DNA of 64,000 nt from Serpula lacrymans var. lacrymans S7.9 (taxonomy: Eukaryota; Basidiomycota; Agaricomycetes; Boletales; Serpulaceae): positions 1-64,000 of the forward strand of contig NW_006763292.1 in NCBI RefSeq assembly GCF_000218685.1, in the 5' to 3' direction. This document shows, piece by piece, positions 1 through 64,000 of this stretch; the stretch's first letter is position 1; every line of letters starts with the position of its first letter. The position numbers and the translations under genes were made by a program. The notes below the pieces were generated by a model. It ran no database searches. It was not told where the DNA came from and saw only the letters and a program-made list of their open reading frames with translations.

Positions 1-1
1 C

Positions 2-232
2 CCTTGCAATTTTACAGTCAGCACAGAGGTCACTGAGCAACCGGTTCAGTTTTTCAGAAGTCCTATACTACTTGCGTCTCAAGAACCTGGAGGCATGAGT
101 GAGTCGGTGCTTTGGAGAGAAGATAGTGAGACGCGGCAGCAATCCGTCGATACCACTGATGATGACACTGAAGATTTCACAGAAGCCCTATATGATGTAG
201 TCGACAATTCAGATGATGAAGGAGATTTATAG
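2..232 (+). CDS. 3' end of an unknown gene, acidic C-terminus
   Basis: A frame is open from the left edge of the window to TAG at 230-232, giving the last 76 residues of a protein whose start lies outside. The tail is rich in Asp, Glu, Ser and Thr, with a run of aspartates near residue 55 and the terminal residues DDEGDL. I see no domain or membrane segment and do not recognise the protein. An internal Met at 95 could be a start, but the frame stays open upstream of it with a normal codon mix, so I prefer a 5'-truncated gene or last exon. The 284 bp to the next stop codon are non-coding. Codon use resembles the neighbouring host genes rather than the repeats further right. Confidence 0.55.
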   Translation, partial: PCNFTVSTEVTEQPVQFFRSPILLASQEPGGMSESVLWREDSETRQQSVDTTDDDTEDFTEALYDVVDNSDDEGDL

Positions 233-516
233 TGTAGGAGGTAGAACAGATATATCTAGTATTCTGAATATATTATGTACCGGTAGTTCTCGTCACAGTA
301 TGATAGTACATAGCTGCGTTCTTTATAACTTACGCTCGACAACAAGCCTTCAGGCCTTCAATTACTGGTATTCTGGATAACATATACTTCTCATTTTCAT
401 TATACGAGCGTGACAGACATCTCATAAAAATATACTATGAACGCTCAAATCTTACTATCTGACTGGTCTCACCAAAGTACCATTACAATACTGTCCAATA
501 TACCAGTGGAGTGAAC

Positions 517-1178
517 TCAGGTTCGCCTGCCTCGCTACAGAATAAAACTGAAGACGATCGTTGAAGTAGGATATTGATTGAAATATACCTGGTTTTTAGT
601 ACCTTCCAAAGCCTCCTGCAGCTGCGAATGCTTGACGCGAAGTTCTTGTAATGTCCTGTCCAGATTTGTTTGTTGCGTGTGAGCTTCTTGTTCCAGCACA
701 CGAGAGGCTTCGAGCTGACTTTGTAGGTTGTCAATGATACGAGTATTTCCCATTCGTTCTGTTTCAAGCGTAGCACGCCTCGCTTTGAGATCCTCCAGGG
801 AAGTTCCGCCCTGCGAGGACTTGGATCCAATACTGGCTCTGTTTAACGTTTGTTACCAATGTAGATGTTATGGAGAAACATAAACACAAACTCACTGCAT
901 GGCGATTTCCATCATTTTTGTGTCAATAGTGTCCTCGTTCCCTGTAACATATATAACTTTCAAGGAATTCTTGCTCAGCGGCTTGTGACCACAGTTTGGA
1001 CATGCATCGTCTAGTTCGACATGTTTTTCGATGCATAATCGGCAGAAAATATGATCTAACAAAAGGTGAGGACTATGCTCAAGCACAAAGGACACAAACG
1101 CTTACTACAGGGTGTCACAGATATCTGGGATTTCGCAAGAACAGGTAGATCGCAGATTTGACATAGAAGGTGAGGCAT
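517..1178 (-). CDS. RING-finger/coiled-coil protein, HEI10/Zip3-like
   Basis: Four exons can be read on the minus strand: 1178-1106, 1055-896, 838-589 and about 534-517, separated by introns of 50, 57 and 54 nt with GT/AG ends. Total coding length is 501 nt, or 166 residues, in a consistent frame. The RING starts almost at the N-terminus: a CQIC pair, then PCNHIFCRLC, then CPNC, so all zinc ligands are present once the first intron is removed. A Glu/Gln/Leu-rich stretch from about residue 90 to 150 is predicted coiled coil. A short N-terminal RING followed directly by a coiled coil is the architecture of the meiotic SUMO/ubiquitin ligases Zip3, RNF212 and HEI10. That family assignment is inferred from architecture. 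A generic RING E3 ligase is the alternative. The last exon is tiny and its acceptor uncertain, so the C-terminus may differ. Confidence 0.72.
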
Positions 1179-1373
1179 TGCTCCTAGTGTTTCTTAATGA
1201 ATCAGTCAATGCCATCTTTCTACATCACAGTACTTAGATCTCCGCTTTGAGTGTAAATTGCTTTCAAGTCCGAATATTTGGTAAAACACGTCAATTGGCC
1301 TTGATTTCCGTCATGTCTGGCCGCCCCCTCGTCACTATGTCCACCCCATCTACAATGTACATAGAGGTGTAAA

Positions 1374-2955
1374 TCAAGTTGTTGTCATGGATAAGTAACA
1401 ATAGGCAAATACCGCCACAGCAGCAGGAAAAATGAAGAACACAGAAACAAGGATACAGCGTATCCATACATTCATGGTAGTGGTAGGGACTCTTCTCGTC
1501 GATGTAGTCGAGTTATCTATCACCTTTATATCCTTAGGTGTAATATGACTACTGGTAGTAGAGGCTACCCAGACTTTGATGGAGGGACGACAGTTGCCAG
1601 CATCCGTTGAACCGCTTGCTAGCATATGTTTCTTTTTCGAAGGCGAGCAGCACTGCATTAAATGACAAGTAAAAATATTAATAAAATTTCAACAAAACAT
1701 GTCGTGCGGTGTATTAAAAAGACTCACAGAGACAGCTTGAATTAACTCGGTTTCTGAGAACCTGATCATCAGTAAGTCTGACGTAACAGAACAAAATACT
1801 GACCTCCCCCATGGACGAGAACTTGATGTGGAGTTCCAGACTCTACTTCCCACAGGTAGACTTCTCCCCTATCGCTACCACATACAGCCAAGGCCCCGTT
1901 CCATCCAAAATGAACTTGCTTGGTATAATTACGTGTGATGCGTACAGGTAACTTGCGAATAAAGGTTGGTCGGTCGGTTATACGATATATGTCGACACCG
2001 TCGACGAGATTCGAGACTAGAAGAGATCTAGTGGCAGGCCACCACGAAGTATTACCGCTGAAGAGATAAACCAATTATTTGACTATGGCGGACTCGAATA
2101 TCAAGCCCAAAAGACTACTCACATTCGCGAATGCAATTTAACATACCAGCACTTCTTCCATGGAGCAATTTTCCACGCTATACTACCATTAACGTCAGCA
2201 CATACAAAATACTCCAAACGAATATAATGACATTTCTTTGGAGTCAAGAAAGGCAACCATGATCGCGCGGTCTTCGTCAAAAAAATGAACACATCTCGCC
2301 AGTGCTGGTCGAGGTGCCTCTGCTTGTGGGGGTTCTGAAAGAATCTCCCGGAGTGGTACTACAACAACGTCAGGAGTGCGGAGCTGGAGAATGATATGAC
2401 CTTACCAATCTGATTTATGTCCATAGCATACAGTGTAAGGCGCCCCAGACCTACCACAGCAAGTAGACTTTGTGCGTTATTCATTGACATGCTTTCAATG
2501 CAACCATCGTACACAGTTATCATGGTGGAAAAAACGAACTCAACCTAGACTTTGGTAATAAGTACCTACATAATCATATATAAAATTGAAAATCGACGAA
2601 CAGAGTCAGCGGATTCAAACTTCTGCCACATCTTAATGGTTCCATCTGCACCCCCAGACATTATGTACGAGTCACGAGGGGCCTGAGGAAATGAAAACCA
2701 GAGTAAACACGAGATTGGACCTTGTTTTGGTTTGATAATTTGCTTAAGCTTGCCAGCTGTCAGGGACCATATTCGAATATGGCCGTCATCTGCTAAGAAC
2801 GGCCAATATGTCAGTTCCCATTCAAATCGATATTGGCTTATAGATAGCCTACCTCCACTGGCAAGCTCCGTTCCATCTTCGGAGAACTTCAGCACATTGA
2901 TGGGTTGAGTATGGCCTGTAAATGACCATTGAAGCTCGTAACGCCTCAAATCCAT
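1374..2955 (-). CDS. WD40-repeat protein with C-terminal transmembrane segment (paralogue A)
   Basis: A multi-exon gene on the minus strand, starting at MDLRRYE (2955) and ending with TGA at 1374. Exon 1 (2955-2853) carries a first WD40 blade with FTGH and LASG. After an intron ending at 2793 the next exon gives HIRIW and then a second blade ending KMW. Further exons follow a GTTCGT intron near 2600, a GTAAGG intron near 2400 and others to about 1630. Blade remnants include GEVYLW (about 1850) and IKVWVA. The last exon (from about 1653) ends in a hydrophobic stretch of about 22 residues (VWIRC..CYLS) with almost nothing after it, so the protein is probably tail-anchored. It is a diverged paralogue of the gene at 3101-4902: both have the same start context, blade order and a C-terminal membrane segment. 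Role unknown; WD40 proteins are scaffolds. The upstream Met at 3027 would overlap the divergent gene and was not used. Exons in the 2100-2250 stretch are the least certain. Confidence 0.78.
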
Positions 2956-3100
2956 CGTGATAAACGCAGAATGCTGATGCAGCGAAATGCATGTGGGCGC
3001 GATTCGTGCTGATCCGCGGATCCGCAATGGAAGCTTACCTAAGCATTATACTCGTTTTACTGTGCATGACAGCGCGCCTGGTCAGGTGTATGATATCTCA
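2956..3100. promoter_or_regulatory. Shared 145-bp divergent promoter region
   Basis: Only 145 bp separate the two chosen start codons of the divergent WD40 genes. Both promoters and 5' leaders must lie here or overlap the partner's leader. I see no strong TATA box, which is usual for basidiomycete genes. The region could support co-regulation of the two paralogues. Confidence 0.45.
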
Positions 3101-4902
3101 ATGACTTCTCTTAAAAGCCCATATTTTCGCCTTCATGATCTCACCGATGGCCATCAAGATACCGTCAATTGCATGGCTTTCTCACCTTCGGGGAATTACA
3201 TAGCCAGTGGTGGGGATGATGCGAAACTTGTTATATGGGATGTAATGAAAGGTATTTCTTTGTGCCAAGTAACGATGAACAGTCCAGTGCTCTCGTTAGC
3301 TTGGGATCCCAGGAGGCGTGGTGCGCTCGTGTTTGGCTGTGAGGATGGTGTAGCAGGTTTTATAAATGATTTTAAGGTACAAATTGAATCGACTCGTGAT
3401 GGCGACGGTATTGCTGAAAATGCCGATTCTATTGTAGAGTAAGGCTGGCAGTCAAAAGATCCTCTTTGGTACAGAGGCTCCGGTATATTGTCTCGCATTC
3501 GATGCTTCCCATGGCACCCTCGCTGCCGGAGTAGGTCCTGAAGTGCATATTGCTCGAGATATATCGCACGGTAGGTTAATGGACTTTCTCACATTGATGC
3601 TATCAATCTGACATGTTTATAGAAAGATACGCTACTTACAATCTTCTCCCAAAGCCGGGAAAATTCAACGAAGAACGTAGTGACAACCGAATCAGGCCAC
3701 GGTCATTGCATTTTTTGAAATATGGAGCTCGACTCGTTGTATCGTACTTAAATCATGGGGTGATGTAGGTCTATTCATCTCATCTCCATCTATTTGAGTC
3801 TATTCAGATTTATTACAACACAGTTGCTGGGATGTCGATAGTCATGCGCGCCTTTGGCAGATTGAACCTGAACACGACCACGGTTACATGTAAGCTTTCT
3901 TTTTAATGTGACTATATCACAGTGCACGAGTACCTCCCGTAAATAGCGGTTTTTCAGCATTGTCGCCCAACTGTCGGACTTTATTGCTGTCAAATCTTTC
4001 AGGAGCAATCGAACTTTACCCTCTGGGACAATCCAAGTTAAAGCAATCTTTCAAATATGTTTCTGACGCTACTAGGAATGTACCGCTTGAAGTTGCGTTT
4101 ACCCACAATGGTCAAGTCGTCCTATCTGGTGCCCCCCGTGGAAACGTACCCCTTTGGGAAACTAAGACGGGAGACCTTATTCAAACTCTCACTCATGAAG
4201 GTACGCCACTCTTATGATTTTTGGCGGAGGATTCTTTTTGATGGGCAGTAGATGACTTGATTCAGATTATTTGTGTACGTACCTCTCATTTTTATACGTG
4301 CGTGATAACTATATGTTCACTTTGTTTAGGCTAAACAATATCGGACCACTGGTTACATTGCTGCCGCTGCCGCTGAAAAAAGCGAGTCAACTTACATCAG
4401 AATATGGAAAGCACAGCTCAGTATGTTACCTCTTGTGTTCTCGAGCCCGTTAGTCATGTATCTATGGATTGTAGCTTCGGATGCCCGGGAGTCATTGCTT
4501 GATTCATTGACAAGCACATGGGTGAGTTTGTCTATCGCAAAAATGATCTGTCATATAATCACTAATTTCAATGACTTGACTTAACAGAAATTCTACATCT
4601 ATGCCAATGTCGAGGAAAATGTTCGAGAGCTCCAGTTTTATATCTTGGGAGGTATTGCTCTCATCGTGGCCACGTATGCGTTCTATCGCGACAGCACCTC
4701 TATGGAAGTGAAATTACAACTGCTAGTATGTATGCCTCTACGCCTATATGCCACCCATTAACTTTGTATGAACCAGCGGATGACCACCGTCGCTTTCTTT
4801 AAATATTTGATGGAATTTATTTCGGTGTTATGGGCATACACAAAGGAACTGTTACGAAGCGGTCTGAGGGAGTTTTTAGAGCTAGAAGTAGCACATGAGT
4901 AG
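3101..4902 (+). CDS. WD40-repeat protein with C-terminal transmembrane segments (paralogue B)
   Basis: Ten exons can be assigned with consistent phase: 3101-3376, 3438-3570, 3623-3764, 3824-3889, 3923-4200, 4252-4274, 4330-4420, 4475-4521, 4588-4725 and 4777-4902. They total 1320 nt, 439 residues. The N-terminus has a clear WD40 blade with the motifs DGHQDTVNCMAFSPSG and KLVIWD. Weaker blades follow, including CLAFDASHGTLAAG, CWDVDSHARLW and GNVPLWE. Near the end is a hydrophobic stretch of about 17 residues (FYILGGIALIVATYAFY), then a second hydrophobic helix around VAFFKYLMEFISVLWAY, then a charged tail. The protein is therefore predicted to be membrane-anchored with a cytosolic propeller. 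Exon 6 is only 23 nt. The start at 3101 gives an N-terminus equivalent to paralogue A; the Met at 2987 would overlap the other gene's promoter. Function unknown. Confidence 0.85.
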
Positions 4903-5782
4903 GCATTACAAGGAATATTGCTAGTGTTGAAACGAAATTCAGTCGTCCCATTTGTCTTTAACAACGCAGCGCAGGATCCCGATAAGCTCTTACACAGCAC
5001 ACACATAGCTCCACCAAAGCTCCACCTCAAAGATGAGTGCAGGCGCCGGAAGCTATAGCGCAGCGACCAGCGCAGAGCAGCGAATAACAGTAATTTTGTG
5101 TACCAGTCGGGTGACAGTCGTCACAAACTCACAGCCAAAACCGAAAAAACAGGGAAACAAGCGCACAAGCTGCTATTATGTATTCGCATGATGAAGTAGC
5201 CAGGGTGCAACATGAATGCTCGTAGAAATCTCCATGCTAAACAAGTCTGTCTTATGTGCAGCTGGCATGCCGGATTTCACCTTTGTAAAAAATAGGTCAT
5301 CACCAACCCACAACTTAGTACATACAATACGATTTAAATAATCCAGGACGTTCTATGTCCGTAGAAAGCACGCTGTATATAATCTCAAAATTTGCAGCCT
5401 GGAAGCTTTGAATTTGAGGGTCAGAACTAGAAGTTCTTCGATGCATCATCGTCCAAATAAACTCGTCTGGAGCCAGCTAAAGTAAAACCTAACTAGATGA
5501 TTGATTCACGACATCAAATTGTCTGCTCTACCAGTCATAAGCTCAGTATTGTCAAGCTCTAACTGGCATAGTCTTTTGTCTTTAACAACAGGCGGCGTTT
5601 TGGGTGGTCGGGCTCACAGGCCGAGATTATTAGGTTGACGCGCATGACCTCTGTGGCATCAAACTAGCCGCCACGGTTTCTTGCCTGTGGTGTCTATCAA
5701 ATCCATCATCAAGCTCAAGGCTCATCCAGTTCTATTAGAAACAAGCTAAGTACATCTTCAGTAAAGCCTACAGTAGTTTCTG
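4903..5782. other. Intergenic, no gene seen
   Basis: The 880 bp between the WD40 gene and the KDZ remnant contain no convincing reading frame on either strand. The first part is probably 3' UTR. The left end of the KDZ element presumably lies here, but I could not find its terminal inverted repeat. Confidence 0.5.
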
Positions 5783-7936
5783 ATGCCTCGCAATACTCCT
5801 GGTGAGAGAGTGCAGGGTTTGACTAAATTAACCATTTCACATGTGTATCATCGTTCACAGCGTCGTTCAGAAATCCTCACAGCAGGAAGGCAATGGAAAA
5901 AAGTGAAGGAGGGCAACAGTAAAAGGTCATCTTCTATACAAGCTGTGTTGCTGCATCTGCTATACCCTACAGTTGCACTGTCAATTTGTACTTTAGCAGC
6001 ATACCGACAAATGCATTGTAGCTGCCCCCGGTTTTCAATACAGGCACAGTGCAAAACACTATGTTATCTACACAATGTAAGTTTGTTATGTACCGTATTG
6101 CATTTGCATCCACTGGTTGTAGCGTAGCTGCCATATCATCCATATCTTAAAACACAGTTCACTGCAGCCTATGATATTTATCTCAAAATTGTTTATCGGG
6201 TTGATTCACTCATCAAAGCTGCTCGCAGGGATGATACACCAAATTGGCGGCTTCTTCACTCATGTTTGGCTTGTTTTCACAAGTTAGAAGGCGAATCACA
6301 ACTTAGCTTTGACTGGCTTGTTTCATTTGATGGGAATAATAGTTTAAAGAGATGGGGTTCTTCAATTTGCAATGCATGGGATGACCCACGCAAAGCACGG
6401 TCTGTAACAACCAAGAGTTAGTTACTCTGGCGCACACAGAAACACACTATAAGGAAGATGATGAGGGAGTGGTTACCCCTTTAGGCTGCAGAGAGTTTGT
6501 TGGTTAACAACAGGAGGACTCGCTGAGGAGTCTCCTGGATCTATTGGGGTATATATACTACTACAGGGTTATTTGTACATATGTACTATATAGTTGATAG
6601 CGACAGTGGCTGATGATGTCATGGGGCCTAGCCCGCATGGCCAGCTCCACTGTGTGAGAGAGTTGTGTCTATAATAAGAAGAAAGGCAATGCAGCGCGAG
6701 AAAGAGGAGTTTGGACAAAAAGGGGAAGTGTTGCGTGGCACCATGTGTGAAAGCTAAAGTACAAGGTTAAAGCGGAGAATAAAAGTAAAGGGAAGGTCCG
6801 AAAATTATGTTATTGTAACACGGTCAGACTATTGGCTCACAGCAGAATTTGTTGACACATTCAAAGATGGGGTGAAGTCGCGACCAGCCAAGAAGCCAGA
6901 TGACTTCAACAATGGCTGGGTAGATGATGACACGGTAGAAACAACTGACAAGGAACTACCCTGTATTACCAGATGGCGAAATGCAAACCCAGAAAACCGA
7001 AAGAAAATGCTGTCGATATATGATGCATCTGGAATTTTTATTGCTAAATGTTGGCATTGCTTTGTACTACTGGTATGCGACATGCCAGCACCATAGAACA
7101 TCAACTTTGTATTGAAGAATAATGGGATGTCGGTGGCAAGGAGTATGGCCAACACAAGGAGGCTATTGCTTTGTCAAAATACAAAGTTACATTAAATGAC
7201 TTGGAATGTCTGGTGGTAATGCGACTGTTTGAATTAGCAAAATTATCAATGTCTGGCACAGGTGAGACATTTCTACTATGTGATACCTCACTTTTAGTAA
7301 CATATTCTAGGTTATAAATTACGGGAGCATATAGGCAAAGGCTTTACAGTCATGATCACAGGCAATACAAAATGCTCCCACTCGCTATAACAATTGTGCC
7401 ATTTCTCTCAATCCACCACAAAGCAAACTATCATGGACAGATATTGTTCAATACTCATTTTTGGGTGAATTTGATGTCTTTCAATATTCAGATACTGATG
7501 TATGCAGTGAAAGGTGGACACTGCCTGCATATTGAGAAGCTACTGTCAAGTACTTCAAACTCTGTTGTGCTCATGAAGAGATTGCTCGGTTGAATGTGGA
7601 GATTCAATGTTTATATGCTGCTATAGGAAAAAGGATACCAACATTACTCAGGTGTTAGCAGAACTTTCAGTATCCAACCCAAAGCTTGGGACTGAATTGA
7701 AGCGACAATATCAGTCACATTAACTAATCGATTCTGTGCACCTACATCGCCTACGTCAGATTGAAAATTTACCAGGTTTTTCTGGTGTCCGCAGTGCTTG
7801 CACTGTGGCTTGTAGATCTGATGGTCTTACAAGGGCTGTAGGGTTGGGATACATGGATGATGACGCTATTACATATGAAGATAATGTATTTGAATCACAT
7901 AATGTAGTAAGCTACATGCATTCAGTAGTTGATTGA
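5783..7936 (+). pseudogene. KDZ-superfamily transposase, decayed and interrupted (KDZ-1)
   Basis: The frame can be followed in pieces: an N-terminal exon at 5783-6090, an intron ending at about 6164, an exon with AYDIYLKI, DTPNWRLLHSC and FDGNNSLKRWG, then from 6826 SDYWLTAEFVD, GIFIAKCWHCFVLLVCDM and from 7170 LECLVVMRLFELAKLSMSGTGYKLREHIGK. The C-terminal part is readable to 7936 (FLGEFDVFQYSDTDVC, HEEIARLNVEI, VHLHRLRQIENLPGF). These are typical KDZ blocks. The FDGNN block with the first conserved Asp is present, but the stretch carrying the second conserved block (YDxxC) is deleted between about 7090 and 7160. Further stops and frameshifts occur. A solo LTR at 6403-6820 splits the coding sequence; joining its flanks minus one target duplication keeps the frame. 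The element cannot code for an active enzyme. Confidence 0.85.
6403..6820 (+). repeat. Solo LTR-like element, family 1, copy 1 (inside KDZ-1)
   Basis: A 418-bp unit beginning TGTAACAACC and ending TTGTAACA is flanked by perfect 5-bp target duplications CGGTC (6398-6402 and 6821-6825). It contains a conserved near-palindrome, a TATA-like GTATATATAC and no reading frame. Relatives are at 19350, 27309, 39213, 45763 (reverse) and a fragment at 14807. The TG...CA ends and 5-bp duplication identify an LTR retrotransposon integration product. Confidence 0.88.
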
Positions 7937-8120
7937 GTCAACATAATAGTATTGCACTCGCTTTCTTTGGGTCTGTGCTGAACTCATCAGAAGAAGCCGC
8001 TCCCTATTATGCAGTCATGCCTTTTTCACTTAGTCGGGATTTTTTCAAGCAAAGAACCAAATATCACAAGACAACAGACCCTTAACCCTTAACCGTTTGA
8101 ATATTTTCACCAATTTATAC

Positions 8121-9294
8121 ATGGCTGACTACCAAGAATTCACAATTCCCGCTCTTGCAGCTTTGTACCCACTTCTGGAACAGGGCCCTAGCAACAATGA
8201 ACGTCAAGCTGCAGCTCGTGCTGTACTCCGGTACAATGCACATGTTGATGGTGCTCATTATTACACAAGGAGAATTGCAGGTCTGCATCTATCATATATT
8301 GCTTTCAATCCAGATGCTGCGCACAAAGAGAGCTCGCTCCAAAAGGAGGAACTTGCTGGGACAACACTACAAGATGTTTTTGATGCTGTATGCTTCATTC
8401 CTATTGATTTTTTAATGTTACTTACAATTATCCCAGATCACAGCACAGGATCGCCTTGACGGTGGAATATCATTTTTGGTCCGCTGTCCTGGGTTTAACA
8501 CATCATCTGGACCATTACCCGAACACATTCCTATTGACCTTTACATCACTCCTTGTGAACTTGCTGAGATACCCGAGCAAACTGGCCGAGACACAGCCCA
8601 GCTGGTGCAGGGTTTTTGCACTAACATTGCCATACCTCATTTGGATTGCTTCAGCAAACACTGTGAGATTGAAGGTGTCACTCCACCACACAGTCATACA
8701 TTTACAATAATCTTAATTTTTTTTTCCAAGATGCTAACAATAAGGTCTAAAGGTCAGGCAATGCCAATCCGGCTACTAAAGGCACCACATTTACCTTTCC
8801 CAGAGAATGCAGCTGGTAGCTATATTTGATGTTCTGCATTAGTGCATGATGGCATGAGCAAAAACAAGCTTACATCTGCGCATAAGTCCCCTTCTATATC
8901 TACACCAATTTGTTGGCGGCAACATGCTGATGCTTTTCTCTATTATGGAACAGCCATTCAAAACTATTTTCAAGCCCAAAATGGTCCAGCACTCATCAGC
9001 ATTGGTCCGAACACTGATGCTGTTATTGACCACTTCAAGCTAGGTGAGGACGTCGTGTTGAGGCTCAGGGGATTAGTTAGCTCTGTCTGGAGCAGCCAAT
9101 GGGAGGTTACATTGAGGTCTGAAGCATGGGATTTGATGTATGAACAAGCATCAAACATGGCAAGGGCTTTACTTGCCGACTTGCAGGGTCCTAATGTAGT
9201 TCCACTGATGAAGTCCGAGTCGGCACTCTACCTCGGTTTGAAATGTGTTTTGATCTGGATGTTGCTATATGTGTCCTACCTTTTTCTCTTCTAG
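8121..9294 (+). pseudogene. Hypothetical gene downstream of KDZ-1, degenerate
   Basis: From a Met at 8121 an exon (MADYQEF...) runs to a donor near 8389. After an acceptor near 8436 the frame continues with a protein-like segment (RLDGGISFLVRCPGF, then LPEHIPIDLYITPCELAEIP) to about 8705. After another intron and a stop, an exon from 8842 to about 9240 reads like protein again (ICWRQHADAFLYYG). I do not recognise the family. There is no signal peptide or membrane segment. It lies 185 bp after the KDZ remnant on the same strand and could be element cargo or a separate repetitive gene. An in-frame TGA near 8829 argues for a pseudogene. Confidence 0.45.
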
Positions 9295-9475
9295 TATCAC
9301 TTCACATATCTTTTGGTGCTCAGTCCTCATGTCCTTGAATGAAAAAGTAATGCATGCTTTGGCAAACAAAGATGTTTATAAGCTTTATTTTGTTATATAT
9401 ACAGGTCACTGCCCACTTGAGTATACTTGCCTGATACGCCCGCTGCCTTGCCCATTTCATCACCTGCAATTCATC

Positions 9476-11287
9476 ATGTCTAACAGATGTACAAGGCCAA
9501 ATGAAAGCTTTACAAATGTTCGTCGTCCCAAGGTCAAACTTAGCAAGGAAGCACGTGCTGCTATTATAGCCAGACATTGTGAAAAGTCTACACTTCTGCA
9601 ATGTGACCTGGATGAGGCTTTGCGTTAGATTGACAAAACAACAGCAATTTTGGCAACATCTCACAGCAAAAGTCTGCACTATGTTCAGCAGGAACTATAC
9701 ATGGGATATCCATGACGGATGCTGAAGCGGAACAAGGCCAATGCTTGGAATGCTTTCTGTTGGAACAAAGCACGTGAGCATAATAGCAACAAAGGTAACA
9801 AACCAAACTACTTATAAATACTCACCATCTTACTGAATTTGGCTTTGGAAAAAAAGCACAAAAATACAGTTTTGTCAATCATGTACAAGGCTATACAACA
9901 GAATATCAGCAGCTGTTGGTAGAAGATAAGGAGCAGCTGCTAAAGGATTTTTCAATATGGCAAGAAACAAAGAACACAAGCCAAAGAAGTTCAACAAGGT
10001 CAAGAGTTGCTGATGTAACCAAAACACTGCGAGTTATTGAGAACAAGGTAAGTAATTGATTTGAAACAAAATCCTTTTCTCAGTTAAATAGCCTGCGGCT
10101 ATATACTGGTGTTGAATCAATGATGATAACAATCTGTGGTTCCATGGACCTCCCCCTCTGTGGAATCAACTTTACAACACTGGGCATCAATGATTTATGA
10201 GTGCAGTAATGAGGATCAATATGCAGGACTTGATTTGTAAGATGGAGGGATTTGCTATACAAGGAATGAAAGGTATGTGATAAAAGTAAAATTACAAGAA
10301 AATTACATGACATACCATCTCAGTTAATAGGTGCAGCACAAAACCATCAGCAGCAAATATCTCAAGTCTGGGCTCAAATCCATAAATTAATCAACGATAA
10401 ACTTAGTCAGTGTACCATTTATTTGTGTAAGGGGTTTGCTAACATACCCAACAGAGGATATCACCGATGATCCTAATGCAAAGATGCAGTGGGTTTTATA
10501 CTGGCAAAATATTGTACAGCGTTACCAGGTCATCATTGAAGGTTGGCCAAGTGACATACCATTTGAAAACCTGAGCAAAGCGTGCAGCTCATTGCTGGAA
10601 CTAGGTTTGTTGCTGCAACAATGGCAGTCAGGATTAATCCACTGGAAAGAGATCAGCGAAGAGGAATATGAAAGGCTACTCAGCAAACATAATCAAGGCA
10701 TAACAAATGGAGAAACTATAGAGATCCGTTGCAGAGCCTGATCAGACAAGGGCCAGAAGAGAACCACAGGGAAGAATGCTACAAGTGGCACTACACCTCC
10801 TGGTTCTAACAAACAAAGCACCTACAAAAGCACCGAGTTTATTAATGATTCTAAGAGCGAAGACAACTCACCCAACAGCACATGCCCTGAAAGCTCTATC
10901 AGACTCCCAACACCCATAATGACTAATACGCAGTGCAGCACTGAAGCTAGTGCAATGGGTGTGGCAACTCAACACGGAACTCCATCTGTTAATCAGATGG
11001 TTAGATCTGCGACTATAAACACTGTGAATGATGTAAATGGAGAAATCAGTCATCGAGACAAGGTGAGTAACTTTATTTCTACATATACATTGTCCTTTTC
11101 CTAAAGTTTCTTTCAGGACATGGACGTCAGTGATTCAGACTTCTTAAACTGGCTAAGCAGTACAGACTCAGCTCGGATGTAGACTGGCGACATAAATATG
11201 TCTGCTTTTGAAAGTGCTTTGGCTGAAATCAACCAAATATATGGCCCTATAGATGAATCAGGAGCCTCAATATCCTTTAACGTTTGA
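9476..11287 (+). pseudogene. Agaricomycete repetitive hypothetical gene, degenerate
   Basis: The reading starts at 9476 (MSNRCTRPNESF) and continues through several exons to TGA at 11285-11287. Protein-like blocks include KLSKEARAAIIARHCEK, NAWNAFCWNKAREHN, DPNAKMQWVLYWQNIVQRYQ, EGWPSDIPFENLS and a basic/serine-rich tail SDKGQKR. I recognise this set of blocks from an abundant family of unknown function in Agaricomycete genomes; no biochemical role is known to me. In-frame stops occur at 9626 (TAG), near 9712 and at 10739, and some exons need frame changes, so this copy is broken. It is the third same-strand gene after the KDZ transposase, so it may be carried with it; that is inference. Confidence 0.55.
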
Positions 11288-11629
11288 TAGTGCTATTTCT
11301 TATTAGCTACCTGACACAAAACTGATGTGGTCATTAGATACATAGAAAGACAAATTAACCTTGGCCCTTACACTCTTCAACAGAGTGCATTGTTCTATGC
11401 CAGCTCCGTACATATTTTCTAGCAGATAGTAATAGAAAACCTGTTCTTGATATCAGCAACATTATTAAAGGATAGGCTGAAAATGACCCACACTTATATG
11501 TAAATCCGAGGGATGAGCCTTGAGCTTGATGATAGATTCGGTAGAGGACAGGCAACAACAATGCACACAGGCCACATCAACGAAGGCAGTTGGGGGAGGG
11601 GAGTATGATGTCCAGGGGGGGGGGGGGTG
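11288..11629. other. Intergenic with a G homopolymer
   Basis: No gene seen. The stretch contains G-rich runs, including 13 consecutive G at 11615-11627, at the junction between the plus-strand and minus-strand pseudogenes. Confidence 0.5.
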
Positions 11630-12533
11630 TCAATAGCCTCCAGGGTACAAATGGCAAATGGGAAGGGGGCTGGGGGATGGCAATGGCAGCCTTGCCACAG
11701 CATCCAAAACCTCCCTACTTTTGCTTATGGTGCAGGCAAACTTGTCCAGCCTGCACCACTTGCACCCCTCCTCCATGCTCTTTCTCTGCAGATCTTCTAC
11801 ACCCCTGGTAATCTCTACCACCACCTTTCCCTTTTCCTTGCTGGTTGGAGGTGCTACGGGGTCTGGGCACTGACCACCAGAAATCCCAGGGCCAGGGTGG
11901 GTGTGTGGGGGGCAAGATAGCCTTGAGGGCCCAGGAAAAGGGGGTAGATATGGGGAGCACCAGGACAGAGCTGCCCTCTTTGCCTTCTTTGATGAAATCA
12001 CGGGCATGCAAGCAACATTGCGCTTTTGTTTGCCTGTGGTGGGCGCTGGGGGGCTTTTGGAACATACTGGCTGGATGGGCATTGTGGAGAATGTACGAGG
12101 ACAAGGTAGAACCACTGTGAAAATAAACAGTCAGTAAGAAATTGAAAAATGATGAAAAAATAAGAAACATACTTTACAACCACCACCTATTGTCCAGAGC
12201 CTCCCTCCTCTCAGGAGTCTGTCTCCCGGGCTCAATCCAGGCCAATTCCTCCACTGCCTCATCATCCCGGGTGATTAATGATGGATCCACTGCCCTTCCC
12301 TTATTCTCTACTCTTCCAAACTGCGTGATGGCCGTCAAAAAGAGCCAGGGGATGTGGAAGTTGTGCCCGGCTTTGTTTACTTCCCTTATTGTGTCTGTTC
12401 TACTCACTACTTTCTCCCTCAGTCTCTCCAAAAAATGGTCCCTGTGTTGGACAGGAACTATGGGCCAGTACATAACGGCCTTCCTAATGCGCTCATTGGC
12501 TGTGTAGATCTTTTCTTGGGTGGAGAAAGACAT
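11630..12533 (-). pseudogene. Repetitive hypothetical protein, possibly broken at exon 1 end
   Basis: Exon 1 starts at MSFSTQEK (12533) and runs to about 12180, with the block YWPIVPVQHRDHFLERLREK followed by HIPWLFLTAITQFG and ending RWWL. It meets TAA immediately before a canonical GTATGT donor. After an acceptor (TTTTCACAG near 12116) a second frame runs to 11630, first Pro-rich then ITRGVEDLQRKSMEEGCKWCRLDKFACTIS with a Cys pair. The two exons join in a matching phase if the TAA is ignored, so the TAA is probably a nonsense mutation; alternatively the gene ends at RWWL. I regard this as a repetitive Agaricomycete gene of unknown function. The many plus-strand frames here are shadows. Confidence 0.45.
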
Positions 12534-13120
12534 TGGGATGGTGTTTTTGGTTGGGGAGGGGTCAAAAGTGTTGTGTAATGTGTTATATCTGAGTGACTGA
12601 GACATTAAAGGGTTCAGACACAATATACATGGATCAGGTGCCACAAATTGTGCCCGTGGGAATTTTGAGAAAAATGCACGTGATGAAAGCTGGACTTGGT
12701 ATTTTTCACATTTATACACCAGAAATGTTGCATTGCAAATGCCAACTCCCCAGTGCAAATACAGTGCCCAGGAACCATCCCCAGGTATGTCCCATCATCT
12801 CAAATATCACTCCACCACCATCTTGAAATACTTTTTCTTCAGATTTACCCATGTTACCCACCATGTTACCCACTATATATGCCCAACGACCATGAGTCAT
12901 AAGTTCATACATTTACTTGTACTCAAAAGGTCTGATATACATTTCATCAGCAATTTCAAGTGAGTCAACTGGCTTATCAGATAATTTGCCATCCCTGGAG
13001 GGGTCCAACTCATCTGAATGCTCCCCAGATTCCTCCAAATGCTCCCCGGGTCCTTCCTCCATGCCCTCCGTGGGGCCTTCCTCAGATCTCTCCCCAGCAC
13101 CCACTCTTACAAACAATATA
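12534..13120. other. Upstream region with a small acidic frame
   Basis: A minus-strand frame at 12913-13143 encodes 76 residues rich in Glu, Gly and Pro. It could be the remnant of a protein tail but matches nothing I know. Otherwise no feature is supported. Confidence 0.3.
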
Positions 13121-13260
13121 TTTGATATTGGGGTGCCATGCAAGAGACCTAATTAATGGGGAAAATATCTTCAATATTGGGGTGCCCTCCGGAAGATCTA
13201 AGAGCAACCCCGGGAAAAACATTTTTGATATTGGGGTGCCATGCAAGAGGCCTAATTGTA
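13121..13260 (+). repeat. Three-copy tandem repeat of about 51 bp
   Basis: The core ATATTGGGGTGCC recurs at about 13126, 13174 and 13228, followed in copies 1 and 3 by ATGCAAGAG(A/G)CCTAATT. In plus-strand reading each unit gives FDIGVP or FNIGVP, so the repeats may come from a repetitive protein-coding sequence. Confidence 0.65.
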
Positions 13261-13319
13261 ACAACCCAGGAGCACAAATTTAGGGATGCCTGGTATTGCA
13301 CCCTTTGCCACTCATCATC

Positions 13320-13475
13320 CTGTGACCAAGCCAGGTCATCTTCAACGAGCACCCAATCACCCAGCCAGGCTATCTAAGACAGGTGTCCTCTCACCCAACC
13401 GGGTCGTCTAAGGCGGGGCACCCTATCACCCAGCCAGGATATCTTCAATGAGTAGACTCTCACCCCCGTCTATAT
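13320..13475 (+). repeat. Degenerate tandem repeat (CACCCAGCCAGG units)
   Basis: Four imperfect units with the core CAC-CA-CC-GG followed by a TCT(T/A)-rich spacer recur about every 45-50 bp. No coding function seen. Confidence 0.55.
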
Positions 13476-13733
13476 AGTAATATTATCAGGTCATAATACC
13501 CCGTCTAAGATAGAAGGTTATTACTATACTATGTGGTGAAGTAGGAATACCAAAGTTTGGTTCAGTCAACTGGTGCATGACTGAGAACTGTTGAACTAAA
13601 CCCTAAAAAGTTTAGTCCAGTCCAGTTCTCAGTATCTGAACCAGTTGGCTAAACCATGACCACAACAACATCCTTATATATATTACCCTATAACCTAGGT
13701 TAATATACAGCAATCTATATTATTTTTTACATT

Positions 13734-13763
13734 ACCAACTAAGGTAGATTAACATAGGATTCT
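13734..13763. repeat. 30-bp inverted repeat partner of 15011-15040
   Basis: The 30 bases match the reverse complement of 15011-15040 at 28 positions. This short pair lies outside the large left arm but inside the spacer on the right, so the order of blocks is not that of a simple fold-back element. Confidence 0.7.
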
Positions 13764-13969
13764 GTCATATCCGTGCCACAGGCTAGGAAACCCAAGCTTC
13801 CAAACAGTCAGAAACCCTCTAGTCTAAACTCCCAAATCTTAGGTCTTCCTTGTGCTTCTCGTGCTCTGCCACTCGGCATAGCCCTGTGCCTCGCTCCCAT
13901 GTGGTACTCTGGATACTTGCTATAAGATGCTAAAGGTGTTTTGGAATCGACTGAGTATAGTCTTGATGT

Positions 13970-14376
13970 CTGTTAGGCAATGAATACAAAGCTATATAAC
14001 AACAACTGATATCAGGCCAAGGTCTTCAAGGTGGTGGAGCTGAGTAGAGTTGCTGAAGAGTATTGGTATAAACGCAAATCTAAACTAATTTTGAACTAAG
14101 AACAATAATACACTAAGTAGCTACTATATAGATAATGAGGGTCAGACCCCAAGGGAAAAAAAAAAACAGGAAAATGGCCTGACCTGACAACTAACCAATA
14201 AAATAAAAAAAGAAGTGGTGTGATCTATTATAATTACTAATCATGTGGGAGAGGCCTTTAGTAAGGAATATGTGATTGGCTGGATCAGTAACCCCATGGG
14301 AAGGTGCTGAGTCATAGTCTGTATTGCTGATTATCTCTCACCAAAGTATTCCTGTGCACAGCTCTTGATCAGGGCT
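13970..14376 (-). repeat. Left arm of a large inverted repeat
   Basis: About 407 bp are the diverged reverse complement of 15491-15902. Matching blocks include TATAAACGCAAATC (14070s) against GATTTGCGTTTATA (15790s), the CCCATGG-centred block, and GGCAATGAATA at the outer edge. The right arm has a TATATAAGGAG box, so each arm could be a solo LTR. Confidence 0.75.
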
Positions 14377-15490
14377 ATACCAAATGACACAGCCTAAGGA
14401 ACACAATTCCAGAAAATCCAAAAATTTGGGAGTTTGGATTTGGGGGCTCCAGCTTTTTGAATGTTTGGATTCTTTAGCCTGTGATACAGATATGAAAATG
14501 TGGAAGTATTGGCTGTAGCTCACTACAAGCATATATTTATATTATCCTAACAGTCAATCTCATATTACTACATCTAGAAGATTATCAATCCCACACTGTA
14601 TTCACCACTAAAAGCTGGGTGTAGTAATGAGATATTAGCAATGTATCAACAAAAATAATATGTAATTAACAATGTTCCAGGTTTAGTGATATGAGACTAG
14701 CAATTTATTGCTGAGTATCATGTGTGATTGATAATCTTATGGTGTACTTCAGACTTTTAGTCTACCCATATATTTCCTCTGTATGTTTCTATTGTCTTTA
14801 TGGACTGTGTTGTTATGATACCCAACTTTTGTACTTATATCTTTTCTTTCTCTGCTTTAACTTTCTTTCTTAAGTTTTCACACAGTTGTGCCATGCATCA
14901 CTTTCCTTTTGTTCAGACTCCCATTTCTGGCGCTGTACTGTGTTTTTTTATTTTTGGATACAAGTCTCTCATGCAGTGGAGATAACTGTTGTTGTTGACA
15001 GTTGAAGAGTAGAATCCTATGTTAATGCACCTTAGTTGGTAACACAAAAGATAACATGGATTGTCATATATTGACCTAGATTCACCTCAACCTCATAGAA
15101 TCATTAGCTAGTAAAGATGCCCTAGGCATGTGGTATAGCAAGCTAATTAGCTAGCTTTTGTCTTTTATCTGCCGCTGTGAATAATAACTCCAATAATTCC
15201 GGTAAACAAGAAGCTTGTTGTATTGACTGTAACTTGCCACTCCCAAAGCCTTTTTCACTTGTTTTCTTTGGTGCATACTTGTAAGGAATCAATTTCTCAA
15301 TTGCATTCCCATCATATCATGGTTGTCCAACCCATTCCCCATCACTTCTCTCACAATTCAATTAGAAGTCACGGCCGGTACTCTGTTACTTGTGTCTTTC
15401 TTCTTCTTATTTTCCATCACACTCATATTATATCATACTTACGACATAAGAGATCCATCTCCGACCCCCAAGAAGATATCCCTATGGCAT
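14377..15490. other. Spacer between the inverted-repeat arms
   Basis: AT-rich, no convincing gene. It contains the family-1 LTR fragment at 14807-14985 and the 30-bp repeat at 15011. Confidence 0.5.
14807..14985 (-). repeat. Family-1 LTR fragment (copy 6, truncated)
   Basis: The stretch from TGATACCCAA through CTGCTTTAACTTTC to CTCATGCAGTGGAG matches the reverse complement of the 3' half of family 1, as in the copy at 45763. The remaining half, including the conserved near-palindrome, is missing. Confidence 0.7.
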
Positions 15491-15902
15491 AGCACTGATT
15501 AAGAGCTGTGTGCGGGAATATTTCAGTGAAAGATTAATCAGCAATACAGACTGTGACTCAGCACCTTCCCATGGGCTCACTGATCCAGCCAATTGTACAT
15601 CCCTTACTAAAGACTTCTCCCACACAATTAGTAATTATAATAGATCATACCATTTCTCCCTTTTTCTTATTGTTTAACTGTTTAGTCAGATCATTCTTTT
15701 ATTATTTCTCCTTCTGGCCTGACCTCTGCTGTTTATTATATAAGGAGTAGATATTCCATGTATTATTCCTTAGTTCAATATTAGTTTGGATTTGCGTTTA
15801 TATTGATACTCTTCAACATCAATACTCTGATCCACCGCCTTCTTCAAGGACTTGGCCAGACATTAGTTGTTGTAATATAGCTTCATATTCATTGCCTGAC
15901 AG
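15491..15902 (+). repeat. Right arm of the large inverted repeat, possible LTR
   Basis: Reverse complement partner of 13970-14376. It contains TATATAAGGAG at about 15737 and is followed directly by the degenerate coding region at 16199, so it may be the 5' LTR or promoter of an unclassified retroelement. Confidence 0.65.
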
Positions 15903-16198
15903 AATACTAAACTCACTACTTTCAAATTCTCTTCCAGAGTCCCTTGGGAAGACTATCTTGTGACTGTCATTGCCTCTGCACCAGTCTAAACCCTCATTAT
16001 CACCTCCTCCACACCTCCATCATTCCCTACCCCTCCCTTCACCATTTTTTGACCTCTTACTATCCACACCACTACACCTATTGTCATTCAGTCCCCTCAA
16101 GTTGGATACCTCATCTATAGTAAACACTCTCATCCAATTCTTCACCCTTTTTGCCATCATCTGTTACCTTCAAACCGGTTTCCTTGTTGACATTGCCT

Positions 16199-17642
16199 TC
16201 CTTCACCATGTTTACATCCTGACAGCACTTGGACAAGTGGGTATCAGAAGTGGACCGCAGACACCGGAGAGAGTTCCTCCCAGCCCTCAACAAGCCGCTC
16301 CCAGTCCTCCCCGTCCCTATCAAAGCCCATACCCCAGACGCGGAAGAAACGGTTGAGCAGATCACTGAGCTATATCAAGACTCATCTGCATTGTCTTCTC
16401 CTGTCAATCTGATCAAAGAATCAATTCTTGACATAAACAACGCTATCACCCTCACCCAATCCATCTTTTACCATTCTGCCATCTGTAGGAGAAAAACTAA
16501 GAGCCTCAAAGAGGTTCACCAATGTCTCAGACAAAACACAGAGAGAGCTTTTAATTTTCATATTTCTGAACCATGTGCAGGTTCCGCTGAGCAATTACTT
16601 AGAAGGCCTAGTATGCCCAGAGAGTCAAGCTTCTGAAAGGAGAGGCTAACATACAGGAAAGAATTTTGCATATCATTTTGCATGTCATTTTGCAAGACTT
16701 CATCCCCTCTCCTCGAATTTTATTGAATCTGCCCTCTTTCATTTCCTAGTATACCCATTCAACTTCTCCCTTATGGTTTTGAGCATACTCTACCTTGTGG
16801 CATTGTTTTGAGAAAACAGCCCAACAAAGCACCCACCTATAATATCCCCTCCTCATTCTTTACCACTGACTACTACAACATCTACTCCGCTTCACCAGTT
16901 CATTATCAATCTATCAAATACTTCTGCATCAGTAACCACATTGACAACCTCACTATCATAAACTACTTAACGCAACTTCACCATACTCTTTACCTCCCCC
17001 ACATCAAAGATCTTGAAGCATTTAGACCGCGTTTTGGTCTTCAACAGAGTACTTCTGTTGTCTTAGTCACACCCACCACCAAAGACCATATCCAAAGAGT
17101 TTTCGTTTGTTTAGCTCAATTCAACCAGCTTATTGCAACTGCATAAGAGAAATCCCATGACAAGAAAGATTATACCTCCAAGTTAGATGTCATCCAATAT
17201 CTCTCAAGCTATGTGGAGAAATACTACCGGGTATTGGAGATCCTTACCCCGCTTGTTTTTAACCAGCAATCGGATCAGCACAAATGTTTCATTGTCACGG
17301 TTATCCAGTGCAACTTCTGGGAAATTGTCAACCGCAGTCAGAAAATTCATATCTACTTGCAATACTTGTCCTCGTACCAAGGTCAAAGAGGGGAAGTGTC
17401 ACTCATACTATCTGTGGAGCAACTCTTTGCACCAAACACTTAAAGAATCAAATTAAAGACAGGAAGTTTGTTTAAAAGCATAATAGGAGATGCAGAATCA
17501 GACAAAGGAACAGAGTCAGAGAGCAAAGAACCTGTTGAAGGCATGGAAGAAAACAGTATTTCTAACCATTTTGAATATTGGAGACCTCAAACAGAAGGAG
17601 GATTGATGGACAATTTTGTTTTTGACCCTGACTTTGATTAAA
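16199..17642 (+). pseudogene. Unclassified degenerate coding region
   Basis: A protein-like frame runs from about 16216 (HLDKWVSEVDRRHRREFLPA) to 16636, followed by other pieces: 16808-17146, a frame around 17213-17443 and an acidic stretch ending GAT TAA at 17642. Blocks look like a soluble protein with a helix-rich N-terminal part, a C-terminal acidic segment and no membrane helices. Frames change repeatedly and stops intervene. It sits just after an LTR-like arm on the same strand, so a gag-like origin is possible, but I see no zinc knuckle, protease or polymerase motif. Identity unknown. Confidence 0.3.
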
Positions 17643-18190
17643 TAAAAACTTGTGTTTCTAACTTTTCAAACTGGAGCCCTACCAAGAACCTCGCCCTCTT
17701 ATCACTCCAAAAATGCCTCCCCCACAATCTCTAGGAGCCGCTGCTGAAGCCCTAGAACCAGACAATTTGTATCAATCCACAGGACTGTAAAACTTTCATC
17801 AGGAAAAACACTTTGGCCATATAGGCTTTTATAGTACTATAATTGCAAAAATAGCTGTCATAGTGATCATAGCTGTAAGAGAAACCCCATCATTTATTTA
17901 GGCACAATGTGCTCTTATAGTGATCTCATAGTTTGCTATAGTTCCAAGAAGCTCCTATAGTAATGTCAATACTATGATGGCATTTAGAGTAGACATAGGG
18001 CCCATAGCACCTATGGCAATTATAGCACTTATAGTACTCAAAGCACCCATAGCACATATTGCATTCAATTACCAAATAATAAAATGAAAACAGCACTGCC
18101 ATATTTTGTACTAGCAATTGTACTATATGCAACAGTAAATAGGAGAGTGACTACAAATACTATCAAGCAGCTTGTGCAATGATATTATTC
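17643..18190. repeat. Non-coding stretch with clustered TATAG/CTATA motifs
   Basis: Between about 17820 and 18070 the motif (C/T)(T/A)ATAG or its complement occurs more than a dozen times in short palindromic settings such as GCTCCTATAG and CACTTATAGTAC. No gene seen. It lies beyond the 3' end of the DUF6532-like gene. Confidence 0.45.
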
Positions 18191-18199
18191 TTTAGAGCT

Positions 18200-20322
18200 T
18201 CAAAATCAATACCAAAATCCTTGTCCTTCATCTGGTCTTCACCAATCCCTAGATAATGGAGATTGGCCAAATTTCTGTTATGGTAAAATTAGTGATGATG
18301 GTAACAGCCAAAATACTGGTACTTACAGAATGTCCTGGTACAGACCATCTCTCATTTGCTTCATCCACACAAGGCTTTTCTTCTGAAGCACCAACAGCTT
18401 TTTGAAATAGTATTCCCACCTTTAAATAAAATAAAAATCAAGTTTGACATACATAAATGATATTGTACTTGGTTTCGAAAATGCTCTCTGAGAATTCTTG
18501 GGTAGCTTTATTACCATTTACATATCCCCTGAGGGAACATTCAATCTGAAAAGAAAATGGAATAGAATAGAATGCCTTTGAAATGTTCAGGATAGCATAC
18601 TCCCTCACCCTTACACCCATACCATTGATTATGAATGGCTTTTGCTTGTTGAATGTCCTGGCCTTGAAAAAATAGTTCAATTTGGCGTAAACATGGGAGA
18701 ATGATAGCTCACTTTGATATCAAGATCACCATCAGCAAATGCACCAGTCTCTAAAAGCCACATTACAGCCTGCTTGATTTGAACTGGGGCCATATCACCA
18801 GGAATTTGATAAGCACCATTGATTATGATGCGCGCTTTGGCAACAATTTCTCCTTGAACCTGGGCAACAGCAGACCAAACCTAGCAACAAGATACATGAT
18901 TAGTATAACATTATTGGAGGTGGAAATACATACATAGTCAATCAATAGGATTTTGATTTCTTCATTACTTTGAACCTCTAAAAGCTTGGTTTGTAATTCT
19001 CTGCAACCTTGAGAGGCATCAATAAGTCTGTTCCAAGTAAACTTGAAGCGTGATGTGGGGGGAGGAAAACCCTCTTGAGGTGCAATGTATAATCTCATTG
19101 TAGCATGCCCAGCTGTAGCAAGGTCCACAAGAGAACTAGGAAACATAGCCAGGGTGATTCTAGTTCTTTTGGTAATTTTTAACAGTAAAGAGACAGCCGT
19201 AGGTGTTGAGATAGAAGTAGAAGTTGAAGACATCCTGGATGAATGTGTGGAAGATTTTCTGGAAAAACTAGAAGAAGAGGAGTACACCAATGATTTAGCC
19301 TTTTCCTGCCCAACAATGGGTCTGAAATTGGGCTAATATAAGCTGTTAGTGTTATAACCAAGAGTTTGTATACTCTGGAATACAACTCAGACAAAGCTAT
19401 AAAGAAGTGAGGGGAGTGGTTACCCTTTAGATAGGACCGAGTTTGTTATGGGTAAACAACAGGAGGACTCACTGAGGAGTCTCCTTGATCTATTAGGGTA
19501 TATATACTACTATAGGTTGTTTGTACATGTATATTGTATAGTTGATGGAGGCAGTGGCTGATGATGTCATGGGGCACAGCCCGTATGACCAGCTCCACTG
19601 CGTGAGAGACTTGTAACTAAAATAAGAAAGAAGGCAGTACAGTGTGAGAAGGTGGAGTTTGAACAAAATGGAAAGTGCCACATGGCACAGTGTGTGAAAA
19701 CTACAGAAGAGGGTTAAAGAATAGAATGAAATTTAAAAGTCCAGAAATTGTGTATCGTAACAATTAGCTCTATGGATGTAAGAGATACTAATTTAGAGAC
19801 GTACTTGCTCATCCAGAATTGATCCATCTTTTCCCCTGTCATCAGAATCTTGGGTAACAATTTAATATTAGTGTTTTGTCTAGAAATAATGATTGTTTAC
19901 TTTCAGCTCTGGCTTCCTCATCCTCATAATACTCATCATTATCCCCTGTAGGTGTGTGCTTTCTGAGTTAGGATCCCTTGAAAATTATCCTCATCGGAAT
20001 CATGGTCTGAGTCCATGGCTTGTCTTTTTCTAGGAGGGTTTAGTGGTGTAACTGGGTCATCATCATAGTTGTAAATATCCTCTTCTTCCATTACAACAGC
20101 TGTCCTTTTTCTTGTCTCTTGGAGGGGAGATTAATATACTTTTACCAAACCAGAATATATATATTCCAATACCTCTTTCTGAGCTACTTGGGTAAATTGC
20201 ACACCAGAATTCATAGCATCCACAATGCACTGATACTCCTCAGCACTCAAAGTAACTGTATTGTTTTAAGCCTTGGAGCCAGGAGCTTTAGATTTACCCT
20301 TGGAATTTATTTTGCCTGCCAT
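18200..20322 (-). pseudogene. DUF6532-like gene, decayed, split by a solo LTR (module 1, gene 2)
   Basis: The likely start is a Met at 20322 (MAGKINSKGKSKAPGSK), where an in-frame TAA follows within 20 codons and the frame then continues (LSAEEYQCIVDAMNSG). An acidic region (EEEDIYNYDDDP, about 20090) precedes the LTR at 19350-19762. Downstream the coding resumes at 19290 with a Ser-rich segment, RITLAMFPSSLVDLATAG and NRLIDASQGCRELQTKLLEVQSNEEIKILLIDYV split across the entry, then AQVQGEIVAKARIIINGAY, a QKPFIING block and FQIECSLRGYVNG followed by ATQEFSESIFETKYN. The last blocks resemble the DUF6532 pattern (ALVxTAxECxLxxxxxG ... FS ... Y), a basidiomycete domain of unknown function that is abundant in repeats. 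The plus-strand gene at 42181-43978 has the same layout. Confidence 0.6.
19350..19762 (+). repeat. Solo LTR-like element, family 1, copy 2
   Basis: 413 bp from TGTTATAACC to CGTAACA. Flanks are GTTAG (19345-19349) and ATTAG (19763-19767), a 4/5 match to a target duplication. It interrupts the minus-strand DUF6532-like gene. Confidence 0.82.
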
Positions 20323-20499
20323 TGAAAAATTAGACTATGAGAAATAAGTGAAAAGAGAATGGAGCGCAAATGAGAAGTCACCATTTTTCTGCAGAGTTTA
20401 GGGCAAGCCTTCTAGGCCAAATACAATTATACCTGACAAGTGCCACTAAGATTTGGCTGAAAAATAACATGTACAGTAAAGCAATATATCAAACAATGT

Positions 20500-21832
20500 A
20501 CTTATACAAAGGTCCTCATGGCTTCATTTTCCATCCAGCCATTTCTATCAGCAGCCCAATAAACAAACTCATAATCAGTATGAAGCACTATGGATGCACA
20601 TTTACCTTAATAATGAAGGTTGAGATGAGTGATATCAGACAACCTGAAAATTGCAAAGTCCCCATGGTTCAGCTCAATAACAAGGCCTGCCTCAACCATG
20701 GCAAGAGCAACCCCCTTAAATGATCCAATGGGGAGAACAAGACAATGCTCCTGATCCTTGCTATCTTGGTGAGCCTTTGTTTGCACATTGATGTTAATGA
20801 CAATTGACAGGAAGGGGGCGGTTGGGGAGCAATGGTTTGCTGGTAAGATAGATGCAACTTGCTTAAGCATCTGACACTCTTCAGGCAGGTGGATTTGCAT
20901 CTGATACAATGATGAGATAGCTGTGAATAAAGAGGGAGTACCACTTACAATACAATGTATCCAGTTAAACAGTTCTTCAAAGACAACTTTGAGGGACTGA
21001 AATAATTCCTGGTTATTACTGACGTCCTTGAATATATAGGGGATCATCTGGCTGTGATTGGTATGTTTGCAGCCCACTTTGTCAAGCATAGACGGTGGCA
21101 CATCAGATGGGGCTTTGAGACCCTGTAAAGGATCAGTATTAAGTGAACATATAGTAAGGATTTACTTTACCTTGGTAATGTGACGGTTGTACCATAACAA
21201 GTGAAGTGCTTCAAATGTAGAGTCAGCATTTACACAAGTGTTTTTCTCTGCCAATAGGTCAGGTTTCCCAAACACAGCTAGTAGGTTACCTGTGAGAGAA
21301 TTACAAAATTTTGCTGGAAGATTGGTACATGTGAATGCCATGAGTGTCTCATCAGAATTCCGTATATCCACCAAAAAACTTCAAATAAGTGAGTGAACAA
21401 TCGGTGATTAGAAAGTACGGAAAACTTACTTTGGAATAGCATCCATAGGGATGCAAATGTAGGCGTCATCTGATACCTTCCTTGTAGTGCACACCAAACT
21501 GGCGACACAAATAAACAATCAGGGGGCAATGGTGTAGAAAACTAATTACATACCTGTGATTGCAAATCTTTTATGTTTCTAACTTGGGCACCCTTCTCTG
21601 CACGCTCACATTTGCACTTTGTCCATACATTATTAGTTTGATGATCACACTTAGCTCGAAAACACTTGTTTTGAGGCATAAATTGGTCATAAGTAGTGCG
21701 TATGATTGTTTTCTCCATCCCTATACCTTTCAGTTGGATAGCGGGGGGTGGGGCTGGGTCATTTTCAGCGTCCAAAAAGTCTTGTGAGTCTGATAGAGAA
21801 GGGCTATATGGTCTGGGCAGGAAAGACAACAT
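20500..21832 (-). pseudogene. TET/JBP-like 2-oxoglutarate/Fe(II) dioxygenase, degraded (module 1, gene 1)
   Basis: Exons run from 21832 (MLSFLPRPYSP) through 21374-21162 and 21101-20607 to about 20500. The C-terminal part shows the double-stranded beta-helix signature of the family: an HxD pair in KAHQDSKD, the strand block CLVLPIGSFKG, then a long hydrophobic turn ending GDFAIFRLSDITHLNLHY with the distal His, and finally DRNGWMENE. This matches the TET/JBP-like oxygenases expanded in basidiomycetes, which in characterised members oxidise 5-methylcytosine or thymine in DNA. The iron ligands (HxD and distal His) are visible. The middle part requires small frame changes and I could not join every exon, so I call it a pseudogene, though an intact gene with several introns is not excluded. 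Published work links these genes to KDZ transposons; a KDZ remnant lies 5.9 kb upstream on the same strand. Confidence 0.65.
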
Positions 21833-22128
21833 TGATGCAAGCAGCTCATAGCCAAGCTGATGGAGGGGGATAGGAGAATAAACATTAACGTCAATGGTAG
21901 TATTGTAACATAATGCCCAGTGTTGAATATTGCAATTGTGTAATGTAAAGTTGTTGTGTCATGTAAGAAAAATGATGGAATATAGTGATGAATGAGTGAT
22001 GCTCACTTGAAGACAACAGAGTCAAAAAATCTATCAGAAGATGCAATATCAGTGCAATCAAACTCACCAGAAACTTGGTGCTAGGGGAATCATGTGTCCC
22101 TTTCTATGTTTGAATGAGTCTTTCAAAT

Positions 22129-24000
22129 CTATAGCATGGTCCAAGGCTTAGCTTCTGGAAAGCGCTCTGATTTGTGTTTTGAAAAGACTTTCCAGAAGTC
22201 ATGGTACTCTGGAGGTACCAGCCTCTTAATCTCTTCCTCGGGTTCTAGTTTGTCATTGTCATCATCAATCTTATCCAAAGACCTGAGCTTGGCATACACG
22301 TGACCAGCATTTATCCTTTTATTAAGCTTAATTTGACGGACATAACTCGGCTTACCCAAGTCACCACACTCCTGAGGGCAATGTGACAATGTGGCAACCC
22401 CTGTCTGCCAGTTGATCTCAGGATTGTGTTTGAATAACCAGGTCCAGCCTAAAATTAAATTAATCTTCCCTAGTTGGGTAGCTTCAGCGGTGACTTGTTC
22501 TCTGTGTCCTTGGTATTCATCAACAAAAGAACATTTGTGCATAATGCAGCCACCCACATTAAGTGTAATGTCAATGTTATAGACGAGAATAGATACATTT
22601 AATCTTACAAGAGGGTGTCCAATTTCCTCCGCCCAGACCTGATCTATGAAGATTCTGTTAGCGCCTGAATCAAGCAGTGCACTGGTTGGGCGTACTATGC
22701 CCCAGGCAAGGTTTTCCACACCAACATCTAAATCTCTTTTCGGAATAAATATGTTGTTGCAAAGTGGCTCCAAAGAAGAAGAAGAAGAAGAAAAATCGAG
22801 AGAAACATTTTTTTCTACTTTATGATTTTCTATATTTTTATTTTTATTTTTACCAGAATCAAGCACCCTAGTGTTTGTCTTGCTGGGGCCACGCTCCAAG
22901 GGAGATGCTGGTGCAGCGGTGGTATCATAAATATTACAGTTATAATTCTTCATACAAGTACATACTTCAGATAATTAATTGAGAAATCTATTTAAAAATT
23001 GGGGAGCCACCCCCTTCTTTCCGTTATTGCTCATGCAACACCCTGGAGCAGAGGCCACTTTGTTGTGGTTTACTTCATTGTTACGGGGAGCGAAGGCACC
23101 CAAGTGACCTACACTCTGAATTCTTTTCCCTGGGCCTTCATCTCAGCAACCTGCTAATCATAGAAGAAGGCCCTGATTTTGTCATACAAATGACCAGCGA
23201 AATTATTGAGCCAATTGTCCGGCTTCTCCATTTCTAATTGGCACGCCTGGCACCCTTGGTTATTTTTTTGTTGGGCGGCCTGCACCCCATTTCTGCAATC
23301 TTGGGACATGTGTCCCTCCTGGCCACAGTTATAGCAGTTGCCCTTGAATCTGCGCATTTGTCCGCTTTGGACCACACCAATATCCATAGGAGCACCCTGT
23401 CCTGGCTGCAGCCTAAACAGCTTGAACCCTTGAGAGTTATTTTGAGTTTGGTTTGGTGACCCAGGGTGCCTCTGGGACTAGTTATTTTTGGTGGTGGACC
23501 CGCCACCAAATTGCATAGTGTAGAGCCCCATGGCTCTACCAATTTTTCAAACCTCCTCAGCAGCTGCTAAAAGGTTCTCGCTCCGCATATCTTGTATGTA
23601 AAGCTGTTATGCAATAGCTGGTGACACATTACGCTCCAACAGCTCCACTGCGTGTTCATTTCCTAAACCCCCTTGGATGGAGAGGGCCAGGAACCGAGTA
23701 ACAAAGTCATCCATTCTCATGTTTCCTTGTTTGAAGGTACGGATGTGCTGACACACCCAGTTACGCTCAGCTTGAGGTTTGAAATATTTTTCAACCTCTA
23801 CTTTGAGATTGTCCCAGGTAGGCCAGTGACCAGCGGTGTAGCATTCCTGGAGTCTAACTTGGGCGTATCAACCCGCCACAGGTCCTTTGAGTCTTGACAG
23901 CACAACTTGCGTCCTGCTGCTGAAGAACTAGGGATTGAAAGCAATGACAACAATTTTGGCGTTGAATGTCCAGGTAGGGCAAAATTTATCTGATTCATGT
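22129..24000 (-). pseudogene. Ty3/gypsy gag-protease fragment
   Basis: On the minus strand a gag-like region at about 23900-23150 includes GHWPTWDNLKVEVEKYF and ends with a CCHC zinc knuckle (CYNCGQEGHMSQDC, about 23320). After stops, the frame 22953-22129 contains the aspartic protease active site ALLDSGANRIFID and the block LILGWTWLFKHNPEINWQTG. It ends with the start of the reverse-transcriptase linker (LVPPEYHDFWKVFSKHKSERFPEAKPW). The element stops there at 22129: no RT, RNase H or integrase follows. It is a 3'-truncated Ty3/gypsy polyprotein with several frame breaks, lying between the TET/JBP-like gene and the palindrome-rich element. No LTR could be assigned. Confidence 0.85.
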
Positions 24001-24276
24001 TTGAACTCATTGCTTTATAGATATACCTGAGAACTCATTTGAAACATCACAAAGTGATGTTCATTACAGCTCACCTACTTATCCATGGCCATCTCTAGCG
24101 GTACATCTGTTATTTTACCTTTTCTCTCTCATTAAAACCATGCCAATTTTACCCAGATATTTGCAACTGATTTACTTTTTAGTTCGCGGTGACTTCAATT
24201 TTCTCAAGCTCAACAAAAGGCCATCTTATCCTGGGCAAATAAATTGTCAGTGCACAATGTTCCAACGCTCTATGTG

Positions 24277-24483
24277 TCACTTCAGTCACCCTTCAAATGG
24301 GGGCATTTAGGTTGAACATTGTGTGTAAAACTATCAACCTAAATGCCTATTTTTTTGGGCAAATCCCAGGACTTGGGATAATCCCCAGGCAATTTACATC
24401 TAGGCAAATCCCATCCCTATGGAATTATCCCAGTGGGGATAATCCCAAAGAAATGTCACATGTCACAAAGTGTCAGGGGGGCT
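24277..24483 (+). repeat. Left terminal inverted repeat of the palindrome-rich element
   Basis: Matches the reverse complement of 26665-26840, including GGCATTTAGGTTGAACATTG, GACTTGGGATAATCCCCAGG and TGTCACATGT. It carries one extra block with two further GGGAT palindromes. Confidence 0.8.
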
Positions 24484-25369
24484 TGGACTGGTATTTTTGG
24501 ACAGCATTCAAACAATATAAATGATAACTACAAATAAAAATATAGTCAAGGTTGTTTGGAAGCATTGAATGCATTATTTTTAACCACCATTAGAATAGGT
24601 TGACATTTGCAAAATGATAGTATTTATGATCTAAATTCATATTACATATGTATCACCATAATACTACATCATTCATGTCCTTAGCATACTGCATTGGAAT
24701 CATTTAATGGAGTAAAGGAATTAATTAAATTCTGTCAACTGTAAGGGTGCAAACATGAAATTTCCAGCTGGTTATCCTACATATATTGTATGGTGAATGT
24801 ACTAATAGCAGAACAACCACCCTATATATTATATAGTCAATGGCTTATGGGCCTTAAGGCTTTGTGTATCCATGTCCACTACTTATTGTAAAGCTTTACT
24901 AGTAATGAAGTACAGTGTTTATAATAGACCAAAATTTCAGGTGCACAAACCAAAAACAAAAGATATTAGAGAAATGCAAATACTTTAAAAGTTTAGAAGC
25001 AATATTTGATAGCATCTCCGAAGAGTAAGGGAGCTGCAGCTGCAAAATGTTTTTTATGGTATATGATCTTCAGTATGTTTGGCTTTAGCAAAGGCAGCAA
25101 AGAGTACAGTTTGTTGTTGTTGAGAATTGACCCTCCTACCAAGTGAAGATTAACTGCAATAGGACTGAAAAATGCAAAAAAACAACAACAACTGCAGTGT
25201 AAAGAAAGTAACAAAGAAAAAAAGTATAGGCCTTTTCAATTTGGCATTGTGACTGAATTTGAGACTGATTGTCTCAGAACTGGGTGATAGTTCACATTTG
25301 AAATAGTGGTTGAAGACCAGGATCTCACGTATTGATTGGATCTGCCCTAGATTTTTGGGACCAGAATTA

Positions 25370-25700
25370 GATGATTCTGCACACTTTGGGGATCTGCCTT
25401 AGCTTTGGGATCTTCCCATACACTTGTGGGATCTGCCCCTCAGTCTGGGATTATCCCTGACCAATGTGGGATGATCCCAGGATGTATTGGGGATAATCCC
25501 ATACAGGGGGGGCAGATCCTATAAGTGTATGGGATTATCCCTGACTAACATGGGATCTGCCTCTCAGTCTGGGATTATCCCCAACCAACATGGGATGATC
25601 CCAGGATGTACTGGGGATTATCCCCTCAGCCAAGGACAATCCCTAGCTTTGGGATTATCCCAAATACTTTTGGAATCTGCCTCTAGCTCTGGGATATCCT
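25370..25700 (+). repeat. Central array of GGGAT(A/T)ATCCC palindromes, with a 124-bp tandem repeat
   Basis: About ten GGGATTATCCC/GGGATAATCCC-type motifs alternate with GGGATCTGCC. The block starting CAGTCTGGGATTATCCC at 25441 is repeated from 25565, an offset of 124 bp, with few differences over about 60 bp. Confidence 0.8.
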
Positions 25701-26664
25701 TATGCAGGCTTGGAGAGAGTTCCACATTCTCACACACTGATAAGATCCTCCTGAAACATGCACAAATGTAGTATATAGATTGCCATACATTACGCAATAA
25801 GTACCATAAGTTTTTATGCTGCTGATTAGCACCCAAGTACAGCATTAACTAAATTGCAGATATCACAGACATCTAATATACATCTATCAAGAAAATATAA
25901 TTTATGGTTGTCAATCAAATCTTTGGTCTTCAACCAAACCACAACAACCATCTAGATCTCCTCACTATCTCACTGCTTTGAGGCTTCAATCTTATCCACT
26001 CACACCAAACTCATTCCACATTTCAGGTGAGAACAATATACCATGTTCTCAGATCATCTATTCAAATTTTCAACAACAAACCATTTGTCATTTACTATTC
26101 CTACTTCTTGATACATGGGGGCCTAGCACACCTCTAAAAACAGAACATTCATTGGGCCACTTACATACCCATGGTATTGAGCCAGCCTCAACCAGTGAAA
26201 TGAAAATATGTAGCTTTTGCTCTGATGCTAGCTTTTTCTCACATGGCTGACTTGTGATTAGGTAGTTTTGTATAATGGATTTTCATTCAGGCATACATAT
26301 GAATTATTGTAGTATTTCAACCTTTAGGTTTGACATAGCATAACTACCATAACAAAACAAACCAAATGTTTGACATATTGATTTGAGGTTCTTGCTCACA
26401 TCATGCTTTTCACACATCTCAACAACCAATAAATATGTGAACTTAGCATTATACCATATCACACTCAAATTCAGATACATTTAAGGTCAGAATTGTACAG
26501 TATTCATTATCTTCCAATTGTTCATTGTTCAAACAATATTCAGCTTTCTCCAGGTACATATTTCCTCATTACAAGGCATACTACTACTTGTCATTGTTTA
26601 GTGCTCAAGCATCAATTTCTGATCTATTGGTATTTCTGGGAAAAGCCACTTTTTCTGTTATTGG

Positions 26665-26840
26665 CCCCCCTGACACCTTGTTACATGTGACATTTCTGTG
26701 GGATGGGATTTGCCCAGATGTAAATTACCTGGGGATCATCCCAAGTCCTTGGATCTGCCCAATAAAACAAGTATTTAGGTTGATAATTTTACACACAATG
26801 TTCAACTTAAATGCCTCCATTTGGAGGGTAACTGAAGTGA
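26665..26840 (-). repeat. Right terminal inverted repeat of the palindrome-rich element
   Basis: Diverged reverse complement of 24277-24483; ends CTGAAGTGA. Confidence 0.8.
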
Positions 26841-27308
26841 AAAAAAAGGTAACTGGGCCCCGCTTGCTATCTGCAGATCAACCTCTTCCCAGCTGAGTAT
26901 TGGATCTCAATCTCCGACTACCCACATTATAGTATTTGAAATTGTATATAAAAGCTATGCGTAATAAACCCTGGTCCGGATGGTTGTCAGGGGGTGGTCC
27001 GCTTGTTAAGCTGTCAACCCTTCTCCAGACTGGCGGAGGCAAGTGCCTGGCCTGGTCAGAGGAAGAGAAAGCAAAGTTTTTGTATCTAAATTCTAATCAA
27101 CAATAGTTCCACACTATTGCTGAGCTAAAGTACTCCCCTTAACACTGGGGACCATGTATAGTTTAATTGTCCCTTCTCCTTGAGCACTACAGGGCTGTTG
27201 CTAAGAGTGCACCCTTCTGCTATATGGGATATTCCAAAACAATAACCCCTTAACCCTGGGGACCGGGTTTGCACAAAGTGCGAGGAAGTAGTAAAGAGAA
27301 AGTCCTAA
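26841..27308. other. Intergenic, no gene seen
   Basis: No reading frame is convincing. A TATATAAAAGC box at 26946 followed by CCTGGTCCGG could be part of an LTR, but I could not find a partner copy. Confidence 0.4.
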
Positions 27309-27718
27309 TGTTAAACCAAGAATTTGTATACTCTGGCGCACAACTCAGACACAGCTATAAAGAAGTGAGGGGAGTGGTTACCCTTTGGATAGGACCAAGT
27401 TTGTTGTGGGTAAACAACAGGAGGACTCGCTGAGGAGTCTCCTTGATCTATTGGGTATTTATACTACTACAGGTTGTTTGTACATGTGTACTATATAGTT
27501 GATGGGGGCAGTGGCTGATGATGTCATGGGGAACAGCCCGTGTCACCAGCTCCACTGCGTGGAAGACTTGTAGCTAAAATAAGGAAAAAGCAGTGCAGCG
27601 CGAGAAGGTGGAGTTTGAACAAAATGGAAAGTGCCGCATGGCACAGTGTGTGAAAACTACAGAAGAAAGTTAAAGAGGAGAATGAAATTTAAAGGTCCAA
27701 AAATTGTGTATCGTAACA
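27309..27718 (+). repeat. Solo LTR-like element, family 1, copy 3
   Basis: 410 bp from TGTTAAACCAAG to CGTAACA, close to copies 2 and 4. The flanking pentamers CCTAA and ATTCA do not match, so the original insertion flanks have been altered. Its right end abuts the C-terminal codons of KDZ-2. Confidence 0.82.
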
Positions 27719-29897
27719 ATTCAGGCCAGTGTCTTGCCAAATATCATCATCCACATTGAGTTTGAAGAGGCCTTCACGAGAGATAGACTGGGGGGGGACT
27801 GCATTGCGAGGAGCCTTTTTCTGTTGAATAAGCACCTTCAGTTGATCACAAAGTCAATTATAGGTGCTCGTGAGTTTGACAATGCCAGGCTCTCGTCTTT
27901 TCACAGACACTTTGATTTGTCCGTGAAGCTTGCAGCCTGGTAACACAGTATCACACATAAGAAGATAAAATGCGACACTTATGGCTTACTGTCCGTCTAT
28001 AAGATTGCTCTAACCTCTCCAATTCAAGTTTTCACCATTGCAAACACTCTCTGATGCAGTGTTTCAACGCAAGCACATTTATACAAAGCTGTAAATAGGT
28101 ATTTTTCTTCAAACTTTCTAATTTAGCTCGATCTACAACTCCTAGTAGTGCCTTCTTTCAAGAGATGCTATCCTCTAATTGAGAGCACTTTGCACAATGC
28201 TCCAAAATATTTGCTTCTAATTCCACAGTGTCAATGCCTTGATCACCCAAAAGTTCTGCTTCTAGGTCTCGCACATCTTGGTGGCATATATCAAGCATTT
28301 TCTGCAAAGATAGGATCATCAGATTAATTGTCTGATTACCTTGATGAGGAGTGCAACCTAAATATTATAATTTCAGAGGCTAAACAGCCACAAAAAGATC
28401 AGGTACATACACATTAGTGGTTTAGTTTGTGTTAAAATTTGATGGTTCCACTGGTCCCGCAGAATGGCCTTGTCAGTAGATAAGTTTTGAAGAGCCATCT
28501 TGGCTGCATTGTTCTTTTGCTGACATTGCAACCATCTCCAAGATAGCCATTGACCAAGCCCAAGCAGCGATTATTTGCTCAGGAACTCAGTCCTATTTTC
28601 CAGCACAAATAGGCGCTGATGATACTATGGATGAAATCAGTGACACCCTGTGTTGGATGCTATAAGTACACTTACACTGGACACCCTCAGTAAGGGTATT
28701 AAATTTTTGATGGGGCTCCAGAATTGATCACAGCCTTCACTGTCTGTGAGTCCAAATCCTATGCACTTTTGTGGATGAAAAATAATTCAACAAGGCCATT
28801 GGTGGCCATATGTGTGGAATAATGATAGAGCAAAAGAGATATGTTGAAGGTTGCATCCCAAAAAATTCCACTTGAAGCAAGATCTATGAAGCTGACACGC
28901 AATATCATAAAGTATAACAATCTTTCTGGACTGTGAGAGGTTGTTGAGCAATTTTTTCAGGAGGGTGAGTGCATAATGTTGTTTTTCTCCTGCCGAGGTC
29001 ATATTTGCAAGCCAGAGTACGTGATTGTGCCTGCAAAGAAGAGCTATCAAACCAGTGCAGAGCATTGCCAAATCAACGCCGCAGGCTCCCTTATCAGGTG
29101 ATTGCACTCAGTTTCAAATAGAAAATCAAACCTCAATGTTTGACATACCTTAGCAGATAGCTGGTACCCTTTTTCTCTTAAAAAAAAATTGGGAGCGCTG
29201 CTTAGGGCTGTCACATTCAATGGAATTTGTGCAAACAACACCCTTACAAACTTGAGCAGTCAAATATTAATGCGAAGTGTGGGAGCCACAGGGGAACAGG
29301 GAAATATGCCTCTATGAAGGAGCTGCAATGCAGCAGGTTGGCATTTGCACCACAAAATATTGATGTTTTCTATACCTGGCCACCAGTCAGTGAATGTACA
29401 ACTGCTTAGACAATATTATATTCACTGAAAAATGAAACAGAAGTGACCATTAGTTTTCTCCCAAGCCCACAAGCACAGCCAGTATTCTTCCTTGAATCAT
29501 CAAAAGTAGGAGCATTACAAAAAGAGCGAGTTTGGGATAGCAGCGCTAAATATGGCCTGGTGAGGGAGGGTATAACATTGTCTCTCCACCTTTTTCATTG
29601 AGTATTGGACTCCAAGAACTCTCTCACTCGCCACGCCTCAGGATCTATTGTGACATGCAGAGTGTTGTTCAGTCCATTCTCCAAAATGTGGTTGCATTGT
29701 GGTGAACCATGCTGGGCCTCTTGATTTGGTAGGGAGTTATTAGAATGGCTGTCTCCCTTGGTAGGTAATGTTTGAGTGAAATGATGGCGCCCTAAGAGTG
29801 TCACAAGGGGCTCGGGTCCAGGTAAATATATATTCTTAGTACCTTGACCGCAATGCTTGAGAAGGGGCATGCATGGTTTAATTAAAACTGTCATCCG
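27719..29897 (-). pseudogene. KDZ-superfamily transposase, decayed (KDZ-2)
   Basis: On the minus strand the N-terminal part (about 29890-29595) contains YLPGPEP and LRIDPEAWRVREFLESN-like segments. Further blocks include IFPCSPVAPT near 29290, CRHNHVLWLANMTSAGEKQHYA, VILYDIACQLHRS and YGHQWPC near 28800. From 28740 GLTDSEGCDQFWSSIKNLIP follows in another frame. The extreme C-terminus DDDIWQDTGLN lies next to the family-1 LTR at 27718. These are canonical KDZ blocks, including the YDxxC block missing from KDZ-1. Numerous stops and frameshifts make it non-functional. It is a different KDZ lineage from KDZ-1, judging by low similarity between the corresponding blocks. It is bounded by LTR-like elements at both ends. 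Confidence 0.85.
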
Positions 29898-30239
29898 TGA
29901 CAAAACCGGATAAACCCAGTCTCTGCTGAAGCAGCCATTGTTCTCCATGGAGCATAGCCACCACTCCATGGAGTAACCATTGTTCTCCTAGGAGCACAAT
30001 TGTACTCCTAGGAGTCATTATACTGTAGCGAGTAGCACCTCCAACTATAAGTAGTAAGGGGTTTAGTATAGGAATACCTCAGTCGTTTCTATAGCCTCTC
30101 GGGCAGCGGCTGAGGTATGTTACATTACATTTATTAGAGATCACCTTAAACTAACATCTATTGTAGTTTCACTTAGGTAAATAATAAAGTCGTTTCTATA
30201 GCCTCTCGGGCAGCGGCTGAGTTTCACTTAGGTTTATTA
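29898..30239 (+). repeat. Solo LTR-like element, family 3, copy A (with internal duplication)
   Basis: 342 bp beginning TGACAAAACCGG and ending GGTTTATTA, flanked by perfect duplications ATCCG (29893-29897 and 30240-30244). It contains two CTCCATGGAG and two TCCTAGGA palindromes. A 34-bp segment at 30081-30114 recurs at 30188-30221, so this copy is about 106 bp longer than copy B at 55610. Confidence 0.85.
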
Positions 30240-30244
30240 ATCCG

Positions 30245-31374
30245 GTCATGGATTTTCCCCACAGCATCATGGGCAAGTAAAGAATAATTGGATTGTTTGG
30301 CCTTACAAGTATACATTCGAGGTCGACAAAAAGACATCAGAAAAAGTCTGGAAAGTCAGTTGCCAGTAGTCGTTAGTGACTAGTGAACATCTAATTTTAA
30401 AATTATCTCACGGATATTGTCACATTTCTAAACATTTAACTTGAAGGCCCATCAGAATCTTTGTCCGTTTTGTAGCCTACTCATTTAGGCTAATTTCCTG
30501 AGCTCAAGTCCATATTTGTGAATAACTTGAAGTACTATACCTATGTCAATATGTATGTTATGAAACCAATTCCTCTCAAGATATCAACATTGTGGGCTGT
30601 ACAAAAAAGTCACACATCAACTTCTGCAACCTACTCATGCGGAGAGAGGGAAAAAGGCTCAAATCCAGATTGTAATCTGGAAAACATATAATAGTCTATA
30701 ATAGTATTAATATGCTATAGGTTACGGACTGTTTGATGCAACTGATCAAGTATTTCTCTGTGCTAGCGATGAGGCATTGATGAGATTGTGTTCAAATTGA
30801 ATTTATGGAGGTTGGTATGGCTAAAGTTTGCTGTGCCATTTCCATGACTCACTGGCACGCAGATTCAAGTTGCAATCCAGCTGTCTGTCATTCAAATGAG
30901 GAGCATTGATATTGATACCCAAGCTATAACTTGTGTCAACGTCAACACACACCAAGCACAGTTAAACCTAGTCTTGTTCCCACTGCATTGTGAGGGCATG
31001 ATGTTATTATAGAGCGGAGTTTGAAGTTGGAGGCAAAAAACATGTAAAATTCACTTGTGGGATCATGCCCTATAATATCTGGTGCATTTTGAAAGAGAAT
31101 CAGAAAACAATGTTTGTAGTACTCTTTTTGATTTTCTGATGGAACTGAGTGCTGTCAGAGGGGTGAAATGGGACCAGTACAATGGCCAAACATAATCTAA
31201 TTAGACTCATCTTTTGTTGGGTGTCTGGCTGACACTGAGGTTGCCACACGTGTGCCTCATGAGGCCCATGCATCCTTTTGCCTTTTTCTTTCTCCTCCTC
31301 CTCCAACAACTTCAGAAACATTAGACTGGGTCACATGCTACAACTCACATTGGCACTTATCATGATGTTGCAGG
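30245..31374. other. Intergenic, no gene seen
   Basis: About 1.1 kb without a convincing gene. Stops are frequent in all frames. The last 250 bp may include a decayed N-terminal part of the NACHT gene that follows. Confidence 0.4.
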
Positions 31375-32394
31375 AGATCAGTACACTACCAACATCACAA
31401 ACATCCAGTCTGTCACTCCCGCCAAGGATATTGTAGCAAAGTTGGATCCCGTAGATTACAATTGCTACTATGTACCGCCATGTATGGAAGGCACACAACA
31501 GGATATCTTCAAGAAGATCAACTGATCACACCGCAGCAAAGAACATTCTCTAGATTAAGGGCAGCCCTGGCGCGGGCAAGTCCACCATCGCTTCCAGCTT
31601 ACAATCTTGGTTGATGAAGAAATGTCTCCTTGATGGATTTTTCTCTTTTTGCCAAGGTGATGCATCTTTGAGCAATCCCAATGTACTTTGGTGTACTATT
31701 GTGCACCAACTCGCTGATTTTAATCCAAAATTTACATCCATTATCATCAAGACTTTGAAGGCTAGCTTTAACATACAACTGTGAGGTAAGGGTATGGCTT
31801 TGAAATCACACAGTAGATCAGGGCTTTTACTTTTACTTTCAATTCTTTAGGTATCTGGTCATCATAGCGGATGATCCGGATGAGTGCAGCAATTTGTTGC
31901 AGGAATCTCAACAAAAAGCTTTATTGGATACCCTCACAGAGTGGTCTAAGGTACTGCCCTCGATGTTCAAACTAATTATCACCAGTTGTGACAATCACAT
32001 CCCTCTCAATTTTTGTGAAGCCTGCCAATATATTGTTTTACCAACTGGAGACCAAATGACACCTACAGCTACAGATGATATCAATACCTTTCTTCACAAA
32101 CCTTTTAAAGAAATAAGAAAGAGGTTTCCCTTTCTACAAAATACTGACTGGCCTGGAGCTCAGCTTATTCAGAAACTCGCAAGTCGTGCTACAAGCCTTT
32201 TTGTCTGGGCAGAGACTGTCATGAAATTCATTGGTCAAGGTGATCCCCAACATCAACTATTATTGATCCTTTCTAGGGAGTCTGTAGATGACCAACATAA
32301 TGTCAATGGGATACTGTGCTATCTGGATAAAGTCCAAGAGGGATCAGTATGCAAGTACAGCGCTTCTGGGTATTTTTCCAATCAAACATCCTAG
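31375..32394 (+). pseudogene. NACHT-domain (STAND NTPase) gene fragment
   Basis: In shifting plus-strand frames a NACHT module can be followed. A lead-in ends MEGTQQDIFKKIN (about 31520). Then comes a Walker A loop GSPGAGKST (31562-31590 region) and FFSFCQGDASLSNPNVLWCTIVHQLADFNPKF, given here only as positions 31640-31735. After an intron the Walker B-like strand YLVIIADDPDEC (31851-31890) follows, then the long frame 31894-32394 with SKVLPSMFKLIITSC and RATSLFVWAETVMKFI. In filamentous fungi such proteins are NLR-like receptors linked to heterokaryon incompatibility and immunity. A stop lies near 31525, a frame change near 31550, and the coding ends abruptly at 32394 where the truncated Plavaka transposase begins on the other strand. 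No sensor repeats remain. Confidence 0.8.
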
Positions 32395-34178
32395 CAATAA
32401 ACGGCCCATATCCTTTCTCTCTTTTCCTCCAATCTGGTCTAATGCAGAAATTCCATTTTTGAAAAGATAAATACTATAACAAGCAGGAAGGGAGGCAATG
32501 TGCTGGTTAAGCTCCTTGCACCAGTTCACCATATGCTTAAAGCCTCCTTGGTATAGTTGATGGAGAATATTGGGGGAAACGGATAAATGAATGTCACAAT
32601 GAGGGAAGTTAAGCCAAAATGGCTTGTAAACACCACCAGAGACCTCTTTTTCCTTGCACCTCCGCTGAAATTGGTTGAAGGAGTTTACATTGAGTTTAGC
32701 ATCATGAATAACTTCCTCAGTCCAGGTCTGTGTATGTGGCTCCCCAGCAGTAGATTCTGAGAGCTCAGAAGCAGGTCTTTTGCATTTGGGACATGTGCCA
32801 TACTTTGTACATGTCACAAGACATTGTTCTGGATAATCTGCAACGTAGCAAGCCAAGATAGGATAGACTCTCCTTATAGCACCATCTCCCCCAATGACAT
32901 TAATTCCTTTAATACTAGCTCTCTCCAAAGGCTCTACTATAATCCGCATTGACTCATGAAAAAGACGCTGAACCCTTGAAGACTTCTCCTTTACAGTAAG
33001 CTGAGATCCTGTGGCTATGTTGACTGACAGATATCCTATAAGTATGCAAGCATGTTGGCTTGGCTTACAATGTATAGTTTCTGGGTATGTAGCCAAGATA
33101 GACAGGGTAGGCTGATTTAGAATTAGAGAATTGTGTAAGCTGGGTTTTGTCCATTGCAATGATAACAGGGGCCAAGGCGGCCCCAGATGGTAGATGAGCC
33201 TATTCCAAAGATTCTGTAAGTCACTGTAAGTGGGAGATACAGAACCGTGCTCACCTGAATAGCATGCCACCATTTTTCCGTCCACATTTCATGATAAATT
33301 CTTGATTCTTTCCTTGCATTGGTGAAAATCATTTTTGGGCGATAGACTATATGTTTGGCATGTGCAGGGTTCCCAAGGAGAGTCCTGATGGCTGAAAGTA
33401 CATCTCTATACTGGATAAGGTGTGTATCATTCAGAGTATCAGGAAAAGATATCATAGTTGATTTCCATTCAGCCCTAGATGGTATGCTGTAGTTAACAAT
33501 CTTGTGTAACCCACATATATCATGGTAAGAAAGCCCCAGCTTCTCCCTGACCTGGCAATAGTTTAAGCAAGATATGTAAAAATCATGAAATCACTGATAC
33601 CTGGTATACTTAATAGCCGATTAAAAGACAGGTGCCCTATACCATCTTGAATTGCCCAACATGCTACTCTTTAATCCATTCCTGAGGCAAAGGGGATGAA
33701 CTTGGGGTCTGAAGCTTCACCCATTTCTACATCTTCACTATCCCCACCTGCTGCAATTAATTCTCTTCTCCACCTCTGATGTAAAGTCTTGTCCATGCTT
33801 ATGACCTTGCCAGCTGTGGGATGTTCCACCTCCATATGTTCATCCTCATTGCCGCCTAGAACAATTGAGTGCTGATGAAGGGATGGGCCTGCTGTGTTCT
33901 CCCCATCATCAATAATGTCAGAATGTGTGATTGGAATGAATGAAAAAAGATCCTCTTGCAACTCCTGTAGTACTTTGCCAATTGCCTCCTTGGTATGCTC
34001 ATCATCTATTGACATGTCTAATCCACTAGCGTCTTCTCCATCATCTTCTTGTGACTGCGGGATAGCAAGTAATTGTAACTTTCCTTTGCAGTACCACAGG
34101 CATTTTTTTTACAGAGCCAAGATATGTGTTGACAGCATGAGCTGTTGCAAATAACCTTCCACATCTAGCTGGACACAT
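32344..34178 (-). pseudogene. Plavaka-type transposase, 3'-truncated
   Basis: The minus-strand reading begins with a zinc-finger-like start MCPARCGRLFATAHAV (34178), then frames at 34015-33671, 33455-33123 and 33285-32344. Characteristic blocks are HACILIGYLSV, LERASIKGINVIGGDGAIRR, VYPILACYVADYPEQCLVTC, CPKCKRPASEL, PFWLNFPHCDIHLSVSPNIL followed by HQLYQGGFKHMVNWC. These identify the Plavaka (CACTA-related) family of Agaricomycetes. The usual C-terminal third is absent: the protein stops at 32344 inside sequence that also carries the end of the NACHT fragment. Introns and at least one stop (near 33673) interrupt the N-terminal part. A family-4 LTR lies 129 bp upstream. Confidence 0.8.
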
Positions 34179-34306
34179 ATAGGGAGCATTTCTGTTAACC
34201 AATGTACAATGATGATATATAGGCAAGGAAATAATAGAAGAAATGGAAGTCTGAATAATAATGATGCTCTGAGTCACTGATAAAATGAATCTGCAATGGG
34301 TCTTGC

Positions 34307-34721
34307 TGTTACGCACGAAGTGCTTAACAAAGTCTGAGGGTTCGTCGAGGTTTTATAAAGAGACTTATCTGAAGACAAGTTCGAGAACATAGTTCTGAGG
34401 GGAGGTCTTCCAACGAGAGTTGGTCTTCTTCTGAGTAGAAGTCTGATCTTAGGAGTCTAGCTTTGTAAGCGTAAACTGCGTAGAATCGTATTAGAGAATA
34501 CTACTGCTGTTACATGGTATTTATAATGGAAAGGAATCGGTGATAGGAGTTAGGTCCTATCTAGGGCAGGTCCGTCTGTTGAAGACTAAGTACTATAATA
34601 GGTACTGTGAATGCGAGAGGAACAGAAGTGTATGTGAAGGAAATGAGTCATCGGTCCGATGGTATAACCAATGAGTAAAAAGAAATGAGTAGTCCTTAAA
34701 TGTCCAATAGAGATCGTAACA
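34307..34721 (+). repeat. Solo LTR, family 4
   Basis: 415 bp beginning TGTTACGCACG and ending GATCGTAACA, with 7-bp terminal inverted repeat TGTTACG/CGTAACA. Perfect target duplications CTTGC at 34302-34306 and 34722-34726. No reading frame. Strand is arbitrary. Confidence 0.88.
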
Positions 34722-35012
34722 CTTGCTATTTAGGGCAATGCAGCAATTACTGTTATAAGTAGTTCATTTATGTGCTAGTTAAAGTATAAAATATACAAAG
34801 TAGAAAACAACCACAGTATAAAGAACACAATTCAACATAGAGCAATAAAATAAGGAATATGAGTGATAAAAAGCAATTTAAGAAGCATGATGTTGGCATT
34901 TGTGATGAGCAGAGTCTAAGAGGCTAGATCTGTAAGCATTCAGAGCACTTTCTTTTCTTTTAAGAGCATTAAGTGCCCGAGTACGCACCCAAGTTGTCCC
35001 CATGAAATCTGA

Positions 35013-37455
35013 TTAAGTTGATTTGGAAGGTTTGACTGATGCAGAATACCTAGGTATGCTCCCCCCACTACTCATCCCTGCAATGTGCGTGACCACAAGT
35101 AGAGCATAGAATTTGAATCTATCATCACTTGAGCACCAGAGATCCAAGTGAGGTATAAATCCCTCTGGCCTTGTCAATGGCTGTCTCAGATGTGTCAATT
35201 TCTTCCTGCTAGTTTGTATAACATTGAGAGCATCATGAAAGATCTGCAAAATGGAGTCATGGTGGTGGGTGTCAACACCAGGAAGGGGGCGGGGCCAAGT
35301 TTGATGAACCTCTTGGGAATGAACGTCGCAGAATCAAAAATTGTGCTATGCAACCGTTCAAAGTAGGGGATCATAAATTCAAAGTAGATTGAAATATGTC
35401 CGTCAAGGAAACTACGGAGGTTATCAGCCTTGCCAAATATTGTGAATTTGTGATGCGCTGCATCTGTGCAGGTGAACTTAGTGTCAAATTCATGATTGAG
35501 CCATTTCCTGATTACCTCCCGCTCTATAAACACCTCGTCCTTGAATTGGTAGGGCTGCTCTAGTAGAATGCACATAGCTAAACTAATGCAATAGAAGGAC
35601 TCAAGACCATGATGTGCTGCGTGCTGAATGGGCTCTCCAGGTTGTGCATTCTGTATTTCTACAGCCATGAAGGGCTCTGTACCCTGAGCAAATAATGAGA
35701 ATCAGTTAGTACAGGCGGTAGCTTCAAAAACAAAACTTACTGTGTGTTCAAGGACGTGGTTTCCATTATCCACTGCCCACCCCTGGCATGCCAAGCGCTC
35801 CAAGGTCTTGTGAGCAGTACCTGTAGCAACCTCTATTCCCTACCCTGGAACATTATGGCCATGTATTAAAGTGTTGGCAAAGGAAGCTTGGGCCTGCTGG
35901 ATTATTCTTTATTGCTGTGCCACCCTTTTCAGCATGGCATCCAACATCTTGGCCGGGAAATCATGGCGGGCAGGATCCTCCTCTTCAGAGGAAGCTTCAG
36001 ATGACCCCTCATCAAATACAGCATCTTCTTTATCAAACTGAGATAGATCCCTAGTGGACTGAGAATATTCCTGCTCCTTTATCTTTGGCATTGCAGCCGC
36101 AAACCCCCAATCTGCAAGCAATCCACGACGGATACACTCATGAGGAGGCCTAACAACCTGCTTTGACCTGCAAAGAAGGCCAATCTGAGTTTTTTTGGTC
36201 AGCAATGAGTGAATTACTTGTAGAACCATCTTGGTACAAGATCCTGACTGGAAATGTATTACCCACAAGGGAAGAATAGTTGATAGAGCTATATGCCATC
36301 TTGTGGTCTTGTGCACCCATTAGCAACAAGGTACACATATAATATTCAAATTGTTGACACACTTGTGATATGGTCAATTGTAACAACAAAAAGGTCCTTC
36401 AAACAGTTGAAGTATGTTATAAGAGCTCCAGCTGGAGTGGTAGTAGCACGTATGTGTGCTCAAAGCTGATATGGCTGACAGGGATCTGCAAGAGCCATGT
36501 TTCTCTGTTTGGCGCTGGTCTCAATGGTTTTAATAGAGTTTCATATGTTGCTTGTACAATTGTACTGCGGAAGTGGGTGGCCATCCACTCCCTCTCCCCA
36601 CTGCTTTGAAACTGGGACCTTCTCCTCGCCAATCAAATGAGGTACTCCTTATATGCCCTTGGCCTCAAGTAAATGCAAGGTTGTACCCTCTGTTAAAAGT
36701 CAGCGGACATCATGCCAGGTATCTTTGATGATGATATTGACACCTAGTAAGGCAGAAAACTGAGGGGAATCAAAGTCGGCAAAGGGAGGGACTTGGGCAC
36801 AATGGACAACCATACCATGTCCATGAATACTGTTCATAATAAAGAGAATGCAATGCACTTTGAGTTCACCAAGCACTAATGTCTTAATATGTGTGAGGCT
36901 AGCCATGACATCATACCCCATGCAAATGTCTGTGCTGTGAGTAAAACCCAAGACAACATGTAAGAATAAAAGTGGCTGCTGATGGACATCAATTTCAGAT
37001 GTTACAATAGAACCACCTTGATCTATGTAAAAGAGAGTGAATGATGCTCCACGTAAAGCAAAGCCTAAGATATGGAGCCAGCGATCTTGTGCAGCTCTGA
37101 AAAATGATGCATGTCCCATCAGCTGAGAAATTTGCTTATGGAGGGGCAATGAGTTTTTCTCCCTGTCCTTGAGCTCAGCCAGTGCATAGACACTCCTCTA
37201 ATTTGCTGGTGGAAGAGCTTTGGGATTGGTGGGGTTGTCAGAGCTAGCACTCATCAAGACTAGGTTGGGACACTGTTTGCCACCACCGTCTTCTACTGAA
37301 CAGACTGAGTTGGCAGTGGTCCACCATCTCAAGGAGGCAGTTGCCCTGCTTGATAATGCAGAGTAGACCTTCAGTACAATGTTGTTAAGGAATGCTGCAC
37401 ACTCATCCTCCAAACCTGGACTCCATGGTTTTGTAAAGTCTAGACAGCCACTCAT
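35013..37455 (-). pseudogene. FunK1-type fungal protein kinase, degenerate
   Basis: The reading starts at 37455 with PWSPGLEDECAAFLNNIV, meets TAG near 37198, then continues with FYIDQGGSIVTSEIDVHQQP (about 37000), ending KDTWHDVR at 36706. After decayed sequence, the activation segment LLADWGFAAAMPK (about 36110) and an acidic insert follow. The block AAHHGLESFYCISLAMC (about 35610) follows and the coding runs on to 35013. This order and the H-x-LESFYC block are characteristic of FunK1, a large kinase family in mushroom-forming fungi. The catalytic-loop region around 36290 reads MAYSSINYSS, with no HRD, and the frame is broken in at least three places, so the product would be inactive. Same strand as Plavaka; no functional link evident. 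Confidence 0.75.
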
Positions 37456-38288
37456 TATTGTCCAGGATCTATCCTTGGTGCTTCAATAACCTGCATCATG
37501 TAACAAAACCAGCATACTGTATAGCATGGCTTTTGTCCCATATTGACCTGTGAAAATGTGAGATAAAGGGAAAATTACTGGGAGGAAATCCTCCAGTGTG
37601 CAGTACACTTTAAGGGGCACAGCCTCTTTCTTCAAAAGAGGGTCCATAAACCTATGACAATATTGTGTTGGGCCTTTTATAGCAAACCCACTAAACTAAA
37701 TAGCAAGAAGACAAAGGCTAGGGAGTCAGTGTGGGGCAGCAAAGTCAAGTGAAGTACACAAGCCTTTGGATGTGTGAAAGGTGTGGTGCAGCGGAGCAGC
37801 AGCGGCTATTGGAGTAGTTTATAGGCTACCCAGGTGCAATGTGATCAAAAAAGAGACTTACCAAAGCATTTAGAGATGAGGTGATGACAGATATTGATCC
37901 AGTAGTAGACATCTCAGGGATGAAGCTGTTTCAGAACGGCGGGTGAAAGCTAGTAAAAAAAGAAGGACTCATCTACCACCAGCATATTCACTATTCTGCC
38001 TTTGCCATCTCCAGAGGGAGTTCTGCATTGAGCTTAAATTAATCTGGATGTTTCCCATGTCTGTGGGCAGGACAATTCACAATATATTCATAGAGCTTTG
38101 GCTTTGGCAGTACATCCTAGAAAGGGAAGTGCTTGAGTGCACAAGCACTTCCCATATGTAGTAGTGGAGAGTTCTTGGCAGTATGTCCCAGAAAGGAAAT
38201 AATGTGATTAGATTAAATTCCGGGTGTTTCCACTATACAAGTGGCTTGCACTTTTTTTTGAATTTAGACCAGAGTATAATAGCAAGGG
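37456..38288. other. Intergenic with a degenerate direct repeat
   Basis: No gene supported. Segments around 38030-38130 and 38165-38260 share TTGGCAGTA--TCC-AGAAAGG and AAATT--TC-GG-TGTTTCC and may be a diverged duplication. Confidence 0.4.
38124..38153. repeat. Perfect 12-bp hairpin
   Basis: GGGAAGTGCTTG and CAAGCACTTCCC are separated by 6 bases (AGTGCA), so the 30 bases fold into a perfect 12-bp stem. Confidence 0.75.
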
Positions 38289-39088
38289 GAAAGAGTGAGT
38301 GTCATATCCATACTGGAAGACGGAACTCTGGCATTTGCAAAGGAGTTATTCTCCGGGCCCAAAACCCCCGAACCATTGGTATACTCAGGATTACGTTCCT
38401 CATTGTCTGCCGGTCAGCATAACTCTATGCTCTATTCCCATATGGTACTCCGGTTGTCCACTCCAATACTCCTGCACTGGACTTCTAGTCAGCCATACAT
38501 TTCTCCTGGCACATTCTAGTCTAGTATTCCTCATGGACTCTGTAGTTAGACCTTATGATACACTCCTTGCACATACATTCTCCTCTTGCTAGATAAGTGT
38601 CCACATGGAACTCTGTACCTACATTATGAGTTACTCCTTACAAGCTCCTGCTCCCCCAATAGTATATAAGCTGTAACTCCTGTACTCCATTCCTGCAGTT
38701 CAAATATCAACTAGATTCCCTCGCTTTCTTACCAGTCCTTTTCTAAAGTCCTTTCCAATCCTTCTCTAAAGGATCTTTACTCTGCTTCCTTTTATCCTCT
38801 ACTTCTCCTCCATCCACTTCCAATGAGTTAGAGACCAAGGTCCGTGGAAGGGTCTAGTGCATGAGCTAAGCCAATTCCCCATCTTGTCCTCCGTACTCCA
38901 TTACTCTGTCCTTGTACTCCACAGCTCTGTTACTCCAAAGAGGCCACAGTTCTAACAGTATATTTGAACTGCCACTTCCTGGACCCTCTGTATCCTCCAT
39001 GGTCAAACATGTACAAAACATCTCTCAGGGCAACACCAATTTCCTTATGGTTTCTGCTCATCAACCCCTAGAGGCATGATCAATCTCC
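38289..39088 (+). promoter_or_regulatory. Probable leader/LTR region of the gypsy gag that follows
   Basis: A pyrimidine-rich 800-bp stretch with AGTATATAAGC at 38660 and a CT-rich tract precedes the gag start at 39089. This fits the 3' part of an LTR plus leader, but no second LTR is present to define its ends. Confidence 0.35.
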
Positions 39089-40050
39089 ATGGCTCCAGAA
39101 CGCCCAACCTCACCTTGTACCCCCAGGGGTTCCCCAATCCCTCCCGACTCACCTTGTACCCCGGCCCCCGCTCCGGATTCTCCAATACCCGCTCTTGCAG
39201 ATTTAGATTTACTGTAACAACCAAGAGTTTGTATACTCTGGCGCACAACTCAGACAAGCAGTAGTGAAGTGAGTGGGAGTGGTTACCCCTTATGATAGGA
39301 CTGAGTTAGTTATGGGTAAACAACAGGAGGACTCGCTGAGGAGTCTCCTTGATCTATTGGGGTATATATACTATTACAGACTATTTGTATATGTGTACTA
39401 TACAGTTGATGAAGGCAGTGGCTGATGATGTCATGGGGCACAGCCCGTGTGACCAGCTCCACTGCGTGAGAGACTTTGTAGTTAAGAATAAAGGAAAGCA
39501 GTGCAGCGCAAGAAAGTGGAGATTGAACAAAATGGAAAGTGCTGCATGGCACAGTGTGTGAAAACTACAAAAGAAAGTTAAAGTGGAGAATGAAATTTAA
39601 AGGTCCAAAAATTGTTTATTGTAACATTTACCCCGTATGGAGCTGGAAAACAAGGATGCCGAAGACCTTACTCTGGCTCAAGCAGTTGCATTGCTTGCCT
39701 GATCATCCAGACATACCCCTGACAGCATCTCCGCATGCACTAATATCAGAGAGCCGGACACCTTTGATGGCTCCGACCCCCAAAAACTCTGCTCCTTCAT
39801 TATGCAGTGCTAACTTAATTTCAACAACCGTCCAAGCGCATTCCAAACTGACTGCGCAAAGATCAACTACACTATCTCCTTCCTTAAGGGAATGGCGTTA
39901 GATTGGTTTGAGCCGGATATCCTGACCCCAGACAACCTCACTCCCATTCCTATCTGGATGGATAACACCCATTGGTGTGACTTTCTCATATTGAAGCATC
40001 CATTAAAACTGATTGCAAGTCATTGTTGACAACCTATCTCACATTAAGCT
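39089..40050 (+). pseudogene. Ty3/gypsy gag fragment, interrupted by a family-1 LTR
   Basis: The gag starts at 39089 with a Pro/Ser-rich N-terminus (MAPERPTSPCTPRGSPIP), is interrupted at 39213-39626, and resumes with MELENKDAEDLTLAQAVALL (39638 on). The block EPDTFDGSDPQKLCSFIMQC, then CAKINYTISFLKGMALDWFE, is diagnostic of chromovirus-like gag of basidiomycete gypsy elements. A stop TAA interrupts near 39810, and coding ends about 40030 without zinc knuckle or pol. It belongs to a different gypsy lineage from the fragment at 22129-24000. Confidence 0.8.
39213..39626 (+). repeat. Solo LTR-like element, family 1, copy 4 (inside gypsy gag)
   Basis: 414 bp from TGTAACAACC to TTGTAACA with perfect duplications TTTAC at 39208-39212 and 39627-39631. 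Confidence 0.88.
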
Positions 40051-40744
40051 AACTAGTAAGAGTTCTCTATAGATTAATGATCTATCTTATTAAAGAATGA
40101 TGTTATTTTGTTCTCCTGCCTTTTCCTGTATTCTGTGTAGAAATCTGGGGAATACACCTGACACCCACCATGCATAATATGTCCACCAGGTCTAGGGCCT
40201 TTAGAAACATCTGGAAATTCTTGTGTCCCTCAACTTGCTGCAAGACTCAAGGCAACTCAATCAGACACACCTGGAACTTCACAAAATTCTGAAAGCAGAA
40301 TTTGATCATCAACATCTGGACTAAACAACAGGAGGCATCACCCATACCCTGGAGACGCTGGAAGGTCAAGGCCTTGCCCTAGGAATAGAATGCCCTTAGT
40401 CAGTAGGTCCCAATGGAGGCTTGGGGAAGATTTGGTATGTACTTTGCGTGTCTCATCCAAGGCCTTCATATCTGCTTTGGCATGCGGCCATTTTGACTCA
40501 ACATAATCCAACCCAGCTATTTGGGTCTCGAGCATCAAAGCCGTTGTTTGCCAAACTATTTGGTGTAGTGCTGGAACACTGGAGGGTGCTGTGTTTGCGT
40601 GCACAGATTTAGTAGGGCAGGAAGTGGGCGTGTCTTTGATGTTAATGTTGAGTGTTATAAATCTAGCTATGAGGGCACAAAGGTGAGTCCAAATTGTTAG
40701 TTTATTGACCTTTGTTTTCGAGTTTTTTGTTTTTTTGAATGCAA
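40051..40744. other. Intergenic, weak coding remnants
   Basis: A plus-strand stretch around 40150-40390 reads partly like protein (LNLLQDSRQLNQTHLELHKIL) with stops and could be decayed coding sequence. No assignment is possible. The minus-strand frame at 40338-40757 looks like a shadow. Confidence 0.35.
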
Positions 40745-41972
40745 CAGGACAGGCCATGACATTGAAAGATGTCTATGAGACAAAGATTGCGCATCTGGCA
40801 TCTAGTCCATCTGAGCAGACATTCTACCAATGGGTATCAGCCTGCTGCAAATACCTGCAGATTACTGCAGGTGGGTCAGGGTACTTACTAGCTATCATTG
40901 CAGGTCTTGACCTTCACTGGATGCTGAGCCAAGTGAGCAGCAAAGTTGTTTGTGATATGGCCAAATGTGTGAGGCATCCCCCAGCAGATGGTAAGTCCCA
41001 TAGCACCTATCCTATTCCCTTGCTAACCTTCTTATTTCTGTAGCTTATCGTGTATTGATTTGTTCACGGATTATACCCACTGTTTGTCAATTGCGGGAGC
41101 TGCTTCCTCTTAGCCTCCCTGCCTTTTTCCTCAAGGATACAGATCAAATCTTTGATTCAATTCCTCTCAGGTGAGTTTTTTTGTTTTTTTTCCACTATTC
41201 TATTAACTACTTTGATTCATATACAGTAAAATTGCGCTTCCAAAATGATTGCTAGATGATCAAAGGGCAGCCCTTGTGCCATGTATGCCAACCTAAAAGC
41301 ATACATAAATGACTTACCTTTGTTCATCAATGGAGGAAATTGCACACAGCAATTTTAATGTGTTCATTTTTCTTGATGGAATAGGTATGGTATATCAGTA
41401 AGTTGTTCTATGTCATACATATATGGTTTGCGCTTTCTGAACAAAGTGTATGCATGGTCATGATGCTCCAGCAAAGCATCCAGATAGACTTGTTGGTGCC
41501 AACCAGAGTCAATTTTTGCCTTACCTATCCAGTGAAACTGAACAAAATGAACAGCTTTACTTTAACCTTCAAGCAGCCTTTGGCAAGGTGTTTGAGTGGG
41601 TTGAATCAAAGGTTTTTTTTTTTTCTGTGGACATATATGATTTGAATATATTTTCTTACAGATAGAACATTGTCTTCCTCAGAAATACTCTACTCTAGTC
41701 AAGGTAGCAGATATTTTTAAGGCTTATGCTTAGTTTTACCTATTGGTGATTTTTCTGGGGGTGCTCTTTTTATGTATGAGCAAGGGCTTGTTTTTGAGTT
41801 GTATTCTGGGGATTTTGTTATATTTTGCTCTGAAGAGACTACTCACTTTAACCTTGACTATCAAGGGGAAAGTTTCCTTTGTTTTACATACAGATGGACA
41901 GTTTAGATTTTGGTTAGTGACAGGAATAGTTGGGATGAAAATCTATTCTTCTATTCATACTACATAATTTTA
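40745..41972 (+). pseudogene. TET/JBP-like 2-oxoglutarate/Fe(II) dioxygenase, degraded (module 2, gene 1)
   Basis: Exons begin after an acceptor at 40748 with AMTLKDVYETKIAHLASSPS and WVSACCKYLQITAGGS to 40991. They continue after an intron (about 41043-41171) with RIIPTVCQLRELLPLSLPA and FFLKDTDQIFDSIPLS. A stop replaces a residue near 41249 in LPK*LLDDQ. Later blocks are AKHPDRLVGANQSQFLPYLS (41470s) and, near 41745-41960, DFSGGALFMYEQGLVFELYS, then GDFVIFCSEETTHFNLDYQG and DRNSWDENLFF. The last segment matches, in order and spacing, GDFAIF-THLNLHY-DRNGW of the gene at 20500-21832. The proximal HxD region is missing or destroyed around 41690-41745. Same-strand neighbour 209 bp downstream is a DUF6532-like gene, exactly as in module 1. 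Confidence 0.62.
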
Positions 41973-42180
41973 GCTAGAATTTTCTTTGTTTTCTTGATTT
42001 TTAGGGACACACACAAGCATACAACAGCCATCTATCTATATGTGTTTGTGGGTCCATATTGGGTTTATTTATGGTTCTTTTTCAGTCTACATATTGACTC
42101 TCTTTCTTTCTGGCTGTGATTTGCTGTTTGCTCTCCTCTTTCTAGTTGTTGCTGTTGTTGTCTTGTCCCATCTTATTAAA

Positions 42181-43978
42181 ATGGCTAGATTTACATGTTC
42201 CACTAAGACAAAGGGAAACATTTCTGCCAAAAAAATCCCCAGAGCTCCATCCAAGAGTCCATCTCCTCCATTGTCAACTCAGCCCCCTGCAAGGAAAAAG
42301 GTATTCACCCTTCTATGCTTGGGCTTATATCTTAATATTTCATTTTCAGGCACCTACTGGTACTAGGGGATCTGAAGGGATGTCAAAAGAAGATGAGAAC
42401 CTCCTTAAGACTCTTTTGGACAAAATGAAAGCAGTTGAAGCAGCTGATATAGAGGTAGCCAGTAACAGTATATATTTTAATTTCCAAGACCAATAACTAA
42501 TTATTATTCTTAGCTATATGAAAAAGAGCTGCTGACATGCTAGCACAAGAAGTCAACGGAGAAGAACACAATAGAGATGATCTAGTTGAAGATGAAAGCT
42601 CTCAAGTAAAAAAAAAATGTATATCAGACCCTTTCAGTGACCAGGAGGAAGATCAAAAACAGCACAAAGGCAACAATTCTCCTATAAATATGATAAATGA
42701 TATCCTAGATGATATGTCTGATGACTATCCTCAGCCTATCAACTGTCATTCAAACACTAAAGAAGACAATGAAGCCCCTCTGGACCAAGATAGCAATCAT
42801 GGTAGAGCCAACTCTCAGTCTTTGGATAATAACGCAGTAAGTGTTCCTTCTCTTTCATTTTCAGACTTGCTTATACTATATTTTATCAGGTTGCTCAAAG
42901 TTCAACAACCACTTCCAACTATGGATCAACTTCATGCTTGTCATATAGTCCTAGTCCTAACATTTTACATCCCTCCATCAAACCATCATCCTCCAAGGCT
43001 AAGCTAAGTTTTATAGCTTGCTCAATTTTTAAATATATTGCTAGTTTTGGTCAGAAAGCTATGAGGACATACATTGACACTCAAAATGGCTTTTCAAACC
43101 CTCTCAACTGTCAATCCATCTGCTGGGACTTATTAGTTAAAGCTACCAGTGAAAACAAATATGCTGCCTCCTTGGCCGACAAAATGAAGATTTTACAGGA
43201 TGACCAAGACTTGAAAGCTCAAGTATTGGAATATATGAGTACAACTTATTATAGCAAACATATATTAACTATTAATTGGAACAGGTTTGGAAAGGTTGCA
43301 CGCAGGTTAGAGGAGAGTTTGTTTCTAAGGCCAGATTAGGTATTCAATGCAAGTATAAACTTCAAGGTATGTTTTTTGTCCTCATAAATATATATACAAT
43401 CTGATTTGTTGTATAGGATAAAACATCTGACGTTACGCAACCATGGAAAAACAACATATTCAAAACGCTCTTTCAAAGTCAGTGGTGGGGACCTAAAGGT
43501 AAAAAAAGGAAATATAGTAAGAAAGACAACACATATCTCCATACACTTGCCCTGGTAGCATGCTGTGTAAGGTTTTTCTTACTCTTTTATTCATAAATTT
43601 AACCATGTATTTAGGTTGAATATGCTTTACTTAACACTATCAACAATAGAATATGTAGAATTCTCTGAGAATTCATTTGCTCCAAAATATGTACAATTTT
43701 GCTTCTAATTATTTCATATATTTGCCTCATTTAATTCATAGATGGGAGCATTATATGAATCTAATTCAAGGGTTCAGAGAATGTTCCCCAACATATCTGG
43801 CAAGTGTGTTTGGTGATATTGAAGAGTTTGTATGGTAAATTGTTCTCTCTAGTTTTTCAATTTTCTTTTTCTTATATTTTACAGGGGCAGTCCCAGTACT
43901 TTGACTTTGTCTGAATCCTCCCATCTCATCTTTGACTTCAATGCTTTAAAGGAGGCAGCTAGGGCTTTTAAGCAGTAA
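42181..43978 (+). pseudogene. DUF6532-like gene (module 2, gene 2)
   Basis: Starts at 42181 with a basic, Ser/Pro-rich N-terminus (MARFTCSTKTKGNISAKK). After an intron (about 42301-42349) follow GMSKEDENLLKTLLDKMKA and an acidic region (EEDQKQHKGNNSPINMINDI) to about 42838. The folded part is SIFKYIASFGQKAMRTYIDT, QNGFSNPLNCQSICWDLLVK and LADKMKILQDDQDLKAQVLE to 43285, then VARRLEESL or a spliced alternative. Further exons to the stop at 43976-43978 include WKNNIFKTLFQSQWWGPKG. The order of basic N-terminus, acidic linker, helical domain and C-terminal block equals that of 18200-20322. Function unknown. Breaks are fewer than in module 1, and with correct introns much of it may still be readable; I could not resolve the 3' third. 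Confidence 0.5.
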
Positions 43979-45166
43979 TCTCATATAGTTGTAGCTGTCA
44001 TTTATATATTGCACTTTTATAATTCATTGATATTTTGACTGTTTTGACATTTTGGAAAATGAGTGGAAGTGAAATGCTCTGGATTGATCTAGTTAGATTT
44101 AAATGGTGTTTAGAGGAATTAGAGTCATTTATATCAATCCATTGCAAGGTCATATACAGCTGGGGTGATTTTGATATATTTGACTTTTTATACTATAGGC
44201 AATTCCTATATGCTATAAGCCTGCATATTTTTGCATCCGGTGCACTATAGCAAGGGACTTTGTAAGATTTGTACTTACAGATCTGAAAAGATCTGAGTGA
44301 TGTTTTTGCTATAATAGCATATTTTTGGCACTTTATTGCATTTATAGCCATCATATTTTCCTGATGAAGTAGTACATGTACAGGGAAACACAAAGAGAGA
44401 CAGTGCTGCAGGCATCCTAGAGAGTAGCACAGTGATATACAAAGGGGGGAAGGTGCCCACCCACATGAGAATACACATATAGGCAGACTACACGGAGTAT
44501 GAATTATCTTGCTGTGCTGATGACCAGCATTTGCCACTGTCAGAGTTTAACCTTGAGGACAATATGAGGCACCACATCCACAAAGAACAAAAAACTATTG
44601 CCCTCAACCTTCATCAACATGGTATCCTCAACTGCCAAATTTTGTGCTACATAGGGATATGTGAGAGAACCATTAGGAGGATTTGCTAAACCTACCGAGA
44701 AACTAGAGGGTTCAAAAACATACTGGCATGCCTTAGAAATTGACCAACCTAGACGCAATGGTGAGTGCCCCTACAATTAATATAAAAAGTCACTAACACT
44801 AACGTTCAAGAAGTTCTTAGAAGGCTGTATAGAAATACATGATGATTACTGAGTTGCAGGACCAGCTATGAGAAATTTGTTGAGCCCAGTCTCATTGACA
44901 ACAATATTGAGGCCTTTGCAGCAGCAGGGACTTACAATGAAAAAGGTGAGTCTCTCATCATATATATCAGACAGTCTCTGCTTAGACTCATTTTTCCAGG
45001 TGACTTGTTCTACTTGTGAGCATGATGAAGACAATCATGCACTTTGCAAGATGTTGGTCAGCAATTATTAACAAGCTGAACAACTGATTTTGTGGATCAG
45101 ACCCACTTCAATCAGATTACCTTACGTTGTCTGTTTACACAGGCACCATGTGGAGGTTGTGCTCGC
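43979..45166. other. Degenerate region with short coding remnants
   Basis: A minus-strand frame at 44758-44540 (LGWSISKACQYVFEPSSFSV) and a plus-strand segment around 44860-45070 (TCSTCEHDEDNHALC) look protein-like but match no family I know. Several ATATAG/CTATA palindromes lie at 44195-44320. Confidence 0.3.
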
Positions 45167-45415
45167 TGTTATAATAGGCACCCCAGTACCTACTTTATGC
45201 TTTGCTTTTACTGTATTTTTATTTTTCATTTTCCAAATCACATGTCTGATCATGTAACCATTTATTTTACTTTACTTTTCGGACTTTTCATAGTCACATG
45301 GCTGATCATGTGATGCAACACCTGACCAGTATCTAGACTCACCATGTGACTGATCACATGCTGAAGATTGGACTTTAAACTATATTTACCAACTGTATAG
45401 TACTGTAAGGTATCA
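45167..45415 (-). repeat. Family-2 LTR, truncated copy
   Basis: Starts (plus orientation) TGTTATAATAGGCACC, the complement of the 3' end of family 2, and keeps the TCACATG/CATGTGA palindromes. Similarity fades near 45415, so the 5' third is absent. Confidence 0.7.
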
Positions 45416-45446
45416 ACCTGATTAGTCATACCTTATTACTCAAATT

Positions 45447-45773
45447 TTGCACTTTATTGCATTTATAGCCACATCATATTTTCCTGATGATAGAGTTGAC
45501 CTTCAGCTGCTTAGCAGGGCTTCTCCTAGTGTTATTGATCTGTCGCAACCGTTGTGTGTGCTTCAGCATCCAGGCTGCAGGTTCATGTTTGTCAACTTTG
45601 ATGAGTTTACTGCCAACAGTACACCCGTCGCTCTTGAAGACCAATATATCAATCATGGAAAAATTGTGATAGAAGTGTTCCCCTCTGGAAACATATCCTG
45701 GAAATATGTTCCAAAGGCTGTATTGGAGCCTACAGTGGAAGGTGAAGGATCTTGGCCCCCAATGTTACGATAA
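45447..45773 (+). pseudogene. Fragment of an unknown gene, cut by a family-1 LTR
   Basis: A 108-codon frame is well formed (VDLQLLSRASPSVIDLSQPL, then CVLQHPGCRFMFVNFDEF, ending GEGSWPP). It runs into the LTR at 45763. Removing the LTR and one target copy leaves a stop a few codons later. I do not recognise the family. The first 40 bp (45449-45490) are nearly identical to 44328-44367. Confidence 0.4.
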
Positions 45774-46151
45774 CACAATTTCCGGACATCTCCTTTCCTT
45801 TTTATTCTCCGCTTTAACTTTATACTTTAAGTACCACGCGGCATTTCCCTTTCTCGCGCCGCGTTGCCTTTCTTTTACTTTTAGACTTAACTCTCTCACG
45901 CAGTGGAGCTGGCCATACGGGCTAGACCCTATGACATCATCAGCCACTGCCTTCATCAACTGTATAGTACACATGTACAAACAACCTGTAGTAGTATATA
46001 TACCCCAATAGATCCAGGAGACTCCTCAGCGAGTCCTCCTGTTGTATACCAACTAACTCACTGCAGCCCAAGGGGTACCCACTCCCCATCTTCCACTACC
46101 TTTATAGTGTGTTCCTGTGTGCGCCAGAGTAACTAACTCTTGGTTGTTACA
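45763..46151 (-). repeat. Solo LTR-like element, family 1, copy 5 (reverse)
   Basis: 389 bp, ends TGTTACGA and TTGTTACA in plus orientation, with perfect duplications CCCAA at 45758-45762 and 46152-46156. Confidence 0.88.
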
Positions 46152-46324
46152 CCCAAGTGGTTAACCTAGATGGGTGGGTTCTTTCTCATGTGTTCTTGTT
46201 TGATCTCTTAAAATCTACAGTGAACTTGTCTATTGTACGATAAATTGATGGGACCTATAAAAGTTAGATCCTGCTTACAAATGTTACATATATTAGCACT
46301 CCAAATTTCCACAATCACTCAATC

Positions 46325-46737
46325 TGTGACAACACCAACCAAACACAGTCTTGGGGCACTGGAGCACAATAACAACAACAACTCAGTGGAGGAAAGGGAA
46401 TGTACAACTCAATAAGAGAGGGAACTTGCCATACTAATGTTGGTAGACACTAGAAGAGGACTTGCTAAGTCCCTCCCCATGTATTACTCCTGTATATATA
46501 CTAAAATACATGAGGTACTGTACAGTTGTAAATAAAGTTTAAAGTCTGATGTCTAGCATGTGACTGGTAACATGATGAGTCTAGACACTGGTCAGGTGAT
46601 GTGTCACATGATGGGTCATGTGACTATGAAAAGTCCGAAAATGTAAAATAAATGGTCACATGATCAGTCATGTGACTTGGAAAAAGAAAAGTACAAAAAG
46701 TGAAGCGTAAGTAGGTGCTGGTATGTCAATTGTAACA
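46325..46737 (+). repeat. Solo LTR-like element, family 2, full-length copy
   Basis: 413 bp from TGTGACAACACC to AATTGTAACA. Flanks CAATC (46320-46324) and CCATC (46738-46742) are a 4/5 match. It contains TGTATATATAC and three palindromes around CATGTGAC/GTCACATG. Confidence 0.78.
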
Positions 46738-46780
46738 CCATCATCCTACCTACATGAGAACCCCACACTAACAACAGCAA

Positions 46781-47750
46781 GTAGTGCAATGTCTGTTGAC
46801 AATGATAACACTGCAGAGTCTGGAAGCAATACTAGTAAGCTCCCTGGTATATCACATGGACCTGGAAAATGAAAATGTAAGTCTCCTAACACGGCTTCCT
46901 CATGTATGAGATTTAATAAACCTTCTTGATAGCACTGGAGACAGAAGAGTATGGTACTTATGTGGATAAATTTAAAGCTTCAAATACAATGTTTCCTCCT
47001 CAACCAGGTCATAAACAAGCTCATGATCTTGCCCCAAGTGACATGACCTGGTGATTGACCCGCAGTACCTTCAAACAATGACAGAACTTGAACATGGCTG
47101 AGGATACATGATGAAAAAATATGGAGATAAATTGTTCGAGGTTTAACGATAAAAAAGTGTTAGCAGAAGTGGAAGCACTTGCTGCTATGATGCAAGAGGA
47201 GCAGAGGAAAACAGTGGTTTGTTTGTAGCAAGAGGAGCTACAGAGAAGTAATAGGGAATAGGAGAGGCTGAGGAGGGAAAAACAACAGCATAATTTGAAG
47301 AAGAGGCAGGTCCTAGCAGATGGTCTGGATGGCCAGTGGATAGATTTGTGTGCTATCCTCTGGTTCATCAAAGTTTGGGAGTTCTTCAATACATTCAATA
47401 TCTCACCCTCGACTAAAGAAGTCCCTTGGCCTATTCTTGCGCACCCTAGCACTGTGACACTGCAAAATATCCACTGGGACAGTGTAAATGCATTTTTTGT
47501 CAAAGCGAGATCTTTTCCTGAGTTCCAGAACATCCTCAATATTGCAAAACAGAAGTATCAACTGGATAAGTGGGCAGGACAATTGTTGGATATCTCAAAT
47601 GACACACTCAGATCAAGAATTTTGAATGTAATTACTATGCCTGCAGTGGTAACAAATAGTATTGAGTGTGAAAAGACTACTGCAAAATATACTGTATGCA
47701 CTGATGTTGTACACTGCATGTGCAATTACCAACTGATCAGTGGGTGGTGA
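46781..47750 (+). pseudogene. Degenerate repetitive hypothetical gene
   Basis: Plus-strand pieces at 46781-46878 and 46930-47037 lead into a Glu/Arg-rich helical segment (47150-47300) and a longer open frame at 47295-47750. The latter contains DGLDGQWIDLCAILWFIKVW, VPWPILAHPSTVTLQNIHWD and SVNAFFVKARSFPEFQNIL. The block (PWPIL.P ... W..V..FF) resembles a repetitive Agaricomycete family that normally carries an HPDRW motif shortly after; here the place reads YQLDKW. Several stops interrupt the 5' part. Function unknown. Confidence 0.5.
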
Positions 47751-48281
47751 GTGGGTGATCAGCAGGCAACAAGTGGGCGGCACATTTCATTGGCCTTGAA
47801 ATGACTTATTTCAATTGTTACCAGAATGGGAATGAAATTTTTTTTCTTAATATGACTGAACACATGAACTAAAAGTACATATTTGCACTGTCATTTAAGG
47901 TGTTTTACATGGCAAAACAATCAAATATCCAAGTAAATTTTGAACATTATAAACACATTTCACCTGGGTTAAATCCAAGACAATAATATATCTTGAATGT
48001 ATTTGTCTATTGATGGAAAATATGAACTTTCTGGTAGGTTATATGGTGATATAAATATTATATTTAGGTTACAATTTTCAATCACATTTTGCAGGGTGAA
48101 AATTCTCCTCAATCTCAAAGTGCTAGTGACAGGACAACCCAACCGTGGGAGTGACAGGGCGTGTGATAGGGGCCGTTACTGGTTACCAGGGAGTCACGGT
48201 GCGCATTATATAAGCTACTAAGACGTGGCTTAAGATATCTATCAGACGTCTTCCTTTTAGCCAAACGACCAAATCCTTGAG
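47751..48281 (+). promoter_or_regulatory. Upstream region and leader of the RAB5 gene
   Basis: 531 bp without a gene. The first 300 bp are AT-rich. From about 48115 the base composition changes to that of host sequence. A GCGCATTATATAAGC box lies at 48200, about 80 bp before the start codon. Confidence 0.45.
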
Positions 48282-49339
48282 ATGGTTGATTCAGAAACCA
48301 ACTTAGGAAATGCAAGTAAATCTGTTCAGGTTAAACTTGTACTATTAGGTGAGCAGTCTGTGTCTCACGGAACCACGATGGTCATCCTAGGGCAAAACCG
48401 ATTTTCGGAAACTATATTTTTCTTACCGAAACATCCCTACTGATTTGCATCCCTTCTTTATTGCAAAGGTGAAGCTGCTGTTGGCAAGTCATCGGTGGTT
48501 CTTCGTTTTGTATGTCCTTTATATCATGTGGTGTTGTTACCCATAATAACGCCCCGCTTACCCAGGTAACAAACGAGTTTCAATCAAACAAAGAGCCAAC
48601 TATTGGCGCTGCATTTCTGACGCAGAAATGTCGCCTTGAAGACCGGGTTTTACGCTATGAAATTTGGGATACTGCTGGACAGGAACGCTTTCATTCACTG
48701 GCGGTGTGTAATTTGATGATTACACTGGGATTTGTTTGAATTCATCGCCTATCAGCCCATGTATTACCGAAATGCTCAAGCTGCTGTAGTGATTTATGAC
48801 GTTACGAAGGCGTCTAGTCTAGACAAAGCCAAGTCTTGGGTGAAGGAGCTACAGCGGCAGGCACATCCCAATATTGTCATAGCGCTTGTTGGGAATAAAA
48901 TTGATCTCGTCCGCCCGCTTTCTCTCTCTCTCGGATTCACGCCACATCCTGACTCAGAAGAAGAAGCTGATGATGCTACCGCTACCCCCGACGGAACCAC
49001 TAGTGGTGATGCTGGGCCTGTTTGTTTACGACAAGTGCCACGCGAGGAAGCTCAAGCTTATGCCGCAGAGACTGGTTTATTGTTCTCCGAAACAAGCGCT
49101 AAAACTGGCGAAGGCATAGTCGAGGTCTTTACTGCCATCGGTATGTGATTTCAAACTTGGAAGATTTATATTAGATTGAACATATTACAGCGAAGAAAAT
49201 ACCCATAGAACATATAATAGCTTCCTCACGGGGTAGTGTAGGACGGTTTGATGTTGCAGGAAGTCGTACTGTTTCTCAAGAAGGTGGGGTAAATCTTGAT
49301 GAGGCTGCAGTCAAAGGCACTAGTAGTTGTAGCTGTTGA
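48282..49339 (+). CDS. RAB5: Rab5-type small GTPase
   Basis: Five exons join in frame: 48282-48348, 48469-48509, 48566-48703, 48756-49140 and 49191-49339, total 780 nt, 259 residues. All Ras-superfamily boxes are present: P-loop GEAAVGKSS (split by intron 1), switch I with PTIGAAF, switch [23 protein letters not shown] and ETSAKTG. The tail ends CSC for double geranylgeranylation. The Rab5 subfamily is indicated by [10 protein letters not shown] and [16 protein letters not shown]; family members control early endosome fusion. Between NKIDL and RQVPREEA there is an acidic insertion of about 40 residues ([15 protein letters not shown]), longer than in animal Rab5 and of a kind known from basidiomycete homologues. 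Intact, with conventional introns; the clearest host gene in the right half. Confidence 0.92.
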
Positions 49340-50230
49340 GCTGGCTTCGGTATTGAGACAAGGCTTGTACCTTTCGGGAGCATCTTATTAAGTCCAAATT
49401 CGTTGATATATTATTGCTACTATGCAAGTGCAAAACTCCACCAAGCCTGGAACAAAGGGTAGTAGCAGACTGAGCGTAAGGCACAGTGGGGGATGGATAT
49501 GTATTACAAACAAGACTATGGCTTCATGTTTGGATGACTAACTAACTGCCCAGCATATGGCCTGACTATAAAGCTTGTTCACTGAGAGCTTGTCCAGACA
49601 GCCAAGCTTCAGGAAAATCATTGCACTCACAAGGTGCTGAGTTGCTGAACCTGCACCCCTTGGGTAATCTGAGTCTGTGATGCATACAATGTTTGAGTGT
49701 ATAGCTTACAGAAAGGAACACATATGGTACAGGGAGGGGCACCTTACAATAATGAAGACTGATTGTAATTATGTATCATTATCACTGAAACTAACAGAAA
49801 CCTGCTGGTCTGCATGTCTGCCAGGTGGGCCCTTGCCCACATAATGTGACAACCCCTGACATGGATAGGGTGTCCAAAGTCCAGTTTAGTCCAGTCCAGC
49901 TATGTCTCAGGTTGCATTAGGAAAAATGGAGGAATCCACATGGCACTATGTAGCCTATATTGGCCAGGTAGCACATGTGAATATCCCTGCCCCTGCCCCC
50001 CCCCCCCCCCTTTACATAGTGAAACCCAATGTATCCTATATAGTGCAAAATTTCCAATGAGCCTCACCCATTCCAAATTTATTGTATTCATTCTGGTATA
50101 TATAACTACTAGTATCTACATATGTAAATTCCTGAACTAGGTCTGCAACAGCATTGCCTCTGCTGACAAGATATGTGGTGCAACAGGTTTTGATTGGACT
50201 CCAACATGAAGCCTATGACATGGCATAAGT
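49340..50230. other. Intergenic with a C homopolymer
   Basis: 3' flank of RAB5 and no further gene. A run of 15 C lies at 49996-50010. Confidence 0.5.
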
Positions 50231-50373
50231 TGTTACAATTGAAGTACCAGTACCTACTTACACTTCACCTTTTTCGTACTTTTACTTTTATTTTTCCAAG
50301 TCACATGACCAGTCATGTGACCATTTACTTTACGTTATATTTTCGACTTTTCATAGTCACATGACTGGTCATA
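50231..50373 (-). repeat. Family-2 LTR, truncated copy
   Basis: Starts TGTTACAATTGAAG, complement of the family-2 3' end, and keeps GTCACATGAC/GTCATGTGAC. It breaks off at about 50373 where the truncated Copia begins. Confidence 0.72.
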
Positions 50374-53247
50374 GGACTTCAGCAGGCATGACTGCTCTTT
50401 TAGGAACTTGTGCAGGTACTCTAGGGGGTAGACACATTTGTGTATTTGCTCCCCCACTCACTCCTGAAGGTGTTGAATCACTCCTTGGAGGTGTTGTATG
50501 CCTTCTAGAAGCTGATCCAATGGACAGGCTGTCTAGCTGTATTTGGACTTCTTCCACATCAGCTGGCTGTATGTTGAGGGGCTGTCCTCCCACTGACTGT
50601 AACTCTATTTTGGCTTTCCGTTCTGAAGATGGCCAGTGTTCAGGTCTTGGTTGTAGAGACTGTTGTGGAGGGTGTCTTAGCTGATCAGGTGCTCCCACTG
50701 CTCTCGGAACGTCTCCACGGAGGTATTGCCCCACTGCTCTTGGAACATCTTCATGCTGATATGGTTCCATTGCTTGTGGAACATCTCCTTGGAGATGTGG
50801 TTCCATTTGCAATTCATTTGGATCTCGGATCTGAGGGTCAGGATCATCCTCTTCCAATGTTTTTTGGTCTGGATAGTGAGCATTCTCTGGAATGAGTCCC
50901 TCCCACTGATCTGTGCTAGTGTCTGTGTTCCAGGAGCAGTGTCATCCTTTTGTACCTTTCCGGATTCATTGAATATGACATACCAACTGGAAAACACAGT
51001 CCGTTTTTCAGTGTCTAGGAGTTTGTAGGCTTACTTTCCATGTGTGTAGCCAATCATTATGGCTTTGCACCCCTTGGAGTAAAACTTCCCTTGCCTTTTG
51101 TCTTTCGGAATCAAGGCATATGCTTGGCATCCGAAAGGGCAAAACAAAGTTGGATCAACTCTCCTTTTAAACAGTATTTCATTTGGGGTCTTTCCATGGA
51201 GTCCTGATGCTGGGCTGCGTGCTGTGATATATGCAGCCGTTTGCATGGCATCTACCCAAAATGACTTTGGGAGCTTGGAATCATGGAGCATAGTGGTTGC
51301 TAATGTAGCCAATGTCTGATTCATGCGTTCTGCAATGCCATTTTGTTCCAGAGTATCTGCAGCTGTAGTTTCTTGGATGACACCATCTCCTCAGAGTTGA
51401 TTTTTGAATGCATTGCCAGTATATTCTCCTCCCCCATCGCTCCAGAGGAATTTTGTGTATAGTGGAGTGAAGTTTTCTTCTCCCAAATGAGTCCGGAAGA
51501 ATGTTTGGACATCTTCTTTCTATTGCTTGTATCGTTCCAGTGCTTCACTTTTATGTTTTAGGAAATATATCCATGGAAATTTGGAGAAATCATCTACAAT
51601 GATAATCCAGTACCGAAAACCCTCCCTGGAAGTTGGTTTGATTGGTCCTCCAACATCTGTGTGCACAATTTGTATGGGGTGCTTGGCTCGGCTTCCTCCA
51701 GTGGACTGGAAAGGTAATTTCTTCATCTTTCCTAAAGCACAAGGTTCACAAAACTCCGTGGTTCCGGTAAGGGTGTCTATGTCCTGGAGCTGTCCTTTTG
51801 TAACCATTCGTTGCAAGTGATCCATTCCAATGTGTCCCATTCTCCTGTGCAATAAATTTACATCTACTGCTGCCAAAGCTGACTCCGGGTTGATTTCGGG
51901 TTTTGCTTGGATGTGATAAAGTCCTCGCTTGTGTAAGGCAGTGAGGATAAGTTCCTCCTTTTTCCGAACTTCACAAGCATTTGACCCTGCTGGAAAAATT
52001 GTTGATAACCCCATTTTGGACAATTTGTGGACAAAGACGAGTGCTAACGTGAAGTTTGGCACAAGTAAGACATTTGACAGTGCAATATTGTAGTCCTTTT
52101 TGCCAACAGTTGCTTGTAGGATTACTGTTCCATCGCCAATGGCATTTACAGAGGATTCATCCCCAAAACTGATTGTCTTAGGAGGATGCAGAACATGGTA
52201 TGTTCCTGGCTCAAACCAGGAGCGGTGAGGGACCATGTGGGATGTTGCTCCGGAGTCAATAATAATTGTTGTTTTGGTCTTATCGGGTTCCAACACAAGG
52301 TAAGCTTGAATGCGTTTAACAAAGGGCTTGGAAATATGTACATGTTCCAATGCAATATGACTCTGTTCCTCCTCGGAGTCAGATCCAGAAGATTGCTCCG
52401 CCGTATTTGCCTTTTCCTTTTCTTTTCCTTTATCCTTGTATCTTTCCTTTTCCTTCTTCCTTTGACCTTTTTCAGCTGACTGAAGTGTTTGACACTCCGA
52501 GGTGTTGTGTGATTTGGCTTTGTGGAAGTTACACCATTTCTCCTCGGATTTGAGTGCTGATTCGGAACCTCCAGGGGCCTTCCCTGACTGTCGTGCAACT
52601 TCTGCAGTGATCCAGATCTCAACTGCATCAAAGGTAAGTTTATTTTCTTCAATCGTGTTGATTACTGATGACTGAAATATTTGCCATTCAGGAGTGCATG
52701 GGAGAGATTGGAGAAGAGTGAAAGCCATGAGTTTGGTATCCACTCCTAGTTTCATTCCGGAGAGGTGTGAATCAATTGTCCGGATTTTCACAATGTGGTC
52801 CTTGATAGGTGATGTCCCATCCCAGGACAATTTGGTGAGTTGCTGGAATGAATAGAAGGCCGAGGCAATATTGGACGTTTGATGGAGTGAGACAAGTTTA
52901 TCAAATAACTCCTTGGAGCTGGTGAGGTCTCCAGTCCTCATTAGGAGGGTATCAGAGATGTGGTCCTGGATGATTCCATGTGCCTTCTCATCCTCAAGTA
53001 TCCAGGTGATCTCAGGATCCTCCGAGGAGATAGGTTTCCCTGGTGAGGGCTTAAGCTCCTCTCCAGTAACAACCCGGAGAACTTTTTCCCGACGTAGCTT
53101 TGAGATGATCCGGAGTTTCCATATCTGAAAATTGTCCAAGTTGTTTGAAGGGCCGGCAGAAAATGCTATATGAGGATAGCAAAAGTAGTTTGGAGGGATG
53201 CACAATAGGGCCATCTTGAGGGTTAGGTTGTCCAGAGGATTACACAA
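50369..53247 (-). pseudogene. Truncated Ty1/Copia gag-pol (Copia-2)
   Basis: A 575-codon frame (53247-51520) covers gag and the start of pol: a gag domain around LWKLRI-like 53090-52600, an atypical knuckle CNFHKAKSHNTSEC in which one Cys is His, the protease site IIIDSGATSHM (about 52240), and the integrase zinc region LHRRMGHIGMDHL ... FCEPCALGKM. The integrase core follows: HTDVGGP in this frame, DGGGEY (about 51440) after a TAG, and QNGIAER (about 51335) after another break. From 51324 to 51031 comes the integrase end, then a linker to 50369 with 12-residue tandem repeats. RT and RNase H are missing; the element ends against a family-2 LTR fragment. No LTRs of its own were found. It is a different lineage from the element at 57394. 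Confidence 0.88.
50677..50812 (-). repeat. 36-bp tandem repeats in the Copia-2 linker
   Basis: Three to four units, each encoding 12 residues in one frame (WNHISKEMFHKQ, WNHISMKMFQEQ, WGNTSVETFREQ). Confidence 0.7.
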
Positions 53248-55609
53248 GGATCTGTTAGGGGTTTTGCAACAGTTCCCAAGATGGGGATGGCAATTGGTGA
53301 AAGAGTCTCTAATAGTTCCATGGAGCTCTACAGGAGGGAACAGAGAAAATTGACTATCAATAATTTTTTGCGGATCACCCGGAGATCACTATCCAAATTT
53401 GGTAATGCTATTGATATATGTAAGCCTACACCATCACACAAGAGGGAGCCTTTAAGGCCCTATTTCTATCAACAAAGAACCCCCCTTTAAGACCCTTACA
53501 TTAGCTGCCTAACCTACTCAACCCATTATATGGGATTTCACAGCATATTATGTGAGACACCCCAGCTACTTTATGAGAGCATCCCAGGTGCTTTATGGGA
53601 CATCCCAGCACTGAGGGGGAGCAGTTTTGGTCTCTCCTATGTGTAGATTATTTTTAAGTAAACATCTTTTGTGAACTGTTATTATATAACGTACAACAAC
53701 CTCAATAATGAGCTATATAACCTGTCTCAAGGAATATATGTTAATTTCTGTGCAGGTGGGCCCTTCAGATAGTTTTTATATATGCCAGAATATGATTAAT
53801 TCTATGATAGTAAGTTGGTTGTGGTGGTTCTACTTGTGTTGCAAGAGACTTACTTGGTATTTGCCCAATCCAAGCTGGCAGGACAAGGTAATGCACCCGT
53901 TTTCTCATGATTGAAACCTCAATTGGTCTTTATATTCCAAGCCAGGGGTGGATAAAGACTCACCTATGTGTGTTAGCCTACAATAAAATTTTTTAAGCTC
54001 TTTGTATCATCAGATCTAGCACTTGAAGCACTCTTCTAGATTTAGGCAAAGAATAACTACATGTAGTGAGGTGAAGAATACAGGGACCAGCCAGTCTGCC
54101 AAGGTTACAGCTTAATCAGATAAAGATTTATTCAAATATAAAGTCTTTTTCACAGATATTAGCTAGTTCCCCAAGCTGAACTATTCTGTTCATGACCAAT
54201 GCTTGGATGTTGCATAGTGCATACACAGTTCATCCAAAATGGTATCTATGATGAGCCAATGGGTCCATATGACACACAAGTTTAGATTTTTTTGAGTCAG
54301 TGCTTATCCTATTAGTTAACAATATTGGATAAACAGACACCTTATCTTGGGAGTGGAACTCAGGTGAGTTGCAATTTTCAGACAGCAAGGTAGCAGACAG
54401 TGATACACCAAAGGGTATGCCTATGCAGGGATGAGAGCAACTTTGAGAGAGGAGTTCTGGGAGTACCTGATATTACATAAGGGCTTATACTGAAATAGGT
54501 CTGGGTTTGTGGCTGGGGCATAAATCACAAATATTGCAGTCTATCATGACTATATTGATAACGGTAGATTATAGTCATTGTATTTTTTATGCCCATGTTG
54601 ATAGAAGGAGACGTACCTAAAGGGGAACCTTGCTGCTACAGAAAGTGGTAAAATCAGGCACACTGTAAAGCACAGCACCTGATGAGCAATCAGAGAGCCT
54701 AAGCTCAAGATAACATGTGGAAAATACTAGTAATCAGCCTATGGCGATTGCAGCAACATTATTGATGCTTTGATGTCCAAAGGAAGAAAGTGCCCATACT
54801 ATAATGACAACAGCAATTGGAGAGTGATATATTAAGGTTTTAAATTATGCCAAAGTTGTAAAAAACGCAAAAATGAAAAAATGAAAAAATTACAATAAAG
54901 AGGATGTTTTGCAGCTTCTTTGTTGATATTCCAGCTTTACCAGGTAGCTGCAATAAATTGACATAATGGAGATAATAGAGCCTAAATAGATGCCAAGATT
55001 TGAGTGGATCATCAAGGGTTGCTATTTGATTTGAGTCATCTCATACTCTCCAGCTTTACAATGACAGTCATATTGCAGAAGTGATATCCAGTTGTAAACG
55101 CAAACTGCTATAAGACTGGTGGAAGGACAATCATAAAGCTGATCAGAATAAACCATATTCTTACCTACAGCTGAGCTGGACCCTGTACACACTCCTCAAT
55201 CTATTCTTGACCACCCCAAGTCCAGTTTCATCATACCCAAAGCTATGCAGAAATGTTGCACTGTGACAGAAATCAACTCTAGTTCAGTATCTACAAGCCC
55301 TTACACTGTTATTGACCCATGCCACCATGTCACTGGAAGCAAGTTAAACAATTAGTTTGGGTCCATCACCTACCGAGTATTAGATCCTAAGTAGCCACAG
55401 TGCAGTCTAATAGTGGTGTCAGGAAGAGATCAACGCTTGCAGCTGAGACCCTCAAACAATCAGCATATGGAAAAAAAGGAGAAACTTCACATTTTTGGGC
55501 TAAAAATATAAAAATTGGTAAGCACTTGAATGCATGGTTAGCATCCATCTTGAAGTTTACCTATGCCCCTAACAGTTTGTGGCTACCTTGACCCTCCTAC
55601 CATTCCAAC
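53248..55609. other. Non-coding stretch, no gene seen
   Basis: The first 300-400 bp are presumably the leader of Copia-2. The remainder is AT-rich, with short frames only. A 63-codon plus frame at 55400-55591 is the longest and matches nothing I know. Confidence 0.45.
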
Positions 55610-55845
55610 CAATAAATCTAAGTGAAACTCATCCGCTGCCTAAGAGGCTATATAAATGACTGAGTCATTTCTATACTAAACCCCCTACTACTTATAGTCG
55701 GAGGTGCTACTCACTACAGTATAATGACTTCTAGGAGTACATTTTGTGTTCCTAGGAGAACAATGGTGACTCCATGGAGTGGTGGCTATGCTCCATGGAG
55801 AACAATGGCTCCTTTATCAGAGACCGGGCTTATCCGGTTTTGTCA
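55610..55845 (-). repeat. Solo LTR-like element, family 3, copy B
   Basis: 236 bp, reverse complement of copy A without its internal duplication. Begins CAATAAATCT and ends GGTTTTGTCA in plus orientation. Perfect duplications CCAAC at 55605-55609 and 55846-55850. Keeps the CTCCATGGAG palindromes. Confidence 0.86.
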
Positions 55846-57345
55846 CCAACCAGATCACCCCTACTGCCACCCACTGACCTTGACTTGCTGCTCCAGCTAG
55901 ACTCATAGTCAAAGCATGGGATAACCTCAATGTAATTCAAAATTTGTTCGCAAGTTGTACATGTGGGCTGGTCACAACATCTTGAAGGACATTCACATCA
56001 CATTAGTGCACCCAACATTTGACTAAGAAAAAGGGAAAAAAGGATTTTAATGACTTGACAAATACAACAGACCCGGATACTGAGGAGTAGGGGTCTGAGG
56101 AGCAGAATGCAGAATGTATATTAATGTGATTTTTGTTTATTTGTTGTCAATGCACCAAAGCAAATACTTGTCTGTAACCATCACTGAGAGGATTCGTCTG
56201 CCAGGCCCTTCAACAATGTTCTCCAATCTTTATGGTCTCAGGTAGTAGTGTAACCTTTGTTATACACCAACAGTGCTTACCTAGTCAATGAGCTGGATGA
56301 CAGCAAAATCATCTACACCTGGCTAATAGATCCTTGTTGAACTTGAACAAACTCTATGGCCAGAAAAGGATAGCTGAGGTTTAGTTCTATGTGAAAACCA
56401 TGCCATGTTTAATTTGAACATTTTTGGCCCAGGTGGCATCCAGCAGTGGCTTACCTAATCACATAATAGGTCTGCTTCATTCAAGTTCATCATGATTGTT
56501 CCAACTGATTTCTGAGTTGTGGTCTAATGCTGCCAGTGAATGCTAAGTCAGTGGAGGCTTAGAGTCACAGTTGCCAGTCCCATGGACTCAAATCCTATTC
56601 AAGTTCAAGTTACTGACTCAGAAGCTACAGTATGACACCTATCAAAAGATAAGAGTAAGGTCTGATGTTTGGGCACTAGGGGCCTTTCCAAGTGGTTATA
56701 GTCCAGCTCCAAGGCTACTATCACCCAGGTGTCTACAACAGCCACCCAGATACAAAGTGATTTAAGAGAGTGTATGAGATAGATGGGTCAAAAAAACATT
56801 ACCTTTGTGGCAGGAAAATTCATAGACCTTAATAAATTTACTACTATTGCATATAAAGCTATTCAAATTTCCCCGGTTTCATAATGCACATTTGAGTTCA
56901 CATTCTGATTTGTACAATACACATTTATTGGAGTTATATAATGGGTTTGATTTACAGTATATAAAAACAAGAGCTAATATGTCAGACAAACAAGATTGAA
57001 CATGATGTGCCATGTGTTAGATCAATTTCAGTACATCATAAGCTGATATGATATTAGTCACTTCCAAGCTATGAGCCAACTAAATCATACTGCTTAGTTG
57101 TTGATATAAGGAATTCATTATAAAGCTTGCTATAAAAGCTAGTATCTTGCAACTTTGTATATAGCTCTCCAGTCAATGTCATGATGTTGGCTTGAATTGC
57201 TTTATCAATATCCTTATTTGTGAGGTGGCCAAGTTTGAACTGTCCTATTGTACACTTGCATCCCAATATATATCCCACCTGAGTTGTTGTTAGTATCATA
57301 AAGCAGTGCAAATGATGGTGCCCACATTGATGGCAATGGTGATAA
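55846..57345. other. Non-coding stretch, no gene supported
   Basis: 1.5 kb without a recognisable gene. The minus-strand frame 57380-57069 contains a plausible helical segment (NKDIDKAIQANIMTLTGELY) but crosses the LTR boundary at 57346 and has no recognised relatives. Confidence 0.4.
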
Positions 57346-57393
57346 AGTGACAATATCAACAAGGTACTACCTTGAGGCACTGGAGCACAATCT
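57346..57393 (+). repeat. Family-2 LTR, left piece, split by Copia-1
   Basis: 48 bp from AGTGACAATATC to the Copia target site. With the right piece (63462-63828, minus one AATCT) it gives a 410-bp family-2 LTR. Target duplication GATAA at 57341-57345 and 63829-63833. Confidence 0.8.
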
Positions 57394-57713
57394 TGTTAGT
57401 TTTGGTGATTCTGCACCTTTGTGCTACCTATATATTTTCATTCCTTTCTCTATCTATTCTTCTATCATTCACTATTGATTGTGTTCTCTATTATTTCGCC
57501 TTTGTGGCTGCTTTGTTTACCTTTGTTTACAAAACTTCGGACAGTACTGCAGAGTCCAATGCTTCCTATTCTCTAGTTACTCACATTGGACTCTAGGTAC
57601 TGTATACCTGTCATACTCTCTAATAATCTAGTTACTCACATTGGACTCTAGTTCCAGTCCCTGATTGCTCTCAGCAAGTGGCTAGACACTTCCTTCAAGC
57701 TTTGTTCTTAATA
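57394..57713 (+). repeat. 5' LTR of Copia-1
   Basis: Begins TGTTAGTTTTGG and ends TTCTTAATA. Differs from the 3' LTR by G/A in CACATT(G/A)GACTC and T/G in GACAC(T/G)TCC. The LTR contains an internal 25-bp duplication around CTAGTTACTCACATTGGACTC. Confidence 0.95.
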
Positions 57714-57727
57714 GGTTATGAGCCCTG
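57714..57727 (+). promoter_or_regulatory. Primer-binding site, complementary to the anticodon arm of initiator tRNA-Met
   Basis: GGTTATGAGCCCTG directly follows the 5' LTR. Its complement CAGGGCTCATAACC is the anticodon stem-loop of eukaryotic initiator tRNA-Met (anticodon CAT included). This is the internal, half-tRNA priming mode known from Drosophila copia. Confidence 0.85.
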
Positions 57728-58858
57728 TGCTCTAGCCATCTTCCTGACCTCATATCTCACCATCCAAGCGTCCTACTGCTTATCCATTGTAACCATTGTC
57801 TTCTGGGACTCTTATTATCTCACCCATCACCTCAGATTACTCTGATCTCATCTTGATCTCCAACAACAACTCCTTGTTGCAAGTTACCCCCATTTTGGAC
57901 GCTTTTTTGGTCTTATCTGCATCATATCTCATCCAATCCTTATCTGATCGTCCCCAAACTTCTACCATCGTCTTCTATGGCCTAAATAACCCTAGGAGAC
58001 CTGTCAGAGCGGTCGGATTTGAGCTGGATCTTTCTGTGAGCCTTCATCATCATTTGACCACCTTTTGGCCCCCTATTCCATATCTCCACATCCTGTGCTC
58101 GGATCTTGGCCCTATTTGAGCCATCTACTACCCTATACTATTGCACTTTACAACCTCAATTTGGGGGCAATCCATCCACTCCATCATCCTCTGTGAAGTT
58201 TGCATTTTTGGCACTTTCACCCCTATTGGACCCCTATTGCATATCTCCACATCCTGTGCTTCACTTCTTGTGATATTTAGGCCATCTATTACTCGATAAA
58301 AATGTTCCCTATACCTCTGATTTGGTGGCAATCCATCCATCTTATCTGTCTCTGCATCAATTTCGACTTTTTGCCCTATTTTTCGCTTTTTGGCATATCT
58401 GGTGTGTGCATAAAACTCCAATCTTCTCTACTCTGTCCATTATCGGATAGAACAAGCCTATAGACTGTGAAGCTTGCCTGCATTGCCTCAGTTTGCTGTT
58501 GCCTAGAGCCTCTCTCAGTCTGCGGTGTTTGGGGAGCTTAAGTCACTTTGTTGACTCATATACAAGCCCTATTAACCAACACTGTCTCGAGGCGATTTCT
58601 CTGTTAATATCAGTGTGGAATTGAAAGGGGAACACAGGCGTAACCCTGTAGCAGCACTAGGAAGCCTTAGCACCCTCCTGGATCGCTTTTGGACGCTTTT
58701 TGGACCCTATTTGGACCTATCCTTGCGCTTTCTGACCCTCTCCATATCCTCTCTCTACCGCCTCACCATCTTATCTGCTCGCCTCCTACTGTTGCCCATT
58801 GTCTTTGCCACTATTCCATCGCCTATAGCCGTCTCCTACATCATTTATCATTGCTCTA
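57728..58858 (+). other. Copia-1 leader
   Basis: 1.1 kb between the primer-binding site and the gag start, unusually long for a Copia leader. It contains a partial duplication (blocks around ATCTCCACATCCTGTGCT at 58083 and 58242) and no convincing gene. Confidence 0.6.
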
Positions 58859-61800
58859 TTGTCTTATACAACACCCATCATGTCTGACTCTGATCCCAAG
58901 TTCCATCCCTTGTCTGGCACTAACTACCCCCAGTGGAGTGGTGAAATGCAAGCTTGGTTGATGACCAAGGGACTGTGGAGGCTCGTCTCTGGCACTGAAA
59001 AGTGCCCTGTGACTGATGCTGAAGCACAAGAGAAATGTGTGTTGAGAGCTGAAAAGGCTGCTGGTGCATTATACCTCAATGTCACCAAAGAGCAGCGCAT
59101 CCATCTTGATGGCATCATTGATGATCCTGTCAAGATCTGGGAGAAACTGGCAATTGTGCACATCTCTAAGAAGCCTGGGACGAGATTTAATGCCTATAAC
59201 GACTTCTTCTCTATCAGAAAGAAGGAGGACGAGTCCCTGTAGTCTCTCATGACCAGAATTGACGAAGGCATGCATCAGATTCAAAATCTTCGTCCTACTG
59301 GCTTCTCATTGTCTGAATTGGATGATGAATTGACATGCATGGCCATGATTAGGGCGCTTCCTGATCAATATGCCCACTTCACTTCATCTCTACTACTTCT
59401 GGGCACCTTGGACAAGACCCAGCTCAGGGATGCTTTCCTTGCTGAAGAGATCAATCGCCGTCGTTGTGCTGAAGTCGATTCTGCCTTGCATTCTTCGTCT
59501 ACCACTGCCAATAGCACCTGCACCCATCCTAACTGCCATCATTGCAACCAATCCACCACCTCTACTCGCGTTCAGTGTGATTTCTGTGGTTTACTTGGTC
59601 ATACCCAAGACAAATGCCACAGATACATAGCTAGTCGCCAACAGGCAGTGGAGGGTGCTAAGAATCGCTACAAGCGTGGCAATAAGGCTTAGGCAGGCTC
59701 CAGCAACTCTCAGAATACCTCTCAGCAGCCCAAATCTTCGCCCAACAATGCCAATTCATCTACTGTGGTCACTGAATCAGCTGGAAATGCAAGTCTTTGT
59801 TCCATTTATCCCTCTGATCCTCATTTCCCTCTCCAACTTGATGCTGACATTGATTGGAATGCAGACACAGGCGCCACTTCTCATATGACACCTCATTGTC
59901 ATTGGGTGCACCACTATACCCCATATTGTATGCCAATCAAGCTGGCTGATCATACTGTTGTCTATTCAGCTGGTGTTGGTACTATGGTGTTTAATCCTGT
60001 GATGAATGGCAAAGTGGCTAGGGCTGTGGAATTCTCTAGAGTGCTCCATGTACCAGATCTTCAAAATAATCTCCTCTCAGTCTTGTATTTAACTCGTCAA
60101 AGTGGTTTCAATGTCACTATTTCGTCTCATTCCATGTCCTTTATGTGTGACAACACTCTCTTGTTCACTGCAACTATCAATGACAACAATGCAGCATTCC
60201 TTGATGGATCTACTGCTGCTTGTGTTGAATTGGGACATTTTACTGCGACTATACCACTTGATTTGATGCTCTGGCATTGCAGATTGGCTCACCACCATCA
60301 TGCTGATGTCAAGAGACTGATACAGAGAGATCTGGTCACTGGGCTTACACTGGAATCCAAGGCTGCTCCTGATCCTGTCTGTGAACCGTGCTTGTCTGGC
60401 AAGATGCATGCCAATCCATTCCCCTCATCTGATACTCGCTCTGCTCATCCTTTGGACCTCATCCATTCTGATGTACACCAAGTCTCTTCCCCCACATTCT
60501 CTGGTTATCACTACTGGGTCACCTTCATTGACGATCACAGTCGATTCCGTGTTGTTGTGCCTCTCAAGGCCAAGTCAGATGTCTTTGATGCTTTCAAGAG
60601 ATTCAAGGCTTATGCTGAGACTCAATTGGAGCGTAAAATCAAGGCTCTGCGCGATGACAAAGGGGGAGAGTACATGTCCAAGGAATTTGAGCAATTCACA
60701 GATGACCATGGGATTGTCAGACAGCATACCACCAGGAATTGTCCTCAGCAGAATGGTGTGGCAGAGCGAGCAAACAGACTTCTGACTGAGCGTATCACTG
60801 CCATGTTATCAGAGTCTGCATTGCCTAACAGCTTCTGGGGTGAATGTCTGTCCGCTTTGGTGCATGTCTGGAACAGGTGTCCCACTGATGCAGTGGCTCA
60901 TGCCACTCCATTTGAGTTTTGGTATGGATGCAAGCCTGACATGTCTCACCTTCGCGTTTGGGGCTGCACTGCCTATGTGCATGTGCAAAAGGACAAAAGA
61001 GGCGTCTTTGGCTCTCATATGGAGAAATGTGTGTTTATTGGTTACCCCGAGGGGTACAAGGGATGGAAATTATACAATCCTACCACCAAGCGCACTGTTA
61101 TCTCTGAGAGAGCTGATTTTGATGAGCGCTACTTCCCTGGCTTGAAGAGGTCTTCTGACAATGTCCCACCTCCACCTCCCACTCCACCTTCGCTATCCAT
61201 GCCATTGGGCCTGATTGAGGATGTCCCTGCACCAGGTCCAGGGGGAGATATGGGCCCACCAGCTGCACTTCAGCAGCCTCAGCCATTGCCTGACAATGGG
61301 CCTCATTTGGACCTTGATGCAAAACCACCTGTGAATCAACCTCCTGAGCTTCCAAATCACCCTCCTCATCGCTCACCTTCTCCTGACTTGCCTATTGCAC
61401 TGAGACACCCTGTAAGGGCTAGGAGACCACCTAGACCATGGTGGCTTCAACACAGACAACCTACTCCTGCCATTGAGAGTGATGACAGTGATTCTGAGGC
61501 AGTTGATGATGAAGTAGCACACTTTGGAGACTCTGCTGAGCCTAGGTCGTTTGCAGATGCAATGAAGCGTCCTGATGCAGATAAATGGAGAGAGGCAGCC
61601 ATGGAAGAGCTTCAAGCTCATGAGCGCAATGGTACTTGGTCACTAGTGGAACTACCTCCTGGAGTCAAGGCTATTGGTGGCAAGTGGGTCTTCAAGATCA
61701 AGCGCAACTCAGATGGCACTGTTGAGCGCTACAAGGCCAGATATGTGGCCAAAGGTTATAACCAGCGCCCTGGCTTTGATTTCCTCGAAATATTTGCACC

Positions 61801-63112
61801 TACTGTCCGCATATCATCCATCAGAGTTGTCCTTGCCATTGCAGCCATCCACAACCTCCATTTGCGCTCCATTGACATTTCCCATGCATTCCTGAATGGA
61901 GTCATGGATGTCAAGGTCTACATGCATCAGCCAGAGGGATTCCATCAGGGTCCTCGCAATCTTGTTTGCCAGTTGGACAAGGCCATCTATGGGACAAAGC
62001 AGGGAGGCAGAATGTGGAACCAGAAGATGCACACTGTGCTTGAAAAACTCGGATTCAAGCGTACTTATTCAGACTCTGCCATCTATGTCTTTAACAGAGC
62101 TGATGTGCGCATTATCCTGCCTGTCTTTGTTGATGACATGACACTGGCATCCACTTCTACTTCTGCACTTGACCAAGCTGTCAAGGACCTCTCCCTGCAC
62201 TTTAAGCTTCGTGATCTTGGCCCTACTTCTTACCTACTTGGCATTTCCATCACTAGAGACCTAAGTAATCACACCATCTCCCTCTCCCAACATCAGTACA
62301 CTCTGGACATTTTGGAGCGCTTTGGCATGAAGGACTGCAAGCCTGTGTCCACTCCCATGGATCCTGGTTTGCGCCTCACCAAGGACATGTCTCCCAAAAC
62401 ATCCAGTGATGCTGCTTTGATGAAGGACATTCCCTACCTTGCTGCTGTTGGTGCTCTGATGTATCTGGCCACTACCACTCGTCCTGACATTGCCTACACT
62501 GTTGGAGTCCTTGCCAGATATAACTCTAATCCTGGTCTTACTCACTGGAGCGCTGTCAAGCACTTGTTCCGCTACTTGCAAGGCACCCTTGATCATTCCC
62601 TTGTCCTTGGTCCTGATCCCAATTCCACTGAACTCTTCACCACTTTCTCTGATGCTGATCATGGTGGTGACAAGGACTCTGGTCGTTCTACTGGTGCCTA
62701 TATTGTCAAGATGGGATCTGGTGCTGTCTCCTGGAGCTCCAAGCTTCAGAACATTGTTGCTCTGTCCACCACTGAAGCAGAATACATTGCTGCTGTTGAG
62801 GCTGGCAAAGAGATTTGCTGGATGCGAAATTTGTTGAAGGAAATGGGCTATCCTATCACCTCTCCTTCCACCCTTCATATTGACAACCAATCTGCCATCT
62901 CTGTATCCAAGAACCCTGAGCACCATGGTCGGATGAAACACCTTGATCTGCGATGACATTGGTTGAGAGATGTTGTTGACTCTGGGCAGATTGCTCCTAT
63001 CTTTGTTCCTACTGCTGAAATGCCTGCAGACTTGTTGACCAAGGCTCTTGCCAAGCCTAAAGTGGAAGTGTTCAGGAAGATGATGGGACTTATTAGATCA
63101 GGGGGGAGCTGA
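58859..63112 (+). pseudogene. Copia-1 gag-pol polyprotein with three nonsense codons
   Basis: One frame of 1417 codons runs from ATG 58859 to TGA 63110-63112, broken only by TAG 59240-59242, TAG 59690-59692 and TGA 62954-62956. Order: gag N-terminal block FHPLSGTNYPQWSGEMQAWL; zinc knuckle CDFCGLLGHTQDKCH (about residue 240); protease DTGATSH (about residue 337); integrase HHCC (CRLAHHHHAD ... CEPCLSG) and catalytic DDE in HSDVHQ, RDDKGGEY and QNGVAER; Pro-rich linker; reverse transcriptase with ERYKARYVAKGYNQ, SIDISHAFLNG and active site FVDDM; RNase H with FSDADHGGD and STTEAEY. All catalytic residues are present. The three stops can each be explained by one transition from CAG or TGG. Translated as a single Gag-Pol chain, like other Ty1/Copia elements lacking a frameshift. 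Start chosen as the first Met before the gag block. Confidence 0.93.
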
Positions 63113-63128
63113 TGCTTGGGAGGTGCAG

Positions 63129-63141
63129 CATCAGGGGGGAG
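63129..63141 (+). promoter_or_regulatory. Polypurine tract of Copia-1
   Basis: CATCAGGGGGGAG abuts the 3' LTR; the purine run primes plus-strand synthesis. A similar GGGGGGAG run at 63101-63108 overlaps the pol stop codon region. Confidence 0.75.
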
Positions 63142-63461
63142 TGTTAGTTTTGGTGATTCTGCACCTTTGTGCTACCTATATATTTTCATTCCTTTCTCTA
63201 TCTATTCTTCTATCATTCACTATTGATTGTGTTCTCTATTATTTCGCCTTTGTGGCTGCTTTGTTTACCTTTGTTTACAAAACTTCGGACAGTACTGCAG
63301 AGTCCAATGCTTCCTATTCTCTAGTTACTCACATTAGACTCTAGGTACTGTATACCTGTCATACTCTCTAATAATCTAGTTACTCACATTGGACTCTAGT
63401 TCCAGTCCCTGATTGCTCTCAGCAAGTGGCTAGACACGTCCTTCAAGCTTTGTTCTTAATA
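63142..63461 (+). repeat. 3' LTR of Copia-1
   Basis: Same ends and length as the 5' LTR, about two differences in 320 bp. Confidence 0.95.
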
Positions 63462-63828
63462 AATCTTGTATACACAAGATGAAGGAAGAGGAAAGGATAC
63501 AACTCATTAAGAGAGGGAGCTAAGTGTTACTGATGATGGTATTCGCCAGGAGAGGATTCACTGAGTTCTTCCCCATGTATTATTTCCCAAGTCTTTATAC
63601 TACAATACATGAGATACTGTGCAGTTGAAAAAATAAAGTCTAAGGGTCTGGTGCCATAGCACGTGACCAATCACATCTTGAGTCTAGGCAACAGGTAATA
63701 TGTCATGTGACTATGAAAAGTCCAAAAAGTAAAGTAAAGTATTATGGTCACATGATTAGTCACATGACTTGGAAAAAGTAAAAGTGAAAATAAGCACTAA
63801 ATAGGTGCTGGAAGTGTCTATCATAACA
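63462..63828 (+). repeat. Family-2 LTR, right piece, split by Copia-1
   Basis: Continues the left piece at 57346-57393. Contains ATACATGAGATACTGTGCAG, the CATGTGAC/GTCACATG palindromes and the end CTATCATAACA, followed by the duplication GATAA. Confidence 0.82.
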
Positions 63829-64000
63829 GATAATTGTATTGGGGTTCAGAACATTGCCTATAAGCAAATTGTAAGAACAAGTGCAACCCTGTAATGTTTT
63901 GCAAAGTTGGCCCCTCTCAGCACATGTGGTGAGTTTCATCAAGGTAACAGTGAAATCTGAGGCTTGAAGAAAGTTATTCTAGAAAGAAACACAAGAGAAT

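Follow-up and report, generated by a model that had tools for sequence, protein, structure and literature searches.

In the first 64,000 nucleotides of contig NW_006763292.1 of Serpula lacrymans var. lacrymans S7.9 (the whole stretch analysed here, hereafter the window), a TET/JBP-like oxygenase gene is twice followed by a DUF6532-like gene, the two pairs being in opposite orientation. To what kind of unit do these pairs belong? The initial annotation saw in them a possible mobile cassette and pointed to KDZ transposons as known carriers of TET/JBP genes. Comparison of copies makes it probable that Plavaka-type (CACTA/EnSpm-related) transposons carry the TET-DUF6532 pair as cargo in their right half, the left end having been read in family A. 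The relevant features of the window are the following, copy A being the minus-strand pair and copy B the plus-strand pair.

17797..22082, minus strand: copy A, comprising TET, DUF6532 and the right end of a family-A Plavaka transposon (its right half); identity to the C6 copy (A17 9604-13669) 91-95%
17797..17808, minus strand: copy A right terminus, reading TTTTTCCTGATG on that strand (end-motif match)
18200..20322, minus strand: multi-exon DUF6532 relic of copy A (PF20149)
19350..19763, no strand assigned: solo-LTR-like repeat of ~414 bp inside the copy A DUF6532 gene (gap in the alignment to A17)
20500..21960, minus strand: TET/JBP-like dioxygenase relic of copy A (Tet_JBP, 19.7 bits)
32307..38241, minus strand: transposase-kinase (left) half of a family-A Plavaka transposon, with both genes on the minus strand, 91-93% identical to A17 2310-7709
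32344..33590, minus strand: Plavaka transposase remnant (PF18759, 201.9 bits at 32518-33099; ORFs)
35386..37695, minus strand: FunK1-type protein kinase remnant (PF17667, 77 bits at 36361-37209)
40756..41969, plus strand: copy B (family D) TET-like relic (Tet_JBP, 11.3 bits at 41721-41906)
42181..43980, plus strand: DUF6532 relic of copy B (PF20149, 26.1 bits with exons joined; cut-off 24)
44356..44366, plus strand: right terminus of copy B, TTTTCCTGATG (end-motif match)

As initially described, gene order and relative strand agree between copies A and B, and both oxygenases contain GDF[AV]IF, TH[LF]NL and DRN[GS]W. A common element boundary, which the initial annotation suggested seeking by copy comparison, does exist: the right boundary of copy A is common to loci L014, L017 and L026, and corresponds to the Plavaka end TTTTTCCTGATG. 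On the other side, homology of copy A to family A ends at 22082, next to a Gypsy-like fragment. The ~414-bp repeat, whose flanks overlap by 4 bp (A17 11942-11945), is present at many other loci. The left half at 32307..38241 is broken at about 34311-34721, and its FunK1 remnant matches the C6 copy in pieces, with 73-87% identity. Both halves could derive from one family-A element split by inversion, and two truncated copies could also account for them. A possible left end at 30335, differing from the motif at one position, was rejected, as family-A homology begins only at 32307.

Judging from their sequences, copies A and B are inactive relics from different element families. Both carry an in-frame stop between TH[LF]NL and DRN[GS]W of the oxygenase (ahead of DRNSW in copy B). 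The copy A oxygenase, the core of which (20505-21395) is 49% identical to protein P0006, keeps HxD (KAHQD) and the distal TH, has an in-frame TAA ahead of the GKCASIVLH block and ends before the downstream Arg. Copy B has lost the segment with the iron-binding HxD, and its joined core exons yield no Pfam match. In addition, exon 1 of the copy A DUF6532 gene contains a stop codon. No blastn match of at least 150 bp was found between the genes of copy B and families A-C; a second right end lies at 45489, where the flank diverges from that of the copy B terminus directly after TGATG. Profile searches upheld the DUF6532 assignment (PF20149, curated cut-off 24) in both copies, with 38.7 bits for the joined exons of copy A (24.1 bits for exon 18677-18880 alone) and 26.1 bits for copy B, while the Tet_JBP scores of 19.7 and 11.3 bits stay below the curated 34.9.

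A full-length family-A copy, located on C6, measures 12.75 kb, has the ends CATCAGGAAAAA...TTTTTCCTGATG and is flanked by a CA/CA target duplication, the one matching duplication among TET+ copies. The gene order in family A is 5'-CATCAGGAAAAA, Plavaka transposase (-), FunK1 kinase (-), TET (+), DUF6532 (+), TTTTTCCTGATG-3', with Pfam scores in the C6 copy of 176.9 bits for Plavaka (PF18759, L031:2329-3021), 68.9 for FunK1 (cut-off 24.1), 28.3 for DUF6532 and, below its cut-off, 19.7 for Tet_JBP. A second family-A copy (C1:250054-265333) contains the same four gene matches, and its left-end motif lies at most 8 bp from the position predicted by the C6 copy; its flanks (CA and CC) do not match. 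A nested 782-bp copy is flanked by TA/TA and has an empty site in C1. On C1, the family-B copy, with right flank AA, has three left-end motifs nearby, none of them with a matching flank. Right ends are of one type in families A, B and C; FunK1 was found in families A and C, and the family-B loci examined gave no FunK1 match.

These elements combine the distinguishing traits of Plavaka (PlavakaB), namely CATCA..TGATG ends, a PF18759 transposase (in the C6 copy as in the window) and target duplications of 2-3 bp (CA on C6, TA for the nested copy and TG for element E, described below). At the ends of the TET+ families, GTGCTATA/GTACTATA-like repeats are densely arrayed. The density of the four 8-mers with terminal counts of 5-7 exceeds that of the element interior 47- to 142-fold, and CTATA/TATAG occurs 12-19 times in the last 450 bp at all 10 right ends tested (families A-C), against locus medians of 0-1. 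The terminal 12-mer has 394 occurrences in the genome, versus 119 for a reversed control.

The initial annotation also proposed to compare adjacency of the two genes with chance, and within the S. lacrymans genome their linkage held. A DUF6532 match lies within 4 kb of 22 of the 58 loci of the Plavaka-type TET subfamily, downstream and on the same strand in all 22 cases. As 200 random placements (contig ends set by the largest hit coordinate) gave a mean of only 0.68 and a maximum of 3, this adjacency is not due to chance, although the counts include several copies per family, which are not independent events. Similarly, Plavaka is found within 10 kb of 22 of the 53 DUF6532 loci (random mean 3.2, maximum 8, with contig ends set likewise), and 20 of these 22 are divergent with the transposase upstream (P = 1.2e-10 for at least 20/22 at 1/4, copies not being independent). 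The 22 loci sort into 11 DNA families, some beyond blastn linkage. There is no DUF6532 in range at 36 of the 58 TET loci and no Plavaka in range at 31 of the 53 DUF6532 loci; decay and the exon-wise search may account for both.

That the pair moves with KDZ (Kyakuja) transposons, like other Agaricomycete TET genes, now appears extremely improbable. KDZ does lie within 5 kb of 7 of the 34 Tet_JBP matches of S. lacrymans, but all of these belong to the 19 non-Plavaka-type matches (7/19 versus 0/15 for the Plavaka type). Moreover, only 5 of the 53 DUF6532 loci have KDZ within 10 kb, which is the chance level (random mean 2.0, maximum 7), and no KDZ transposase (PF18758) was found inside four delimited spans, including the full-length C6 copy. 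Around the 19 non-Plavaka-type matches, no same-strand DUF6532 was detected within 4 kb, and one was found on the opposite strand.

The fixed order and strand of all 22 pairs would also be expected of a mobile cassette that has boundaries of its own and jumps between transposons, and Kojima 2025 (PMC12730594) infers passive transfer of TET between superfamilies. However, family-A alignments do not end with the pair: they continue through the kinase and transposase genes and terminate at the Plavaka end, and DUF6532 is found with Plavaka where TET is undetected, so that we regard this explanation as very unlikely. Thus, recurrence, fixed order and mobility survive from the initial proposal, whereas a free-standing two-gene cassette does not, since the element also encodes its Plavaka transposase, together with FunK1 in families A and C. 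It is also very unlikely that TET and DUF6532 form one gene encoding a fusion protein. Both parts are joined, as read from the sequences, in six annotated Serpula proteins (P0002, P0005, P0008, P0009, P0010 and P0011), of which P0009 and P0010 may represent one locus in two strains. In contrast, MRTFV is followed in the C6 copy by a stop codon, DUF6532 having a new ATG of its own, and P0006 and the Suillus protein P0003 terminate at the matching place.

Returning to the pair as Plavaka cargo, its TET is, on the residues compared, of an HxD type that is neither PE type nor AG-like. The iron-site motif is HRD, HHD or HQD in all seven Plavaka-type rows, the PE-type HxE being absent, and none of the seven has the AG-type Asp at +11 (Asp337), counted ungapped or as aligned; in the six strong Tet_JBP ORFs of S. 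lacrymans that are long enough, this position is Asp in four and Asn in two. Alignments show the HxD..H iron site and the downstream Arg in P0006, P0003, P0007 and others; of the window copies, B lacks the HxD and A breaks off ahead of the Arg. On proteins, PF12851 reaches at best 25.1 bits (P0006) versus the curated 34.9, with E at most 0.01 in 4 of 9 proteins; P0006 also carries PF12851.14 in a precomputed annotation. Among PDB entries, Naegleria Tet was matched only at E 0.8-1.2; the A3 profile returned one irrelevant PDB match and not Naegleria Tet, and the PF20515 profile gave no match. Structure predictions were too poor for use, with mean pLDDT of 38.7 for TET (A3, 6 rows) and 30.0 for the fused TET-DUF6532 (A4, 6 rows).

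According to Kojima 2025 (PMC12730594), TET+ PlavakaB elements are known from Agaricus bisporus and Gymnopus confluens. They resemble the S. lacrymans elements in their Plavaka transposase, CATCA..TGATG ends, 2-3 bp target duplication and TET/JBP-like gene, but their TET is of the PE type (HxE) instead of HxD; the main text mentions neither DUF6532 nor a kinase in Plavaka. According to the same source, TET+ IS3EU elements of rusts likewise carry TET with a kinase gene, but differ by an alpha-kinase, an IS3EU transposase and a 6-bp target duplication. KDZ elements with AG-type TET are also DNA transposons carrying a TET gene in Agaricomycetes, with a different transposase and the Asp at +11 that Plavaka-type rows lack. 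Finally, maize En/Spm (CACTA; TnpA, TnpD) shares a related transposase clade, as stated by Kojima (PMC12730594), and a second element protein, TnpA, whose action correlates with demethylation in the portions cited of PMC10398659 and PMC1636069. The likeness proposed between TnpA and DUF6532 is one of role rather than of sequence, and the S. lacrymans element adds a separate oxidase gene.

Element E provides a complete, small case without a TET match. It comprises 4,740 bp between CATCAGG and CCTGATG, with TG/TG flanks, and contains Plavaka (191.4 bits) and DUF6532 (69.6 bits); no TET match was obtained at the thresholds used, and no family match besides these two. DUF6532 thus occurs, divergent from the transposase, in further element families, including at least one complete small element in which TET was not detected, and is a more constant partner of Plavaka than TET. 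DUF6532 may nevertheless be a passenger, taken from the host by a single entry into the Plavaka lineage and playing no part in transposition. This is possible but doubtful: no Plavaka lies within 10 kb of those 31 DUF6532 loci and the domain has no known function, but the divergent placement persists across the 11 DNA families, including some that blastn cannot link, and DUF6532 is kept in the compact element E. In protein searches, the DUF6532 ORF of L029 had no match at E 0.001 among 142 candidates, and the DUF6532 part of P0002 matched only Serpula proteins (4 including P0002) among 1251 candidates.

If DUF6532 is a core Plavaka helper and TET an anti-silencing add-on, the transposase would cut at the element ends, while DUF6532, with its basic N-terminus, would act as a second transposition or regulatory protein, in a role comparable to that of TnpA of maize Spm. 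TET would oxidise methylated bases on the element, allowing its promoter and ends to escape silencing. Two ends of elements with DUF6532 and without TET (L022 and L024) have 1 and 0 CTATA copies and no arrays, which weakens both the TnpA comparison and binding of CTATA arrays by DUF6532. Our broader suggestion is offered tentatively, as a possibility that may well prove wrong: Plavaka of Agaricomycetes would be two-component elements, with a constant transposase and DUF6532 helper, and one lineage would have gained a fourth type of TET (HxD, non-AG), FunK1 in some families and palindromic subterminal arrays, making it a self-demethylating transposon whose oxidase and helper act on the ends.

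Earlier work implied a TET+ Plavaka in S. lacrymans, but Kojima 2025 (PMC12730594) reports none; the element described above fills this gap. The additional TET active-site type bears on whether transposons evade silencing by base oxidation. As for DUF6532, a Pfam model without assigned role, its tie to Plavaka gives it a testable transposon function and would recast various 'hypothetical' genes as transposon parts.

The initial annotation described, twice in the window and in opposite orientation, a TET/JBP-like oxygenase gene followed by a DUF6532-like gene, and we confirmed this arrangement in the window (C3:1-64000 of a 42.6-Mb genome of 29 contigs). Single exons of the two pairs give weak Pfam scores. 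Once exons are joined, the DUF6532 genes of the minus-strand pair (copy A) and the plus-strand pair (copy B) reach 38.7 and 26.1 bits with PF20149, both above the Pfam cut-off of 24. The copy A oxygenase shows 49% identity to the metagenome protein P0006 and a Tet_JBP score of 19.7 bits, under the cut-off of 34.9; the joined core exons of the copy B oxygenase have no Pfam match. Both window pairs are real yet dead. Each oxygenase has a stop codon between TH[LF]NL and DRN[GS]W; copy A also carries a stop codon in DUF6532 exon 1 and an inserted repeat of about 414 bp, and the copy B oxygenase lacks the HxD stretch when its exons are compared with the alignment of related rows.

The pair recurs throughout the genome. 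Searching with P0006 gave at least 91 exon matches, with 74 of the 214 initial candidates taken to scoring; these matches merge into 58 loci. For at least 22 of these 58 TET loci, a PF20149 locus is found no more than 4 kb away, in all 22 cases downstream on the same strand; randomizing positions 200 times yielded 0.68 pairs on average and never more than 3. When the Pfam model is used by itself, DUF6532 lies within 3 kb of 11 of the 34 Tet_JBP hits: 10 show that same arrangement, and in one the two lie on opposite strands. Copies A and B are not counted among the 22, because their exons score below the search thresholds: copy A is listed as a TET locus without partner and copy B is absent from the TET list.

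The initial annotation read the pair as a possible two-gene mobile cassette and noted that basidiomycete TET expansions travel with KDZ transposons. In blastn comparisons of 20 loci of 10 kb and two 10-kb window pieces, homology within families A, B, and C stops sharply at TTTTTCCTGATG. PlavakaB elements have CATCA..TGATG ends and 2-3 bp duplications (Kojima 2025, PMC12730594), and the Plavaka model has at least 139 matches in the genome (123 of 385 candidates scored). Features bearing on the element are as follows.

Window 32518-33099, minus strand: Plavaka transposase match (Plavaka profile)
Window 36361-37209, minus strand: FunK1 match (PF17667)
C6:2620586-2621367 (4087-4868 of extracted locus L031): nested, MITE-like non-autonomous element of 782 bp that shares the ends of its host element, is flanked by TA, and has its insertion site empty in the C1 copy
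C1:1057910, 1060439, and 1060529: the three candidate left-end motifs of the family-B copy

A family-A copy on contig C6, assembled from two adjoining stretches, is complete: it runs from a left end CATCAGGAAAAA at C6:2617416 to a right end TTTTTCCTGATG finishing at C6:2630165, is flanked by CA on both sides, and has its transposase and FunK1 genes on the minus strand and its TET and DUF6532 genes on the plus strand. Another family-A copy, at C1:250054-265333, contains matches to all four genes; its left-end motif lies no more than 8 bp from where the C6 copy predicts it, and its flanks are unequal (CA versus CC). The family-B copy on C1 holds transposase, TET, and DUF6532 between its right end at 1071830 and the candidate left ends, none of which (0 of 3) has flanks matching the AA of the right end. 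The left end at C1:1060529 resembles that of the nested 782-bp element. FunK1 is present in families A and C and was not detected in the family-B loci examined. In this genome the TET-DUF6532 pair is part of a Plavaka transposon, and the cassette reading gives way to Plavaka cargo.

The KDZ-linked reading is likewise replaced by Plavaka cargo. Of the 53 merged DUF6532 loci, 5 have KDZ within 10 kb (random mean 2.0, maximum 7) versus 22 with Plavaka (random mean 3.2, maximum 8), leaving 31 with no Plavaka in that range; counted from the transposase side, DUF6532 lies inside the same 10-kb range at 22 of the 103 merged Plavaka loci. Plavaka is divergent, with the transposase upstream, at 20 of the 22 DUF6532 loci, the other two being arranged otherwise. 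By our own blastn grouping, these 20 loci represent 11 DNA families (A 3, B 5, C 2, E 2, F 2, and six singles). Element E (L022; 4,740 bp, TG/TG flanks) contains Plavaka and DUF6532 matches and no TET, FunK1, or KDZ match; L045, the second family-E copy, has the right end, and a left end of that form is absent within 5.5 kb. A solo-LTR-like repeat of about 412 bp is scattered through the regions, at window 19350-19763 and 39209-39641, at many loci, and also within element E. Two same-score twin Plavaka copies (C1:5039969 and C9:504694) have a 601-aa open transposase exon, with DUF6532 nearby (C1:5044248 and C9:517005); in the C1 twin, TET matches are absent between transposase and DUF6532, and the 10 kb examined lacks a TTTCCTGATG end.

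The window itself holds Plavaka halves: a family-A left half (91-93% identity) spans 32307-38241, and a family-A right half (91-95%) lies on the opposite strand at 22082-17797. Copy B (40756-44366) is a member of a separate family, D; counting itself, the stretch 40740-44366 is matched 74 times in the genome at 66-100% identity. A second Plavaka right end about 1.1 kb on (45445-45489) is similar to the copy B end at 44366, and the flanks of the ends at 44366 and 45489 diverge immediately past TGATG. No transposase belonging to copy B was identified; on C13, a DUF6532 locus with a divergent Plavaka transposase is followed downstream by a stretch resembling the copy B tail. Outside the Plavaka pieces are KDZ transposase fragments at 28676-29059 (minus strand, 130.5 bits) and 6764-7087 (plus strand, 57.8 bits). 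A 196-aa ORF at 31804-32394 (plus strand), which we presume may be NACHT-type NTPase-like, extends into the half element at 32307.

Four 8-mers, including GTGCTATA and GTACTATA, each occur at least five times at the C6-copy ends, 47-142 times denser than inside. The 10 right ends tested in families A, B, and C have 12-19 CTATA/TATAG in their last 450 bp, compared with 1 and 0 at the two ends from TET-less elements. The arrays track TET more than DUF6532, which counts against a simple picture of DUF6532 binding these repeats. DUF6532 N-termini, read from the best-fitting ATG, are basic in families A-D (net charge +4 to +8 over the first 35 residues). Spm TnpA and demethylation are treated in PMC10398659 and PMC1636069.

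KAHxD is found in all seven Plavaka-type alignment rows, and the distal TH is kept in those reaching that far, except for TY in the family-B row. Seven strong Tet_JBP ORFs of the same genome, three with KDZ within 5 kb, have HxD (six) or HWG (one). Asp at +11 marks the AG type (Kojima 2025, PMC12730594); it occurs in four of the six strong ORFs long enough (Asn in two) and in none of the seven Plavaka-type rows, none of which has the HxE of the PE type. Relatives outside Serpula are Suillus weaverae (47%), Plicaturopsis crispa (41%), and the metagenome protein P0006 (43%), and a PDB search matched Naegleria Tet at E 0.8-1.2 only. We therefore term the oxygenase TET/JBP-like and its activity putative. 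Public S. lacrymans gene models (P0002, P0005, and P0008-P0011) fuse the transposon TET and DUF6532 into single hypothetical proteins.

In the literature searched, the names DUF6532 and PF20149 each appear in a single paper, as an item in a Ganoderma Pfam list alongside Plavaka, KDZ, and Pkinase_fungal. The main text of Kojima 2025 (PMC12730594) leaves DUF6532 unmentioned and mentions a kinase for IS3EU alone; that study reconstructed six TET-less Plavaka families in S. lacrymans and reported TET-positive Plavaka as not found there, though earlier work implied an association. For this one genome, three points are new: DUF6532 follows Plavaka, TET shares the Plavaka element with FunK1 in families A and C, and Plavaka carries a putative TET of HxD, non-AG type, as judged from sequence motifs.
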